Source: a virus. From it: a DNA stretch of 42,171 nt. The stretch is from positions 1 to 42,171 of the IMG/VR virus record IMGVR_UViG_3300021440_000054; one strand, given 5' to 3'. The notes beneath the pieces are model-generated. The model searched no databases and had not been told where the DNA came from. It saw only the letters and a list, made by a program, of their open reading frames with translations. How positions within the stretch are numbered: position 1 is the stretch's first letter; the number at the start of each line of letters is the position of its first letter. Below, piece by piece: positions 1-42,171 of the stretch. The position numbers and the translations under genes were made by a program.

Positions 1-33
1 CACGGCTCACGCGACTATGCGTATAGGGGGTAA
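1..33 (+). CDS. Large terminase, C-terminal end (continuation of 40293-41954)
   Basis: Bases 1-33 read in frame as the last ten residues of TerL (HGSRDYAYRG) plus a TAA stop. They are identical to 41922-41954, where the full gene ends. This is not a separate gene; it shows that the window was cut inside terL. Confidence 0.9.
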   Translation, partial: HGSRDYAYRG

Positions 34-250
34 GTATGGCTGAAACAATCGGACGAGCTGCCGCCGCAACATTCACGCTTGGGTTGAGTGAGGCGGTGCG
101 CCCACTCATTAGTAAACCAAAGATTCAAGGGCCGTCCGTGCCGCAGCCGACCACGGCTCCCAGTACGGAGACGCAAGCGGTCCAGCAAGCCTCCTCAGAA
201 GCCTCGGCGCGACGGAATAAGGCGCAAGGCTACCGCAGTACGATCCTCCA
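1..250. repeat. Terminal direct repeat, left copy
   Basis: These 250 bases are repeated at 41922-42171 with a constant offset of 41921. The only difference I see is A at 127 versus G at 42048. The repeat covers the last 11 codons of the large terminase gene and most of the next small gene. It may be a true terminal redundancy (T7-like phages have direct terminal repeats of a few hundred bp) or the overlap left when a circular assembly was linearised. The mismatch shows that the two ends come from different reads or molecules. Confidence 0.95.
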
Positions 251-293
251 GAAGCTCAGTGCGACTCCCTTGAAGGACACGATTGGAGCCTAA
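36..293 (+). CDS. Small hypothetical protein between terminase and portal
   Basis: 85 aa, starting 2 nt after the terL stop, with a G-run at 26-30 as a plausible ribosome binding site. The N-terminal third is Ala-rich (AAAATFTLG), the middle is Pro/Thr/Ser/Gln-rich and probably disordered (about residues 28-55), and the C-terminus is basic. I recognise no domain. A short gene between terL and the portal is common in podoviruses. The right-hand repeat copy (41957 onward) encodes Arg instead of Gln at residue 31 (CAA versus CGA), so the residue is polymorphic in the population or an error in one copy. Confidence 0.7.
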   Translation: MAETIGRAAAATFTLGLSEAVRPLISKPKIQGPSVPQPTTAPSTETQAVQQASSEASARRNKAQGYRSTILQKLSATPLKDTIGA

Positions 294-1964
294 ATGCCTA
301 TCGACGGGAAATCCATTGTCAAACGGTACGACACGCTGAAGCAGAACGCGAGCACGCATTTTGCGCTCTGTGAGCAAATGGCCAAGTACGTCGCGCCTTC
401 TCGGGTCGGCATCCTCGGTAAGCGAACTCCTGGGCAATCTCAGATGACCGGCGTGTTTGACTCCACCTCGCTGATGTCAAGCGAACTGATGGCACAGTTC
501 ATCAGCTCCTATACGATGAATCCCGCGCAACAATGGGGCGCGATGCGGATGAGGAATCCGGCGTTTCGGGATGACGATGAGATCAACGAATGGCTGGAAG
601 AGTCACGAGATCGCATGCTTGCCGAGTTTGCGAATAGTATGTTTTACGCGGAAGCGCCTGAGTCGATGGTGGATTGGGTCGCCTTCGGGACGAACTTCCT
701 CCTTGCCGAAGAAATGCCGTTCGGGGTGGCGCGTGTACCGAAACGCGGGTTTCGCGGGCAACGGTTTGAAGCCGTGAAAACGGGGCGGTTTGTGATTGCT
801 GATGGGCCAGACGGATTAGTCGACACCGTGGGGCGCGAGCATGAGGTGACGGCGGACGTGATGGTGCGACGATGGGGTCTGGAGTCCATGCCTGACAATG
901 TGACGAAGGCCATTAAGGAACCAGGCGGGGGCGATAAGCCATTTTGCGTGATCCACATGGTCTATCCGCGCTCGTTCAGTGACCGTGAGTTTGCCGCGGG
1001 GAATAAAAAATTGCCGTGGATCTCGTGCTGGGTGGAGAAAGAGAGTAAGGCGTTGCTGAGCGAGTCTGGCTATCGCACGTTCCCCGGTGCGGTCGCACGA
1101 TACCAACGGACGCCAGGTGAAGTCTTTGGCCGTGGCCGTGGACATTTGGCCTTTCCTGATATCTGGAGTTTGAACGAACTCAAGCGGATGTCGCTGGAAG
1201 ATTTCTCCTTCAAGGTGCGTCCGCCGGTGCTGGTGGCACATGATTCCGTGTTCGGGACGTTACGCCTCGTCCCTGGCGCGGCGACGACGATTCAAACGCA
1301 TGGGCTGCCGATTGAAAGCCGCATTCGGCCATGGGAGACCGGATCGCGTCCTGAAATTACGAGCATGAAGGAAGAGGAGTTGCGGAAGTCGATCCGACAG
1401 ATTTTCTTCGTCGATCAGATCTTGCAACTCATGGAAGTCAACAAGTCGGAAATGACGGCGTTTGAGTTTGCGAAGAAGCTGGAATTACTGTTCCGTTTAC
1501 TCGGGCCGGTCTACGGTCGGGTCGAAAAGGAATTCCTTGGGCAAGTGTGGGACACCAGTTTTGATGCGGCTTTGAGTGGGGGGCTGTTCTCGCCTCCGCC
1601 TCAAGCGTTATTTGAGACCGACGGGGAAATTGAAACAGTGTTCGAGAATCCGATCTCTCGCTCGCAACGGGCGACCGATGTTGAGTCGATTGGCCTCGCC
1701 GTGCAAGACCTCTTGCCGCTCGGGCAGATGTTCCCGCAGATCTGGGATACCTATGACCCCGATGAAATGGTCGCTATCGTCAACCGGGCACGCGGCGTCC
1801 CGGCCAAGGCGACGCGCTCGATTCAACAGCGTGAACAGTTTAGAAATGCTCGGCACCAACAAGAGCAATCCGACCAGGCGCTTGCCCAAGCCGGACAAAT
1901 TGCCGAGGCCGGGAAGAATGTCGCGCCGTTGCTGACGGCCTTACAGGGAGGCAAGCAGGGGTGA
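294..1964 (+). CDS. Portal (head-tail connector) protein, T7 gp8-like
   Basis: 556 aa. The protein matches the T7-type head-to-tail connector family (Pfam Head-tail_con): an N-terminal helix KRYDTLKQNASTHFALCEQM followed by the LMSSELMAQFISSYTMNP region, and a central clip/wing with RGRGHLAFPDIWSLNELKR near residue 280. The length fits the family. Twelve copies would form the ring through which DNA is packaged and to which the adaptor at 17206 attaches. The ATG at 294 directly follows the upstream stop and has GGAG about 8 nt before it. The gene overlaps the next start by 4 nt. The C-terminal 60 residues are Gln/Ala-rich. Confidence 0.95.
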   Translation: MPIDGKSIVKRYDTLKQNASTHFALCEQMAKYVAPSRVGILGKRTPGQSQMTGVFDSTSLMSSELMAQFISSYTMNPAQQWGAMRMRNPAFRDDDEINEWLEESRDRMLAEFANSMFYAEAPESMVDWVAFGTNFLLAEEMPFGVARVPKRGFRGQRFEAVKTGRFVIADGPDGLVDTVGREHEVTADVMVRRWGLESMPDNVTKAIKEPGGGDKPFCVIHMVYPRSFSDREFAAGNKKLPWISCWVEKESKALLSESGYRTFPGAVARYQRTPGEVFGRGRGHLAFPDIWSLNELKRMSLEDFSFKVRPPVLVAHDSVFGTLRLVPGAATTIQTHGLPIESRIRPWETGSRPEITSMKEEELRKSIRQIFFVDQILQLMEVNKSEMTAFEFAKKLELLFRLLGPVYGRVEKEFLGQVWDTSFDAALSGGLFSPPPQALFETDGEIETVFENPISRSQRATDVESIGLAVQDLLPLGQMFPQIWDTYDPDEMVAIVNRARGVPAKATRSIQQREQFRNARHQQEQSDQALAQAGQIAEAGKNVAPLLTALQGGKQG

Positions 1965-2158
1965 ATATCGAAACTGCTGTTCTAGGAGCGATGCCGAGGA
2001 TGGGCATGTCCTCCGATCATCCGCTCATGGCAGACGGTGGCGGATCAATTTACTGCTTGGCATGCAAGTCCGAGATGTGTTCCGAGAAAGGCGATCTCCG
2101 TAAAACATACAAACTCAGCACGATCGCTCAATTTAGGCTGGAGAGCAAGAAGCCATGA
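1961..2158 (+). CDS. Small hypothetical protein with Cys pair
   Basis: 65 aa from a GTG start that overlaps the portal stop (GTGA). It contains YCLACKSEMC near residue 30, a Cys cluster that could bind zinc, and a basic C-terminus. It overlaps the next gene by 4 nt, as expected for a coupled small ORF in a dense late operon. Function unknown. Start choice and coding status are moderately supported by the two overlaps only. Confidence 0.55.
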   Translation: MNIETAVLGAMPRMGMSSDHPLMADGGGSIYCLACKSEMCSEKGDLRKTYKLSTIAQFRLESKKP

Positions 2159-2409
2159 TTGACTGGATTCTTCGCAGATTTCAACGTGAGCCGGACCAGG
2201 CCGAGATTGTCTATAATGCGTACATTTCGACGTTCAACACGCCGACCGGGCAGATCGTCTTGCAGCACCTTGTGAACAGCGTTTATGCCACCATTTGCTA
2301 CAGTAAGGACCAGATTGAGCAAGCCGCGCATAACGGACGCCGCAGCGTGGTCCACGAGATCTTAGAAACCATTCACCTCAAGTCACAGGAAACCAATGGG
2401 GATACTTGA
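2155..2409 (+). CDS. Bbp19-like phage protein
   Basis: 84 aa. The pattern YNAYISTFNTPTGQIVLQHL, followed by AAHNGRRSVVHEIL, is that of the Bbp19-like family named after Bordetella phage BPP-1, found between portal and capsid genes in many podo- and siphophages. The biochemical role is unknown. The gene overlaps its neighbours on both sides (4 nt and 14 nt), so it is almost certainly translated with the portal and the next gene. Confidence 0.8.
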   Translation: MIDWILRRFQREPDQAEIVYNAYISTFNTPTGQIVLQHLVNSVYATICYSKDQIEQAAHNGRRSVVHEILETIHLKSQETNGDT

Positions 2410-2773
2410 TCGGCTGGCCGGCATGGATCTGAAGCAGAGTCGCCCGTCCAAAGAGCGCATCGCAACCTACGGCAAGCGTACGGACGGCAGCCCTAAAGGG
2501 GCTGGGTACTTTGGCGAGATACCAAATCCTCAAGGCGGATACTCAACAGAATTGAGCATCGGCGTTAACATTGATGGGCAAGAAATGAACATTCCAACAA
2601 TGGTGCCTACCCTGTCCAAGAAAGACATCAAGGACTTATTGAAGGCCAAGAATGTTCAAGAAATCCCTGAATCGGTTGTACAAAAAGCTGTGGACCATGC
2701 CAAAAAACGAATGCGTGACGGGAAGAGTCCGTACGCGGAGCCGGATGAATTTTACCCACTGCCGAAGGAGTAA
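2396..2773 (+). CDS. Conserved phage protein with RTDGSPKGxGYFGEI motif
   Basis: 125 aa. The core ATYGKRTDGSPKGAGYFGEI, then ELSIGVNIDGQEMNIPTMVP and the C-terminal KAVDHAKKRM..GKSPYA, is a small module I recognise from phage structural regions, either alone or fused to internal virion proteins. Its function is not established. It lies between the Bbp19-like gene and the scaffold, starts 14 nt inside the upstream gene and ends at the scaffold start, so it probably acts in head assembly or ejection. That role is inferred from position only. Confidence 0.7.
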   Translation: MGILDRLAGMDLKQSRPSKERIATYGKRTDGSPKGAGYFGEIPNPQGGYSTELSIGVNIDGQEMNIPTMVPTLSKKDIKDLLKAKNVQEIPESVVQKAVDHAKKRMRDGKSPYAEPDEFYPLPKE

Positions 2774-2775
2774 TG

Positions 2776-3603
2776 ATGAATGAAACGATTGACGGGCAAG
2801 CGCTCAGTTCACAGCCCAATCCGAGTGATTGGCGCGGGCATTTAACAGATGATCTCAGGGCCGATCCGGTTGTCTCAGGATGGGCCGAGAAGGCAAGTGA
2901 GAAAGATATTCCGTCTCTCATTAAGGGCTACGCGCACGCACAGAAGCGCATGGGCAGCGCAATCAATCTTCCCGGGAAAGATGCCAAACCGGAGGACCTT
3001 GCCGCACTACGCACCAAACTCTATGAATCAGGCGTGTTCGCGGCTCCTCCGGCTAAACCCGAAGAGTACGGCTTGACCGATCCAGGAAACTTACCGGAAG
3101 GGGTGAAGTTCTCGCCTGAGTTGGCCGGGAAGTTTGCCGCGGCCATGCACAAGCACGGCATTCCGAAGGCCGCGCTGGCGGACCTGATGCCGGTGTATCT
3201 GGAGGCGATCCAAGGGAATGCGGCCACGCTCAAGACCGATGCGGACGCCAAGGTGCAAGCGCTTCGCAAGGAGCACGGCGACAAGTTTGATGAACGGTGG
3301 GAGCTGGCGGACCGGCTGGCCAAAGACATCTTTAAGAGCGATGAGGAGCTAGCGTTTCTTGCCAAGACCGGAGCGGGTCCCTTGCTCTACGGGCCGTTGC
3401 TCCGCTTGGCCCACCTCGCCAGCCAAGATTCCAGCTATATCGAAAGTCTGAAGCCGTCAGGGGATGGGAGTGCCAATGCGGCGAGCGAGCACACGAAGAT
3501 CATGACGGACCCTAAACATCCCATGCATGAAGCCTACAGGCGCAGTGATCCGAAAGTGCTGGAGTACATCGATGGCCTCTACCGAAAGCAGGTGACGGCA
3601 TGA
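2776..3603 (+). CDS. Capsid assembly scaffolding protein
   Basis: 275 aa from ATG 2776. An earlier ATG at 2773 exists, but the GAAGGAG at 2764-2770 is better spaced for 2776. The N-terminus has the signature DWRGHLTDDL..DPVV.....KDIPSLIKGY.HAQKRMGSAI.LPGKDAKPEDLAAL..KL....P.KPEEYGL, typical of scaffold proteins placed immediately before the capsid gene. The body is helical and charged, and the C-terminus is basic. It should nucleate procapsid assembly and leave before or during packaging. No protease gene is seen nearby. Confidence 0.85.
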   Translation: MNETIDGQALSSQPNPSDWRGHLTDDLRADPVVSGWAEKASEKDIPSLIKGYAHAQKRMGSAINLPGKDAKPEDLAALRTKLYESGVFAAPPAKPEEYGLTDPGNLPEGVKFSPELAGKFAAAMHKHGIPKAALADLMPVYLEAIQGNAATLKTDADAKVQALRKEHGDKFDERWELADRLAKDIFKSDEELAFLAKTGAGPLLYGPLLRLAHLASQDSSYIESLKPSGDGSANAASEHTKIMTDPKHPMHEAYRRSDPKVLEYIDGLYRKQVTA

Positions 3604-3797
3604 CATCGACCAGTGTTGAGCCGGTTGAATTTGAGCAAGGCCTTCGGACGAACCACCCAGACTTGAAGGTGTTTACTGAGAATTTCATTAAGATGGGCAT
3701 GGGCAATGAAGAAATCTGTAAGCGGGTCGGGGTCCCTGGCTCATTCGTTGACAAGATTCGGTCAAGTATGCGAAAAGGAGACGTTACGAAAAGGTAA
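3600..3797 (+). CDS. Small hypothetical protein, HTH-like
   Basis: 65 aa, start overlapping the scaffold stop (ATGA), with AGGTGA upstream. The C-terminal half, NFIKMGMGNEEICKRVGVPGSFVDKIRSSM, reads like a resolvase-type helix-turn-helix (helix, turn around GVPGS, recognition helix). It ends within a repeat/hairpin at 3771-3798 that opens the capsid leader. It could bind DNA or the leader RNA, but this is conjecture from the HTH-like spacing. Confidence 0.6.
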   Translation: MTSTSVEPVEFEQGLRTNHPDLKVFTENFIKMGMGNEEICKRVGVPGSFVDKIRSSMRKGDVTKR

Positions 3798-3818
3798 CAT
3801 GTAGCGAAAAGGTAACAT
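3771..3818 (+). repeat. Three copies of CGAAAAGG at the gene end
   Basis: CGAAAAGG occurs at 3771-3778, 3787-3794 and 3805-3812. The last two copies are part of a 14-bp exact repeat (CGAAAAGGTAACAT) with an 18-bp period. GTTAC at 3783-3787 can also pair with GTAAC at 3794-3798 around the stop codon of the upstream gene. It marks the start of the capsid leader. Confidence 0.75.
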
Positions 3819-3968
3819 CATTCCGGGGAGCCTCCTTGTGAGGTCCGGTGGGAGACGCGAAAGCGTCCGAACTTGGTAGCACGTCACGCTACTAGGATGG
3901 TCCGGTAAGTACGGGCAGCCCTCCGCGACAGTCGATCTTTATCGGTATTCTCACACCGGAGGTTTCCT
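3819..3968 (+). promoter_or_regulatory. Structured 5' leader of the major capsid gene
   Basis: The 171-nt gap before the capsid gene holds several hairpins: CCTC/GAGG at 3831-3843, GACGC-GAAA-GCGTC at 3854-3867 (GNRA tetraloop), GTAGC/GCTAC at 3876-3892 and CGAT-CTTT-ATCG at 3933-3944. GGTCCGGT occurs twice (3842-3849, 3899-3906), and its TCCGGT part is complementary to ACCGGA at 3955-3960, which overlaps the GGAGG ribosome binding site (3958-3962). CCTCCG at 3920-3925 can also pair with CGGAGG at 3957-3962. Translational control of capsid synthesis is a reasonable inference; no known RNA family was recognised. Confidence 0.5.
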
Positions 3969-4904
3969 ATGTCTGTCTTCGCAGATCAGGCGTTTAGATA
4001 TAACTTTGACACCACACTCTTAACCACATTCCAGCAAGAGAAAACCATCGTCCGGGGGCTTCTCATGCCCCAGATGATTCACACTAACGTCAAGGCCGCG
4101 ATTGACCATCATGAGCGGTTGGGTACTGGCATTGCGAACGATGTCGTTTCGCAGTTCGGGCAGACCCAGCTTCAAAACCTCAACCATTCCCGGCGTGCCT
4201 GTACGCTGATCTCCAGCGATTTCACCGTCGCGATCAGCGATGAAAACGTCTTGCGGAGTCTGGTCGAGTACCAGAACGGGTACACCATGACCCTCGCGGC
4301 AGGTCTCAATCGGCGTGCCGATAAGCACGTCATCGATGCGTTGATTGGCTCGGCCAGTACCGCCGCCGTAGGCACCGGAACCGGCATCATCACCTACAGC
4401 ACACAGACGATGCTGGCAGGACACCAGATCGGGGCCGCCTCGGCCATGGATCTCGCTCGCATCATCAACGCGAACGAGTTATTGAGCAAAAAGGGCGTGC
4501 CGAACGACGGCAAGCGAGCGTTCCTCTACTCTCCTGGCCAGCTTCGAGACATTCTGGCGATCACCCAGGCGTCAAGCTCTGACTTCACGAAGAATCAGAT
4601 TCATGACGTAGGGACGATCAACGGGGTGAGGTGGCAGGGGTTCAATTGGTACGAAATCGCAGATGTCATCCAGGACGATGCGAGCACGACGTTGCTCCGC
4701 ATGCTGCCTGTTCCATCGTACCGACAGTGCATTGCGTTCCATCCGGCAGCGGTCGGGCTGTCCATCGGGAAAGAAATTCAGACGCAGATGGACCCGCGTC
4801 CTGACCTGCAATCCCGTCCGACTCAGGTCCGTGCCTCCATGATGATGGCGGCGGTTCGGGTCTGGGAAGGTGGAGTTGTGGAAGTGAGAGCCTTGGAAAA
4901 CTAA
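3969..4904 (+). CDS. Major capsid protein (Phage_capsid_2-like)
   Basis: 311 aa, strong GGAGG ribosome binding site 6 nt upstream. The sequence fits the HK97-fold capsid family seen in BPP-1-like podoviruses: an N-terminal arm (QAFRYNFDTTLLTTFQQEKT), a long central region with NGYTMTLAAGLNRRADKHVIDAL, and a C-terminal AFHPAAVGLSIGKEI followed by RASMMMAAVRVWEGGVVEV, a typical end for this family. It assembles the head with the upstream scaffold and the downstream decoration-like protein. No proteolytic maturation signal is visible. Confidence 0.92.
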   Translation: MSVFADQAFRYNFDTTLLTTFQQEKTIVRGLLMPQMIHTNVKAAIDHHERLGTGIANDVVSQFGQTQLQNLNHSRRACTLISSDFTVAISDENVLRSLVEYQNGYTMTLAAGLNRRADKHVIDALIGSASTAAVGTGTGIITYSTQTMLAGHQIGAASAMDLARIINANELLSKKGVPNDGKRAFLYSPGQLRDILAITQASSSDFTKNQIHDVGTINGVRWQGFNWYEIADVIQDDASTTLLRMLPVPSYRQCIAFHPAAVGLSIGKEIQTQMDPRPDLQSRPTQVRASMMMAAVRVWEGGVVEVRALEN

Positions 4905-4908
4905 TAGC

Positions 4909-4927
4909 CTGACGGGTACCCCGTCAG
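4909..4927 (+). other. Hairpin between capsid and decoration genes
   Basis: CTGACGG (4909-4915) and CCGTCAG (4921-4927) form a 7-bp stem with a 5-nt loop and no T-tract. It lies between two highly expressed genes and may protect or process the capsid mRNA rather than stop transcription. Confidence 0.6.
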
Positions 4928-4945
4928 TGTAAAGGGAGTGACAGT

Positions 4946-5365
4946 ATGGCAAATCTCAACTCAGCTCAGTACGCGAACATCTATGTGAACAAGTACCTCG
5001 TCGATGCGCGGAACTTCGACGGACGCGCAGTACCGATTCCGTTCGATCATGTCGTGGGATCTGATGCGAACGGCGACACGGTGAACTTGGCCGTCATTCC
5101 GGCGAACTGCAAAGTGGTCGGACTGGACGTGGCCAACTCCGCGCTCGGCGCGGCGACGACGCTCTCGTTGGGAGACGCTGGCAGCGCGACGCGCTTTCTC
5201 GCGGCGACTGCCGTGACCTCAGCAGGCAAGAACACGGGTCTGTTGGTAGCGGGGCAGAACTACAAGCCGACAGCTGACACGATCCTGTTAGCCACCTGGG
5301 GCGGTGCCGCTCCCACGGCGGCTGGCACGATCTCTGGGGTGCTCTGGGTCATCCCGGCAGTCTAA
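4946..5365 (+). CDS. Putative capsid decoration/cement protein
   Basis: 139 aa, beta-strand rich, with many Ala/Thr/Gly residues (NLAVIPANCKVVGLDVANSA, then a C-terminal strand ISGVLWVIPAV). It lies directly after the capsid gene, before a strong terminator, so it belongs to the same highly expressed transcription unit. Small beta-rich proteins in this position are usually head decoration or head-fibre proteins. The assignment rests on position and composition, not a recognised motif. Confidence 0.6.
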   Translation: MANLNSAQYANIYVNKYLVDARNFDGRAVPIPFDHVVGSDANGDTVNLAVIPANCKVVGLDVANSALGAATTLSLGDAGSATRFLAATAVTSAGKNTGLLVAGQNYKPTADTILLATWGGAAPTAAGTISGVLWVIPAV

Positions 5366-5381
5366 CGTCTTTCTACCTGAA

Positions 5382-5414
5382 GGGAGGGGGCCGACTCGTC
5401 GGCCCCCTCCTCTC
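5382..5414 (+). terminator. Strong stem-loop terminator after capsid unit
   Basis: GGAGGGGGCCGA (5383-5394) and TCGGCCCCCTCC (5399-5410) form a perfect 12-bp GC-rich stem with a CTCG loop, followed by a short T/C stretch (TCTC) rather than a full U-tract. It probably ends or attenuates the head transcript so that capsid and decoration mRNA exceeds that of downstream genes. Confidence 0.85.
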
Positions 5415-5428
5415 ATCGGAGGTCTATC

Positions 5429-5620
5429 ATGGCAGCATTTGCAGATATGGCGGCAGCCGGGTCTCGGGCCGTCGCAAAGGTGGCGGATGGGACATGGATT
5501 AACGCCCATTCCGAACGCAAGCAAGACGGCACGATTGCGGTGCGCGTGCAGCGCAAGATGAGCCCCGCGAATCCAGACTATGGCGCGTGGGTGGAAATCA
5601 CTGATGATGCGACGGTGTAA
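5429..5620 (+). CDS. Small hypothetical protein
   Basis: 63 aa with a good GGAGG ribosome binding site at 5417-5421. It is a compact sequence ending in a probable beta hairpin (TIAVRVQRKMSP, then AWVEITDDATV). No family was recognised. It opens the block of small structural-type genes after the capsid terminator, and the next gene follows 12 nt later with its own ribosome binding site. Confidence 0.65.
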   Translation: MAAFADMAAAGSRAVAKVADGTWINAHSERKQDGTIAVRVQRKMSPANPDYGAWVEITDDATV

Positions 5621-5632
5621 GGGAGGCACGCT

Positions 5633-6070
5633 ATGACGAGTGCACAAATTCGGCAAGCGATGAAGATGACGATTGATTTAGCCCCGGCGATTGGCCGCGC
5701 GGCGGAAATCGTGGAGTCTGCCGAGCAAGCGGAAAGCCTCATCATGGAGGCGGATGTACGCCGGAAGGCCATTGAGGATGAGATTACGTCACTGAGAGAG
5801 TCGATTCCTGCACTGCGAGACGGCGCGGCGAAGGTGGCGACAGACCTGGAGCAAGCGAAGCAAGCGGCAGACATCGAAAAGGCGAGCCTGAACAAGCAGC
5901 TTGGGGCCATTCAAGAAAAGATTGATGCGGCGAAATCCGCCCTGGAGACAACACGCGCCGAGCATGCGGCGTTCATGCAGAGTACGGAAGCTGAGAGGAT
6001 CTTGGCACAGTCGGAACTTGACGGAATTAAGCGAGACATGGAGACGGTGTTAAATAAATTACGGAACTAG
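5633..6070 (+). CDS. Coiled-coil protein
   Basis: 145 aa. From about residue 25 to the end it is almost entirely predicted helix, with heptad-like spacing (ADVRRKAIEDEITSLRESIP, LEQAKQAADIEKASLNKQL, and a C-terminal MKRDMETVLNKL-type segment), so a long coiled coil is expected. There is no catalytic motif or signal peptide. It lies among small virion-type genes and could be a structural spacer or a fibre component; function unknown. Confidence 0.7.
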   Translation: MTSAQIRQAMKMTIDLAPAIGRAAEIVESAEQAESLIMEADVRRKAIEDEITSLRESIPALRDGAAKVATDLEQAKQAADIEKASLNKQLGAIQEKIDAAKSALETTRAEHAAFMQSTEAERILAQSELDGIKRDMETVLNKLRN

Positions 6071-6082
6071 GGGAGAGAGATT

Positions 6083-6511
6083 ATGGCCGCTGGTGCATGG
6101 ACCTTTCCAAACTCCGCTCGAACCGACTTACTCAACGGCACGTTTGATTTAGACACCGATACCTTCCTTATTGCGCTGTTTCTCTCGACTTCCAATATAG
6201 GCGCGGCCAGCACGACCTATGCTGGCGTGACCAACGAACACGCGAACGCGAACGGGTACACCACGGGCGGGTTTTCCTTAGGAGCGCTGACGCTGGCCGG
6301 TACGACGACGGTGACGGTCGATGATCCGGCTGACGCGGTGTGGACGGCCTCTGGCGGGTCCATCGTGGCGCGGTATGCCGTCATTTACGAATCTGCCGGG
6401 CGGGTGCTGTGCTATTGCCTGCTTGATAGTACGCCTGCCGATGTCACGGTGACTTCAGGTAATACGTTGACCATTGCCTTTAACGCAAGCGGGATATTCA
6501 CCTTGGCCTAA
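6083..6511 (+). CDS. Small beta-rich phage structural protein
   Basis: 142 aa. The layout LLNGTFDLDTDTFLIALFLS ... NGYTTGGFSLGALTL ... DAVWTASGGSIVARYAVIYE ... GNTLTIAFNASGIFTLA matches a widespread family of small phage proteins, usually annotated only as structural or hypothetical, found near tail and fibre genes in sipho- and podophages. The likely role is a virion surface or fibre-associated beta-sandwich. The ribosome binding site GGGGAGAG precedes ATG 6083. Confidence 0.75.
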   Translation: MAAGAWTFPNSARTDLLNGTFDLDTDTFLIALFLSTSNIGAASTTYAGVTNEHANANGYTTGGFSLGALTLAGTTTVTVDDPADAVWTASGGSIVARYAVIYESAGRVLCYCLLDSTPADVTVTSGNTLTIAFNASGIFTLA

Positions 6512-6540
6512 ATGGTAAGCGTCCCTTGAGGAGGAACGTT

Positions 6541-6882
6541 ATGTCTAGACGGTATATGTGGGGTGTACTACTAGCAGTATGTCTTCCCTCTGTGTGTATG
6601 GCCACGACAGCCAGTTGGGACGCGGTAAGCGATCCTGAATTGCAAGGATACCGGCTCTATCGTGCCACGGGGTCCTGCGTCACGCCTGGCGCGTTTGCGA
6701 CAGTCAATACCTATGGCACGGTGACAACTGGGATCGTAACGAATCCCACCACGAACGGGACTTACTGTCACAGATTAACAGCTTTTAATTCCGCTGGCGA
6801 ATCACCCTTTTCTAATATGGTGGAGTTCAAGTATGTGGTGGTCCCTCCCCTTGCCCCTCAAAATCTCAGTGTCAGACCTTGA
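6541..6882 (+). CDS. Exported fibronectin type III-like protein
   Basis: 113 aa from ATG 6541, chosen because AGGAGG lies at 6529-6534. The N-terminus is a Sec-type signal (SRR, then hydrophobic MWGVLLAVCLPSVC, cleavage likely after CMA). The mature part is one FN3-like beta sandwich: ASWDAVSDPELQGYRLYR ... YCHRLTAFNSAGESPFSN. It ends with a Pro-rich tail, PPLAPQNLSVRP, that looks like the start of a second FN3 unit cut short. FN3 domains on phage virions usually bind carbohydrate surfaces weakly. It is the first of five putative surface proteins here with signal peptides. Confidence 0.75.
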   Translation: MSRRYMWGVLLAVCLPSVCMATTASWDAVSDPELQGYRLYRATGSCVTPGAFATVNTYGTVTTGIVTNPTTNGTYCHRLTAFNSAGESPFSNMVEFKYVVVPPLAPQNLSVRP

Positions 6883-6947
6883 GGGGCCTCAAGCGGTGGC
6901 GGTGTTTGCATTGTAAGGATCATATGAACTAACGCAAGGAGAATGAC

Positions 6948-7526
6948 ATGAGTGTTGGATATTGGGAAACATTAGCAACGGTTGCGGCAGATGGGACGGC
7001 ATTGACGGCGGCGGCACGGGCGAGCTTGCTCCAGGGTAGCGCAAAGGCTGGCCTCTATACGCTCCCGGCCAACAAGCTGAGGATCGGTGACGTACTCCAC
7101 CTTCGTGCTTCAGGCCGTATTTCGTGCGTGGTGACGACGCCAGGGTCCATCACGTTTGACCTCTCGGCGGGTGTGGGCGGGACGGCGTTTTTCTCGTCTG
7201 CCGTCATCCCGTTGAACATCGTCGCCAAGACCAACGTGCCGTGGATCTTGGATGTTGAGATGATTGTCCGAGCCGTCGGCAACGCGGCTAATTTGTTTGG
7301 CCAGGGATTCTGGCTGTCTGAGGCCGCCCTCAACGTGGCGGTACCATCGACCGGCCCAGGCCCAGGCGGTAATACCTTGCCCTACAATACGGCTCCGGTG
7401 GTGGGTAGTAACGTCGATTTCTCGATTGCGAATATCATTGATTTCAATTTCACCCAGACCGTGGCCACAGGCAGCGTCACGTTACACAACTACTGCTTGT
7501 CGCTGAAAACCTCGACTGGATTCTAG
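6948..7526 (+). CDS. Putative virion structural protein; donor of duplicated segment
   Basis: 192 aa, beta-rich. An N-terminal helix (TALTAAARASLLQGSAK) precedes PANKLRIGDVLHLRASGRIS at about residues 40-59, the start of a jelly-roll-like domain; the C-terminus carries NIIDFNFTQTVATGSVTLHN, typical of small phage fibre or head proteins. Bases 7065-7141 recur at about 83% identity at 29846-29922, where they form the N-terminus of an early protein. The ribosome binding site AAGGAG is upstream. Likely a virion surface protein; no precise name is possible. Confidence 0.7.
   Translation: MSVGYWETLATVAADGTALTAAARASLLQGSAKAGLYTLPANKLRIGDVLHLRASGRISCVVTTPGSITFDLSAGVGGTAFFSSAVIPLNIVAKTNVPWILDVEMIVRAVGNAANLFGQGFWLSEAALNVAVPSTGPGPGGNTLPYNTAPVVGSNVDFSIANIIDFNFTQTVATGSVTLHNYCLSLKTSTGF
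7065..7141 (+). repeat. Segment duplicated in early region (copy A)
   Basis: Gapless match to 29846-29922 over 77 bp with about 13 mismatches. The last 27 bp (7115-7141) are identical to 29896-29922. The same reading frame is kept in both places. Confidence 0.9.
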
Positions 7527-7537
7527 GGGGAGGCACC

Positions 7538-7642
7538 ATGGCTGTGAAGCGGACTGCACGACGCAAAAAGAAACCTCTCACGATTCAGCAGGCCGTCAAG
7601 CGAGCGTTTGCGGCATTGGCCAAAAAGAAACGGAGGGCGTAG
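7538..7642 (+). CDS. 34-aa highly basic microprotein
   Basis: 34 aa beginning MAVKRTARRKKKPL and ending AALAKKKRRA. About 14 of 34 residues are Lys or Arg, arranged as two basic patches flanking a short amphipathic helix (TIQQAVKRAFAAL). It has a GGGGGAGG ribosome binding site 6 nt upstream and is followed directly by the next ATG at 7643. It resembles a nucleic-acid-binding peptide. A role as a DNA-condensing head peptide or a linker between structural proteins is conjecture. Confidence 0.7.
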   Translation: MAVKRTARRKKKPLTIQQAVKRAFAALAKKKRRA

Positions 7643-8008
7643 ATGGCGCTAAAAACGATCATCATCCCGTCGAATACCTATCAGGTTGGGACGGCCTTAA
7701 TCAATTCCGCTGTCGTCCCTGGCGAGGCCGTGCAAGCGCAGATTACCTTAGATGTCTCACTCTGGACGGATCCAGCGGCACGCATGGATATTGCGCTCGA
7801 ACAGTCATTAGATAATGGCTCAAGCTGGGTGCCTGGTGGAGCAACAACATGGCAACCTAGGCTAGATGGAACCTTTAGATCCAAAGGTCAAATATTAACC
7901 AGTGTAGTTGCAACCTTTCAATGGCAAGCAGGGGTCACGAATGTTCGTGGCTCTATCAGCATTTCAGGCGCGAGTGTGCCGACTAGTGGTACGGTGGTTG
8001 TAAGCTAA
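7643..8008 (+). CDS. Small beta-rich structural protein
   Basis: 121 aa, beginning immediately after the stop of the basic microprotein. The sequence alternates strands (TIIIPSNTYQVGTALINSAV, AQITLDVSLWTD, FQWQAGVTNVRGSISISGAS) as in virion beta-sandwich proteins. No signal peptide, no Cys and no catalytic motif. Its place in the surface-protein block suggests a fibre or decoration component. Confidence 0.65.
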   Translation: MALKTIIIPSNTYQVGTALINSAVVPGEAVQAQITLDVSLWTDPAARMDIALEQSLDNGSSWVPGGATTWQPRLDGTFRSKGQILTSVVATFQWQAGVTNVRGSISISGASVPTSGTVVVS

Positions 8009-8009
8009 T

Positions 8010-9422
8010 ATGTCTCTGAGCGCAGGCGTCAGCACATTCGCAGCGGTGACTGCCACCACAACCGTCACGACTAGCGGAGTGGCGACGCAAGCCAGCGGTT
8101 CAGGGATCTACCTCGCATATTCATTTACGGCGACGTCAACATTTTCATCAATTGGAGATAATAAAGGGAATAGCTATCAACGTGTCGGTTCAGAACAAAC
8201 CGATGTCGGAGGATCGTTAAAATCGGGTGTCTTTTATTGCCCAAACGCTGCGGGAGGATCTGGCCACACAGCAACATTGACCGTCACAGGTAGCGCCGGT
8301 CTCCTGTTGAGTATCGTAGAACTTAAAACAACGAATGGCGCGGGGATTCTCGTCGATCAAGCGACTCAAGGGACCGATGACACTTCAGCCTACACCTCAC
8401 CCAATATCACGACCACAATAGCCAACGAAATTCTCACCGCGTACACGGGCGAGGATTCATCCTTTTCAACGGTCAATCATACTGCTGGGAACTCGTTTGT
8501 CCTGCAAGTTGAAGATACAGACACGGCGATCTGGACAGGCGCGGTAGGAACTCGCGTCGTATCGTCCACAGGGACCTATAATAGTTCCTGGACCATGACC
8601 GGAACGATCAACCACACCAACCAGCATATTGCCTCATTTAGCGAAGTGGCTGGAGGCGTCCTTCCTCCAAGTCCTGCCTTCCGCATGCGGTCTCCCAATC
8701 GTACCCCATTTAAGCGGCGAGGTATTCGGGCCAGCCCCGGTATTGTTGGTCGGGATGATACCAATACTGCCAATATCCCGGACGAGGGCCAGACTGCCAA
8801 CCGCTCCAGGTTTGGGTGGAGTCCGTCACGCCGTCCGCAGATGCGCCGTGGCCGGCGTGCGAGCGCGGCGGCACCAGAGATCATAACTAGCGTTATATTG
8901 ACACCCAGTACTGCAACTCTCACGCTCACAGCGTTTTCGCCCACAGTCTTGACGCCTGTGGTGGTCACGCCAGACATCGCCTCGTTGACGCTGACGGCCT
9001 TTGCGCCAACAGTCTTAACCACTGTGATGGTTATTCCGGATCTGGCAACCCTTGCCCTCACAGCATTTCCCCCAACAGTTCTCACGCCGGTCATAGTTGT
9101 TCCTGACATAGCAGCCTTGACGCTGACGGCCTTTGCGCCGTCCGTCATCGTGGGCGGTGGGGTGGTCCTTACGCCTGACCCGGCGAGTTTAATCCTAACA
9201 GCCTACCCCCCTCTTGTGAGCGGAGGAGGCACTGCTTCCATGGCCGGGGTGGTGCCCATTCGGTATGTCGTTGGAGAGACGGCGAATGTCGTGCCAGTGG
9301 AGACTGTGACCGTGTGGGAGCCTGGGGTTGTCTCTGTGCGTGAACAGGTCGGTCCGGCCAATGTCGTGCCGGTACGTGAAGCTCCAGGGGAAACTCCACG
9401 GGTCAAGGTGTTGGTGGTGTAG
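8010..9422 (+). CDS. Repeat-containing virion surface protein
   Basis: 470 aa in three parts. Residues 1 to about 215 form a beta-sandwich rich in Thr/Ser/Gly, of a type common in phage fibres. Residues about 220-290 are Arg/Pro-rich and basic (RMRSPNRTPFKRRGIRASPG). Residues about 295-407 hold five imperfect repeats of about 20 residues with core xPDxAxLTLTAFAPTVxxxV, followed by a valine-rich tail. The start at 8010 follows the previous stop by 1 nt with a weak ribosome binding site, so translational coupling is likely. Probable adhesion or shaft protein. Confidence 0.7.
   Translation: MSLSAGVSTFAAVTATTTVTTSGVATQASGSGIYLAYSFTATSTFSSIGDNKGNSYQRVGSEQTDVGGSLKSGVFYCPNAAGGSGHTATLTVTGSAGLLLSIVELKTTNGAGILVDQATQGTDDTSAYTSPNITTTIANEILTAYTGEDSSFSTVNHTAGNSFVLQVEDTDTAIWTGAVGTRVVSSTGTYNSSWTMTGTINHTNQHIASFSEVAGGVLPPSPAFRMRSPNRTPFKRRGIRASPGIVGRDDTNTANIPDEGQTANRSRFGWSPSRRPQMRRGRRASAAAPEIITSVILTPSTATLTLTAFSPTVLTPVVVTPDIASLTLTAFAPTVLTTVMVIPDLATLALTAFPPTVLTPVIVVPDIAALTLTAFAPSVIVGGGVVLTPDPASLILTAYPPLVSGGGTASMAGVVPIRYVVGETANVVPVETVTVWEPGVVSVREQVGPANVVPVREAPGETPRVKVLVV
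8893..9230 (+). repeat. Five coding tandem repeats of about 60-66 bp
   Basis: Imperfect in-frame repeats inside the preceding gene, each encoding a variant of TPDIASLTLTAFAPTV. The DNA copies have diverged at third positions, so the array is not recent. The unit number could vary between related phages. Confidence 0.7.
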
Positions 9423-9433
9423 GAGGAGGGTAT

Positions 9434-10579
9434 ATGCAAAAGATCTATCAGATATGCGGGTTCGTTTGGTTGATGATGTTACTGGCCGGGCCAGCCTGGG
9501 CCTTTGAGCACTACGTCAACACCGTCCAAGACCAGCAAGGCAACGCCATTCCTGGGGTGCGCGTCACGGTCTACCTTGCAGGGACCACAACTCTTGCGGA
9601 CCTGTTCAGTGACGACGGATTCACCATGAAGGGCAACCCGTTTACCAATGCGTCGAACGGGGTGTATGACTTTTACGCCCCCAATGGGACCTATGACCTG
9701 AATTTCTATCGCGCAGGCACGGACTTTACCTCAGCCAACGTAGCCTATACGGGGGTAGTGCTGTACGATCCAATGGGTGGCGCGGCCACGCTAGGACTCG
9801 ATGGGAACTTCGACGTGGGGCCAGAGATCAACGGGGCGACGAGCGCGAACCCTGTGATTATTGGCAACGGGGTACAAAAGGTAGACATCGGAGGCGATCC
9901 CACGATAGGGGGATTCATTCGCCCGAACCCGCTCGGCGATGCGACGTTTAACTGTTGGACTGGGTTTAACTGTCTGATTGTTGACCGTGCTACAGGCGCC
10001 ACGGTGCTGACGATTAACCCTGCCGCTGGAAGCAAGAATGCGACGTATCAGTATGGCGCGAACTACAAACCTTTCCTGTCATTTCCGGTTCCACTCGAAC
10101 CTCGTGGGGCGGCAACCGCCGCCTCAGAAAGTCTGACAACGAACGTCCCGAAGCAGCGGTATATGACCGTGACGGACGCGAATACTGACGCGGTTGATTT
10201 CAGCTTCGTCGTCACCGCTCGCATGGCTGGCGCGACCTCGATGACGTTTCGCCTGATTGGAGTGAGTAACAATGCAGCTCCCTCTGGAAACATTGATTTT
10301 GACTGTGCGGCGTATACTTATACACCAGGGACCGATACCATTGCCGCGCACAGTACGACGGGTGAAGTGACGGCGACTCTCACCCCTGCCACGCAATATC
10401 GCCCCGTCGCGGTCACGACGGCGGCGCATACGATTAACGGAGGTCCGTTAGTGGAAGGAGATCTCGTCCTTGGTTCATGCGAGGTGGACGCCACCGCGAC
10501 GACCTCGGCACAAATGACGAATTTTCGGTTGTACGACAACATCAATATCAGCCTGTCAATCAATTCATGGAGTGACTAA
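9434..10579 (+). CDS. Exported tail/fibre-like protein with carboxypeptidase-regulatory-like domain
   Basis: 381 aa, strong GGAGGAGGG ribosome binding site. The N-terminus is a clear signal peptide (hydrophobic FVWLMMLLAGPAWA, AWA cleavage motif). Residues about 24-110 form a transthyretin-like module often found at the start of phage fibres: QDQQGNAIPGVRVTVYLAGT ... LFSDDGFTMKGNPFTN ... YDFYAPNGTYDLNF. The C-terminal 200 residues are a beta-rich domain (TARMAGATSMTFRLIGVSNN). The fibre-like content together with an export signal is unusual. The next gene starts directly after its stop. Confidence 0.75.
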   Translation: MQKIYQICGFVWLMMLLAGPAWAFEHYVNTVQDQQGNAIPGVRVTVYLAGTTTLADLFSDDGFTMKGNPFTNASNGVYDFYAPNGTYDLNFYRAGTDFTSANVAYTGVVLYDPMGGAATLGLDGNFDVGPEINGATSANPVIIGNGVQKVDIGGDPTIGGFIRPNPLGDATFNCWTGFNCLIVDRATGATVLTINPAAGSKNATYQYGANYKPFLSFPVPLEPRGAATAASESLTTNVPKQRYMTVTDANTDAVDFSFVVTARMAGATSMTFRLIGVSNNAAPSGNIDFDCAAYTYTPGTDTIAAHSTTGEVTATLTPATQYRPVAVTTAAHTINGGPLVEGDLVLGSCEVDATATTSAQMTNFRLYDNINISLSINSWSD

Positions 10580-11731
10580 ATGGCGCGCGCGCTAGTTCTC
10601 ATTTTCGCATTTCTCCTATCTTGGACGAGTTCATCTTACGCACAACAGGTGCTCTTTCTAGCTCCGGTTGATGGAACAGGTACGGATGCGGACCCACGCA
10701 TCGCGCGAGGACTGCTGACGACACCTGGCATAGGTTGTATTGATCTTCAAGCTGTGAATCGATTCATCTGTGCAGCAGACAGTTATCCAGCAGGCGTGGT
10801 CCAGCTCGCCACCATCATTGATAGGTTGAACCCAGCCCGCAAAGCAGCCATTGAAGCGGTGCTCGGCATCACGCTGACTGCCGACGACCCGATGGAGGTG
10901 ATCGCTGAATTATTGATTACCCATGCCCGCACCGATGGAACACGCTGGAGGCCGTTACGGAAAGACCCTGACGGTACCTACAAGATCTACCTTGGTAGCC
11001 AAAAAACGCCGCGTTGGCGGCAAACAGCAGCGCTCTATCCCTATATTCGTGACAATGGCATGGTGGCCGATCTGTGGAACAGCACGAAGGAAACCGCGTA
11101 TCTCGCCTACCATTACACCCTCGAACCTGCTGTAGCATGGGCCACGACACTTGCCACGGAAAATTTCACCGGCACAGATGGTGATCTGAATGGGCGCACG
11201 TTCGTCCACCCTTGGACGGAATTTACCGGGACAGCCTGGGCCATTGTCAGCAATCAGGCTAAGGTCACGGCTTCCACAGCCTCCAACGAAGCGCGGGCTG
11301 ATGCAGCGTTGGCCTCAGTGGACCATGCTGTGCAGGCCACGTTTGTTTCGGTGTCGGGGGATCGGTGTTCATTAATTAGTCGCAAGGACAACACTGCGAC
11401 TCGCACGTTTTATATGCTCACAGCAGATCCGAGTTTCGGTGGCTGGCGAATCATGAAATCCGATGCCGGGACCCGCACTATTCTTACTGGTACATCGCAA
11501 ACGATCAATGCAAACGATGTCGGGCGTGTGGAACCCATTGGAAGCTCTATTTCGGGGTATGTGAATAATACCCTCACGGTAGGTCCAACGACTGACACCA
11601 CAATCACCACAGGAACCTATGGCGGAATAGCGACTCATTCCAGCGGCCCCGCTGAAACCTGCATCATCGATGATTGGAGCGCGTATGATATCATTGCGAC
11701 CAGCATGCTGCCGCGACGGAGGACCTATTGA
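10580..11731 (+). CDS. Exported protein with LamG-like C-terminal domain
   Basis: 383 aa. Signal peptide: hydrophobic LVLIFAFLLSW, then SSSYA cleavage. The N-terminal half contains ARTDGTRWRPLRKDPDGTYKIYLG, not recognised; the C-terminal half (from about residue 195, NFTGTDGDLNGRTFVHPWTEF) has the strand pattern of a concanavalin/LamG-like domain ending GGIATHSSGPAETCIIDDWS. Carbohydrate binding is plausible. The start is directly at the preceding TAA, and the stop overlaps the tailspike start, so the three genes form one translational chain. Confidence 0.7.
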   Translation: MARALVLIFAFLLSWTSSSYAQQVLFLAPVDGTGTDADPRIARGLLTTPGIGCIDLQAVNRFICAADSYPAGVVQLATIIDRLNPARKAAIEAVLGITLTADDPMEVIAELLITHARTDGTRWRPLRKDPDGTYKIYLGSQKTPRWRQTAALYPYIRDNGMVADLWNSTKETAYLAYHYTLEPAVAWATTLATENFTGTDGDLNGRTFVHPWTEFTGTAWAIVSNQAKVTASTASNEARADAALASVDHAVQATFVSVSGDRCSLISRKDNTATRTFYMLTADPSFGGWRIMKSDAGTRTILTGTSQTINANDVGRVEPIGSSISGYVNNTLTVGPTTDTTITTGTYGGIATHSSGPAETCIIDDWSAYDIIATSMLPRRRTY

Positions 11732-14538
11732 TGTACTGGTTGGTTCTGGGCCTACTATTTCTAGTTACTGATCCTGCATCGGCTACTCGGTATTGGGTCT
11801 CTACCACCGGGAGCGATGCGAATTCATGCGCTGCCGTGTCGGGCGACAGTGATCCAGGTGTGTACAAGTTGACTCCTGCAAGCGGTGTTGCCTGCCTCGC
11901 AACTGCTGGTGATATTTTGACGATCAGGGCGGGTAGTTACACGGGGGCGAATGCCAAAATTACGATGGCCGTCAGTGGTGCTGCCGGTAATCCTATTATT
12001 ATTGAAGGCGATCCGAGCTCTGCCACAGGTTGCGCGTTAGCCCATACGTGTGGGACGATTCTGACCCCAACCAGCATCAACAGCATAATATCCGGGAGTC
12101 ATGTTGTTATTCGTAAAATTGATTTCAATGGGGTCAACGCGAAAAACCTCTACATACTCCAGGTTTCGGAACCGGCGACCGATGTTCTCGTTGAAGATGT
12201 TGAGGTGCGGGATACACAAATTACCGTCGGCAGCAGTACCGCAGCGAGTTGTTTGTCCGCGACCCCATTATCCTCTTTTGTGACCTACCGTCGTGTGCAC
12301 GCACACCACTGCGGCAACACGGTGGCTGTTAAGGGGCACGGTGGGTATCTTTCAGGTGATGACATCACGATTGAGTACTCATGGTTCCATCACCATGCCA
12401 ATATGGGCGTGCAGATGTTCAACTCAACTGCCGTGTCCAACGGCCTCGCAGATCGGTCCATTATTCGCAACAGTCTATTCGAGGATAACGGCAGATCGGG
12501 AATTGTCATCTCTGGGCGTGATGCGATCATAGATAACAATGTAGTGAGACGTAACGCCACCAATGGCATCGATTTGTTTTACAATGCTCTTCGGTCTAAG
12601 GTTATAAATAATGTATTTTACAACAATGCCACGAACACAATCGGCCTAGGTGGTACAAACGTGGCGGTAGGCAGCCATGGCACTGCGACGGACTCGATTG
12701 TGCAGAACAATGTGATCTTCGGGACAGGTGGCGGGGTCTTTATTTTCAGCGGATTTGGCACCACCAATGTCACTATCTCGTACAACGCCTGTGCGTCCGC
12801 CACGTCATGCGGTACCACAGGCAAGGTAACGATTGCGGCATTGACTGATATTTTTGTCTCCACCAGCGATTTTCGACTAAAAGCCGGCTCGGCTGCCATT
12901 AATGCCGGGTTAGCTATTAGCGGGTTCCCTTATAATGGCTCAGCGCCAGACATCGGGGCATACGAATCCATTCCTAATCCAGCGTGTTCGATTACGACTA
13001 ATAAAATTACGTGTATTTTCCCCATGAACCTCAACGTTCCAATTCAGAACTTGTCTACGACGGGGGTAACAGTTGGTTGTACCGGATCTGCATGTCCTGG
13101 GTCACTAACTGTAAGCGCTGTGTCCCGTGTTACAGCAACGGATACCCATGTCGAAATAGTTGTGGCTGGATTTGCCGGGAATGCGTGCGCAGCGGCCAAT
13201 CAAAACTTGTCGTTGAACTATGACAGTGCCACAGGATCATGGTCTGATAGTGCATCTGTAGGTGGGACCACAAACCAAACGATCTTTTCGTTCACTGGGC
13301 TGGCGGTCACAAACCAATGTACCGGATCTGGACCGACTGGGTACCCGGCTGGCTATCAGCTCTACTACAAGCTCGACGAGAACACTGGCACGAACGCGAA
13401 TGATGAATCTGCGAATAATCTCGACGGCACTTTGACTAATTCTCCAGCCTGGGGAGCTGGCAAAACCGGGTACGGGGTGGTTACGACATTAGGAACAACT
13501 CAGTATGTGGCAATCCCCTACGGAAATGCGGTGAACCCTTCGACCCAGAGCATGACGATTGCGTTTGGCGTGAATGTGCCCGCAGGACAGGAATCCGCGA
13601 CTCGGGGAGAGTTTGGTACGAGTGTTGGGACCAACCAACGTGTCGCCATTATCGGGCAGGGTGGAACTTGGCGTCTTAGCATCCAGTCGAGTGGGGCCAG
13701 TAGCGGGGCCTCCAGTCTCGCTGTCACGAGCGGATGGAATCACTTGTGCTTGGTGCTCGACAGTGGCACGGATACCGCCACCCTCTACCTGAATGGGGTG
13801 GCTGGAACGGGGAGTGCATCGAAGGCTTATACTTCTTATACCCTAGCGAGTAATTTTAAACTTGGATTGTATGACATCAACACAGCTCCAGGTGGAACGT
13901 ATGACGATCCGATTATCTATACGTCCGTGCAGTCGTGCGCGGACATTTATACGGCATTCCAGGCTGCAGCCACACCAGCAGCGGGGACGCTCACGCAGTC
14001 GGCGGTGCAACCTGAAGGGGTCTTCTATTTCAACGGCCTGCCGTGGGATCTTGGGCGCCTACAGCCTACCAATGATGTAGTCGCGAACGGAGGCATTGCC
14101 CTCGTTTTCCAGGTCACGTGCGAAAATATCACCGACTGCGATCCGACTGCCTTTAAACTCGTGTATTCCAAAAATGAACCGGCGTCGGTTGCGGCCTCAT
14201 CTGGACGATTGAAGCAGGTCCCGAATGTGGCAACATCGGACGGGATCTCGATGTGGGGGGCGACGAGCGAGAATGGCCTGAATACTGGGCCAACTTCTAC
14301 GCGGCTCGTCGGGAGTTGTGCCGTGACGACCGGCTCAACACAAGTGACAGCCGATCATATTCCGAGCGTTGATCTTCCGCAAAATGGGTGCGTGATGCTC
14401 CGGTATCTTATCAGGGTTGGCAATATCCCGGGTGGGTATCTAGAACTTCGCTTGTTGACGGAAGGCGGGTTGCCACTCAACGGCGGCTATGCCGATGCAC
14501 GTATTAACGTGGTGAATCACCGAGGGAGCGCCTTCTAA
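11731..14538 (+). CDS. Exported beta-helix and LamG tailspike-like protein
   Basis: 935 aa from ATG 11731, with GGAGG at 11718-11722; a TTG 3 nt earlier is possible. Order: signal peptide (LVLGLLFLVTDPASA); right-handed parallel beta-helix, about residues 20-415, with repeats like SIIRNSLFEDNGRSGIVISG and the family-typical end APDIGAYES; an Ig-like stretch about 420-530; a LamG/concanavalin-like domain about 540-746 (YKLDENTGTNANDESANNLD ... YLNGVAGTG); and a C-terminal beta domain. This is the architecture of polysaccharide-degrading or -binding tailspikes. No podovirus head-binding N-terminus is present, and the signal peptide is odd for a virion protein. Confidence 0.8.
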   Translation: MYWLVLGLLFLVTDPASATRYWVSTTGSDANSCAAVSGDSDPGVYKLTPASGVACLATAGDILTIRAGSYTGANAKITMAVSGAAGNPIIIEGDPSSATGCALAHTCGTILTPTSINSIISGSHVVIRKIDFNGVNAKNLYILQVSEPATDVLVEDVEVRDTQITVGSSTAASCLSATPLSSFVTYRRVHAHHCGNTVAVKGHGGYLSGDDITIEYSWFHHHANMGVQMFNSTAVSNGLADRSIIRNSLFEDNGRSGIVISGRDAIIDNNVVRRNATNGIDLFYNALRSKVINNVFYNNATNTIGLGGTNVAVGSHGTATDSIVQNNVIFGTGGGVFIFSGFGTTNVTISYNACASATSCGTTGKVTIAALTDIFVSTSDFRLKAGSAAINAGLAISGFPYNGSAPDIGAYESIPNPACSITTNKITCIFPMNLNVPIQNLSTTGVTVGCTGSACPGSLTVSAVSRVTATDTHVEIVVAGFAGNACAAANQNLSLNYDSATGSWSDSASVGGTTNQTIFSFTGLAVTNQCTGSGPTGYPAGYQLYYKLDENTGTNANDESANNLDGTLTNSPAWGAGKTGYGVVTTLGTTQYVAIPYGNAVNPSTQSMTIAFGVNVPAGQESATRGEFGTSVGTNQRVAIIGQGGTWRLSIQSSGASSGASSLAVTSGWNHLCLVLDSGTDTATLYLNGVAGTGSASKAYTSYTLASNFKLGLYDINTAPGGTYDDPIIYTSVQSCADIYTAFQAAATPAAGTLTQSAVQPEGVFYFNGLPWDLGRLQPTNDVVANGGIALVFQVTCENITDCDPTAFKLVYSKNEPASVAASSGRLKQVPNVATSDGISMWGATSENGLNTGPTSTRLVGSCAVTTGSTQVTADHIPSVDLPQNGCVMLRYLIRVGNIPGGYLELRLLTEGGLPLNGGYADARINVVNHRGSAF

Positions 14539-14720
14539 TGGCCACGCTCCAATACTGGCAAACGAAGTGTAAAGCGTGCGGAAGGATGCTGGAAAAGGAA
14601 ACGTTGGCTTCGCCGTGGAAATGCTGGGGGTGTGAGTGGTCTACGGAAGACGTGAGCCGGAATAATCGCTGGGACGGCGTGAGCCAGAAACCGGGGGAGC
14701 GAACGGGGGAACATTTATGA
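14538..14720 (+). CDS. Zinc-ribbon microprotein
   Basis: 60 aa with CKACG (residues 10-14) and CWGCEW (29-34), a C-x2-C...C-x2-C zinc ribbon. The start overlaps the tailspike stop and the end overlaps the lysozyme start, so it is embedded in the late operon. Function unknown; several similar Cys-paired microproteins occur elsewhere in this genome. Confidence 0.7.
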   Translation: MATLQYWQTKCKACGRMLEKETLASPWKCWGCEWSTEDVSRNNRWDGVSQKPGERTGEHL

Positions 14721-15133
14721 GAGAAACACTTGTGCAACAGATCCAGCGGCACGAAGGACTACGCCTTAAACCGTACTATTGCACGGCTGGGAAACTGACC
14801 ATTGGTTATGGGCGTAATCTTGAGGATGTCGGGATCACCGCGCACGAAGCTGCGTTCCTCTTGACGGGCGATCTTATGCGCTGCGAGGACGACTGCTTGC
14901 ATGCCTTCCCCTGGTTTGCCGATCTGTCTGAACCAAGGCAGCATGTCATGCTCAATATGTGCTTCAACCTTGGGCTGGCTGGGCTCAAGAAATTTGCGAA
15001 GTTCTTAACGGCGGTCGAGCTGGGCAACTATGACACGGCAGCCGATGAGATGCTGGATAGTCTCTGGGCCAAGCAGGTGAAGAGTCGGGCGCTGGAATTA
15101 GCGCAGATGATGCGGGGCATAGAAACTGTGTAA
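14717..15133 (+). CDS. Endolysin, GH24 lysozyme
   Basis: 138 aa. T4-type phage lysozyme: HEGLRLKPYYCTAGKLTIGY with catalytic Glu13, Cys22 in place of the T4 Asp20, and Thr28; the E-8aa-C-5aa-T pattern is a known variant of the family. Further family blocks are NMCFNLGLAGLKKF and the C-terminal W..Q...RA. There is no N-terminal signal or SAR helix, so it needs a holin for export. It heads the lysis cassette. Confidence 0.93.
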   Translation: MRETLVQQIQRHEGLRLKPYYCTAGKLTIGYGRNLEDVGITAHEAAFLLTGDLMRCEDDCLHAFPWFADLSEPRQHVMLNMCFNLGLAGLKKFAKFLTAVELGNYDTAADEMLDSLWAKQVKSRALELAQMMRGIETV

Positions 15134-15184
15134 CCTGGCGGATCGGCCAGTAGCGCCAATCGTTGGAGAAAGGTATACCATGAC

Positions 15185-15439
15185 ATGGCCGAGCAGGATC
15201 AGGAAAATAGAGAATTTGGTCCTACCTACAAATCTCTATTTCTTGGTGCTTGCATTGTTATTGGGTCTACTTTTGGGTGGTGGCTTACGAATTTTATTGC
15301 TGCCACCGAATCTATCCATGCCAAACATGAGCATAGAATCGCCGAGCTGGAAGCAAGGGCACTTAGAGAAACCTGGGAGCGAGAGGCAATCCGCGATCAG
15401 GTTGACGCACTCCTTGAACAAGGGAAACATAAGCCATGA
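15185..15439 (+). CDS. Small membrane protein, lysis-cassette
   Basis: 84 aa: a short charged N-terminus, one hydrophobic segment (SLFLGACIVIGSTFGWWLTN), then a charged helix (HRIAELEARALRETWEREA). This resembles holin or antiholin accessory proteins. It ends in an ATGA overlap with the holin candidate. A competing ORF in another frame (15180-15443) starts 5 nt earlier and also has a hydrophobic stretch; I prefer 15185 because of its amphipathic helix and the ATGA stop/start overlap. Confidence 0.65.
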   Translation: MAEQDQENREFGPTYKSLFLGACIVIGSTFGWWLTNFIAATESIHAKHEHRIAELEARALRETWEREAIRDQVDALLEQGKHKP

Positions 15440-15711
15440 GTGACGAACACAGCACACCCCCGCTGAAGTCGAGACGCAACCTCGATTGGTTCATGGTACT
15501 ACTTACGTGGTACATCGTGTCTGGGTTTATGGCCGTCATGTTGGCATTGTTTCTGAAGGAAGTCCCTGCAGGGAACAAGGAAGTCCTCATCTATATGGCC
15601 GGTCAGCTATCAGGCTTTGCCGGGGCGATGGTGGCAGTGTGGTCTACTACCACGCATGAAAGCAGTAAGAAATCGGATGTCATCGCACAAGCGCAACCAG
15701 TCAAACTCTAG
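15436..15711 (+). CDS. Holin candidate, two transmembrane segments
   Basis: 91 aa. Two membrane segments, WFMVLLTWYIVSGFMAVMLA and VLIYMAGQLSGFAGAMVAVW, separated by a short polar turn (KEVPAGNKE), with a polar C-terminus THESSKKSD. The pattern VP.GNKEVL.Y..GQL.G......W is typical of class II phage holins next to GH24 endolysins. It would form the membrane lesions that release the lysozyme. Confidence 0.75.
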   Translation: MSDEHSTPPLKSRRNLDWFMVLLTWYIVSGFMAVMLALFLKEVPAGNKEVLIYMAGQLSGFAGAMVAVWSTTTHESSKKSDVIAQAQPVKL

Positions 15712-15720
15712 GGAGGATCT

Positions 15721-16134
15721 ATGCGAATCTGGGCAATCGGAATTCTGGTGTTGGGTCTGTCGTCCTGTGTAACACCATACAAACAGACCGATGGGAAGTA
15801 TATCAAAACGTCTCAAACGGAAGTCAGGTCACTGTTTGGCACGAATCAGAGCTTTGCCAGGTTGGAACGGTGCGATGGGCCGGCGAAGAAAGTGCTCTGG
15901 TACAGTGACGGCGATTTCACAAACTGCGTGATGCTGACGAAGGCCGATCAGGATGAATGGGAACATGGTTATTCCCGTGGCGCAGGTCCTGAGATTGCGG
16001 GTGCCGCGATCATGGGCGGCTCGATTGGAATTGGCGCGGCGTTGAGCGGTGGGAGTGCAGCGGCTTCGGCTGGCGCTAGTGCCACGAATACCGCAATTCA
16101 GACCGTGACAGGCGGGAAGCACCATCGGAGGTAG
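15721..16134 (+). CDS. Small lipoprotein with glycine-zipper tail
   Basis: 137 aa, GGGAGGAT ribosome binding site. The N-terminus is a lipoprotein signal with lipobox LSSC (Cys16). The C-terminal third is Gly/Ala-rich (GAGPEIAGAAIMGGSIGIGA) and could be a glycine-zipper membrane segment. This is not the Rz1 partner, which is embedded in the next gene. It may help outer-membrane disruption or alter the envelope against superinfection; both are guesses from topology. Confidence 0.65.
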   Translation: MRIWAIGILVLGLSSCVTPYKQTDGKYIKTSQTEVRSLFGTNQSFARLERCDGPAKKVLWYSDGDFTNCVMLTKADQDEWEHGYSRGAGPEIAGAAIMGGSIGIGAALSGGSAAASAGASATNTAIQTVTGGKHHRR

Positions 16135-16137
16135 AGC

Positions 16138-16785
16138 ATGTACGCATTCCTGGGCAGCATCGCTGGCAAGATCGGCCTAGGACTCCTGGCCGCTATTGCG
16201 GTGGGTGGAGCCCTCTACGCCTACAACGCACGGCAGCAATCTATCGGGGAGAACCGCGTTGAGGCCCGTCATGCTGAAGCGGTCCAGGCGCAGACCGAGC
16301 ACGTGAAGATCGTCGATATGACACTTGATGACCAGCGGTTGCAAGCTGTCGAGAAAGCCAGTGCTGAGAAGGACAAATTCAACGCCAAACTCGTTGAGTC
16401 GAACCGTGCCTATGTGGCTGCGAACGCGAAACTCAAAGCGGCGCTGGCGGCACAGGCGCACGTCCAAGAGGTACCTAATGAGACTGAAATTATCCCTGTT
16501 CTCTGTGTGGTCCCTGATCGGTTGCTTGATCGTGTGGATGAGCTTGGCCGGATGCTCAACCACCTATCCAACAGTCGTGTGCCCGGAGATACCGGAACCG
16601 CCGGCCAGCCTGAAGCCGAAGGTGCTGGACCCGTTGCCTGCGATACGCTCGTCCAGCGCATCGAAGTCCTCACTTCCCGACTTGGTAACGCCATGATTGA
16701 ACATGGAGAGTTGTGGGACTATTCGATGAAGCAATATGAAACCTATGCCGCATTTAAGAAGGGGGTGAACCGTGAAGCCAAGTAG
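16138..16785 (+). CDS. Rz: Inner-membrane spanin (Rz-like)
   Basis: 215 aa: an N-terminal membrane anchor (KIGLGLLAAIAVGGALYAYN), then a long periplasmic coiled coil (residues about 30-110, AEKDKFNAKLVESNRAYVAA) and a second helical part. This topology, its place after lysozyme and holin, and the Rz1 gene embedded in another frame identify it as the i-spanin. It fuses the inner and outer membranes with Rz1 at the end of lysis. The start codon has GGAGGTAGAGC upstream. Confidence 0.88.
   Translation: MYAFLGSIAGKIGLGLLAAIAVGGALYAYNARQQSIGENRVEARHAEAVQAQTEHVKIVDMTLDDQRLQAVEKASAEKDKFNAKLVESNRAYVAANAKLKAALAAQAHVQEVPNETEIIPVLCVVPDRLLDRVDELGRMLNHLSNSRVPGDTGTAGQPEAEGAGPVACDTLVQRIEVLTSRLGNAMIEHGELWDYSMKQYETYAAFKKGVNREAK
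16478..16696 (+). CDS. Rz1: Outer-membrane lipoprotein spanin (Rz1-like), embedded in Rz
   Basis: 72 aa, entirely inside the Rz gene in another frame, with AAGAGG at 16466-16471 as ribosome binding site. It has a lipoprotein signal (SLIGCLIVWMSLAGC, lipid Cys26) and a short Pro-rich mature part (VVCPEIPEPPASLKP), the classic Rz1 layout. The frame is open upstream to 16325, but ATG 16478 is the start that gives the lipobox at the right distance. Confidence 0.88.
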   Translation: MRLKLSLFSVWSLIGCLIVWMSLAGCSTTYPTVVCPEIPEPPASLKPKVLDPLPAIRSSSASKSSLPDLVTP

Positions 16786-17203
16786 GCCCTGGCAGGACTG
16801 GCTCAGTATCGATTTGGCCTTGCTGGTCATCGTCGTGCTGGGCATGATTGGTCTATTTATTATGGCGGCGTTTCTACCGTTGCGTTCCCATGCCTCGGCC
16901 TGCCTGTCCATCGATGTCCCGCCTGGAGCAGTGGTCAATCAGCCAGACGGCGATACCTTCCACGTCTTCGCGTTTCAGCCTGGAGGTGTGGTCAAGATCA
17001 GGGTCGAAGGGGTGGATACGCCGGAGCGGCATGAGCCGAAATGGGCGGAAGCCAAGGCGTTTACGAGGGCTTGGTTAGCGAAGGGACCGTTCAAGGTGAG
17101 CACCTGCGGGAAGCCTACCATTGATAGAATTGTGGGAACGGTGGAGCGTGACGGAGAAACGCTGGCGCAGGCCCTCAAGGGCGCTCAGCTTGTAAAGGAG
17201 TAG
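16772..17203 (+). CDS. Membrane-anchored staphylococcal-nuclease-like protein
   Basis: 143 aa from a GTG start overlapping the Rz end. Residues about 14-38 are a membrane segment (LALLVIVVLGMIGLFIMAAF). The rest is a compact SNase fold: DGDT (59-62), KIRVEGVDTPE with Arg77, Asp82, Thr83 and Glu85 at the positions of the calcium and catalytic residues, AFTRAWL, and DRIVGTVERDG...LAQAL. All key residues appear present. It would act on the periplasmic side. Possible roles are degrading DNA at the envelope or late host DNA damage; the role is not known. Confidence 0.82.
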   Translation: MKPSRPWQDWLSIDLALLVIVVLGMIGLFIMAAFLPLRSHASACLSIDVPPGAVVNQPDGDTFHVFAFQPGGVVKIRVEGVDTPERHEPKWAEAKAFTRAWLAKGPFKVSTCGKPTIDRIVGTVERDGETLAQALKGAQLVKE

Positions 17204-17205
17204 CC

Positions 17206-17862
17206 ATGCCTATCTCTGATGATGACTCTGGTTCTGGAATAGCTGAAAGCGTTACCAGTGAAACTGACCTCTTCAACGATGCGCTAGGTATGATCGGACA
17301 AACACCGATCCGCATGGCTGGAGATGGCAGCGTAGCCAGTAACCGATGCGCCACGTTTTACACGCCTCTCCGCAAAGGGTTGCTTCGGTCGCATCGCTGG
17401 AATTTCGCTGAACGGCGTGTCGAGCTCGCGCAGCTCTCCACGGCTCCAGTCTTCGGCTATACCTACGCCTATCAACTCCCAGCCCAGTGCTTGCGCGTCT
17501 GGGAATACAACGGCGCAGGAGTACAAACGACTGGGTATATCGACTACTACGGCCTCGGCAATCGCTATCAGCCTATGTTCAAGATCGAAGGGCGCTCCCT
17601 CGTCTCGTATGATGCGCAAGCGTTCATCGTGTATTCGGAAGATGTGAACAACCCGTCCTTGTGGGATGCGCTCTTTTATCAGGTGGTGGTCACCTGGCTG
17701 GCATCCAAGCTGGCGGCCTCTATCCCGAAGAATGATACCAAGGCCGATATGCTCATGAAGCAGGCCGTCACTGTCTTGCTGCCGATGGCACTGGCGGCAG
17801 ATGGGCAGGAGGGATCAACGGAACCGTTTCAGGCCGATACGTTGACGTGGGGGCGGCGCTAG
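17206..17862 (+). CDS. Tail adaptor protein (T7 gp11-like)
   Basis: 218 aa. The family pattern is clear: TDLFNDALGMIGQTPI ... CATFYTPLRKGLLRSHRWNF ... YTYAYQLPAQCLRVWEY, then a C-terminal helix DALFYQVVVTWLASKLAASI. Tail tubular protein A forms the ring between portal and nozzle. It is followed by the nozzle gene with a 1-nt overlap, as in T7 (genes 11-12). Confidence 0.93.
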   Translation: MPISDDDSGSGIAESVTSETDLFNDALGMIGQTPIRMAGDGSVASNRCATFYTPLRKGLLRSHRWNFAERRVELAQLSTAPVFGYTYAYQLPAQCLRVWEYNGAGVQTTGYIDYYGLGNRYQPMFKIEGRSLVSYDAQAFIVYSEDVNNPSLWDALFYQVVVTWLASKLAASIPKNDTKADMLMKQAVTVLLPMALAADGQEGSTEPFQADTLTWGRR

Positions 17863-20300
17863 TGGGCAAGACTCGGCAACTCATGACGAATTGGAGTAAG
17901 GGTGAACTCTCGCCCCTGCTTGAGGGGCATTCCGATCTCGCGGCCTACTTCGAGGGTGGCAGCACGATTGAGAATTGGTTACTCATGAGACAGGGAGGCG
18001 TGACGCGGTGGCCTGGCTCGCGCATGGTCGCAGAGGCGAAGTACGCCGACTCGGATACCATCATCTGGCCGTTCGAGTTCAGCGTGGATGATGCCTACAT
18101 TTTAGAGGTCGGACATTTGTATATCCGGGTCTTCCGCGACAAATCTCAAGTGCTCCTGAGCGGTGCGCCGTATGAAATCGCCACCCCGTTCGAGGCTCAA
18201 GATATTCGCACGATTCACATGACGCAATCTGGCGATGTCCTGTTTACATTCCATAGCCTCTACGCACCACGGAAACTCTCCAGGGTCTCCGACACCGGCT
18301 GGACGCTCTCCCTGCACCGTCCTGAACCGTCCCCATCGTTTGAGGCTGATGCCAATATCGGGTTTTCGATTGGGGTGAGTGCCAATACCGGGACTGGTAT
18401 CCCGTTCCGGGTGGCAGGGTCGTCGCTGTTGGCGGCTGATGTCGGGAGGCAAATCATTATCGGGGCAGGTCGAGCCCTCATTACCACCTACAGCGACACG
18501 TCAACAGGTCTCTGCACGGTGCTGGACCCATTCAGTCAGACGATTAGAAATCCTGTGAACACGCTCGACACGGTTGCCGCCGTGCTCACGTCAGTCGCGC
18601 ATAACCTGACCGTTGGAGATTACGTGCATTTGACCAGCGGAGCACAGAACGGACAAATGCGGATTGTCACGTCTCTGATCGATGCCGATAACGTCAACAT
18701 CGATGCCGCGTTCGGGGCGAACCAGGCCGGGACGACCTTTGACGTGATTAGCCCGACTGCTGCTGGGAGTTGGGGGTTGCGCCTGTCTCCGCAGGCCACG
18801 CTCGACCCAGACCGTAAAGAGCCGGTTGGCTGTACGGTCGTGGTGACGGCTGGCGCGGCGGCATTTCGAGCCAGCGATATTGGCAAGCTCATCACCATCT
18901 ACGGTGGCGTGATTGAACTGACGATCTGGAATTCCACGACCGTCATGACTGGGGTGATTCGGTCGGTGTTGGGGGATGCGGTTGACTCGAACCCCGCAAC
19001 CGCCCCGGTGGGGGCGTGGAAATTGGAAACCCCATCATGGAGTGCAGAGAACGGCTGGCCGCGCACCGGGGATTTCTTTCAGGGGCGGCTCTGCCCGGCC
19101 TCGACCGACGCCGAGAAAACGACATTTTGGGAGTCGGCGTCCGACAACTACGGAAACTTTGCTATCGGCGTCTCAGATGCAGACGCGGTGAGCGAAACGA
19201 TTGCCTCGCGCAAAGTCAATCAGATTGAATGGATTGCAGAAAATAATAAGCGGTTAGCGATTGGGACCACGGGTGCTGAACTGCTAGCCAGTGGCAGCGG
19301 GACTGATTACGCGCTCATCACTGGCACGAATCCCCCATTCATTGATCGTGTATCCAATATCGGGGTTGCTCCAATTCAACCCGTGCAAGCCAACCTTCGT
19401 ACCTTGCTGTATATCGATAGAAGCCGAAGGAAAGTCTTTAGCTTGGGATATAGTTCCGAAGCAGATGGCGACTCGTCTACGGAATTGACGCTCGGGGCTG
19501 AGCATATCACGACCAGCTTGGTGAGGGTGGGGCCAATCGGGTATCAAGCCCGTCTCGACCCTCGGCTGTACTTCGTGCGGGAAGACGGGCAACTGGTTGG
19601 ATTGACCCATTTCCCAGAACAGAAAGTCACCGGAGCCACGCGCCGCACCACGCAAGGCACGTTTGAGCATTGCGTTGTCAGCCCCTCACCATCTGGCGGG
19701 AATGATCGGGTCTGGGTGGTGGTCAAGCGGACCATTAACGGAGTCGCGAAGAAGTTTATTGAGATGTTTGAGCCTGAGCATGAAGGGCTGACGGGCCGAC
19801 CCTGGGCTTCACTGCAAACTGATTGCGCGGTGGTGGTGTCCGGTGTTGCCGGCACGACGGTCTCCGTGTCCCACCTCACCAACATGGAAGTAGATGTCAT
19901 CAAAAACGGGGTCTATCTGGGGCCCCACCAAGTAGTCGGAACCACCCTGACTGTACAGGAGGACTTAGTGGAGTCCGATGTTTTAGAAATCGGACTGCAC
20001 TACGATTCATCCTGTGTTAGCATGCGCCCAGCCGTCAAGGGCGGGATCATCGAGGGACTGCCACGTTCTTGGGTCTCGCTCTTTGCGAGAGTGCATGACA
20101 GCAAGGGCGGGAAGGGCAACGGCGAGAGCTTCGAGTATCCGACGGACAACGTCGTGAACGGCTCACTCTATACCGGAGATCTGCGAATTACTGGGACCGG
20201 CTACAGTACCGACGAACGTTTTACCATCCTGCAAGATGAGCCGTACCCGATGACGCTCCTGTGCGCCTTTGGTACGCTGGACATTGGCGAACATGACTAG
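17862..20300 (+). CDS. Tail nozzle protein (T7 gp12-like)
   Basis: 812 aa from GTG 17862, which overlaps the adaptor stop; the G-rich GGGGGCGG at 17849-17856 may serve as ribosome binding site. An in-frame GTG at 17847 would lengthen it by five residues. The N-terminus NWSKGELSPLLEGHSDLAAY ... GGSTIENWLLMRQGGVTRWP is diagnostic for tail tubular protein B. Six copies form the nozzle through which DNA and the ejection proteins pass. The length fits the family. Confidence 0.93.
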   Translation: MGKTRQLMTNWSKGELSPLLEGHSDLAAYFEGGSTIENWLLMRQGGVTRWPGSRMVAEAKYADSDTIIWPFEFSVDDAYILEVGHLYIRVFRDKSQVLLSGAPYEIATPFEAQDIRTIHMTQSGDVLFTFHSLYAPRKLSRVSDTGWTLSLHRPEPSPSFEADANIGFSIGVSANTGTGIPFRVAGSSLLAADVGRQIIIGAGRALITTYSDTSTGLCTVLDPFSQTIRNPVNTLDTVAAVLTSVAHNLTVGDYVHLTSGAQNGQMRIVTSLIDADNVNIDAAFGANQAGTTFDVISPTAAGSWGLRLSPQATLDPDRKEPVGCTVVVTAGAAAFRASDIGKLITIYGGVIELTIWNSTTVMTGVIRSVLGDAVDSNPATAPVGAWKLETPSWSAENGWPRTGDFFQGRLCPASTDAEKTTFWESASDNYGNFAIGVSDADAVSETIASRKVNQIEWIAENNKRLAIGTTGAELLASGSGTDYALITGTNPPFIDRVSNIGVAPIQPVQANLRTLLYIDRSRRKVFSLGYSSEADGDSSTELTLGAEHITTSLVRVGPIGYQARLDPRLYFVREDGQLVGLTHFPEQKVTGATRRTTQGTFEHCVVSPSPSGGNDRVWVVVKRTINGVAKKFIEMFEPEHEGLTGRPWASLQTDCAVVVSGVAGTTVSVSHLTNMEVDVIKNGVYLGPHQVVGTTLTVQEDLVESDVLEIGLHYDSSCVSMRPAVKGGIIEGLPRSWVSLFARVHDSKGGKGNGESFEYPTDNVVNGSLYTGDLRITGTGYSTDERFTILQDEPYPMTLLCAFGTLDIGEHD

Positions 20301-20730
20301 TCCTACGATCAGAACCTTTCATGCCCACGATGCGGCCAATATCTGCAACCGCGATGGAGACCAAGTGACAGCTTCTCTCATTATCGACCAGGCCACGAAA
20401 GGGCCAGCCTTCACGGCTGAAATAGATGGGGTGATCCTGGGGTGTGGTGGGGTGGTGGTGCTGTGGCCGGGGATGGGCGCATGTTGGATGCGGCTGGCCG
20501 ATGAGATCGGGACGCATGGACTCTGGCTCTGCAGGGTGACGATGGAGTTTTTAGATAGAGTGACGCGGGATCTCAACTTGCACCGGCTGGAAGCGATGGC
20601 CCTGCATGAGTCAATCAGAAACCAGAAGTGGCTAGAGTTGTGTGGATTCATGAAGGAAGAGAACGGGATAGCCCGGGCGTACTTACCTGACCAGCGGTCT
20701 ATGGTGCGTTACGAGAGAGTGAGGGTCTGA
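20293..20730 (+). CDS. GNAT-like protein at the T7 gp13 position
   Basis: 145 aa from ATG 20293, overlapping the nozzle stop. Beta-alpha pattern typical of N-acetyltransferase folds: GPAFTAEIDGVILGCGGVVV, then helix LADEIGTHGLWLCRVTMEFL, and NLHRLEAMALHESIRNQKWL..CGFMKEE near the C-terminus. T7-like phages often carry such a GNAT-fold protein between gp12 and gp14. It is needed for assembly but may not be an active acetyltransferase. Confidence 0.75.
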   Translation: MTSPTIRTFHAHDAANICNRDGDQVTASLIIDQATKGPAFTAEIDGVILGCGGVVVLWPGMGACWMRLADEIGTHGLWLCRVTMEFLDRVTRDLNLHRLEAMALHESIRNQKWLELCGFMKEENGIARAYLPDQRSMVRYERVRV

Positions 20731-20731
20731 C

Positions 20732-21154
20732 ATGGAGGCAATTGGTTTGGCAGGAATGGGCGCACAACTCGCCGGGACGGCGGTAGGCACCGTGGGCAAT
20801 GTGATGGCCGCCGACACCAACGCGAAGGTGCTCGACGCCCAAGCGAGAGGGATCGAGCAGGACACGAACTTTCAGCTCAGGCAGTTTGGGAGGGAGGCCA
20901 AGCTCAAGGCCGGGTCGAATGTCGCCACGACGGCAGCAGCCGGGATTGATACCACGCGGGGATCGTCCCTATTTGCGGAACTGGACTTTGCGAAACAGGC
21001 AGCGCTTGAGTCTGAATCCATCCGGCGTAGTGGCAAGATGGCCGCTGATTCTAAGCGCTTCCAAAGTCGCCTCACGAAGCAACAAATTCCGTTCGATATT
21101 ATGAACGGGGTCACGCAAGGGGCGAGTATCTTGACAAAGCTAGCAGGTAAATAA
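20732..21154 (+). CDS. Internal virion protein, gp14-like
   Basis: 140 aa. A hydrophobic, Gly/Ala-rich N-terminal segment (GLAGMGAQLAGTAVGTVGNV) is followed by an Ala-rich helical body with AAAGIDTTRGSSLFAELDFA. This matches small ejection proteins in the gp14 position, which insert into the outer membrane at infection. The order gp13-14-15-16 is kept here. The stop overlaps the next start. Confidence 0.78.
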   Translation: MEAIGLAGMGAQLAGTAVGTVGNVMAADTNAKVLDAQARGIEQDTNFQLRQFGREAKLKAGSNVATTAAAGIDTTRGSSLFAELDFAKQAALESESIRRSGKMAADSKRFQSRLTKQQIPFDIMNGVTQGASILTKLAGK

Positions 21155-22857
21155 TGCCAAAGATTGACGTTTTTACCGCACAGGGCAGAACCGGGAACAT
21201 TGAGGCCCAGGCGTCTCCTGATTCGTTTGGTGGACAAATGGGCGAAGGGTTACAGCGATTCGGCCAAGCCCTAGAGTCTGTCAGCGATAAGCTCCAGCAC
21301 CAGAAGGATGATATCGACCTAGCGGATCGGGCCGCCTATTTTGAACAGCAGGCAGCGGAGCACTACCAGAAGATCTTGACCGATGACACTCTACAAGGAG
21401 CTACCGTACAAGACACCATGCGGCTCAGGTCGAATGCGTTCAAGAAGTTCGCCCGCGAACATATGGACGGGCAGGGCACGACGCAGATCCGCGATACACT
21501 CGACGAAAACGGCGCAGAGATTCAGAAGGAAATCCCCCCTGCATCCGGTGCGGTGCAGATAGCGATGCAAAAGTACATCGCACACCACCTCGGACAAGCT
21601 ACCGTGAACCTCCAAGCCGACGTGTTAAAGCGTGAGGCGAACCGGCAAGCAAACGATATGGAGCAGCTTAGCCAGAAGTACGCTGACATTGCGGTGCGTG
21701 AGCCGTGGAATGAAACGAAGAATCTTGGCGTAATGCAACAGACGTTTGCACGAGCCAGAGAGGCCGGGGTGATTTCTCGTGAGGTTATCGACAAGCAGGA
21801 GGCCGCAGCCTTTGACCGATTCTATACACAGATGGCCTCTGTCTCGCCGGAACGGATGCTTCGCATTCAGGCTGATATACTGTCCGGTGGCGAACCGCCG
21901 AGGATGATGGATCAGTCGAAGGTGATGCAGTACGGCAACCTCGCCATCGCTCGGATCAATGCGAAGGATAGGGCGAATCAGGCGGATATTAAGGACCTAC
22001 AAGACAAGAACCACGCGAACTTTGTCGCGCAGGCGATTCGCGGCGGGATGGACCGTGGTACCTTGGCGGACGTGGTAGAGCGGCGGGGCATTGACCCAGA
22101 CAAGGCGACGGCTCTCGTGAACCTCAACGACAAGATCAAAGAGAAGCAGCGGGAAGAGCACTTCATTGACGGGCGCACGCCACAGATCGAGACGCGACTG
22201 CATGCGATGAAGTTCGACCCGAAGACAACCCCGGCCAAGGTCGAAGCCTATCGGCAAACGATCTTTGACGCTCGCATGAAAGACCAGATTTCACAGCGAG
22301 ACTTTGAACACCTCATGTCTACGTGGCAAGGGGTCAATGAACATATCCATCAAGAAGACAAGACCGGCAAGAATATCGCCGTGACGAATGCAAGATCCTG
22401 GATGGAAACAACGCTGCAAGTCACTGGTGTCATGGGGTTTGACTCCCTCAGCAGTCAAGCAAAATCCGCTGCGATCTTGGACTACTACCGTCAGCTAGAA
22501 CAAGACCCGAAAGCAAACCCGCTGGATATTGCCGAGAAGGTGTCGAAGCGGTACAAGCCGATCATTGAGGAGCGAATTAAGTTGTCCGATGAGGATCAGA
22601 GACGCCTGAATACCGCAATAATGGATGGGATGGCAAACCGAGGGGCGATTAGCAAGGCCGCCCTACAGGAGTGGAAGGAGGCGGATCAGCAGAAGATAGG
22701 GAAGAGTATTGTTGACCGGGCCATAGCGGACTATGTACCGCCGAGTGAGCCAACCTGGTTCGATACCATCATGGAGAAGGTCGATAAAGCGTTAGGCACT
22801 GAACCAAAGAAGGACGCCGCACCTAAACCAGACGCCAGACTGAAGATGAGGAAATAA
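21154..22857 (+). CDS. Internal virion/ejection protein, gp15-like
   Basis: 567 aa, almost wholly helical and charged, with no membrane segment. It starts with a short extended region (PKIDVFTAQGRTGNIEAQAS) and continues with long helices (LADRAAYFEQQAAEHYQKIL). Position between the gp14-like and large internal proteins, length and helical content agree with ejection proteins that form the periplasmic tunnel. The C-terminus is Lys/Pro-rich. Confidence 0.75.
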   Translation: MPKIDVFTAQGRTGNIEAQASPDSFGGQMGEGLQRFGQALESVSDKLQHQKDDIDLADRAAYFEQQAAEHYQKILTDDTLQGATVQDTMRLRSNAFKKFAREHMDGQGTTQIRDTLDENGAEIQKEIPPASGAVQIAMQKYIAHHLGQATVNLQADVLKREANRQANDMEQLSQKYADIAVREPWNETKNLGVMQQTFARAREAGVISREVIDKQEAAAFDRFYTQMASVSPERMLRIQADILSGGEPPRMMDQSKVMQYGNLAIARINAKDRANQADIKDLQDKNHANFVAQAIRGGMDRGTLADVVERRGIDPDKATALVNLNDKIKEKQREEHFIDGRTPQIETRLHAMKFDPKTTPAKVEAYRQTIFDARMKDQISQRDFEHLMSTWQGVNEHIHQEDKTGKNIAVTNARSWMETTLQVTGVMGFDSLSSQAKSAAILDYYRQLEQDPKANPLDIAEKVSKRYKPIIEERIKLSDEDQRRLNTAIMDGMANRGAISKAALQEWKEADQQKIGKSIVDRAIADYVPPSEPTWFDTIMEKVDKALGTEPKKDAAPKPDARLKMRK

Positions 22858-25823
22858 TGTCAGACACGATTGATGAGCACTATCGCGCACTGAGGAAGAA
22901 CACCGATACATGGCAACGTGGCTATATGGCGATGCAGGACTCGGGTGGATATGGCACACCGACCGATCCAGCGACCTCCATTACACTCGGCAACCAGCAA
23001 GCGCCGACAGCGCGTCAACCACAGGCTGGAGAAGGGGAAACGCTGGCTCCTGCCGTTCCGTTTCCATCCGGTGAATTCACCAGTGAACCGCCCATCACAA
23101 AACTAGGGAAAGCCATAGGTGCCAAGGGCAAGGAGCTGGCCGCCGCGATTCACCCTGGCGTGAGGGCGGCAGCAAAGACGCTAGGACTTGATGACACCCA
23201 GGCCGATACGATGGCCACAGGCTTGACCGAGTTCATAGCCGGATTGCCTGGGCCGGATGCCAGCGAAGGACAGGCGGCGCTAGAGACTAGCTTAGCGGCA
23301 TTGCCGGGGATTGGGATGATGACCAGGGCAGGGAAGGCAGCGGGGAAGGCGGGCAAGTTTTCCGCCACGCTCGGCGGTCTGTCGCCTGAAGATGTCGCCA
23401 AGATCAGGGAACATACGGCGAACTTTGAACAAAGCAGTAAGCAGCTTCAGAAGGATCTGACTGAGGCGCGGCGAGGGGTGCGTACCGATCAGCAAGTCCT
23501 CGCCGATTCCATCAGCCCAGAGGCCATGACGGTCGAACACTTCCTCGACCTCAAGCCGGGGTCGATTGCTAAAGATTCCGATGTGGTCAAGATCAAAAAG
23601 ATGTTCAAGGATCTCGCTGAGCCGGTGCGCTTGCTCGCCAAAAGAGCAGACGATAATCCGAGAGACACGCAAGCAATCATGTCAGTGCTTGAACAAATCC
23701 AGAATGTTAGGACTGGCCTACTGAAGCTCTCGGGGGTCTATGCGGAAACAGGCCGATCTGAGCGGCAGCTCTCATCTAAACTGCCGATATCCGAGGCACC
23801 AGCAGTAGACTCACCTGAACGGGTGCGGATCAGTGACCCGTACATTCAGCAATGGCTTGATTTCTTTCAGAAGCAATCCGAACTTGCCAAGATGGGTGCT
23901 CCAGCAATGACGCTTGAGAAAATGATTTCCGCTTTAGCTACGCTGAAGTCTCCAGAAGAGTTCATTAGACTCCTTAAGGCGATGGATAAGCCCACGAAAT
24001 TCGATATGTTCATTGAGTACTGGATTAACGGGTTACTCTCTGGGCCGCAAACCCACGTCACCAACATGGTAAGCAACGCGGCTACGCAGGTCTGGGGCAT
24101 TCCAGAACGGGCGCTGGCGTCGTTCTTTAGCCGGTCAGTGAGACCTAGTGAAACAACGGCCATGATCGGCGGAGTGGTCGAATCGTTTGGTGATGCGATG
24201 CGGCTCTCGTGGAAAGCATTCAAGGAAGAAAAGGCCCAGTTCGGCGGGTCCAAGATGGAGAACCCGCGACGCGCGATTACCGGCGACGCGCTGGAATTAA
24301 CTGGTATTCCAGGCCGAGCGGTAGACTTGTTGGGCTCTATAGTGCGACTCCCAGGGCGAGCCTTGCTTGCTGAAGATGACTTCTTTAAGGGCATTGCCTT
24401 TCGGTCTGAGTTGCGAGCCTTGGCGCGGCGTGAATCGCTGGCACGAGTGGCGGAAGCACAGCTCAGCGGGTCCGCTGCACGGGCGCAAATCGAGTTCATC
24501 GAAAAGAATATCCTGGACCACCCAGAACAATTCCCATCCATTATTGAAGACGCGCAACGGTACGCCTCCTATGTGACCTTCACGAAGGATCTTGGCCCGA
24601 ACGGGCAGAAAGTGGCGATGGCCTTAAGCACGCCGATAGGGCGCCTTGTGGCTCCGTTCGTGAAGACGCCGATCAATATCTTCAAGTTTGCCGGGGAGCG
24701 AACGCCCTTCGCGTTAGCTTCGCGTGCCGTGCGTGATGAGATTAAGGCGGGCGGCGAACGTCGAGCCCTCGCTTTGGCTAAGATCTCGCTCGGCTCGATG
24801 GTCATGGCCTACTCCGCCAAACTAGCAGCAGAAGGCACAATCACAGGTGGAGGTCCGGCTGACCCTGAGCTATTGCGCGACAAGCGTGATACAGGCTGGC
24901 AGTCCTATTCTGTCAGGGTTGGCGAGCACTATTACCGCTATGGACGGTTAGAGCCGATAGGTACTATACTCGGGGCAGCGGCAGATATGGCAGACCTGAT
25001 GGGGCAACTTGACCAAGGCGACGCGGAAGAGCTGGCGTCCGCTGTGGTGGTAGCGATCTCACGGAATATCAGTGAGAAAACCTTCATCAAAGGGCTTGCT
25101 GGCACACTGGACGCGATAACATCTCGGGATATTCACAAGGTCGAACACTTCTTTTCTAAGGAACTCCCGACCATTCTGCCATTCTCGGCGCTGTCCGGGC
25201 AACTTGCACGGCAAAGCGATCCGACCGTGCGGAAAGTGTCCCCAGACCATAGTTACGAAATCATGGATCGGGAACTCAAGTTTATCCTTGATTCCTTCAA
25301 GGCTAAGGTGCCTGGGTACTCGAAAGATATCCCCCCTAAGCGCAACCTGTTTGGTGAGGCGATCTTGCTGGAGGGTGGACTAGGGCCTGACATGATCTCC
25401 CCTGTCTACACGACCAAAGAAAAGACAGCGGTGGTCTCGCGTGAGATAGTCCGGCTCAAGCTGTCCCTTGATCTACCGTCCAAGGATATTGACGGGGCAC
25501 CGTTGAACAATGAGGAATACGACGCCTACCAAGTGCTGGCTGGGGCAAAGCCGATATTGGGAAACATGACGTTACGGCAGAAGCTCGAATCCGTGATGAA
25601 CGGGGATATCTACAAGGAAGCATCTGGCGGACCTGATGGAGGGAAAGCCTATTTCTTGAGGTTTTGGGTAACGGCCTATCGTGAACGGGCGAAGGAGATC
25701 ATGAAAGACAAAAACCTTTCTAGGCAGTACCTTAACAAGGAGTTCCCAATTATTCCGCAACTCATGGATCTGAAACGCCAGCAGAGCATGCAGAAGTTCA
25801 ACGCCCCAGTTGAGGCTAGGTAA
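22857..25823 (+). CDS. Large internal virion protein, gp16-position
   Basis: 988 aa. The Gln/Pro-rich, probably disordered N-terminus (about residues 25-85) is followed by an Ala-rich helical part, and then by a conserved segment INGLLSGPQTHVTNMVSNAA at about residues 388-407 that I associate with large polyvalent/ejection proteins of podoviruses. The second half is helical with basic ends (RRESLARVAEAQLSGSAARA). No lysozyme or transglycosylase motif is apparent, so peptidoglycan cleavage during entry is not supplied here. The start overlaps the gp15-like stop. Confidence 0.75.
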   Translation: MSDTIDEHYRALRKNTDTWQRGYMAMQDSGGYGTPTDPATSITLGNQQAPTARQPQAGEGETLAPAVPFPSGEFTSEPPITKLGKAIGAKGKELAAAIHPGVRAAAKTLGLDDTQADTMATGLTEFIAGLPGPDASEGQAALETSLAALPGIGMMTRAGKAAGKAGKFSATLGGLSPEDVAKIREHTANFEQSSKQLQKDLTEARRGVRTDQQVLADSISPEAMTVEHFLDLKPGSIAKDSDVVKIKKMFKDLAEPVRLLAKRADDNPRDTQAIMSVLEQIQNVRTGLLKLSGVYAETGRSERQLSSKLPISEAPAVDSPERVRISDPYIQQWLDFFQKQSELAKMGAPAMTLEKMISALATLKSPEEFIRLLKAMDKPTKFDMFIEYWINGLLSGPQTHVTNMVSNAATQVWGIPERALASFFSRSVRPSETTAMIGGVVESFGDAMRLSWKAFKEEKAQFGGSKMENPRRAITGDALELTGIPGRAVDLLGSIVRLPGRALLAEDDFFKGIAFRSELRALARRESLARVAEAQLSGSAARAQIEFIEKNILDHPEQFPSIIEDAQRYASYVTFTKDLGPNGQKVAMALSTPIGRLVAPFVKTPINIFKFAGERTPFALASRAVRDEIKAGGERRALALAKISLGSMVMAYSAKLAAEGTITGGGPADPELLRDKRDTGWQSYSVRVGEHYYRYGRLEPIGTILGAAADMADLMGQLDQGDAEELASAVVVAISRNISEKTFIKGLAGTLDAITSRDIHKVEHFFSKELPTILPFSALSGQLARQSDPTVRKVSPDHSYEIMDRELKFILDSFKAKVPGYSKDIPPKRNLFGEAILLEGGLGPDMISPVYTTKEKTAVVSREIVRLKLSLDLPSKDIDGAPLNNEEYDAYQVLAGAKPILGNMTLRQKLESVMNGDIYKEASGGPDGGKAYFLRFWVTAYRERAKEIMKDKNLSRQYLNKEFPIIPQLMDLKRQQSMQKFNAPVEAR

Positions 25824-25832
25824 GGAGGATCA

Positions 25833-27371
25833 ATGGTACACGTCATCATTCTATGTCTCAGCCTTCTACTCGCAAGTCCTGTCCTGGCGACGGTGCCAGA
25901 ATCCCCGGCAGCTGATCGGTATACGGCGAACGGGTCAACAACCTCCTACACCTACACGTTTAAGGTCTATTCCAAAATAGATCTTGCCGTGTATGTGGAT
26001 AACGTGTTGAAGGTTCTCGACGTGGATTACACGGTGTCGGGGGTTGCCAGCGATGGCGGCGGCGTAGTGATCTTCACCTCTCCGCCGGCAAACGGGTTGA
26101 ACGTCACGATCTTACGGCACCAACTGAACCAACAGTACAGCGTCTACACGCAAAACGGCTTCAGCCCTCGGCAGGTCGAGAAAGATCTCGATAAGCTCAC
26201 GATGCAGGTGCAACAGCTCAGCGAGCAACTCACTAGGGCCTTGAAATTCCTTCCTGCATCTACCTCTGTAGCAACCGTAGACACGCCCACGGTCGGAGCG
26301 TTTGCGAGGGCCAAGGTTGGGGGCGGGGTCGATTGGGCAACCCCCAGTAACAGCGTGATCTCCACGCCGGTGTCTATTGCGAACGGGGGAACAGGTGCGA
26401 TTACAGCCCCACTTGCGTTAACTGCACTCGGGGCCTCACCGGATACCGGCTCCACAAAAATCAACGCCAAGGGCGATCTCCTAGCAGGAACGTCGGATAA
26501 CACCTGGGACCGTGTAGCGGTGGGTGCAAACGGATCAGTGCTCACGGCGAACTCTGCACTTTCGACTGGTATGGGGTGGGTGGCTGCCGGTTCGGCCTTG
26601 ATGTCTACCGGCGATGTGAAGATGACGATTAAGACGACGGCTGATTCAGGCTGGGTCTTGATGAATGATGGCACGATTGGAGACGCTAGCAGTGCGGCCT
26701 CGAACCGTGCGAACGACGACACTCAAGCCCTCTTTGAGCTGATCTGGAATAACATCTCCGATACCTGGGCTCCGGTGGTTGGTGGGCGTGGCGGTTCATC
26801 CGCCGCCGACTTTGCAGCGCATAAAAAGATTACGCTTCCCCGTTCGCTCGGGCGCGTCCTGGCTGGCTACGGGGCTGCCGTCTCGCAAGTGACCGGCAGT
26901 AATGCACAGGTTGATACGACCGGGAACCTCTTTACCGTTCCGTCCAACAACTCGACTTGGATTACCGGGATGCCGGTCACGTTCACTCTGACGAGCGGCA
27001 CGATTACCGGCCTGACATCCGGCAATACCTACTATGTGGTGCGGAATAACTCGACCACGATCTATCTGGCTTCGTCCTTGGCGAACGCGCAGAACAGCAC
27101 CGTGATTGACCTCACGGCCAAGTCTAGCCCAGTCTGGTCGATTACCTATACCGGGACCACTCGGGCGCTAGGCGAGTTCGCCGGGGAGAACGATCACGCC
27201 ATGAGCATTACCGAACTCCTAGCCCATACTCACGGCTCAGCAACCACCACCGGCGCAAATGGTCCGGCTGGCGGCTCACTCGGCGGAGGCGTCACAGGAT
27301 CGACCGGAGGGAACGCATGGCAAAATACCCTCCAGCCAACCCTATTCGTCAACACCATGATTAAGCTCTAG
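25833..27371 (+). CDS. Tail fibre with T7-type N-terminus, signal peptide and collar-like C-terminus
   Basis: 512 aa, AAGGAGG ribosome binding site. Residues 1-19 form a signal-like segment (VIILCLSLLLASPVLA). Residues about 24-145 match the podovirus tail-fibre head (DRYTANGSTTSYTYTFKVYS, ILRHQLNQQYSVYTQNG, then KDLDKLTMQVQQLSEQL). Residues about 260-512 resemble a tail-collar/tip region with TLPRSLGRVLAGYG and HTHGS, ending QPTLFVNTMIKL; an insert of about 80 residues lies between. It should attach to the nozzle. A cleaved signal on such a fibre is unexpected. The stop shares CTAG with the converging gene. Confidence 0.85.
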   Translation: MVHVIILCLSLLLASPVLATVPESPAADRYTANGSTTSYTYTFKVYSKIDLAVYVDNVLKVLDVDYTVSGVASDGGGVVIFTSPPANGLNVTILRHQLNQQYSVYTQNGFSPRQVEKDLDKLTMQVQQLSEQLTRALKFLPASTSVATVDTPTVGAFARAKVGGGVDWATPSNSVISTPVSIANGGTGAITAPLALTALGASPDTGSTKINAKGDLLAGTSDNTWDRVAVGANGSVLTANSALSTGMGWVAAGSALMSTGDVKMTIKTTADSGWVLMNDGTIGDASSAASNRANDDTQALFELIWNNISDTWAPVVGGRGGSSAADFAAHKKITLPRSLGRVLAGYGAAVSQVTGSNAQVDTTGNLFTVPSNNSTWITGMPVTFTLTSGTITGLTSGNTYYVVRNNSTTIYLASSLANAQNSTVIDLTAKSSPVWSITYTGTTRALGEFAGENDHAMSITELLAHTHGSATTTGANGPAGGSLGGGVTGSTGGNAWQNTLQPTLFVNTMIKL

Positions 27372-27685
27372 CACGGACGCGGGTTGCCGTTCGGCGTATA
27401 GCAGGGGCCGTAGCGCGGAGGAGTCGGCACGCTCAACTCCTGCCGTTTGTTCGGCTCATACATCGTGCCGGTACCCTCTTTCCCGGTATAGGTGGTGAGC
27501 CCGTTGCGATCCGTGTACGTCTGAACATTGTTGCCGTGCGTATCCCAGTAGTTCGTCAACCCTGGCTCTGTCTTGTAGATCGTGATGGCATCCCCTTGAC
27601 GCAAGCCGGGGGGTGGCGAGTCAGGACCGGCATGAGCTGACGATAGACCAACTGTGAGGAGTACCGCTGCAAGTAGATATTTCAT
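27368..27685 (-). CDS. Reverse-strand exported protein (moron candidate)
   Basis: 105 aa from ATG at 27685, with AGGGAGGT at 27691-27698 on the same strand. It has a clear signal peptide (KYLLAAVLLTVGLSSAHA), a Pro-rich mature start, then YKTEPGLTNYWDTHGNNVQT and YTDRNGLTTYTGKEGTGTMY, Tyr/Thr/Gly-rich strands, and two Cys near the end. It is the only reverse gene inside the rightward late/early layout, so it is probably an independently expressed moron that changes the host envelope. No family recognised. The frame is open further upstream but without a ribosome binding site. Confidence 0.75.
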   Translation of the reverse strand: MKYLLAAVLLTVGLSSAHAGPDSPPPGLRQGDAITIYKTEPGLTNYWDTHGNNVQTYTDRNGLTTYTGKEGTGTMYEPNKRQELSVPTPPRYGPCYTPNGNPRPC

Positions 27686-27746
27686 AGAGCACCTCCCTGT
27701 TGATTCTACGCTCTGCAAGCTATAAGCCTGCCGTATTCTCAATACT

Positions 27747-27777
27747 ATCATAGGCCGTCTTGAGTCATGCCTGCCAA
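27747..27777 (-). promoter_or_regulatory. Possible promoter for the reverse-strand exported protein
   Basis: On the reverse strand TTGGCA (27772-27777) and TATGAT (27747-27752) are separated by 19 nt, longer than the usual 17. The -35 box overlaps the first of the two direct repeats at 27775-27808, which could then act as an operator. Confidence 0.3.
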
Positions 27778-27808
27778 AACCGCCACACTTTTTACAAAAC
27801 CGCCACAC
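27775..27808. repeat. Two 14-bp direct repeats, 20-bp period
   Basis: CAAAACCGCCACAC occurs at 27775-27788 and 27795-27808, two helical turns apart, between the reverse-strand gene and the early genes. Same-face spacing suggests a protein-binding site controlling one or both directions. Confidence 0.75.
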
Positions 27809-27831
27809 CTTTTCGCCTCACTTGCGCCGTC

Positions 27832-27848
27832 CATTGCGCAGCGCAATG
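27832..27848. promoter_or_regulatory. 17-bp perfect palindrome, probable operator
   Basis: CATTGCGCAGCGCAATG is symmetric about 27840. It lies about 85 bp before the first early gene and 24 bp after the direct repeats. The size and symmetry fit a dimeric repressor site. No cognate repressor is identified; the HTH protein at 31937 is one candidate. Confidence 0.6.
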
Positions 27849-27932
27849 CAGAATAGCGCCATAAAATGCACATTTCATTACGGCACGGCCCTTGCTGATA
27901 CGCCAGGCATGCACGCGAAAGGAGGTGAGAAC

Positions 27933-28148
27933 ATGCAAGCGACCTACGACGAACATTTAGAATGGCTGATCCGGCAGGAGCGAGGAGCCAGGGCTGAGCG
28001 GCAGGGGTTTGTGGATGCGAAGAGCTTCCCTGAGTGGACGAAGCCGGTGGCATTTACGAAGGACGAACGGGAGCAACAGCGGTATGACCTGGGTTGGGAA
28101 AATGGGAAGACAATGCTCAAGTGTGAGAAGGCACAGGAGGGGGCGTGA
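27933..28148 (+). CDS. Small early protein
   Basis: 71 aa from ATG 27933, preceded by AAAGGAGGTGA at 27918-27928, near-full complementarity to the 16S tail and the strongest ribosome binding site seen here. The frame is open upstream to 27822, but that stretch lies in the operator region. Charged and helical: HLEWLIRQERGARAERQGFV. No domain recognised. It is the first gene of the early operon, so early takeover or regulation is plausible. Confidence 0.75.
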   Translation: MQATYDEHLEWLIRQERGARAERQGFVDAKSFPEWTKPVAFTKDEREQQRYDLGWENGKTMLKCEKAQEGA

Positions 28149-28288
28149 TGAGCCTACCGGATGACTTACTAGAAGAGCCAGAAGTGTGTAACGAGCACGG
28201 CGTAGAATTCCCATGTCGCTACTGTCGCGTAGACAACGAGGATCTCTATGCAGATGCTTCGATTCAAGACGAAAAGGAGAAACCATGA
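28148..28288 (+). CDS. 46-aa acidic zinc-knuckle microprotein
   Basis: 46 aa, start overlapping the previous stop (TGATG), with GGAGGGGG upstream. Cys14, His17, Cys23 and Cys26 form CNEHGVEFPCRYC, a C-x2-H-x5-C-x2-C arrangement suited to one zinc ion. The rest is acidic (DDLLEEPE, VDNEDLYADA). The stop overlaps the next start (ATGA), so it is part of a coupled chain. Confidence 0.7.
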   Translation: MSLPDDLLEEPEVCNEHGVEFPCRYCRVDNEDLYADASIQDEKEKP

Positions 28289-28530
28289 CACGCCTCACCT
28301 GGTTTGAATGCCTGGTGTTGCTCTCGTTCTGGATTGGTGGTCTCACGGCGTTTCTGGTCGGCGGACTGGTGGCGGTGGGGCAGTTGCTTACGGTGTTTCT
28401 GGCCGTGGTTGTGTGGTGGGTTGTACGCGAACTCTGGCGGGAATATCGCGAGCACCTGAGGACGGAGTACTATCGTGAACAGATCTTTCGGAACTGGCGG
28501 GAGAACTCACGCCGAAAGGGGATAGAGTGA
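28285..28530 (+). CDS. Small membrane protein, two transmembrane segments
   Basis: 81 aa from ATG 28285 (GAAAAGGAG upstream). Two hydrophobic segments, CLVLLSFWIGGLTAFLVGGL and VGQLLTVFLAVVVWWVVREL, followed by a strongly charged cytoplasmic-type tail (WREYREHLRTEYYREQIF). An early inner-membrane protein; superinfection exclusion or host membrane modulation is possible but unsupported. Confidence 0.7.
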   Translation: MTRLTWFECLVLLSFWIGGLTAFLVGGLVAVGQLLTVFLAVVVWWVVRELWREYREHLRTEYYREQIFRNWRENSRRKGIE

Positions 28531-28561
28531 TAAGTATTTCTAACAACACATGGAGGACGCA

Positions 28562-28851
28562 ATGAAGAAGGGTGATTACATTATTTGCCGGACCTATTCG
28601 GCTGGCGTGTTTGTGGCACATTGGTGTCGCGTACAGGTAAAGAGGTTGAACTGAAAAATGCGCGGCGGCTGTGGTATTGGGACGGGGCGGCCTCACTCTC
28701 GCAGCTCTCACAAGAAGGGGTGAAGGCTCCGCAGAACTGCAAATTTCCCTGCGATGTGCCAACGGTACTACTCACAGAGGCGATCGAATTGTTGCCAGTT
28801 AGTAAAAAAGCGAAGAAATCTATTATGGGGGTTCCAGTATGGGCTCGGTAG
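28562..28851 (+). pseudogene. DUF6948-like protein, single-base frameshift
   Basis: ATG 28562 has a GGAGG ribosome binding site and reads MKKGDYIICRTYSAGVFVAH before a stop 30 codons in. The family continuation GTLVSRTGKEVELKNARRLW ... WDGAASLSQLSQEGVK ... CKFPCDVPTVLLTEAIELLP is found in the -1 frame and runs to 28851. Joining at the GTGGCAC around 28611-28617 (one G more, GTGGGCAC, would restore the frame) gives a full protein of about 96 aa. No canonical slippery heptamer is seen, so a base deletion or a sequencing error in a G-run is more likely than programmed frameshifting. Function of the family unknown. Confidence 0.7.
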
Positions 28852-28976
28852 GCGCTGGCGCTGGCGCTGGCGCTGGCTATGGCGCTGGCTATGGCTATGG
28901 CGCTGGCGCTGGCGCTAGCTATGGCACTGGCGATGGCGCTGGCGCTGGCGATTGCGCTGGCGCTGGCGCTGGATAA
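28839..28976 (+). CDS. Silk-like Gly-Ala repeat microprotein
   Basis: 45 aa, starting MGSVGAGAGAGAGYGAGYGY and continuing with GAGAG, GTGDG and GDCAG units: alternate residues are Gly and the others mostly Ala with some Tyr, Asp, Ser and one Cys. The pattern matches fibroin-type (GA)n sequence. At DNA level it is an imperfect GGCGCT hexamer array. A G-run (28826-28831) precedes ATG 28839, and the start overlaps the end of the upstream gene in another frame. It could form beta-sheet aggregates; real translation is not proven. Confidence 0.5.
   Translation: MGSVGAGAGAGAGYGAGYGYGAGAGASYGTGDGAGAGDCAGAGAG
28857..28972 (+). repeat. GGCGCT hexanucleotide array
   Basis: About 19 units of GGC-NNN in phase, most of them GGCGCT, with TAT, GAT, ACT, AGC and TGC variants. 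The region is nearly free of other sequence. Such an array can expand or contract by slippage and may also be misassembled by short reads. Confidence 0.85.
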
Positions 28977-28996
28977 TATATCGTTGGGGGTGTCAT

Positions 28997-29200
28997 GTGA
29001 GATACGCACGATTCTTTAGAAATTACCAGGACGACACAATGAACGGCTTGTCGAACCACGATAGCGGGTATCTGGTGAATCGAAAGCCGGTGGTGTTTTC
29101 GTTCTTGGTCAACCGGCCCAAGAAGCACGCCGGCACGAAGGCGGCAGCAAATCGGATGGGGCATCGGTTCGTGAAGAAGTTAAAAGAAATGGGGCTCTAA
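28997..29200 (+). CDS. Small basic early protein
   Basis: 67 aa from GTG 28997, with GGGGG at 28986-28990 as ribosome binding site; ATG 29039 (53 aa) is an alternative start. The sequence MRYARFFRNYQDDTMNGLSN, then RKPVVFSFLVNRPKKHAGTK and a basic helix RFVKKLKEMGL, is rich in Arg/Lys and suggests nucleic acid binding. No named family. Confidence 0.6.
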   Translation: MRYARFFRNYQDDTMNGLSNHDSGYLVNRKPVVFSFLVNRPKKHAGTKAAANRMGHRFVKKLKEMGL

Positions 29201-29219
29201 CAATCAAGGAGGATGGAAA

Positions 29220-29840
29220 ATGGATAGCAAATCACTCGCAGTACTCGAATCGGCGAACGCGCTGACAATCAAGGTCGCGCCAGACCGGCAGAAAGCGGCG
29301 GATCTCTGGGACGCAATCAGAGCCTTTCGCAAACAGGAAGAGGCGAACAAAGAGACGGTGTGCCGTCCACTCAAAACCGCCTGGGATGAGGCCAAAGTCC
29401 CGTTTGATGAGTTTATTAAGAAGTGCCAGGACGCCGAAAAGAAAATGCAGGCGGCCATGAGCACATGGGACCGTGAACAGGACCGGCTGGCTCAGATCGA
29501 GCAAGTCAAGATCCAAGCGAAGATAGACGCTGATAACGCGAAGAAGCTCGCCAAGGCAGAAGAGAAAGGGAAGGACCTGTCAGAGGTAGCATTGAAGGTC
29601 GCGCCGGTGGTGCAGGCTCCGGCCAAAAGTATTGAGACACAAGCTGGAACGACACAAACGCGCTCCACAAAGAAGGTCTACAAACCGAAAGACCTGAAGA
29701 GTCTCATGACGGCGTTCCCTGACCTGTTTGAATTATCCATGCCAAAGTTCAACGCATTGGCGAAGACCGGCATGCTAGACGGTCGGGCCGATGTCGAGAT
29801 CAGTGAAGAGTATATCTATCAACAGAGAGGACCAGCATGA
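29220..29840 (+). CDS. Coiled-coil early protein next to recombination genes
   Basis: 206 aa, AAGGAGG ribosome binding site. Residues about 20-120 are helical (KAADLWDAIRAFRKQEEANK, AQIEQVKIQAKIDADNAKKL), followed by a linker and a C-terminal globular part (DLKSLMTAFPDLFELSMPKF...YIYQQRG). Proteins of this layout are commonly found just before exonuclease/annealing genes in phages, usually unnamed. It may bind DNA or a partner nuclease, but I see no catalytic motif. Confidence 0.7.
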   Translation: MDSKSLAVLESANALTIKVAPDRQKAADLWDAIRAFRKQEEANKETVCRPLKTAWDEAKVPFDEFIKKCQDAEKKMQAAMSTWDREQDRLAQIEQVKIQAKIDADNAKKLAKAEEKGKDLSEVALKVAPVVQAPAKSIETQAGTTQTRSTKKVYKPKDLKSLMTAFPDLFELSMPKFNALAKTGMLDGRADVEISEEYIYQQRGPA

Positions 29841-30064
29841 ACATTCCAGCCAACAAATTGAGGATTGGTGAAGTCTTGCGCCTGCGGGCCTCAGTCCGTA
29901 TTTCGTGCGTGGTGACGACGCCGTTAAAGATGGACACCTATGCCGACTTGCGCCGACAGTTACAGGGCAATGATGCGACATTCCTGCTAGATGTGACATC
30001 GCAGATGTCACCGGATGAGCCATTAGGAGTCAAGAAATACATTAACAATGAAGGCGAGGTGTAG
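29837..30064 (+). CDS. Chimeric early microprotein
   Basis: 75 aa, ATGA overlap with the upstream gene. Residues 4-29 (PANKLRIGEVLRLRASVRIS and the next six residues) match residues 40-65 of the structural protein at 6948-7526, and the DNA under them matches at about 83%. The rest (DTYADLRRQLQGNDATFLLD ... GVKKYINNEGEV) is unrelated and could start on its own at ATG 29930. The simplest reading is a small early gene that gained a new N-terminus from a virion gene. It lies directly before the exonuclease gene. Confidence 0.65.
   Translation: MNIPANKLRIGEVLRLRASVRISCVVTTPLKMDTYADLRRQLQGNDATFLLDVTSQMSPDEPLGVKKYINNEGEV
29846..29922 (+). repeat. Segment duplicated from structural gene (copy B)
   Basis: Match to 7065-7141, gapless, 27 identical bases at the right end. 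The right boundary of similarity is sharp (29922/29923), 7 nt before the internal ATG at 29930. Confidence 0.9.
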
Positions 30065-30065
30065 C

Positions 30066-30629
30066 ATGCTCAGCGTTGACCGAGAGAAACCGCGTCACTA
30101 CGGCGACGAGCATGGCCGCTACTGGTCTGTCTCGCAAGTCTGTGATGTGGTGTCTGGCGGGTGCAATTACTACGCGCCAGGGGCGTCGGAACGTGGGCAA
30201 GATTTGCATGATATCTTTGCCCTCGCAGTGGGGAATTATGCTGGTCTCTGCATGCTGCCCGACGTGCTAGAGCAGTATACAGGTTACTACAACGCGATGA
30301 TCGAGTTCATATCCTGGGCTAAGCCGGTTCCGTCATCGATTGAAAAGATGATGAAGCATAAAACGTACCCCTATGCTGGCCGGCCAGACTTTATTGGATC
30401 AATAGCCGATGAGTTCGGGGTGCTGGACCTGAAGACAGGGAATCCCCAGAGGTGGCACATGGTCCAGATCCACGGCTACCAAAAGATGCTGGATAAGGCG
30501 GCGAAGATGTGGATTCTGTATATCAACGATGAGGGGAAATTCCAGTTTAAAGCGGTGAAGCCGAGCGTGCGAGATTGGGCAGTATTTCAGAACGGATTAT
30601 CAATTCTACAGTGGAGGGAGGGCGCATGA
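30066..30629 (+). CDS. PD-(D/E)XK exonuclease, RecB/Cas4-like
   Basis: 187 aa from ATG 30066 (GGCGAGGTG upstream). The core motif is YAGRPDFIG...GVLDLKTG with Asp108, Asp121 and Lys123; a QIHGYQ motif follows (Gln134, Tyr138: the Q-x3-Y of RecB-type nucleases), and His48 lies in RGQDLHDI. This is the phage 5'-3' exonuclease type that makes 3' ssDNA for annealing. The next gene is an ERF annealing protein with overlapping stop/start, so the two form a recombination pair. The phage may use it for end repair or recombination-dependent replication. Confidence 0.85.
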   Translation: MLSVDREKPRHYGDEHGRYWSVSQVCDVVSGGCNYYAPGASERGQDLHDIFALAVGNYAGLCMLPDVLEQYTGYYNAMIEFISWAKPVPSSIEKMMKHKTYPYAGRPDFIGSIADEFGVLDLKTGNPQRWHMVQIHGYQKMLDKAAKMWILYINDEGKFQFKAVKPSVRDWAVFQNGLSILQWREGA

Positions 30630-31351
30630 AGATCTATAACGCAGTGTCGAAGGTTGCAGGTGTGCTCGCAAAGGAAGGTGTAAGCAAGGATCGCAGCAAC
30701 CAACAGCAAGGCTACAAGTTTCGAGGTATTGACGATTGTTTGAACGCGCTCGCGCCGGTGCTGGCAGAGCATGGGGTGATTATCTATCCTGAAGTCCTAG
30801 AACGAGAGCAGGTTGAACGGGCGGCCAAGCATGGCGGGGCTCTTTTCTACACTACAGTCAAGGTCAAGTACACCTTTGCTGCCGATGATGGTTCGAGCTT
30901 CCAGGTCGTAACCTACGGGGAGGCGATGGACAGCGCCGACAAGGCCACGAACAAGGCCATGAGCGCAGCGTATAAATACGCCGTGATTCAAACCTTCTGC
31001 ATCCCGACAGAGGGCGATAACGACGCGGACGCACACACACATGAGGTGGTCGCGCAATCTACGAAGGCGTCCACAGCAAGAGCCGCGAATGCGAAGAAGG
31101 TGCAAACACTGCAACCCCCCAAGCAATCCACGCCTACAACTGCGAGTATTGGTGACGTGCAATGGAATGAATTCCTGGACTATGCCGGTGATGACCCAGA
31201 CCGGATGGACGTGATTGCGCAACTCAAGGAGGTGCTCGCCATTGGCATGGTGGCAGACCTGACCGGCGAGGCGCGGAAGAGTTTCATTCTAGAATTCCAG
31301 AAATCCTGCAAGGACACGGGCGTACCGTGTGAGGAGTGGGTGAAACCATGA
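30626..31351 (+). CDS. ERF family single-strand annealing protein
   Basis: 241 aa from ATG 30626, GGAGGGAGG ribosome binding site. The ERF core is QQQGYKFRGIDDCLNALAPV ... VTYGEAMDSADKATNKAMSA and AAYKYAVIQTFCIPTEGDND, matching the P22 Erf family. The C-terminal third is a linker plus a helical tail (NEFLDYAGDDPDRMDVIAQL). It anneals complementary single strands made by the nuclease upstream; in P22-like phages it circularises genomes with terminal redundancy, which fits the repeat at the ends here. Confidence 0.92.
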   Translation: MKIYNAVSKVAGVLAKEGVSKDRSNQQQGYKFRGIDDCLNALAPVLAEHGVIIYPEVLEREQVERAAKHGGALFYTTVKVKYTFAADDGSSFQVVTYGEAMDSADKATNKAMSAAYKYAVIQTFCIPTEGDNDADAHTHEVVAQSTKASTARAANAKKVQTLQPPKQSTPTTASIGDVQWNEFLDYAGDDPDRMDVIAQLKEVLAIGMVADLTGEARKSFILEFQKSCKDTGVPCEEWVKP

Positions 31352-31656
31352 CTTGCCGCAAGTGCAAAAGCCTCACGTTTGAGCGATGGGACCACGAACT
31401 GAGAGAGTGGGAGGACTATTGCCCGTGTTGCGCGTGGCGTCCATCTAACACGACGCCGAAGCCTGCACCGATTGAGAACAACCGGGGCCGGTATGAGCGG
31501 GAGCCCAGCGTCCATACATGCAAGTGTGGCCGTGCCAAGGTGCCATGGCGATCAAGTTGTCGGGATTGCCTGGATCGGTTTATCGAGTTTGATCGCAAAT
31601 ACACGAAACGCGAAAAAACCAGAGCCGTCAAGGCGACGAGAAAGGCGTTTCAATGA
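31348..31656 (+). CDS. Double zinc-ribbon early protein
   Basis: 102 aa from ATG 31348 (GGAG upstream, ATGA overlap with ERF). Two Cys sets: CRKC with CPCC in the first 30 residues, and CKCGRAKVPWRSSCRDC near residue 60. The C-terminus is basic (KYTKREKTRAVKATRKAF). Probably a nucleic-acid-binding protein linked to the recombination module. No named family. Confidence 0.72.
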   Translation: MTCRKCKSLTFERWDHELREWEDYCPCCAWRPSNTTPKPAPIENNRGRYEREPSVHTCKCGRAKVPWRSSCRDCLDRFIEFDRKYTKREKTRAVKATRKAFQ

Positions 31657-31940
31657 AAAGGCCTAACCGATGGGAACGGGCAGCTTACAAATTGAGGCTG
31701 GACCATATTGCGTCTCCATTTGCTCGCCAAATACCAGAGGGGTGCTGGCCTACTATTGAGCATCGCATTGCCACGTTTCTCCGACGTGAGCATAGAGCGG
31801 TGGTGCGGATGATAAAGGCAGAGATGAAGCGACATAGAGAAGAGGTCGCGTCTACGGTGGGGCAAGCACATCATATGAGCCTCGCACGGTGGGGGGAGGC
31901 TTACCTTATTCTCTCTAAAATACAGGAGCGCGTGAAATGA
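31653..31940 (+). CDS. Basic helical early protein
   Basis: 95 aa with overlaps of 4 nt on both sides. Arg/His-rich helices (WERAAYKLRLDHIASPFARQ, REHRAVVRMIKAEMKRHREE). No domain recognised; a DNA- or RNA-binding role is suggested only by charge. Confidence 0.65.
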   Translation: MKRPNRWERAAYKLRLDHIASPFARQIPEGCWPTIEHRIATFLRREHRAVVRMIKAEMKRHREEVASTVGQAHHMSLARWGEAYLILSKIQERVK

Positions 31941-32173
31941 TTACGAACGAACGGCTGGAATTCACACGGCAGCAACTCACGGTCATGCAGCTCTCGTGGA
32001 ATGGTATGAGCGTGAAAGATACCGCGGCGTATATGGGCCTGAGCGAGAAAACTGTCAAAAACTACCGACATCATATCTATGAAAAGCTCGGCGTCTCGAA
32101 CGTGGAAGGGATGTTGCGCGCAGGGGTTGAGCGGGGGATCTTGACGACCAGCTCAGGGGTGGATTGGCCATGA
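31937..32173 (+). CDS. LuxR/GerE-type helix-turn-helix regulator
   Basis: 78 aa consisting of little more than a GerE domain: LTVMQLSWNGMSVKDTAAYM, then GLSEKTVKNYRHHIYEKLGV (recognition helix) and a closing helix with AGVERGIL. No receiver or ligand domain is present. It is a stand-alone DNA-binding protein and a candidate for controlling early-to-late switching, perhaps through the dyads at 27832 or 38690. It overlaps genes on both sides. Confidence 0.85.
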   Translation: MITNERLEFTRQQLTVMQLSWNGMSVKDTAAYMGLSEKTVKNYRHHIYEKLGVSNVEGMLRAGVERGILTTSSGVDWP

Positions 32174-32508
32174 GCCCAACTCAGCGCACCTTAGCTGAAC
32201 TTCGCAAACAGGGGTATACGGCCTATGTGGTGGAGAAATGGAATTCGCACGCCGAGATCCGGCAAGACCTATTCGGCTTTATCGACATCCTCGCCATGAA
32301 GCCGTGCGAGCCGTTGCTGGCGGTGCAGACGACGAGCACCGGGAACATCGCGTCACGGATCAACAAGATTCACGACACGGCACTCAGTCAGGACTGGATT
32401 AGCACAGGGGCTAGGCTAGAGGTGTGGGGATGGGCAAAACGTGGCGCGCGAGGCAAGCGGAAAGTCTGGACGCTCACCGTTAAGGTGATAGCGATGGGAA
32501 GGCCTTGA
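32170..32508 (+). CDS. Nuclease-fold protein, VRR-NUC/resolvase-like
   Basis: 112 aa from ATG 32170, overlapping the regulator stop. The pattern RTLAELRKQGYTAYVVEKWN...RQDLFGFIDILAM...PLLAVQTTS resembles small PD-(D/E)XK-fold phage proteins: Asp before ILAM as motif II, with QTTS where E-x-K is usual. The missing Lys at the expected place makes activity uncertain. It could be a structure-specific nuclease in replication or recombination. Confidence 0.65.
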   Translation: MSPTQRTLAELRKQGYTAYVVEKWNSHAEIRQDLFGFIDILAMKPCEPLLAVQTTSTGNIASRINKIHDTALSQDWISTGARLEVWGWAKRGARGKRKVWTLTVKVIAMGRP

Positions 32509-32882
32509 CGAATAACAGGTTGATAGGGTAAGGTTATGACAGACAAGACGTGCGGCGGCGCGTTCGAGTCAAAGACGTTTCACGGGGGCAACCCCAGTCT
32601 AAGGCCCGAAGAATGCTACCGCCGTAGTATTCAACGGGCCTTTTTCTTGTCTGCGGTGGTTAACCGACTCCCTCTCCGCACCCACAAAGAAAAGAACGCC
32701 CTTAGAGCGGGTCCAGGAGCTTTCACAGTAGCGCTATTGGCTACTGGCTTTCTCTCCTCCGCGACCGACGAACAAGCGTTTGTAGGCGCGACCGTCTCTC
32801 AGCCGAATCCCTCCCCTAAGGAGGTTCGGAGGGAAAAAGAAAGCGAAGCTATGTCTACAATTCAAATCACCCGGAGGATCTT
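32509..32882 (+). other. Structured intergenic region, probably non-coding
   Basis: 374 bases between the nuclease-like gene and the next membrane protein. It contains a GGGG-GCAA-CCCC hairpin (32584-32595), a strong terminator (32601-32650), a CAGTAGC/GCTACTG hairpin (32726-32746) and CCTCC/GGAGG (32810-32824), which could mask a Shine-Dalgarno-like GGAGG. A 116-aa frame is open across it (32536-32886), but it runs through the terminator and has no recognisable domain, so I do not call it a gene. Confidence 0.6.
32601..32650 (+). terminator. Rho-independent terminator in the early region
   Basis: Outer stem AAGGCCCG (32601-32608) with CGGGCCTT (32635-32642), inner stem GAATGCTAC (32611-32619) with GTAGTATTC (32624-32632), CGCC loop, then a run of T (32641-32645) and TTG. 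A long, near-perfect terminator that should separate the recombination genes from the following envelope genes. Confidence 0.85.
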
Positions 32883-33269
32883 ATGAACTGGAAAACGATG
32901 GCATTGACTGGAGTAGTGGTCGTGCTCGCGGGATGGCTGGCGGCATGGCAGGTCTGGGAGGCAGTTGCGCCGAAGCCAGTGGTTGAGAAAGTGGCGTTGG
33001 ATCAGGCTGGGATACAAGGTCAGATTAACTATGTGCAGAGTCAAATGGATGGCCTGAAGAAAGAAGTGGCGGATCTCAAGAAAATGGTGCTGCTTTACAA
33101 GCGGGCCGTGTTAGAGGCGAAAGGGCGAGTCCTCAACGCCGACCAAGATGTTCACAAGTTTGTCGAATCGGCATTGAAGGAAGAGCCAGTGCGAGAGATT
33201 CTATCTACCCCTGACCTGATCGAACGGGCTAGGAAGATCGGACTGACCACAATGAAGGTGCAGAAATGA
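32883..33269 (+). CDS. Membrane-anchored coiled-coil protein
   Basis: 128 aa, CGGAGGATC ribosome binding site. One N-terminal membrane segment (LTGVVVVLAGWLAAWQVWEA), then a coiled coil (INYVQSQMDGLKKEVADLKK) and a charged C-terminus. Topology resembles i-spanins, but the location in the early region and the Rz found at 16138 argue against lysis. Possibly an envelope or replication-anchor protein. Confidence 0.7.
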   Translation: MNWKTMALTGVVVVLAGWLAAWQVWEAVAPKPVVEKVALDQAGIQGQINYVQSQMDGLKKEVADLKKMVLLYKRAVLEAKGRVLNADQDVHKFVESALKEEPVREILSTPDLIERARKIGLTTMKVQK

Positions 33270-34066
33270 GCCAATTTCTCATTACGGAATCATTTGTGAG
33301 AAAACTTTTAGAGACTGTTGATGCGGGACTGATGGTAAGCGATGGCGTTCCTAAGCCTGGTAAGTTATGTGTAGAAGCGGCGATCTACTACGCGCTTAGC
33401 GAACCACATAGCAAAGGATCAGGCTGTGTAGATCCGATCGTTCGCCGAGGGCTAGGCAGGCTGAATGATGCACTATGGTCCAGCAAACAGGCACGAGCCA
33501 AGGGACTGCGAAAAGTTGCAATCGCACAACTGGGGTCGAAGGATACGATTAACATAACTAATTTTTTGGCATTGTTTGCCGAATACACTATCCGGGAAGT
33601 GGTGCCAGTGGCGCTACGTGCTGCCGGTGCGCTGAACTCTCATCACACCAAGGAGCTAGAGGCGCACGCTGAGCAATGTGAACGTGAAGGTAGTCGCGAT
33701 GTCGCTGATGCCGCAGCCCGAGCCGCCTACGACGCCCGCATCGCTGCTTATAGTACCCATGCCACCCATGCCAGCGGCGATGCTGCCTATGTCGCTTTTT
33801 CAGCAGCACGCGCTGCCACCTATGCTGCCTGTGCTGCCACCTATATCTATCATGAGGGTTATGCCAATCGTGTCATCACTGATTCCGTTTCTGCTGCCTA
33901 CGCCGCAGCCGATGCAGCTGCCGCTGCCGTCTCCCGTGTCACAAGCCCTGAGGCAGATCATGTTTTCTCGCTCTGTGCCAATTTGATGGTGCGGGCCTTA
34001 CAGAAATGTGGCTCTCCTGGGTGCGAGTGGCTGTGGTTGGTGGATCAGACGGAGGTGACGGCATGA
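33266..34066 (+). CDS. Alanine-rich helical protein
   Basis: 266 aa. The N-terminal 130 residues look globular (CVEAAIYYALSEPHSKGSGC, NFLALFAEYTIREVVPVALR). Residues about 145-225 are an Ala/Tyr/Asp-rich repeat region (DVADAAARAAYDARIAAYST, AAYAAADAAAAAVSR) compatible with a long helix or solenoid. Similar Ala-rich proteins are common in phages with no known function. Starts and ends in 4-nt overlaps, so it is co-translated with its neighbours. Confidence 0.65.
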   Translation: MSQFLITESFVRKLLETVDAGLMVSDGVPKPGKLCVEAAIYYALSEPHSKGSGCVDPIVRRGLGRLNDALWSSKQARAKGLRKVAIAQLGSKDTINITNFLALFAEYTIREVVPVALRAAGALNSHHTKELEAHAEQCEREGSRDVADAAARAAYDARIAAYSTHATHASGDAAYVAFSAARAATYAACAATYIYHEGYANRVITDSVSAAYAAADAAAAAVSRVTSPEADHVFSLCANLMVRALQKCGSPGCEWLWLVDQTEVTA

Positions 34067-34440
34067 TCGTCCTGCTTGCTCTTGTGCTCACACTGCCAAC
34101 CGTGGCTCAGGCCGCCACTGTCTGCTTGGACGAGCATGAGTTATCAGCGCATGTTCTTCAGGTCGAACAGGACCGCGCTGAGCTGAAGAATTTGCGGGTC
34201 GCCGTGCCGTTGTACAAAACAGCCAGCGAGACACGGAAGGAGGAAATCCGAGTGACGGGGGAATATGTACTGGCGCTGGAACGATATAAAGATCTGAGCG
34301 ATGAGCTGTTGGCTGCACAAGAACAGCGCGAGGCGCAGCATGCGAAAGAACTGGCTGAGATGAAGTGGTGGAGAAATATGGGATGGGGTACGGCAGCGGC
34401 GGTGACGGTAGGGGCGATTATCTTGGGGGTGCTGAAATGA
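34063..34440 (+). CDS. Exported coiled-coil protein with C-terminal membrane anchor
   Basis: 125 aa from ATG 34063, with GGAGGTGA at 34051-34058. Signal peptide MIVLLALVLTLPTVAQA, then a coiled coil (VEQDRAELKNLRVAVPLYKT ... DELLAAQEQREAQHAKELAE) and a C-terminal membrane segment (GTAAAVTVGAIILGVLK). The predicted topology places the helix in the periplasm with a C-terminal anchor in the inner membrane. It pairs with the membrane protein at 32883 and may act at the envelope early in infection. Confidence 0.72.
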   Translation: MIVLLALVLTLPTVAQAATVCLDEHELSAHVLQVEQDRAELKNLRVAVPLYKTASETRKEEIRVTGEYVLALERYKDLSDELLAAQEQREAQHAKELAEMKWWRNMGWGTAAAVTVGAIILGVLK

Positions 34441-34504
34441 CCATAAAATCAATCACCCTGTGTCTTGAAGCTTTGTTTCTATTGAGATAAAAGGAGGTGT
34501 CTAC

Positions 34505-34687
34505 ATGAGCCATTATTGCCAAGATCATCCAGCATACGCAGCGAAGCGTGAGCCGTCCGGCCTCTGTGGCCGGTGCTGGCAGCTCTATTTCTACAAAAAC
34601 CCAGAGGCGGACCCGGTCCTTCGGCGAGACTATCAAGATTGGCAAGCGGATAGCCGGGAAGCGGAATCAGGCGAAAAGAAATGTTGA
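34505..34687 (+). CDS. Zinc-finger microprotein
   Basis: 60 aa with AAAAGGAGGTG at 34491-34501. Cys5, His8, Cys21 and Cys24 (CQDH ... CGRC) suggest one zinc site, followed by WQLYFYKNPEADP and an acidic/basic tail. Unknown function. It directly precedes the structured RNA at 34699. Confidence 0.7.
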   Translation: MSHYCQDHPAYAAKREPSGLCGRCWQLYFYKNPEADPVLRRDYQDWQADSREAESGEKKC

Positions 34688-34698
34688 GTTCTGCTTAG

Positions 34699-34832
34699 CG
34701 TCATGCTATGACGAATCAACAGATTAGCGCCGCCCAGGGGAAAGCTGGGAGGTCATAACCGCAGAGCCCCCACCGTAAGGTGGGCGCTACAGCTGAAGAA
34801 CCCTCAATTAAGGAGCTTTCCCCTCCTTTTTT
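34699..34832 (+). ncRNA. Candidate attenuator or riboswitch-like RNA
   Basis: Hairpins: CGTCAT/ATGACG (34699-34713), CCCAG/CTGGG (34733-34749), GGT-CATA-ACC (34751-34760) and CCCACC-GTAA-GGTGGG (about 34769-34784). AGGGGAAAGCT (34736-34746) is perfectly complementary over 11 nt to AGCTTTCCCCT (34814-34824). The latter overlaps a short terminator hairpin, AAGGAG (34810-34815) with CTCCTT (34823-34828) plus TTTT. The two structures exclude each other, the arrangement of a transcription attenuator or expression platform. It precedes the 51-aa gene and the replication gene. No known riboswitch class is recognised. Confidence 0.5.
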
Positions 34833-34858
34833 GGGGGTTTCTTCATTGTGGAGATATT

Positions 34859-35014
34859 ATGCGTGTGGATAAGTTCAAAAAGATTCTACGTGGTATCCCT
34901 GGAGATTTCGACGTACAAGTTTTTGATAATAATGAGGGAGAATGGATCTCTCAATTTGGTGGGGCTGGATGGATACAGTTTGTGAAACAGGTTGAAGCTG
35001 AAGATGAGGAATGA
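34859..35014 (+). CDS. 51-aa acidic microprotein
   Basis: 51 aa with GTGGAG 6 nt upstream. Begins MRVDKFKKILRGIPGDFDVQ, ends VEAEDEE; strands with a central GEWISQFGGAGWIQF and a strongly acidic tail. It is the first gene after the candidate attenuator and precedes the replication-like gene by 16 nt, so these two are probably controlled together. Confidence 0.6.
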   Translation: MRVDKFKKILRGIPGDFDVQVFDNNEGEWISQFGGAGWIQFVKQVEAEDEE

Positions 35015-35030
35015 TTAAGGAGTCAACCTG

Positions 35031-35699
35031 ATGCCAAACAGACTCATACATGAGAAGGCACTGCGTAGCCACACATTGGCTCGCCTCTCCGCTGAGGCCG
35101 AGCGATTATTCTGGAGGCTCACGGCAATAGCCGACGACCAAGGCCGCTTCGATGCCTATCCGTCTACGGTCAAGGCTGACTGCTTCCCAACCATGGTTGA
35201 TTCTATCAAAACGAAGGATGTTGTAGCTTGGTTGGTTGAATTGAGCCAGGAGTGTTGCAAATTCTACATAGTAGATGGGAGGCAGTACGGGAATTTTGTG
35301 AAGTGGGCGGAATATCAAAGGATTTATGGGAATAAACCGAAGTTCCCGCAGCCCCCCGCAGATTGCGGGGAACTGCCGCAATCCCCCGCTCTTATTCCTA
35401 TCTCTATTCCTATTACTATTCCTACTTCTATCTCTATGGCTCCACCGGTTGGTGGAAAGAGCAATGGTAAAGGTAAAACGATATTCCCTGAAGGGTGGAA
35501 ACCGGAGCAGGCCGAAATGGATCAGTGGAAGGCGCACGGTATTACAGATCCATGGGTAGAGTTTGCGACGTTTCGAGATCATGCCCGTACCAACGATCGA
35601 CGGTGTAAGGATTGGTCGGCGGCCTGGCGGAATTGGTGTCGGAAAACCTTACGAATCAAAGAGGAGCGAGCCAATGGACTGTATCAAGTGCGGAGATGA
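35031..35699 (+). CDS. Replication initiator-like protein
   Basis: 222 aa. The N-terminal winged-helix region matches phage replication proteins: HEKALRSHTLARLSAEAERL ... IADDQGRFDAYPSTVKADCF ... NFVKWAEYQRIYG. A low-complexity linker (residues about 100-145) contains Ile/Pro/Ser repeats. The C-terminal part ends DWSAAWRNWCRK, a common end of DnaT/O-like phage initiators that load host helicase. The lack of phage polymerase or helicase fits use of the host replisome. GC-rich hairpins and a pyrimidine-rich repeat in the linker may form an internal origin. Confidence 0.75.
   Translation: MPNRLIHEKALRSHTLARLSAEAERLFWRLTAIADDQGRFDAYPSTVKADCFPTMVDSIKTKDVVAWLVELSQECCKFYIVDGRQYGNFVKWAEYQRIYGNKPKFPQPPADCGELPQSPALIPISIPITIPTSISMAPPVGGKSNGKGKTIFPEGWKPEQAEMDQWKAHGITDPWVEFATFRDHARTNDRRCKDWSAAWRNWCRKTLRIKEERANGLYQVRR
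35354..35438. other. Possible replication origin inside the initiator gene
   Basis: CCCCGCA/TGCGGGG (35354-35370) and GATTGCGG/CCGCAATC (35361-35383) are two competing hairpins, followed by a pyrimidine-rich stretch of TATTCCTATC-type repeats (35391-35438). In lambda the origin lies within gene O in a comparable place between the two domains. That this is the origin is inferred from the analogy only. Confidence 0.35.
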
Positions 35700-35883
35700 T
35701 CCGTGTACCTGTCAACGTGTCCTCCAGCCGGTATCGAGTCGGCCAGGGACTCCACAGAAATATGACATGCAGCAATGTACTAGCCCGGGTTGTACGGTCA
35801 TGATCGGGTTTATCGCTGGATCAGTGCACGGCGTAACGAGTTGCAAATGGTGCCAAGCGGGGGAGGCCTACTATGCCCGATAA
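35674..35883 (+). CDS. Cys-rich zinc protein
   Basis: 69 aa from ATG 35674, with GAGGAG at 35661-35666; the gene overlaps the end of the replication gene by 26 nt. Cys pairs CIKC, CTC, CTSPGC and CKWC suggest two zinc sites. Starts MDCIKCGDDPCTC. Likely a small zinc-binding partner of replication or transcription; no named family. Confidence 0.68.
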   Translation: MDCIKCGDDPCTCQRVLQPVSSRPGTPQKYDMQQCTSPGCTVMIGFIAGSVHGVTSCKWCQAGEAYYAR

Positions 35884-36121
35884 TACCCTCACACAAGCGG
35901 AGTTTGGAGCCGAGTTGTATGACGCGATCTGTACCTGCGCGAAAGTGCAACAGCTCCTCCATATGATTTCAGTTGAGGTGCATAAAGGCCGGGATACTGC
36001 GGATCTATCGGCACAGCATAGGCGAGAAAAGGCGAAGGCGAAGAGGTTTCTCGAAGCCGATGCGATTAGCACTGAAGATGCCTGTCGGCTAGTTCATCGG
36101 TTTCCGTGGCTGATGACATGA
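35873..36121 (+). CDS. Small helical protein
   Basis: 82 aa, start overlapping the previous gene by 11 nt. Mainly helical (EFGAELYDAICTCAKVQQLL, HRREKAKAKRFLEADAISTE), ending VHRFPWLMT. No domain recognised. It is the last clear gene of this operon. Confidence 0.6.
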   Translation: MPDNTLTQAEFGAELYDAICTCAKVQQLLHMISVEVHKGRDTADLSAQHRREKAKAKRFLEADAISTEDACRLVHRFPWLMT

Positions 36122-36284
36122 GGTAGGATAGGCTGAATTTGGAACGGAAACTGGCCAAAGTGAAGAGATAATATGAAACTCAGTAAACTGGCCATTCAAT
36201 TTAGATCGTTGAACCTTAGCCAATTGTGAGCGTTTTAGAGGCGTGTATCTAAAGAGATACAAGGATGCAGTAAGGAGGAACGGT
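36122..36284 (+). other. Gap without a clear gene
   Basis: Contains a 10-bp direct repeat (AAACTGGCCA at 36148-36157 and 36185-36194) and a GTATCT-AAAG-AGATAC hairpin (36245-36260). No supported gene. Confidence 0.5.
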
Positions 36285-36341
36285 ATGAGAATACCTATTT
36301 GCACACTAAGTGTGTCAATAGGTATTGACGCATATTGTTAG
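36285..36341 (+). CDS. 18-codon leader-like peptide
   Basis: Encodes MRIPICTLSVSIGIDAYC from ATG 36285 with AAGGAGG at 36272-36278, a strong ribosome binding site. Most of the ORF lies inside a 37-nt hairpin (36290-36326), so translation would disrupt the stem. This is the layout of a leader peptide or toxin-type microprotein; no downstream attenuated gene other than the 33-aa membrane peptide is apparent. Confidence 0.4.
   Translation: MRIPICTLSVSIGIDAYC
36290..36326 (+). repeat. Long inverted repeat
   Basis: AATACCTATT (36290-36299) and AATAGGTATT (36317-36326) form a perfect 10-bp stem, continued by CACAC/GTGTG (36302-36314) with a TAA loop. No T-tract follows, so a simple terminator is unlikely. 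Confidence 0.85.
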
Positions 36342-36371
36342 GCTTAGTGCGGAAACAGAACGGAGAGCTGT

Positions 36372-36473
36372 ATGAGTGGGGCTGAAGACGTGGCGGCGAC
36401 AGTACTGCTGATCGGTGGGTTATGGATGATTATGGTTGTGGTGTGGGTGTTATGGTACTGGAGGCGGGGGTAG
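36372..36473 (+). CDS. 33-aa single-span membrane peptide
   Basis: Short polar start MSGAEDVAAT, then a hydrophobic span (VLLIGGLWMIMVVVWVLWYW) and basic end RRG. GGAGAG lies at 36362-36367. The charge pattern predicts one transmembrane helix with the C-terminus in the cytoplasm. Small hydrophobic phage peptides of this kind can act as holins, exclusion proteins or toxins; the role here is unknown. Confidence 0.6.
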   Translation: MSGAEDVAATVLLIGGLWMIMVVVWVLWYWRRG

Positions 36474-36555
36474 GGTAATTTAAAGGCGCTGAGCCAGGAA
36501 ACCTGAATGAAACTTGACGGCCTGTCAGCGTGGTTTTCTGTGAAAATGGGGTGAA

Positions 36556-36592
36556 AGAAGGGTAGACATGTCATAGCCATGCCTACCCTTCT
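36556..36592. terminator. Bidirectional terminator between converging genes
   Basis: AGAAGGGTAG (36556-36565) and CTACCCTTCT (36583-36592) form a 10-bp stem with a 17-nt loop that can extend by CATG/CATG. It lies between the rightward early genes and the leftward gene ending at 36602. T-tracts are short on both sides. Confidence 0.65.
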
Positions 36593-36601
36593 CTATCTGA
36601 T

Positions 36602-36919
36602 CTACTGTTTTCCTTCGGCCTCGGCAATCACATTGCGCATCATCTCGTAGATATGCGGTTGAAGGGCTGGCGAGACATGGGCATAGACAATTTTCATGAT
36701 CTCTAACAGATCGGGTGCCGCTGCAATAAGGTTGGCGTTCCCTTCCCATTCATTGGCATATTCCTTTCCGCGCCATGTTTCTATTTTGGCAACTTTGAGC
36801 CCATCGTGTCCATAAACACCCAATATTGAAACTAACTCCCCATCATCATCCATCTCATTTGTATATTGTCCAACCTTCCATGGTCCTGGTGTGTGGCTGG
36901 TGATGTCCTCGTTTTGCAT
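36602..36919 (-). CDS. HTPGPW-family phage protein
   Basis: 105 aa, leftward, AAAGGAG 8 nt before ATG 36919. It begins MQNEDITSHTPGPWKVGQY and contains VAKIETWRGKEYANEWEGNA followed by NLIAAAPDLLEIM. The HTPGPW start and NA.LIAAAPDLLE block define a widespread phage protein family of unknown function. It is the most downstream gene of the reverse group. Confidence 0.75.
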   Translation of the reverse strand: MQNEDITSHTPGPWKVGQYTNEMDDDGELVSILGVYGHDGLKVAKIETWRGKEYANEWEGNANLIAAAPDLLEIMKIVYAHVSPALQPHIYEMMRNVIAEAEGKQ

Positions 36920-36970
36920 GCTATTCTCCTTTATGAGAGTGTGATAAGAGTGTGATGGAAGAAAATGTTG

Positions 36971-36996
36971 CCTCTGCCGACTCCTGCCGGTAGAGG
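36971..36996. other. Hairpin in intergenic region
   Basis: CCTCTGCCG (36971-36979) with CGGTAGAGG (36988-36996): 9 bp including one G-T pair, 8-nt loop. Next to the hairpin at 37005-37030, the two could form a composite terminator or processing site. Confidence 0.5.
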
Positions 36997-37004
36997 TGAA
37001 AGTG

Positions 37005-37030
37005 AGGGGTAGGCTTGCAGGCCTACCCCT
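37005..37030 (-). terminator. Terminator-like hairpin after ardC
   Basis: AGGGGTAGGC (37005-37014) and GCCTACCCCT (37021-37030), a 10-bp stem with a 6-nt loop, starting 7 nt after the ArdC stop in the reverse direction. The following T-tract is weak. Confidence 0.65.
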
Positions 37031-37036
37031 TGCGCA

Positions 37037-37903
37037 TTACTCAGGCTTGCGTCCTAAGATCCAATCCGCTGCCTTTTGGGCCTGTGCCGCCGCATGGACC
37101 ACAATCTTACTGTCCTGCTTTAGCTTCCTTCTCCATCCGTCAATGTATGACGCCGAATTCTTCAGTGCTGCCTCGTTAGCAATACCCGCTTCACCACAGA
37201 GAAATGCAGCACCCATTTCCGCAACAAGCTCTTCCTTGCTGTAGTTGGTGCTTCCGAAGTGAACCATATCGGTCAGGGTTGCTCGATTCAGGCGTGACGC
37301 ATGCCCTGTGGAATGAGTCAACTCATGGAATAGTGTGGAATAGAATTCCGCTTGGCTGGAGAATTGGTATCGCTCAGGTATCACGACAAGATCATGTGCT
37401 GGTCGGTAATAGGCTCTATCTCCGCTCTTGTAGTGGATATTCGGAGGGGATGGATAGTGAGACGCGATGAACTCGGCTTGCTCATGTGAGCCAATGGCGT
37501 TTTTCTTTTCTTCGGGGATAGGTTGCAAGTGTTTATCCAAGCCCTCACACTGCGCGACATTGAAGACTGTGTAATACCGTAATAAGAAGCTCTTTTCTTC
37601 ACTCTCAGATCCATCATCTTGCGCCTTGGTGTAGGTGCCTGTTTTCCAAAAAATAATCGGCGTTCCCTTTTCACCCTTTCTGACTTGTCCGCCCAGTTCT
37701 TGAGCTTGATTGTATGTGCAAAAGTAGGGTCGTTCATAGGGAGAGTGTGCTAAGAGAAATCGATTCAATCCACGATAGGCTTTCTTGCTCACAAGGTTTG
37801 CCGGCTCTTCGCCGAGCTCAGATTTCCATGGTTTATGCCAAGGGATTGTGCCTGATTCTAATTCTTTCAAGATCCGCTCTGTGATGATTTCATAGACATT
37901 CAT
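37037..37903 (-). CDS. ardC: ArdC-like antirestriction protein
   Basis: 288 aa, leftward. The N-terminal ssDNA-binding-type domain (residues about 1-130) has the ArdC pattern VYEIITERILKELESGTIPW ... GLNRFLLAHS ... YFCTYNQAQELGGQVRKGEK. The C-terminal metalloprotease-like domain carries HELTH (193-197), STGHASRLNR and a downstream EELVAEMGAAF that supplies the third ligand. It protects incoming DNA against host restriction in plasmids and phages. The ribosome binding site AGGAG is 3 nt from ATG, short but usable. Early expression is expected. Confidence 0.92.
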   Translation of the reverse strand: MNVYEIITERILKELESGTIPWHKPWKSELGEEPANLVSKKAYRGLNRFLLAHSPYERPYFCTYNQAQELGGQVRKGEKGTPIIFWKTGTYTKAQDDGSESEEKSFLLRYYTVFNVAQCEGLDKHLQPIPEEKKNAIGSHEQAEFIASHYPSPPNIHYKSGDRAYYRPAHDLVVIPERYQFSSQAEFYSTLFHELTHSTGHASRLNRATLTDMVHFGSTNYSKEELVAEMGAAFLCGEAGIANEAALKNSASYIDGWRRKLKQDSKIVVHAAAQAQKAADWILGRKPE

Positions 37904-37948
37904 GGGCTCCTGCTTTCTATCCCGTTGCAGCGGGATGGTTAATAAAGA

Positions 37949-38125
37949 TTACAGTGGAAAGCCTCTGCCAGTAGCGAATGATTCAAGATCTGCCAGTAAT
38001 TCACGTTCGCTTGCGTACCATGCCCCTATTTGTGCATGTGTTTCTCCATCGATAAAGGACCATCCGCACCGCGGCGACCGGCGATACAGTAGGCCCTTGA
38101 ACCGTGTTTTTTTGAGAAAGTTCAT
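37949..38125 (-). CDS. Small protein upstream of ardC
   Basis: 58 aa from ATG at 38125, AGGAGG at 38131-38136. Basic N-terminal half (NFLKKTRFKGLLYRRSPRCG) and C-terminal WYASERELLADLESFA. The frame is open upstream, but the longer version lacks a ribosome binding site. Probably co-transcribed with ArdC. No family recognised. Confidence 0.65.
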   Translation of the reverse strand: MNFLKKTRFKGLLYRRSPRCGWSFIDGETHAQIGAWYASERELLADLESFATGRGFPL

Positions 38126-38227
38126 GTCATCCTCCTGGTTTAAGTTGCCGTTCATGTTTAATTTACAGTGCATCTGCTGTGCCATTCGCAACCCCTTGAT
38201 TTCTCATTCTGGGCGATTCGCGACCAT

Positions 38228-38297
38228 GCTGAAGTGAGGCAGTCTTGTTGTGGCAGTCTTGCTGAAATGTGGCGAAAATGTCGTCAATGCTGAAATG
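38228..38297. repeat. Iteron-like repeats
   Basis: GCTGAARTG at 38228-38236, 38261-38269 and 38289-38297, and GGCAGTCTTG at 38238-38247 and 38252-38261 (14-bp period). They lie about 100 bp before the first leftward gene and may bind a regulator. Confidence 0.65.
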
Positions 38298-38413
38298 TTT
38301 GTCAAGAGGCTAACCGCGTGATTCTATTAGCCCTCTCATTTTCTCTCAGAATTCTGTGCTATTCTCCGAAGAGGGGGCTTCAGAAAAGAGGGGAGTTCTC
38401 CTGCGTTGACGAA

Positions 38414-38456
38414 GCTGGCTCAGGGTTGCTCCTTATCAACCCGAACAAGAGCCAGC
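38414..38456. other. Large stem-loop
   Basis: GCTGGCTC (38414-38421) with GAGCCAGC (38449-38456), enclosing GGGTTG (38423-38428) with CAACCC (38437-38442). Two perfect stems separated by a 1-nt/6-nt internal loop. Function unknown. Confidence 0.75.
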
Positions 38457-38689
38457 GTAGTAGCCTAGCCCTCGGCGTTCTCCTTGTGGCCTTCTTTCCC
38501 GTCTCATCCCGATATCACTCTAGGTACAACGCCTGAGATGAGCTGTAGCGAGAACGGGTGCCGCAAGTGGAAGCGGGACGATCTTACTCCCTTCTTCGCT
38601 ATTTCTCTCTCTTGTCAGTGTATGTCGAGCTATTGTCCATCCTTTGTGGTATCATTCTTGTCTGCCCTATGAAATCAAGAGGTTATCTC

Positions 38690-38702
38690 ATCAGAGTCTG
38701 AT
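38690..38702. promoter_or_regulatory. 13-bp palindrome, operator candidate
   Basis: ATCAGAGTCTGAT, symmetric about 38696, ends 13 bp upstream of the -35 box of the promoter candidate at 38716. An activator or repressor site would fit this location. Confidence 0.45.
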
Positions 38703-38715
38703 AAGTAGTGTTATG

Positions 38716-38743
38716 TTAACTCTCATCATTCCCACTCTATACA
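38716..38743 (+). promoter_or_regulatory. Possible promoter of the packaging operon
   Basis: TTAACT (38716-38721) and TATACA (38738-38743) with a 16-nt spacer; each matches four of six sigma70 consensus positions. Upstream of the first gene of the rightward packaging cluster. Confidence 0.35.
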
Positions 38744-38897
38744 GTACAGAGGGGTGGGGAGGGGTTTAAGGGGGTCGGCCTGTCAGCTCACGCGATCCTC
38801 CCCCTGCACGAAATGAATCCCGAAAAACAGCTAGGGCTCCTATGAAGCAGTGATAGGCCCTTGACAGAACAAGGGAAGTATGAGACAGGAGAGGGTC

Positions 38898-39179
38898 ATG
38901 TCTTTGCTTTCAAAGGATAGGAAGATTACAGCACTGATAGCTGGCGGAGTACCGCAGTGTGCGTGCTGGGTGAGGTGGGGGACGTTGTGCAAGACGTGCG
39001 ATGATAAAATACAGATAAAAACGGACAGGAGAGCGATTGGGAAAGCCCGAGAGGATTTAGGGTGGAAAGACGGCTTGTACCTTGAGGTGATTGAGCCAGC
39101 GGTTGCAACGGCGAGGCCGCTCCAGCTCTGCCCACGGCCATACAAACTGCCGCTTCCTCGACCGGAGGTGAGCGAGTAA
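38898..39179 (+). CDS. Cys-rich protein, endonuclease VII-like/unknown
   Basis: 93 aa from ATG 38898, AGGAG at 38887-38891. It has CACWVRWGTLCKTCDDK near residue 20 (C-x-C and C-x2-C), and a Pro-rich C-terminus (PRPYKLPLPRPE). The Cys pattern suggests zinc binding, but no catalytic motif is visible, so an HNH/endonuclease VII relation is only a possibility. It opens the packaging operon and overlaps the next gene (TAATG). Confidence 0.6.
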   Translation: MSLLSKDRKITALIAGGVPQCACWVRWGTLCKTCDDKIQIKTDRRAIGKAREDLGWKDGLYLEVIEPAVATARPLQLCPRPYKLPLPRPEVSE

Positions 39180-39688
39180 TGCCGAATCGGCTCTGTGGGG
39201 AAATCTCGGGCAGCCGCACGAAGTCGGGCGAGTTGTGCAAGTTTATTCTGCCGGAAGGCGAGAATACCTGTCAGCATCATTCGGAAGATAAGAGTCGACA
39301 ACAGCGGACGTTAGAGAAAAGTCTGCTGGCGAATACGCAAGCGCGGATTCCGGATATTGAGACGGGGGATTTCCAATCGGTTGAGGATTGTTTGCGGGTC
39401 CGGGCGAAGGTCGTCAAGATTCTCTGTAAAGACAAGGTGGTGGATTTTCGGCGGCTGGACATGATCTTAAAGGCGGCGTCGGGCGCGAGTGCGGATCATG
39501 CCACGAAGGCGGCGGAAGAGCAAAACCGCTTGCTGTTGATGTTGGATGGACATGGGGCCGGGGTGGCGGTGTTGCAGCGGTTGCGGGATGCGCCGGTGCG
39601 GGTACTGCCGGGGAGACGGAAGGTGCTGGATCTCAAGACGGAGGACATCGATGTGACGCCAGTCAAGACGGAGCAAGAGGCGTCATGA
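39179..39688 (+). CDS. Putative small terminase subunit
   Basis: 169 aa. N-terminal Cys/His cluster CGEISGSRTKSGELC followed by CQHH (a zinc-finger-like arrangement), then helices (EDCLRVRAKVVKILCKDKVV, LDMILKAASGASADHATKAA) and a basic C-terminal part (RLRDAPVRVLPGRRK). Size, helical content and place upstream of TerL fit a small terminase that recognises phage DNA; the sequence itself does not prove it. Three small genes separate it from TerL. Confidence 0.5.
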   Translation: MPNRLCGEISGSRTKSGELCKFILPEGENTCQHHSEDKSRQQRTLEKSLLANTQARIPDIETGDFQSVEDCLRVRAKVVKILCKDKVVDFRRLDMILKAASGASADHATKAAEEQNRLLLMLDGHGAGVAVLQRLRDAPVRVLPGRRKVLDLKTEDIDVTPVKTEQEAS

Positions 39689-39900
39689 GAACCGCGCCGA
39701 TAATCCAGTGCGCTATTTGCGCCAAGCCGATTGAAGAAATATTCTGGGACACCCGACCTGATACACGGAAGACCATATACACGGTCAGTTGTCATGGTGA
39801 CACAGAAACCTGTGAATTATCAGATCAGGATTTGATTATGTTCACCTCATTCGAGGGCGGCATCGCCTTCTCGACAAAACGCATAGAGGCGATCACATGA
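39685..39900 (+). CDS. Small Cys-containing protein
   Basis: 71 aa, ATGA overlap with the preceding gene. Starts MRTAPIIQCAICAKPIEEIF; CAIC plus later Cys36 and Cys43 might bind zinc. The second half is beta-rich (LIMFTSFEGGIAFSTKR). No family recognised. Confidence 0.62.
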   Translation: MRTAPIIQCAICAKPIEEIFWDTRPDTRKTIYTVSCHGDTETCELSDQDLIMFTSFEGGIAFSTKRIEAIT

Positions 39901-40118
39901 GGACCCTCAACGGCTATCTCGAACTCGACAACCCAACCCCTGGGTCCAACAATCTGACACTGACAGTGGTGGAGCGGATGGAGGATGGACAGATTCGGCA
40001 AGCGGTCTGCCATGTCGCACAATCCGCCCTCAGTGAGCTGGTGGCGAAGATCCTTGCGCTGCGGGGGCTGGGAGAAGAAGTCGAGAATCAGCGACGCAGG
40101 AATGACGCCCGCCCATGA
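39897..40118 (+). CDS. Small hypothetical protein
   Basis: 73 aa, ATGA overlap. Beta hairpin at the start (NGYLELDNP ... LTLTVVERMEDGQIRQAVCH), helix in the middle (SALSELVAKILALRGLGEEV), basic end (NQRRRNDARP). Unknown function. Confidence 0.6.
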   Translation: MRTLNGYLELDNPTPGSNNLTLTVVERMEDGQIRQAVCHVAQSALSELVAKILALRGLGEEVENQRRRNDARP

Positions 40119-40300
40119 TCTACAAACCGAGCCTCATCGTCACGCAATTTACTCATCATAAGGATGCTAGGTATCTCATCGTGCGTCCTGTCGGACTTGA
40201 TCCAGGTCATCCATCTAAGGTGTTCGACAAGACAGAACAGACTGAAGCCTCAATAAATTTGTACCGGCAAATCCAACAGTTGAAAGCGCTGCATGAGTAA
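40115..40300 (+). CDS. Small hypothetical protein before terL
   Basis: 61 aa, overlapping the previous gene by 4 nt and TerL by 8 nt. Beta strands (SLIVTQFTHHKDARYLIVRP) then a helix (EASINLYRQIQQLKALHE). No family recognised. The chain of overlaps shows that it is translated with TerL. Confidence 0.6.
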   Translation: MIYKPSLIVTQFTHHKDARYLIVRPVGLDPGHPSKVFDKTEQTEASINLYRQIQQLKALHE

Positions 40301-41954
40301 AGCCCTCCGCACCATCGTGGAACGCCTCGGGAATCAAGCGGGCGTCCTGTGTTGCGCGGTGTTGCTTGATCTTCCAGAACGACACCCTGACGCCGACGGA
40401 TTAGACGCGGCAGGCCGGAGTATCTTCCTCGTAGGCAGGCATTTCCTGGGCGATCACGAAATCGGGCATGCGGCGGCGGAGAAGATCTTACAGCAGCTTC
40501 GGGAGGGCCATGTGACGGATGCGGTCCACCTCATCCTGATGGCTCCACAAGCAAGCCTCGGGATTGCCGCCGCCATAGAAACCTCAGCGAAGCGCGAAGA
40601 AATTCTTCTTCATGGCCCGCGCGGCACCGGGAAGACGCATGCCCTCGCCGCCGCTGCCATTATTGCCGCCGAACTGCATGCGCGCGCCGGGTATCCGCTT
40701 CCGTTCAAAGTCTCCTGGCTGCACGACTCCTTGCGATCCGCCAGTGCGAAAACCGCAGAATCCTTGAAGCTCCATATGTGGGGCGGCCTCTGGGCGATCC
40801 GAGAGGACAACACCAGAGCTATTTTCACTTTGGCCGGGTCAGAGTTGCTCCGTGGCGAATTCATTGGCTGCCGGGACGAAGCGAGCGCCCAGCGGTTACG
40901 GCAGGACGCGCATATGATTTTAGCTGAGGAATTGGTTGCGTCTATGACGGACGGCCTCGGCATTACGCAACAGGAATGGGAGCTGGCGCGATCAAGCGCG
41001 ATCCGGCTGGAAACCCGCCGCCGGTCCGCACTAGCAGCGACCAATCCCGGCTCGCCCGATCTCTGGCCAGCCCCCTACTTCGGGGTCACGCAACCCACCA
41101 TCAACACGCGCACGTCGTTTTCCTTACCCATTACCGACCGGATGAGCCCAGAACAGCAAGCCGTCCACCTGGCCACGTTTAACGGGACGAGTTCCATGCA
41201 CCGGCGTCTAGGCCGTGGGGAATGGGTGATGGCGGAAATGGGCTCCCCTGTGGCAGAAGGGTTTGATGAAGGCGTACATGTGTCTCGGGTGCCCCTCCAC
41301 CCTCATCCAAACTTTCTCCTGGGGATTGGATGGGACGGGGGGCACTCCCCTTCGGCGGTTATTGGGCAGAACGTGGCCGGCCAGATCCAAGTCTTTGCCG
41401 CACTCAACAAGATGCAAGCTGGAGTCTTGGAGCTGATTGAACGCGATGTACTTCCCTGGCTCACCACCTTTGCGCCGTGGGCCTTGAAAGATTTTGGGGC
41501 CTCGCTGGTGCATATCATTGACCCGAATATGGCGACGCCCGGACAAGCCACGATCCTAGAGACGGCTGAGAAAATGATTCGTAAACACCTGGGAGGCCGC
41601 GTGATTCGTGGGGCCGTCCGTTGGCCCCCTCGGCGTGAGGCCGTGCTGAAGGCGCTGGGGCCTGGGCATGCCCAAGGGCGGGTGCCGCTCCGCATCTCCC
41701 CTGGGCCTGATACGGAGTTACTGGTCTACGCCTATCAAGGACGGTGGTTTTACAAGATGGCGGATCAGCAAGTGGACCGTACGAAGCCCGAGAAACCCAA
41801 TTCACCGTGGGCGGACATTGGAGACGCCTCGGCGTATCTCCTGGACTGGTTGCAGGGGGGCGAGGGAATGGACGTAGCCCCGCGTGACATGAAGGTGGAA
41901 TATGGCGTGAACTGGGAATCTCACGGCTCACGCGACTATGCGTATAGGGGGTAA
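40293..41954 (+). CDS. terL: Large terminase subunit (TerL)
   Basis: 553 aa. ATPase Walker A GPRGTGKT at residues 108-115; the Walker B region is MILAEELVA, where the usual Asp-Glu pair appears as Glu-Glu. The C-terminal RNase H-like nuclease has Asp348 (GIGWDGGHSP), Asp410 (HIIDPNM) and Asp511 (GDASAYLLDWL) as the likely metal-binding triad. The unusual N-terminal 100 residues include a Cys pair (VLCCAVLL). It cuts concatemeric DNA and pumps it through the portal. The gene runs into the terminal repeat and is followed by the small gene at 41957 and then the portal. Confidence 0.93.
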   Translation: MSKALRTIVERLGNQAGVLCCAVLLDLPERHPDADGLDAAGRSIFLVGRHFLGDHEIGHAAAEKILQQLREGHVTDAVHLILMAPQASLGIAAAIETSAKREEILLHGPRGTGKTHALAAAAIIAAELHARAGYPLPFKVSWLHDSLRSASAKTAESLKLHMWGGLWAIREDNTRAIFTLAGSELLRGEFIGCRDEASAQRLRQDAHMILAEELVASMTDGLGITQQEWELARSSAIRLETRRRSALAATNPGSPDLWPAPYFGVTQPTINTRTSFSLPITDRMSPEQQAVHLATFNGTSSMHRRLGRGEWVMAEMGSPVAEGFDEGVHVSRVPLHPHPNFLLGIGWDGGHSPSAVIGQNVAGQIQVFAALNKMQAGVLELIERDVLPWLTTFAPWALKDFGASLVHIIDPNMATPGQATILETAEKMIRKHLGGRVIRGAVRWPPRREAVLKALGPGHAQGRVPLRISPGPDTELLVYAYQGRWFYKMADQQVDRTKPEKPNSPWADIGDASAYLLDWLQGGEGMDVAPRDMKVEYGVNWESHGSRDYAYRG

Positions 41955-42171
41955 GTATGGCTGAAACAATCGGACGAGCTGCCGCCGCAACATTCACGCT
42001 TGGGTTGAGTGAGGCGGTGCGCCCACTCATTAGTAAACCAAAGATTCGAGGGCCGTCCGTGCCGCAGCCGACCACGGCTCCCAGTACGGAGACGCAAGCG
42101 GTCCAGCAAGCCTCCTCAGAAGCCTCGGCGCGACGGAATAAGGCGCAAGGCTACCGCAGTACGATCCTCCA
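41922..42171. repeat. Terminal direct repeat, right copy
   Basis: Copy of 1-250 with G at 42048 instead of A at 127. See the left copy. The window ends inside this repeat. Confidence 0.95.
41957..42171 (+). CDS. Small hypothetical protein (partial, copy of 36-293)
   Basis: Second appearance of the gene at 36-293, cut by the window end after 215 bases. The only coding difference is Arg31 (CGA) for Gln31 (CAA). In a circular or terminally redundant molecule this is the same gene or a second copy at the other end. Confidence 0.85.
   Translation, partial: MAETIGRAAAATFTLGLSEAVRPLISKPKIRGPSVPQPTTAPSTETQAVQQASSEASARRNKAQGYRSTIL

Follow-up and report, generated by a model that had tools for sequence, protein, structure and literature searches.

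Gene content of the window

The window, the whole 42,171-nucleotide stretch of viral DNA analysed here, encodes five proteins with Sec-type signal peptides at their predicted N-termini, namely four surface-type proteins (P0001–P0004) and a tail fibre (P0005; Table 1). Its first and last 250 bases are identical except for one mismatch, and because this terminal repeat stands at both ends, the window was taken as a complete genome of ~41.9 kb. It is the complete genome of an epsilon15-like podovirus, an uncultured virus of bacteria. The head-tail connector gives the Pfam match that marks epsilon15-like podoviruses (PF12236, E 4e-86), and the gene order of epsilon15 (NC_004775) is kept: connector, scaffold, major capsid protein (MCP), cement protein, tail tube A/B, gp13–17 and fibre. 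An extra island containing surface-type genes and the endolysin gene lies between the cement protein and the tail-tube genes. The tail-tube genes are followed by internal virion proteins and then the fibre, and a terminase homologue is located at the right end. The closest cultured connector proteins are only ~32% identical to that of the window, so the virus is a distant, uncultured relative. No prophage or host was found in the bacterial and archaeal genomes scanned with MCP and connector profiles.

Table 1. Features of the window; a slash marks the predicted cleavage site.
Feature	Position	Strand	Remarks
Terminal repeat, left copy	1..250	+	1 mismatch to 41922-42171
Variable island, cement protein to tail-tube gene	6083..17203	+	signal-bearing and lysis genes; defined by synteny
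P0001 signal peptide	6541..6603	+	MSRRYMWGVLLAVCLPSVCMA/TT; h-region 2.5, charge +2; site uncertain, Cys at -3
P0001, small FN3-like putative exported protein, 113 aa	6541..6882	+	2 Cys in mature chain
P0002 signal peptide	9434..9502	+	...LLAGPAWA/FEHYVNT; score 12.2
P0002 N-terminal domain	9503..9724	+	homologous to the extreme N-termini of tailspikes of Serratia phage MTx and Escherichia phage ep3 (tblastn)
P0002, putative exported spike-like protein, 381 aa	9434..10579	+	4 Cys in mature chain
P0003 signal peptide	10580..10642	+	...SSSYA/QQV; score 8.1
P0003, putative exported protein, 383 aa	10580..11731	+	4 Cys in mature chain
P0004 signal peptide	11731..11784	+	MYWLVLGLLFLVTDPASA/TRYW; score 7.5
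P0004, putative exported right-handed beta-helix protein, 935 aa	11731..14538	+	PF13229 E 1.2e-13; 20 Cys in mature chain
Endolysin (phage lysozyme)	14717..15133	+	Pfam PF00959 E 2.6e-13
P0005 signal peptide, 19 aa	25833..25889	+	MVHVIILCLSLLLASPVLA/TVPESP; score 6.4-6.7; without counterpart in 77 of 80 homologous fibres
Epsilon15/T7-type docking domain, from mature residue 1	25890..26225	+	phrog_1640 E 9e-30; Dpo31 E 9e-13
P0005, sole epsilon15-type fibre	25833..27371	+	at the epsilon15 gp20 position after internal virion genes; 0 Cys in mature chain
Small protein with Sec signal	27368..27685	-	MKYLLAAVLLTVGLSSAHA/GPDS; SD GGGAGG; directly after fibre
Protein with strong Sec signal	34063..34440	+	MIVLLALVLTLPTVAQA/ATV; score 12.0; C-terminal hydrophobic stretch
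Terminal repeat, right copy	41922..42171	+	pairs with 1..250

Some further genes were annotated by eye. The last part of the island (16772-17203) encodes a protein in which a hydrophobic N-terminal segment precedes a putative staphylococcal-nuclease-like sequence (VDTPERHEPKWAEAKAFTRAWL); it gave no Pfam match, and the product is possibly a membrane-bound or exported nuclease. A 288-aa protein encoded on the minus strand (37903-37037) resembles ArdC-type antirestriction/zinc metallopeptidases and has an HELTHSTGH motif.

Signal peptides and the fibre junction

N-termini were scored using a von Heijne (1986) type weight matrix, based on the EMBOSS table and coded for this analysis. With E. coli proteins, the scorer recovered 14/17 secreted proteins and flagged 0/45 cytoplasmic and 3/19 membrane proteins; chance signals were rejected as an explanation, since 0/51 spurious ORFs of the window were flagged. 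The five ORFs named in the original prediction are all open at the coordinates given, and a Shine-Dalgarno (SD)-like GGAG/GAGG motif stands at normal spacing before each. No SD-bearing internal start codon occurred among the first 45 codons of these ORFs, and no ribosome-binding site was found from which a form lacking the signal could be made. A start-codon artefact was rejected because the called starts have SD motifs and the internal starts do not.

The hydrophobic runs that had been predicted are real, each comprising at least 9 residues after a short n-region, with h-region hydrophobicity of 2.5–3.5 in all five proteins, and the calibrated scorer supports four of the cut sites. The predicted A-x-A-like sites, with small residues at -3/-1, stood for P0002–P0005 (AWA, SYA, ASA, VLA) but not for P0001, where the putative cut CMA/TT has an atypical Cys at -3 that scores poorly in the 1986 matrix, leaving a clear h-region and an uncertain site. 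Lys or Arg is present in the n-regions of P0001–P0003 and absent from those of P0004 and P0005. As for the proposed folds, the beta-helix of P0004 is firm and the T7-type fibre P0005 proved to be of the epsilon15/T7 type, but the FN3 match of P0001 is below the Pfam cutoff (fn3, E 0.012), and neither the LamG-like label of P0003 nor the carboxypeptidase-regulatory label of P0002 found Pfam or PHROG support. P0003 gave no matches in Pfam, PHROG or phages, and its AlphaFold2 model (mean pLDDT 32) was too poor for use. No recognised docking domain was found in P0001, P0003 or P0004.

Beyond the five, two more ORFs of the window have good Sec signals, one on the minus strand directly after the fibre gene and one further downstream (Table 1). 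Small minus-strand signal genes were also seen after the gp14 homologues in two relatives, L008 (13991-13788) and L009 (11728-11414). The Ig-like protein encoded at 8010-9422 in the island has no signal, whereas a similar protein in a relative (L006:11621, by eye) has a signal and a C-terminus (DVVPVRMLMGVGL) with the same VVPVR motif. The C-terminal 60 aa of the window protein form a repeat (VVPIRYV...NVVPVETV...VVPVR) that shares 53–69% identity with a 63-aa protein standing on its own (L027:8261-8452) and with the C-terminal ends of proteins that differ elsewhere (L009:7104-7436, L027:9542-10192), and that possibly serves as a shared particle-binding tag.

P0005 occupies the same genome position and gene order as epsilon15 gp20, and has the N-terminal docking domain of ~115 aa characteristic of epsilon15/T7-type fibres, the single copy in the genome. 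AlphaFold2 predicted this domain to be folded (pLDDT ~80–89), the model being good over the domain only. In fibres of this type the domain usually lies at the extreme N-terminus without an export signal, whereas in P0005 it is preceded by 19 aa of signal. The docking-domain alignment begins at residue 20 of P0005 and at residue 2 of epsilon15 gp20, of signal-less IMG/VR relatives and of the tailspike Dpo31, whose structure is solved (PDB 28lx/8ck1). Known epsilon15/T7-type fibres begin M-T-V, and P0005 thus carries a Sec signal in place of Met, with the shared domain starting at mature residue 1; cleavage at the predicted site VLA/TVP would give the same N-terminus as that of signal-less fibres after Met removal. 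P0002 presents a similar arrangement. Residue 1 of its mature chain aligns with Met1 of the MTx tailspike (FEHYVNTVQDQQGN versus the tailspike start MELKTFFAQDKFGN, no gap), while the MTx and ep3 tailspikes have no signal and a different body. In two unrelated spike/fibre N-termini, therefore, a signal stands exactly at the first residue. These alignments support the view that the signals are additions before known fibre N-termini. The alternative of a known docking helix was rejected because homologous fibres without a signal begin at the same point. The original premise that ordinary phage fibres do without an export signal is true of 77/80 epsilon15-type fibres in IMG/VR.

Signal-bearing proteins in related genomes

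Scans of IMG/VR with P0004, P0002 and gp15 gave no matches, and relatives were therefore reached via the MCP profile (38 capsid relatives) and the fibre domain in IMG/VR. Signals at the same junction were present on 3/80 IMG/VR epsilon15-type fibres (L040/L097, L077 and L082), of which the L077 fibre fell below the scorer cut-off and was judged by eye (h-region 3.3, N-terminal extension). These signals differ in sequence, and the window provides a fourth case. All signal-bearing epsilon15-type fibres sit in epsilon15-like genomes, and the L077 record (41 kb) resembles the window in having one docking-domain fibre, which is signal-bearing. The signal on the fibre was absent in every cultured relative examined.

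Signals were concentrated in the island. With redundant loci removed and a stricter scorer cut-off applied, they were found on 24/104 island genes compared with 2/100 core genes and 2/105 other plus-strand genes (Fisher p ~2e-6), and 12/20 loci had at least one signal-bearing island gene. Signal-bearing counterparts of P0001, P0002 and P0004 all occur in L031 (16582 for P0001; 11421-13661, matching the C-terminal half of P0002; 14417-16585 for P0004), and further FN3-like signal-bearing counterparts of P0001 are encoded at L006:12629, L056:8757, L048:12554 and L058:2224. L006 and L056 contain four signal-bearing island genes each. Judged from these sequences, the island is a hypervariable cargo site in which the protein bodies differ widely and the signal is the common property. 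Loose scorer calls for a 63-aa MAAFATFAA family, as well as for internal proteins resembling gp14, were taken to be false positives. The conserved 63-aa protein (MAAFATFAAAE..) is found in the islands of many relatives (L031:11219-11410, L034:9867-10058, L010:7747-7938 and others), and no counterpart was recognised in the window.

Even cysteine counts are favoured in exported bacterial proteins (PMC7678975). Among Cys-containing mature signal-bearing proteins of the non-redundant set, 22 had even and 2 odd counts, compared with 57 even and 79 odd, hence no preference for even counts, among signal-less proteins. A curated signal-bearing set gave 25 even, 2 odd and 4 with zero Cys (p = 3e-6; Fisher test against signal-less proteins, 5e-7); the parity sets include some distant homologues, so the cases behind the p-values are not fully independent. 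In a check on other phages, a set that includes membrane proteins gave 10 even and 4 odd (p = 0.09). Cysteines of the signal-bearing fibres lie in close pairs in L040 (140/155, 285/289, 421/437, 475/490), L082 (166/213, 362/372, 468/480, 519/530, 665/682) and L077 (5/23, 198/209, 267/277, 344/371). The pair 5/23, gained by L077, lies inside the docking domain, which is Cys-free in 57/59 signal-less fibres; this is the pattern that would result if the entire fibre, its docking domain with it, folded under oxidising conditions. Parity and pairing together point to real export with disulfide folding in the periplasm. Since the signals are real, added, recurrent and accompanied by this cysteine signature, export is favoured over chance or relic signals; we regard export of the signal-bearing proteins as well supported and very probable on this sequence evidence.

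Probable export and possible roles of the signal-bearing proteins

In the textbook view, the tails and fibres of tailed phages are assembled in the cytoplasm. Signal peptides are common on phage lysis proteins. We propose that the fibre and the four surface-type proteins of this epsilon15-like podovirus would be made as Sec precursors in a presumably Gram-negative host, which for this account would have to be a diderm with a DsbA system. Translocation and cleavage by signal peptidase would bring them to the periplasm, where the Cys-containing members could form disulfides; the fibre would acquire the TVP... N-terminus of its Met-less signal-less relatives, with its docking domain intact. Fibreless virions would meanwhile be built in the cytoplasm. 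Once the cell is opened by the endolysin, whose gene shares a block with the signal-bearing genes, mature fibres, perhaps with other exported proteins, would dock on the tail as the last step. We give an even chance to this account, the most likely one, in which fibres are exported and folded before docking onto virions at lysis. A place for the fibre in the virion is favoured by its intact docking domain and by the lack of another such fibre in the complete genome. Against late docking, P0005 itself has no Cys, P0001, P0003 and P0004 show no recognised docking domain, the parity check on other phages was weaker, and the fibres of most relatives have no signal, so that export is unneeded by this tail type. 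The broader proposal is that a group of phages finishes its virions outside the cytoplasm, with fibres that are secreted through Sec, undergo oxidation in the periplasm and at lysis snap onto particles still without fibres, the signal being an exchangeable module gained several times before standard docking domains. We consider its prospects slightly short of even.

The main rival to late docking is display on the host surface, in which the exported proteins would stay with the host and coat the infected or lysing cell without becoming virion parts, and could serve in receptor masking, superinfection exclusion, polysaccharide trimming or keeping progeny off debris. The evidence for export applies equally to this explanation, P0001, P0003 and P0004 bring no docking domain, and secreted adhesins of bacteria commonly have beta-helix, FN3 or Ig-like folds; P1312 ORF22, with its signal peptide and carbohydrate-binding module, has been so interpreted (PMC4569894). 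We nevertheless consider host display unlikely, if well worth weighing, given that the exported set includes the only epsilon15-type fibre of the genome, with the docking domain at mature residue 1, and that the virion would miss its expected receptor-binding protein unless 8010-9422 or another protein supplies the function. A division of the set, the fibre and P0002 docking late on the virion and P0001, P0003 and P0004 residing at the host surface, would agree with the presence of known spike/fibre N-termini in P0005 and P0002 only. There is a slim chance of such a division; against it, the island genes form one gene block with one N-terminal architecture, and travel as a set in L031, L006 and L056.

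Two other readings dispense with working export signals. The hydrophobic N-terminus could stay uncleaved and act in the virion as a docking or membrane helix, consistent with the lack of basic n-region residues in P0004 and P0005 and with a low-confidence AlphaFold2 helix at residues 2–12 of P0005. However, epsilon15, HTVC010P, most IMG/VR relatives and Dpo31 have no such helix and start at the same point, non-homologous proteins have the signal features alone in common, and the Cys parity would be left without explanation. Alternatively, the signals could be unused relics from captured genes for bacterial secreted proteins. P0004-type beta-helices do resemble bacterial secreted proteins (PF13229), including secreted enzymes, but the fibre is a phage protein before which signals recur with different sequences, counterparts in L031 and L040 keep their signals at 25–39% signal identity, and the L077 docking domain has acquired a Cys pair. 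Because of the junction and the cysteines, both the uncleaved helix and the relic are very improbable.

The single parts of the late-docking proposal are familiar, and the combination of a signal with a docking-domain fibre is new; searches of the open-access literature found no such fibre described. P22 tailspikes are made in the cytoplasm and are the final addition to particles that are complete in other respects, and the tails of the archaeal virus ATV grow extracellularly, providing precedents for last-step spike addition and for morphogenesis outside the cytoplasm, respectively; to our knowledge, such signals have not been described in ATV. PblA and PblB of Streptococcus phage SM1 are tail-type proteins that reach the surface of a Gram-positive host after exit by lysis; unlike the signal-bearing proteins of the window, they are not known to carry signal peptides. 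Phage-encoded proteins with a predicted N-terminal signal and a surface-binding or hydrolase domain, as in the window, include P1312 ORF22 (PMC4569894) and the PBR31 gp40 esterase (PMC10975493). These two are single genes with no known virion docking domain, whereas the window has a whole set of signal-bearing genes, the one for its only tail fibre among them.

If fibres cross the periplasm, disulfides become usable, the fibres are kept apart from receptor precursors in the cytoplasm as well as from the packaging machinery, and the envelope could be coated before lysis. Recognition and expression of receptor-binding proteins from environmental genomes would then change, with export and oxidising conditions needed. 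Sister phages with and without a signal on the same docking domain constitute a clean natural experiment. Among cultured distant relatives, Pelagibacter phage Baldr (L153) has two genes with signal-like N-termini (658-1293 and 1475-2851), which adjoin the terminase.

Follow-up and report, generated by a model that had tools for sequence, protein, structure and literature searches.

Accessory 'moron' cassettes in phage genomes are known to decay. Gad2, a phage protein to which the locus described below is related, is covered as a Gabija anti-defence protein in PMC11263360 and PMC12904381, and its mechanism is described as not yet elucidated in the latter. With respect to the recombination of diverged DNA, PMC3945230 reports that the Erf/Exo pair of phage D3 equalled lambda Red in its efficiency on DNA of 78% identity, and a lambda Red study gives homeologous and illegitimate events about equal shares in phage mosaicism (PMC2327257); illegitimate events are considered much rarer in PMC3945230.

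The locus lies in the IMG/VR virus record IMGVR_UViG_3300021440_000054, which we analysed over its whole length of 42,171 nucleotides and refer to as the window. The window probably represents a complete phage genome, either circular or terminally redundant, because its first 250 bp (1-250) recur as an identical direct repeat at its end (41922-42171). Like decaying moron cassettes, the locus has an accessory gene between core genes that is present, absent or decayed in relatives; unlike them, its decayed copy holds a foreign coding patch and its frame stays open. It resembles homeologous or illegitimate recombination by Rad52-like recombinases in its small patch, its diverged partner and the exonuclease/Erf pair adjacent to it. 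It differs from the patches described in PMC2327257, which have a median of 400-500 bp and lie between related regions, in that a 77-nt piece has been joined in frame into a non-homologous gene 22 kb away. In the literature on comparable cases we found no obvious precedent, although a published one may exist. We consider it rather likely that the open reading frame (ORF) at 29837-30064 is a recombination scar, left by a lost accessory gene in an exonuclease/Erf operon. The features of the locus, some of them defined by comparison with two relatives that carry an intact form of the gene (loci L045 and L044), are as follows.

6948..7526, plus strand: P0002, intact gene of the virion module, 192 aa, whose family is the source of the patch
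7065..7141, plus strand: segment of P0002 that matches the patch (the strand at residues 49-60 and a flanking loop)
29220..29840, plus strand: upstream neighbour, 206 aa, weakly like phrog_10477 (annotated exonuclease; E = 2.3e-4)
29827..29830, plus strand: GAGG, Shine-Dalgarno-like, 6 nt ahead of the P0001 start
29837..30064, plus strand: P0001, hybrid ORF of 75 codons, its parts assigned by alignment with the intact relatives
29837..29843, plus strand: ATGAACA, identical over these 7 nt to the start of the intact gene in L045 and L044
29846..29922, plus strand: virion-gene piece in its native frame, equivalent of codons 40-65 of 6948-7526
29896..29922, plus strand: 27-nt identical block running up to the junction, equal to 7115-7141
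29924..30043, plus strand: remnant, Gad2-family codons 183-222, with about 82% nucleotide identity to L045 and L044
29930, plus strand: ATG lying inside the Gad2-family remnant
30043..30051, plus strand: site of an in-frame deletion of 69 nt (23 codons) relative to L045 and L044
30056..30059, plus strand: GAGG, Shine-Dalgarno-like, in the last P0001 codons and 6 nt ahead of the start at 30066
30066..30629 (alternative start 30048), plus strand: downstream neighbour, exonuclease-like (phrog_298, E = 3.6e-12)
30575..31351, plus strand: Erf-type single-strand annealing protein (PF04404, E = 3.5e-23; phrog_155, E = 1.5e-34)

A repeat search of the window aligned 29846-29922 with 7065-7141 over 77 nt, ungapped, at 83% identity. 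The initial annotation had reported this repeat (about 83%, same reading frame, 27-bp identical end), and the repeat search, the frames and the sequences all agree with it. Each copy keeps the reading frame of its own ORF (P0001 or P0002), and P0001 searched against its own record recovers the virion gene copy (E = 4.5e-11, residues 2-32, 74% identity). The two copies are identical at 64 of 77 nucleotides; all 13 mismatches are confined to the first 50 nt, and the 3' end is identical at 27 of 27 positions. Under random scatter, the probability that the last 27 of the 77 positions would escape all 13 mismatches is 0.0019; counted by codons, differences occur in 12 of the first 17 and in none of the following 8 (Fisher p = 0.0016), and the same clustering tested by synonymous sites gives a Fisher value of 0.0039. 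The 27-nt block is therefore not the product of uniform divergence. When the window's open frames of at least 40 codons were all compared with one another, the 250-bp terminal repeat and antisense readings of the two copies were the only other pairs to reach E ≤ 1e-3. Separately, the 470-aa ORF 8010-9422 contains at 8913-9146 an imperfect repeat of 66-nt period in three copies, the later ones 67-74% identical to the first.

The position of P0002 among head and tail genes suggests that it is a virion protein. Its predicted structure is a beta-sandwich (mean pLDDT 81), of which the patch, according to the model, is one strand with its loops, a fragment rather than a domain; P0001 carries 26 of the 192 codons of a P0002-type protein and lacks the full beta-sandwich of about 190 aa. 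Compared with the PDB, the P0002 fold had only weak matches, to lectins of the beta-sandwich and TNF-like types (best E = 2.8e-4), with TM by query length of at most 0.42 among the best 50 matches; in BFVD it matched uncharacterised Caudovirales proteins (best E about 1e-11). P0002 had no match in named phages (E ≤ 1e-3) and no host or prophage counterpart in genome contigs (tblastn, E ≤ 1e-3). Across 18 virion-gene records, 15 had a match to the patch segment, and 16 of 16 matches lie in open frames of at least 184 codons, therefore in ORFs of virion-gene size and none in a short ORF. One record (G011, that of locus L021) has two patch-segment matches, at 37993-38076 and 38572-38652, about 0.6 kb apart on the same strand and both in long open frames; these are probably tandem paralogues of the virion gene.

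The remainder of P0001 is explained by its relatives. The genes flanking it are 88% and 80-81% identical in amino acids to those of IMGVR 3300038829_000042, and 86% and 80% identical to those of IMGVR 3300038829_000038. In both contigs the interval between the same flanking genes holds an intact 251-codon gene, and these are the loci L045 and L044. A third relative, L065, has a full-length gene of 255 codons (73-74% amino acid identity) among other neighbours, and its start and end resemble those of L045 and L044. When the intact protein was searched against the window record, it gave one match only, at 29921-30052 (residues 182-225, 77%, E = 1.1e-17), and the missing part was not found elsewhere in the window's genome. 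Codons from about 3 to 182 of the intact gene are gone from the window, and the tail that follows VKKYI in the alignment is 29 codons long in L045 and L044 versus 6 in the window; beyond the 23-codon deletion, the final bases of P0001 are similar to those of the relatives and the stop is shared. P0001 as aligned is thus composed of start codons, a virion-gene piece and a remnant of the intact gene. The virion-derived part is an in-frame replacement of 26 codons, and ATGAACA is probably the retained original start, a weak assignment with only 4 nt past the ATG.

These alignments alter what had been concluded about the downstream half. It had been taken for an early microprotein, and is instead the C-terminal remnant of a 251-codon gene whose core is gone. 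The ATG at 29930, put forward as a candidate start, is present; it has no such role in the intact relatives, all three of which (L045, L044 and L065) run through it within a gene of 251-255 codons, and by this alignment it is an internal methionine of a larger gene rather than an old start. An independent microprotein starting at 29930 was rejected, and no short homologue was found. As for the proposed fusion of structural-module and early-region genes more than 22 kb apart, the joining itself holds, and the gain of a domain by a working small protein does not: because the downstream half is a remnant of a 251-codon gene, the event was a deletion or replacement that left a truncated gene.

The intact gene matched phrog_18122 (E = 1e-45) and phrog_4400 (E = 4.3e-37), more weakly phrog_1614 'nucleotidyltransferase' (E = 4.2e-7), and nothing in Pfam or NCBIfam. 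Using tblastn, we found matches to the intact protein in 227 phage records, the best being Gad2 of Bacillus phages SPbetaL7/SPbetaL6 (38.5% over residues 1-198, E = 7e-33). A GG...DxD pattern, which we take to be a nucleotidyltransferase motif, is present in 6 of 6 aligned members (L045, L044, L065, Gad2, GAP32_076 and phiA047_143), and these similarities place the intact gene, together with Gad2, in a nucleotidyltransferase-like family. Gad2 has 400 aa, versus 251-255 aa in the intact relatives, and since its C-terminal half of about 200 aa has no counterpart there, anti-Gabija activity is not to be presumed for the 251-aa proteins. P0001 keeps codons 183-222 of the relatives' gene and has neither the N-terminal domain similarity nor the GG...DxD region; its kinship with the family appears only through L045. 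Judged by what is retained, P0001 is a remnant of the Gad2 family and not a functional member of it. No part of the predicted catalytic core remains, so the enzymatic activity predicted for the original protein must be lost from the hybrid. An AlphaFold model of the Gad2-family protein, built from three sequences, had a mean pLDDT of 41 and was not taken into a fold search. Sequence searches of the PDB returned nothing useful, one having no match and another only two proteasome chains (E = 0.14 and 0.63).

We also considered whether the segment shared with the virion gene could be an ancient domain common to the early protein's own family, the alternative that the initial annotation had set against its own proposal. 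Homologues of the downstream part were compared as it had suggested, and the N-terminal segment is absent from every one: it is missing from L045, L044, L065, Gad2, GAP32_076 and phiA047_143, and its 16 matches all lie in frames of virion-gene size. We discarded this reading, the chance of which we put at next to nil.

In loci L071, L072 and L073, the upstream gene (56-61% identity) is followed immediately by an ORF that its end overlaps, and none of the three has a Gad2-family match; L071 and L072 share the same ORFs in the stretch compared, and the three thus stand for about two lineages. Because these loci have the upstream gene without the Gad2-family gene, the latter is, by gene content, an optional cassette. 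Between L045 (cassette at 1475-2230) and L044 (4617-5372), the synonymous difference is 0.26 in the cassette versus 0.51 and 0.54 in the flanking genes, which suggests a later exchange for the cassette than for its flanks. In the window, the cassette is cut to a 40-codon remnant with the virion-gene patch. The Gad2-family gene of L065 (3001-3768) lies beside nuclease-like and ATPase-like ORFs, as judged by eye, and a cassette of this family may be recurring beside recombination genes.

Several coding repeats were noted in the same loci. At 28827-28988 of the window, a Gly-Ala/Gly-Tyr coding repeat (MGSVGAGAGAGAGYGAGYG...) directly follows an ORF ending ...LTEAIELLPVSKKAKKSI, and L065, in a different phage, has the same arrangement at 1514-1970, a similar ORF end and then a Gly-rich repeat. 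L071 encodes at 6324-7484 a protein with the degenerate repeat 'ASVRDSVGDSVRASV', to which a 'GEAVHGAVGEAVDGAV' stretch at 4798-5895 of L065 is related.

We propose the following history for the scar. The ancestor would have carried a 251-codon Gad2-family cassette between the 206-aa gene and the exonuclease gene. Codons from about 3 to 182 would then have been lost and replaced by 26 codons of a virion gene of the 6948-7526 type, with the virion frame kept, and a separate in-frame deletion of 69 nt would have shortened the tail; both the replacement and the tail deletion are seen on comparison with the two intact relatives. The replacement may be a product of error-prone annealing of strands while the phage replicated; the resident exonuclease and Erf annealing protein, encoded next door, would be plausible agents of it. 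The window indeed encodes an Erf-type annealing protein (PF04404) and an exonuclease (phrog_298); the exonuclease-like gene, whose product also has weak Cas4/PD-(D/E)XK matches, adjoins the scar, and the Erf-type gene lies two genes downstream of it. Erf annealing is a step that we infer, because the junctions have little or no homology (at most a few bases in common with the Gad2-family gene), and no homologous 'shoulders' were found at them beyond the 27-nt block inside the patch.

The frame of the scar would stay open mainly because it forms part of a run of closely packed genes. The P0001 start (ATGA) overlaps the stop of the upstream 206-aa gene, its stop sits one base ahead of the start of the exonuclease-like gene, and the GAGG at 30056..30059 is conserved in L045 and L044. 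Because its ends overlap or abut the neighbouring genes and the downstream Shine-Dalgarno lies inside it, losing the open frame to a frameshift or stop could interfere with exonuclease translation, and a role of the hybrid ORF as a translational relay is possible. Three in-frame junctions have a chance of about 1 in 27 under random frames, and they would be accounted for if an open frame keeps the gene chain intact. The remnant has a dN/dS of 0.125 relative to L045, versus 0.129 for the same stretch between the intact genes of L045 and L065, and in this comparison does not show relaxation. With L065 as the third sequence, 6 of the 7 residues that differ between window and L045 are changes seen only in the window, and L045 has no such change of its own, although this is a small sample.

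The same observations bear on the possibility that recombination gave birth to a new, working microprotein, whose 75-aa product would function independently; the virion strand might, for example, stabilise a binding helix left over from the Gad2-family tail. P0001 has a start with GAGG at 6 nt and three in-frame joints with no stop, joints that are also expected if the protein itself is useful. Its first 17 virion codons differ from the virion copy by 9-10 synonymous versus 3-4 replacement changes; had the donor been the phage's own gene and the divergence followed the fusion, long purifying selection on the hybrid would be implied. However, much or all of this divergence may predate the fusion if the donor was a related phage, and the dN/dS of the remnant, being like that of intact family genes, adds no separate signal. 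Furthermore, the virion piece is by the structural model one strand with loops of a beta-sandwich rather than a domain, and the hybrid has Val where 20 of 20 virion rows have Gly, a change that may be read as a sign of relaxed constraint after transfer. Searches for P0001 were also negative: the whole ORF had no relative in viral contigs, no match in phage records (E ≤ 1), no host or prophage counterpart in genome contigs (tblastn, E ≤ 1e-3) and no match in Pfam or PHROGs (E ≤ 0.1), and a second phage with the same fusion was not found in the viral contigs, phage records or genome contigs. We therefore regard the microprotein as unlikely. Taken jointly with its birth, the further idea that an enzyme of an anti-defence family had its catalytic core swapped for a virion strand and that the 75-aa product was selected, for example for binding an old partner via the Gad2-family tail, is if anything more doubtful.

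The junctions of P0001 are known from one assembled virus record, as would be the case for an assembly artefact or a chimera of strains. Such an origin is very improbable: the patch and the resident copy have 13 mismatches in 77 positions, the reading frame is kept across the joints, either flank shows synteny with two other contigs, and a ribosome-binding-like GAGG is present at either end.

Finally, we sought the donor of the patch, for which there are two versions, both of them compatible with a recombination scar. In one, the phage copied its own virion gene, the copy diverged, and the 27-nt end later became identical again by gene conversion. The patch matches the window's virion gene at 64 of 78 positions and its homologues at no more than 54 of 78, a comparison that covered 19 of the 40 homologues. 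The identity of the 27-nt block is not random (p about 0.002-0.004), and a 26-nt string from it has no other copy in the viral contigs, among which near-identical records may have been left out. However, in the first 51 nt the advantage is slight, the patch agreeing with the window's gene at 38 of 51 positions, whereas the homologue L001 agrees with that gene at 35 of 51. The synonymous divergence of the patch from the window's virion gene over these 51 nt (0.64) equals that of the window's flanking genes from L045 (0.58-0.62), so a self-copy would have to date from about the split of the window and L045 phages, yet it has few replacements. Later gene conversion of the 27 bp is possible, but a related-phage donor that was itself mosaic accounts equally well for the pattern.

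In the other version, the patch came from a related phage in a co-infection, whose virion gene served as donor; the first 50 nt would keep the donor sequence, and the 27-nt block would be either a mosaic patch of the donor or the result of exchange with the resident gene. Virion-gene relatives at 65-68% nucleotide identity are present in other viral contigs, and the first 51 nt are nearly saturated with synonymous differences, of which the last 27 have none. The two records with the closest early region (G019 and G020) have no P0002 homologue at E ≤ 10; these modules are therefore exchanged between phages. Among the 19 of 40 virion-gene loci that we compared, none proved to be the actual donor. 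On these comparisons we lean towards a related-phage donor, which seems somewhat likelier than otherwise, and we regard the self-copy as a possible but less probable source.

Taken together, the region presents one locus in three states with flanking synteny, without a cassette, with an intact Gad2-family cassette, and with a patched 40-codon remnant. If it is a recombination scar as we propose, it offers a concrete case of how accessory genes of anti-defence type are lost from phages, and a concrete case of very short ectopic coding transfer in a phage with an Erf/exonuclease pair. It also calls for caution with short 'early' phage ORFs, which can be recombination scars and not genes.

Follow-up and report, generated by a model that had tools for sequence, protein, structure and literature searches.

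The RNA element upstream of the replication genes

What kind of RNA was encoded in the 171-nt intergenic gap that precedes a 51-aa ORF and the replication initiation gene of this phage, and what could it do? The window, namely the whole 42,171-nt stretch of virus record IMGVR_UViG_3300021440_000054, had been described from its letters, and it was proposed that AGGGGAAAGCT (34736-34746) and AGCTTTCCCCT (34814-34824) formed a long-range helix competing with a terminator, as in riboswitches and attenuators. We found that these segments were indeed perfectly complementary, with 67 nt between them. The domain that they closed contained the announced GTAA-tetraloop hairpin, with its core at 34769-34784, and the 3' strand overlapped an apical stem AAGGAG/CTCCTT (34810-34815/34823-34828) and its T run (34827-34832). 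The position before the 51-aa ORF and the replication initiator (phrog_1408, 5e-18) was also as described. No known class had been recognised in this region and, in agreement with this, an Rfam search of the whole window gave no family at the gathering threshold; at relaxed thresholds, chance-level matches only were obtained for both copies of the element (see below).

The helix itself was not significant genome-wide, since the window had one perfect 11-nt inverted pair with arms 20-110 nt apart and whole-window shuffles had 0.93 on average. The chance of such a pair inside the 171-nt gap was 0.002. The real significance of the pairing rested on comparative evidence.

The predicted folding energy of the gap was -74.8 kcal/mol in comparison to -51.7 kcal/mol in shuffles (z -4.85). 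The minimum-energy fold lacked the 11-bp helix and consisted of SL1 (CCCAG-GGGAAAG-CUGGG), SL2 and a long terminator hairpin, SL3, the apical loop of which (CUUUCCC) was complementary to the SL1 loop GGGAAAG along all 7 nt. The 11 bp comprised these seven loop pairs and two closing positions on either side. The whole RNA was approximately 125 nt long, with SL1, SL2 (the GNRA hairpin) and SL3 in this order, and SL3 had T-rich runs at 34827-34832 and 34838-34847. The putative sigma-70-like promoter matched 8 of the 12 consensus letters and stood at the distance from SL1 that was common to seven of the nine elements described below; a general promoter scan had missed it because the cut-off was 9/12 and a final T was required. 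Transcription was expected to begin near 34719. An additional stem from the initial gap fold, GTTCTGC/GCAGAGC, was discarded because its 5' strand was located upstream of this predicted start.

A script that searched for complementarity between a hairpin loop and the loop of a terminator further downstream revealed a second element in the same window, at 32505-32645 (Table 1). The approximately 200 nt on its 3' side (within 32646-32880) were conserved in two other phages, L138 and L010, and contained a hairpin, xGUGG-UGGUUAACCGAYUCCCUCU-CCACx, followed by CTTTCTCTCCTCCGCGACC and GGAGGGAAAAAGAAAGCGAAGC. It may represent a structured RNA of greater length, or else a small ORF, 116 aa long in the window, that belongs to no known family. 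The 116-aa ORF over copy 2 was considered as an Ash/Icd-type phage protein and rejected, and a link to P1/P4 immunity was abandoned, because it had no Pfam, PHROGs or tblastn match. Upstream of copy 2, a 78-aa LuxR/GerE-type helix-turn-helix protein (31937-32173) was encoded that could be an early regulator.

Table 1. Positions in the window of the two copies of the element and of the genes after copy 1, with the SL1/SL3 loop pairs of all nine elements.
Feature	Position	Strand	Details
Sigma-70-like promoter, copy 1	34684-34712	+	TTGAGT 34684-34689, 17-nt spacer, TATGAC 34707-34712
SL1, copy 1	34729-34753	+	loop GGGAAAG 34738-34744, perfectly complementary to SL3 loop
SL2, copy 1	34765-34788	+	AGC-c-CCCACC-GTAA-GGTGGG-c-GCT, GNRA tetraloop 34775-34778
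SL3 terminator hairpin, copy 1	34795-34844	+	loop CTTTCCC 34816-34822
51-aa ORF	34859-35014	+	directly 3' of copy 1, no known family
Replication initiation protein	35031-35699	+	phrog_1408, E 5e-18
Sigma-70-like promoter, copy 2	32505-32534	+	TTGACG, 18-nt spacer, TAAGGT
SL1, copy 2	32547-32564	+	kissing loop CGGCGG 32553-32558
SL2, copy 2	32584-32595	+	GGGG-GCAA-CCCC
SL3 terminator hairpin, copy 2	32603-32645	+	loop CCGCCG 32619-32624, TTTTT tail 32641-32645
Loop pair, copy 1			GGGAAAG/CUUUCCC
Loop pair, copy 2			CGGCGG/CCGCCG
Loop pair, L003			GUAGCAG/CUGCUAC
Loop pair, L010			UUCACGG/CCGUGAA
Loop pair, L138			UACUGG/CCAGUA
Loop pair, L096			GGCUAAG/CUUAGCC
Loop pair, L145			GGAUAAG/CUUAUCC
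Loop pair, L143			GGUCUAG/CUAGACC, within 8-nt loops
Loop pair, L153			AUUCGGG/CCCGAAU

Relatives of the element in other phages

The structure scan, which covered the phage loci collected in this analysis, together with the searches described here led to nine distinct elements in seven phages: two in the window and seven in six other phages. All carriers were uncultured virus contigs. The first relative (L003) was reached via a relative of the 60-aa protein encoded upstream of copy 1. At the equivalent place, its SL1 was UGCUCU-GUAGCAG-AGAGCA, and a GUAA hairpin came next, followed by a terminator with the loop CUGCUAC; thus, the loop letters differed from copy 1 and the complementarity was kept. 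The loop-complementarity script, applied to 80 phage loci carrying an Erf recombinase relative and to terminase relatives, added L010 and L096 as well as copy 2 of the window. A sequence pattern made from the region downstream of copy 2 led to L138; it also matched a bacterial contig (L140), which was a chance match. Moreover, two distinct phages (L145 and L143/L144) were reached through a gene that follows the element in L096 and L010, without any use of the loops, and both carried the element. A wider scan revealed a second copy in the L143/L144 phage (L153).

Copy 2, L010 and L138 formed a second subgroup that shared sequence well past SL3, and L153 shared a part of it. Two phages each held one element of either subgroup, with different loops. 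In cultured phages, DNA similarity searches with the element yielded no meaningful match and no close relative. A degenerate pattern built from the first two examples had no matches, and a pattern for the SL2 core found only already-known contigs and four chance matches. We saw no such element in P4, BPP-1, MW202898 or the stretch 26000-36000 of the HK022 record, which may not contain both put sites.

Loop-loop complementarity and covariation

In all nine elements, the loops of SL1 and SL3 formed a perfect Watson-Crick pair of 6-7 nt, and every pair was different in sequence. When the loop partners were permuted, nine-fold perfection was reached in none of 20,000 trials, with a mean cross-pairing of 0.40 of positions. 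The two loops were 66-79 nt apart, and the isolated loop duplexes had predicted energies of -6.4 to -10.7 kcal/mol. SL3 was present in all nine minimum-energy folds and SL1 had the same stem in nearly all of them; its loop was partly closed in the folds of copy 2, L010 and L138 because some loop ends could pair. SL1 and SL3 can stay folded together with fully complementary loops. Complementarity was conserved despite sequence change throughout, as expected of kissing loops.

The closest comparison was between L096 and L145, aligned by sequence alone. The kissing helix contained a double change from C-G to A-U, and further double changes were found in SL1 (A-U to U-A and A-U to G-C) and in SL2 (C-G to A-U).

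Since the initial scans had required complementarity, the search of all loci was repeated without that requirement, using the promoter, SL1, SL3 and the T-rich tail. The pairs fell into two groups: in seven elements the loops were 100% complementary, and in all other, unrelated pairs the figure was 0-50%. Block-shuffled controls gave 2-4 pairs at the settings of the first scan, none with an intervening GNRA hairpin, and 9-11 pairs at the wider settings, none with a good promoter. We consider it very probable that the conserved kissing-loop RNA is real. The covariation that the original prediction had named as its own check was thus present for the long-range pairing, and its suggestion of a new phage RNA regulator held as far as a conserved structured RNA with a terminator was concerned. 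The fold was well supported; the regulatory role is inferred.

Promoter, terminator and RNA nature

A sigma-70-like promoter with at least 8/12 matches and a -35 box that preceded SL1 by 42-49 nt was found in seven of the nine elements (background 4.2%, p 7e-9); L003 and L143 were without a good match at the usual position. SL2 was capped by a GNRA loop in six of the nine (background 6%, p 3e-6). SL3 was a stable hairpin with a U-rich tract upstream of a gene, as expected of an intrinsic terminator or attenuator. Most copies had a canonical U tract; that of L138 was poor, and in copy 1 the stem took up part of it. The stems were longer on the promoter strand than on its complement because several pairs were G-U; in L096 and L145, for example, they had 7 and 18-19 pairs on the former and 4-5 and 6-7 on the latter. 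This asymmetry points to an RNA transcribed in the direction of the promoter.

Genomic context

In copy 1, L003, L096, L145 and L143, a few to about 25 nt separated SL3 from the Shine-Dalgarno sequence and start codon behind it, so transcripts of these genes must cross SL3, by read-through or from further upstream. A replication initiator was encoded downstream of copy 1 (with one small ORF between) and of L010, and the genes downstream of L096, L145 and L143 were judged from position and sequence to be probable replication initiators as well. On the other hand, the L138 copy was located behind terminase, portal-like and scaffold-like genes, and the element was therefore not tied to replication. 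We found no phage protein that was common to all carriers and absent from the control phages, which leaves a host factor or action by the RNA alone.

Several other features of these genomes were recorded. Relatives of a 92-aa protein (15436-15711) were encoded by three other carriers of the element, the contigs L003, L010 and L096, and were absent from all seven control phages. The initiator genes had short tandem DNA repeats in mid-gene: CTATTCC-like at 35383-35440 in the window, coding for TETETE at about 4170-4240 in L096, and ACGAATACG-like at about 4385-4455 in L002. By analogy with lambda O, these repeats are possibly an origin inside the gene. The window also contained a long inverted repeat, AATACCTATTTGCACAC-TAA-GTGTGTCAATAGGTATT, at 36285-36331 in a gap without large ORFs, an Ala-rich 266-aa protein (33266-34066) that matched no family and in which Ala-Ala-Tyr-like repeats were numerous, and, encoded on the opposite (-) strand at 37037-37903, an anti-restriction protein of the ArdC type that had a zincin-like domain.

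Proposed mechanism and alternatives

We propose that the element is a promoter-proximal cis leader RNA acting as an attenuator, a role for which the case is evenly balanced. The sigma-70-type promoter would initiate approximately 10-15 nt ahead of SL1, and SL1 and SL2 would fold before SL3. On emerging, the SL3 loop would kiss the SL1 loop through 6-7 perfect base pairs, and SL1, the kissing helix and SL3 would form one compact unit near the polymerase. At SL3 the polymerase would then either stop, with a short structured RNA as the product, or read through into the adjacent gene: replication genes for one class of copies and other operons for the second. Making or breaking of the kissing complex may set the level of read-through, perhaps depending on a host or phage factor. 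The analysis established the sequence and its predicted fold, the covarying loops, the signals for promoter and terminator and the surrounding genes; the site at which transcription begins, its termination in vivo, the step that is regulated and a possible factor are presumed here. The more specific proposal, which we hold tentatively and with rather less confidence, is that the terminator loop itself is the conserved cis kissing partner, that its pairing decides between terminated RNA and read-through, and that the loops differ within a phage to avoid cross-reaction. Against an attenuator role we counted the poor U tract of L138, the lack of a good promoter match at the usual position in L003 and L143 and the absence of a protein common to all carriers. 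Moreover, the loop-loop contact leaves the terminator stem intact, so termination, which kissing might either help or hinder, need not change.

The linear model of the original prediction, in which the 11-bp helix excludes the terminator as an antiterminator does, now appears very unlikely. The 11-bp complementarity was perfect in copy 1 and L153, and in copy 1 a nested folding model, which is unable to represent kissing, favoured the helix when the transcript ended at 34824-34832 and the terminator fold once it reached 34836; the helix may thus form transiently in this copy. However, complementarity ended exactly at the loop borders (6-7 nt) in five of the nine elements and extended to 8, 9, 11 and 11 nt in the others, and the full-length helix cost 11 kcal/mol relative to the terminator fold. 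What the elements have in common is therefore a kissing contact that leaves SL1 and SL3 folded. The modelled folds, where SL1 and SL3 can both form, fit a contact made with the terminator and not instead of it. The element could also be an independent sRNA gene at operon borders, with the kissing fold as its mature structure, action in trans and the downstream genes as mere neighbours. Most copies had their own promoter and terminator and the genomic position was variable, as the place of L138 among structural genes illustrates, yet start codons hugged SL3 in five copies, leaving no room outside the element for a promoter of the next gene; in addition, the cis contact would occupy the loops, and a conserved single-stranded seed was not apparent. 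We regard this explanation as improbable but not far-fetched.

It is still more doubtful that the folded leader modifies the polymerase to pass SL3 and later terminators, as in the cis antitermination of HK022 put. The location directly behind early-type promoters, the lack of a phage protein common to all carriers and the two copies in each of two phages, comparable to putL and putR of HK022 (PMC9378689), would suit such a role, but put is an RNA of approximately 70 nt with two stem-loops and without a terminator, and here one key hairpin is the terminator. Loops that differed among all copies and phages while their partners matched are what recognition codes would look like, and RNAs might thus act in trans between related phages, one phage's RNA kissing the other's leader in the way that RNA I of ColE1 kisses RNA II, to give loop-coded immunity or incompatibility. 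However, the cis contact should win over the trans one because both partners are on the same RNA, and neither a match to the Rfam C4 model nor such an architecture in P4 was found, which makes this highly improbable. Least credible was a replication signal at the DNA level, with the hairpins acting in single-stranded DNA. Most copies stood just upstream of a replication gene, but the stems needed G-U pairs and were long on one strand only, the promoter spacing was fixed, L138 lay among structural genes and two phages held two copies each.

Comparison with known systems

The put RNA of phage HK022 suppresses pausing and termination without a dedicated protein. Its two sites, putL and putR, encode RNAs of approximately 70 nt with two stem-loops, and no terminator is included (PMC9378689). 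Like put, the element was a short structured cis RNA behind early phage promoters, could be present in two copies per phage and was linked to termination (PMC9378689). Unlike put, it had three stem-loops in approximately 125 nt including the terminator, not two in approximately 70 nt, and no sequence relation was seen; kissing between SL1 and a terminator is not described for put (PMC9378689).

The leaders read by ANTAR proteins (EutV and relatives) have dual hairpins that exclude the terminator; their loops are hexanucleotides in which the first letter is A and the fourth is G (PMC3369931). The element resembled them in having two short-loop hairpins associated with a terminator and a possible control of read-through (PMC3369931). 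In contrast to the ANTAR pattern of hexanucleotide loops with A1 and G4, its loops were mostly 7 nt long, had no common sequence and paired with each other.

In ColE1 RNA I and RNA II, fully complementary loops of short hairpins serve as a recognition code, and early transcription is controlled by the C4/CI antisense RNAs of P1, P7 and P4, segments of which match sites of the same leader. The C4/CI RNAs are processed and act in trans, whereas the element would pair in cis; searches with cut-offs of E 10 for copy 1 and E 5 for copy 2 gave no match to the Rfam C4 model, and the P4 genome had no such arrangement. ColE1-type kissing loops have also been linked to plasmid orthogonality (PMC9458437). 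The ColE1 partners are sense and antisense RNAs in trans, and in the element both loops are on one RNA and one of them belongs to a terminator.

Kissing loops and terminators are each well known separately. To our knowledge, no cis-acting RNA has been reported whose leader hairpin is conserved for kissing the loop of the terminator itself, and a phage RNA that kisses a terminator loop was not described in the open-access papers searched. The element looks like an undescribed class of phage RNA switch. If this is true, it would be a new class of structured RNA in phage early gene control and would offer a compact test of the effect of a tertiary contact on termination, and its nine natural variants make loop-swapping tests of the model directly possible.
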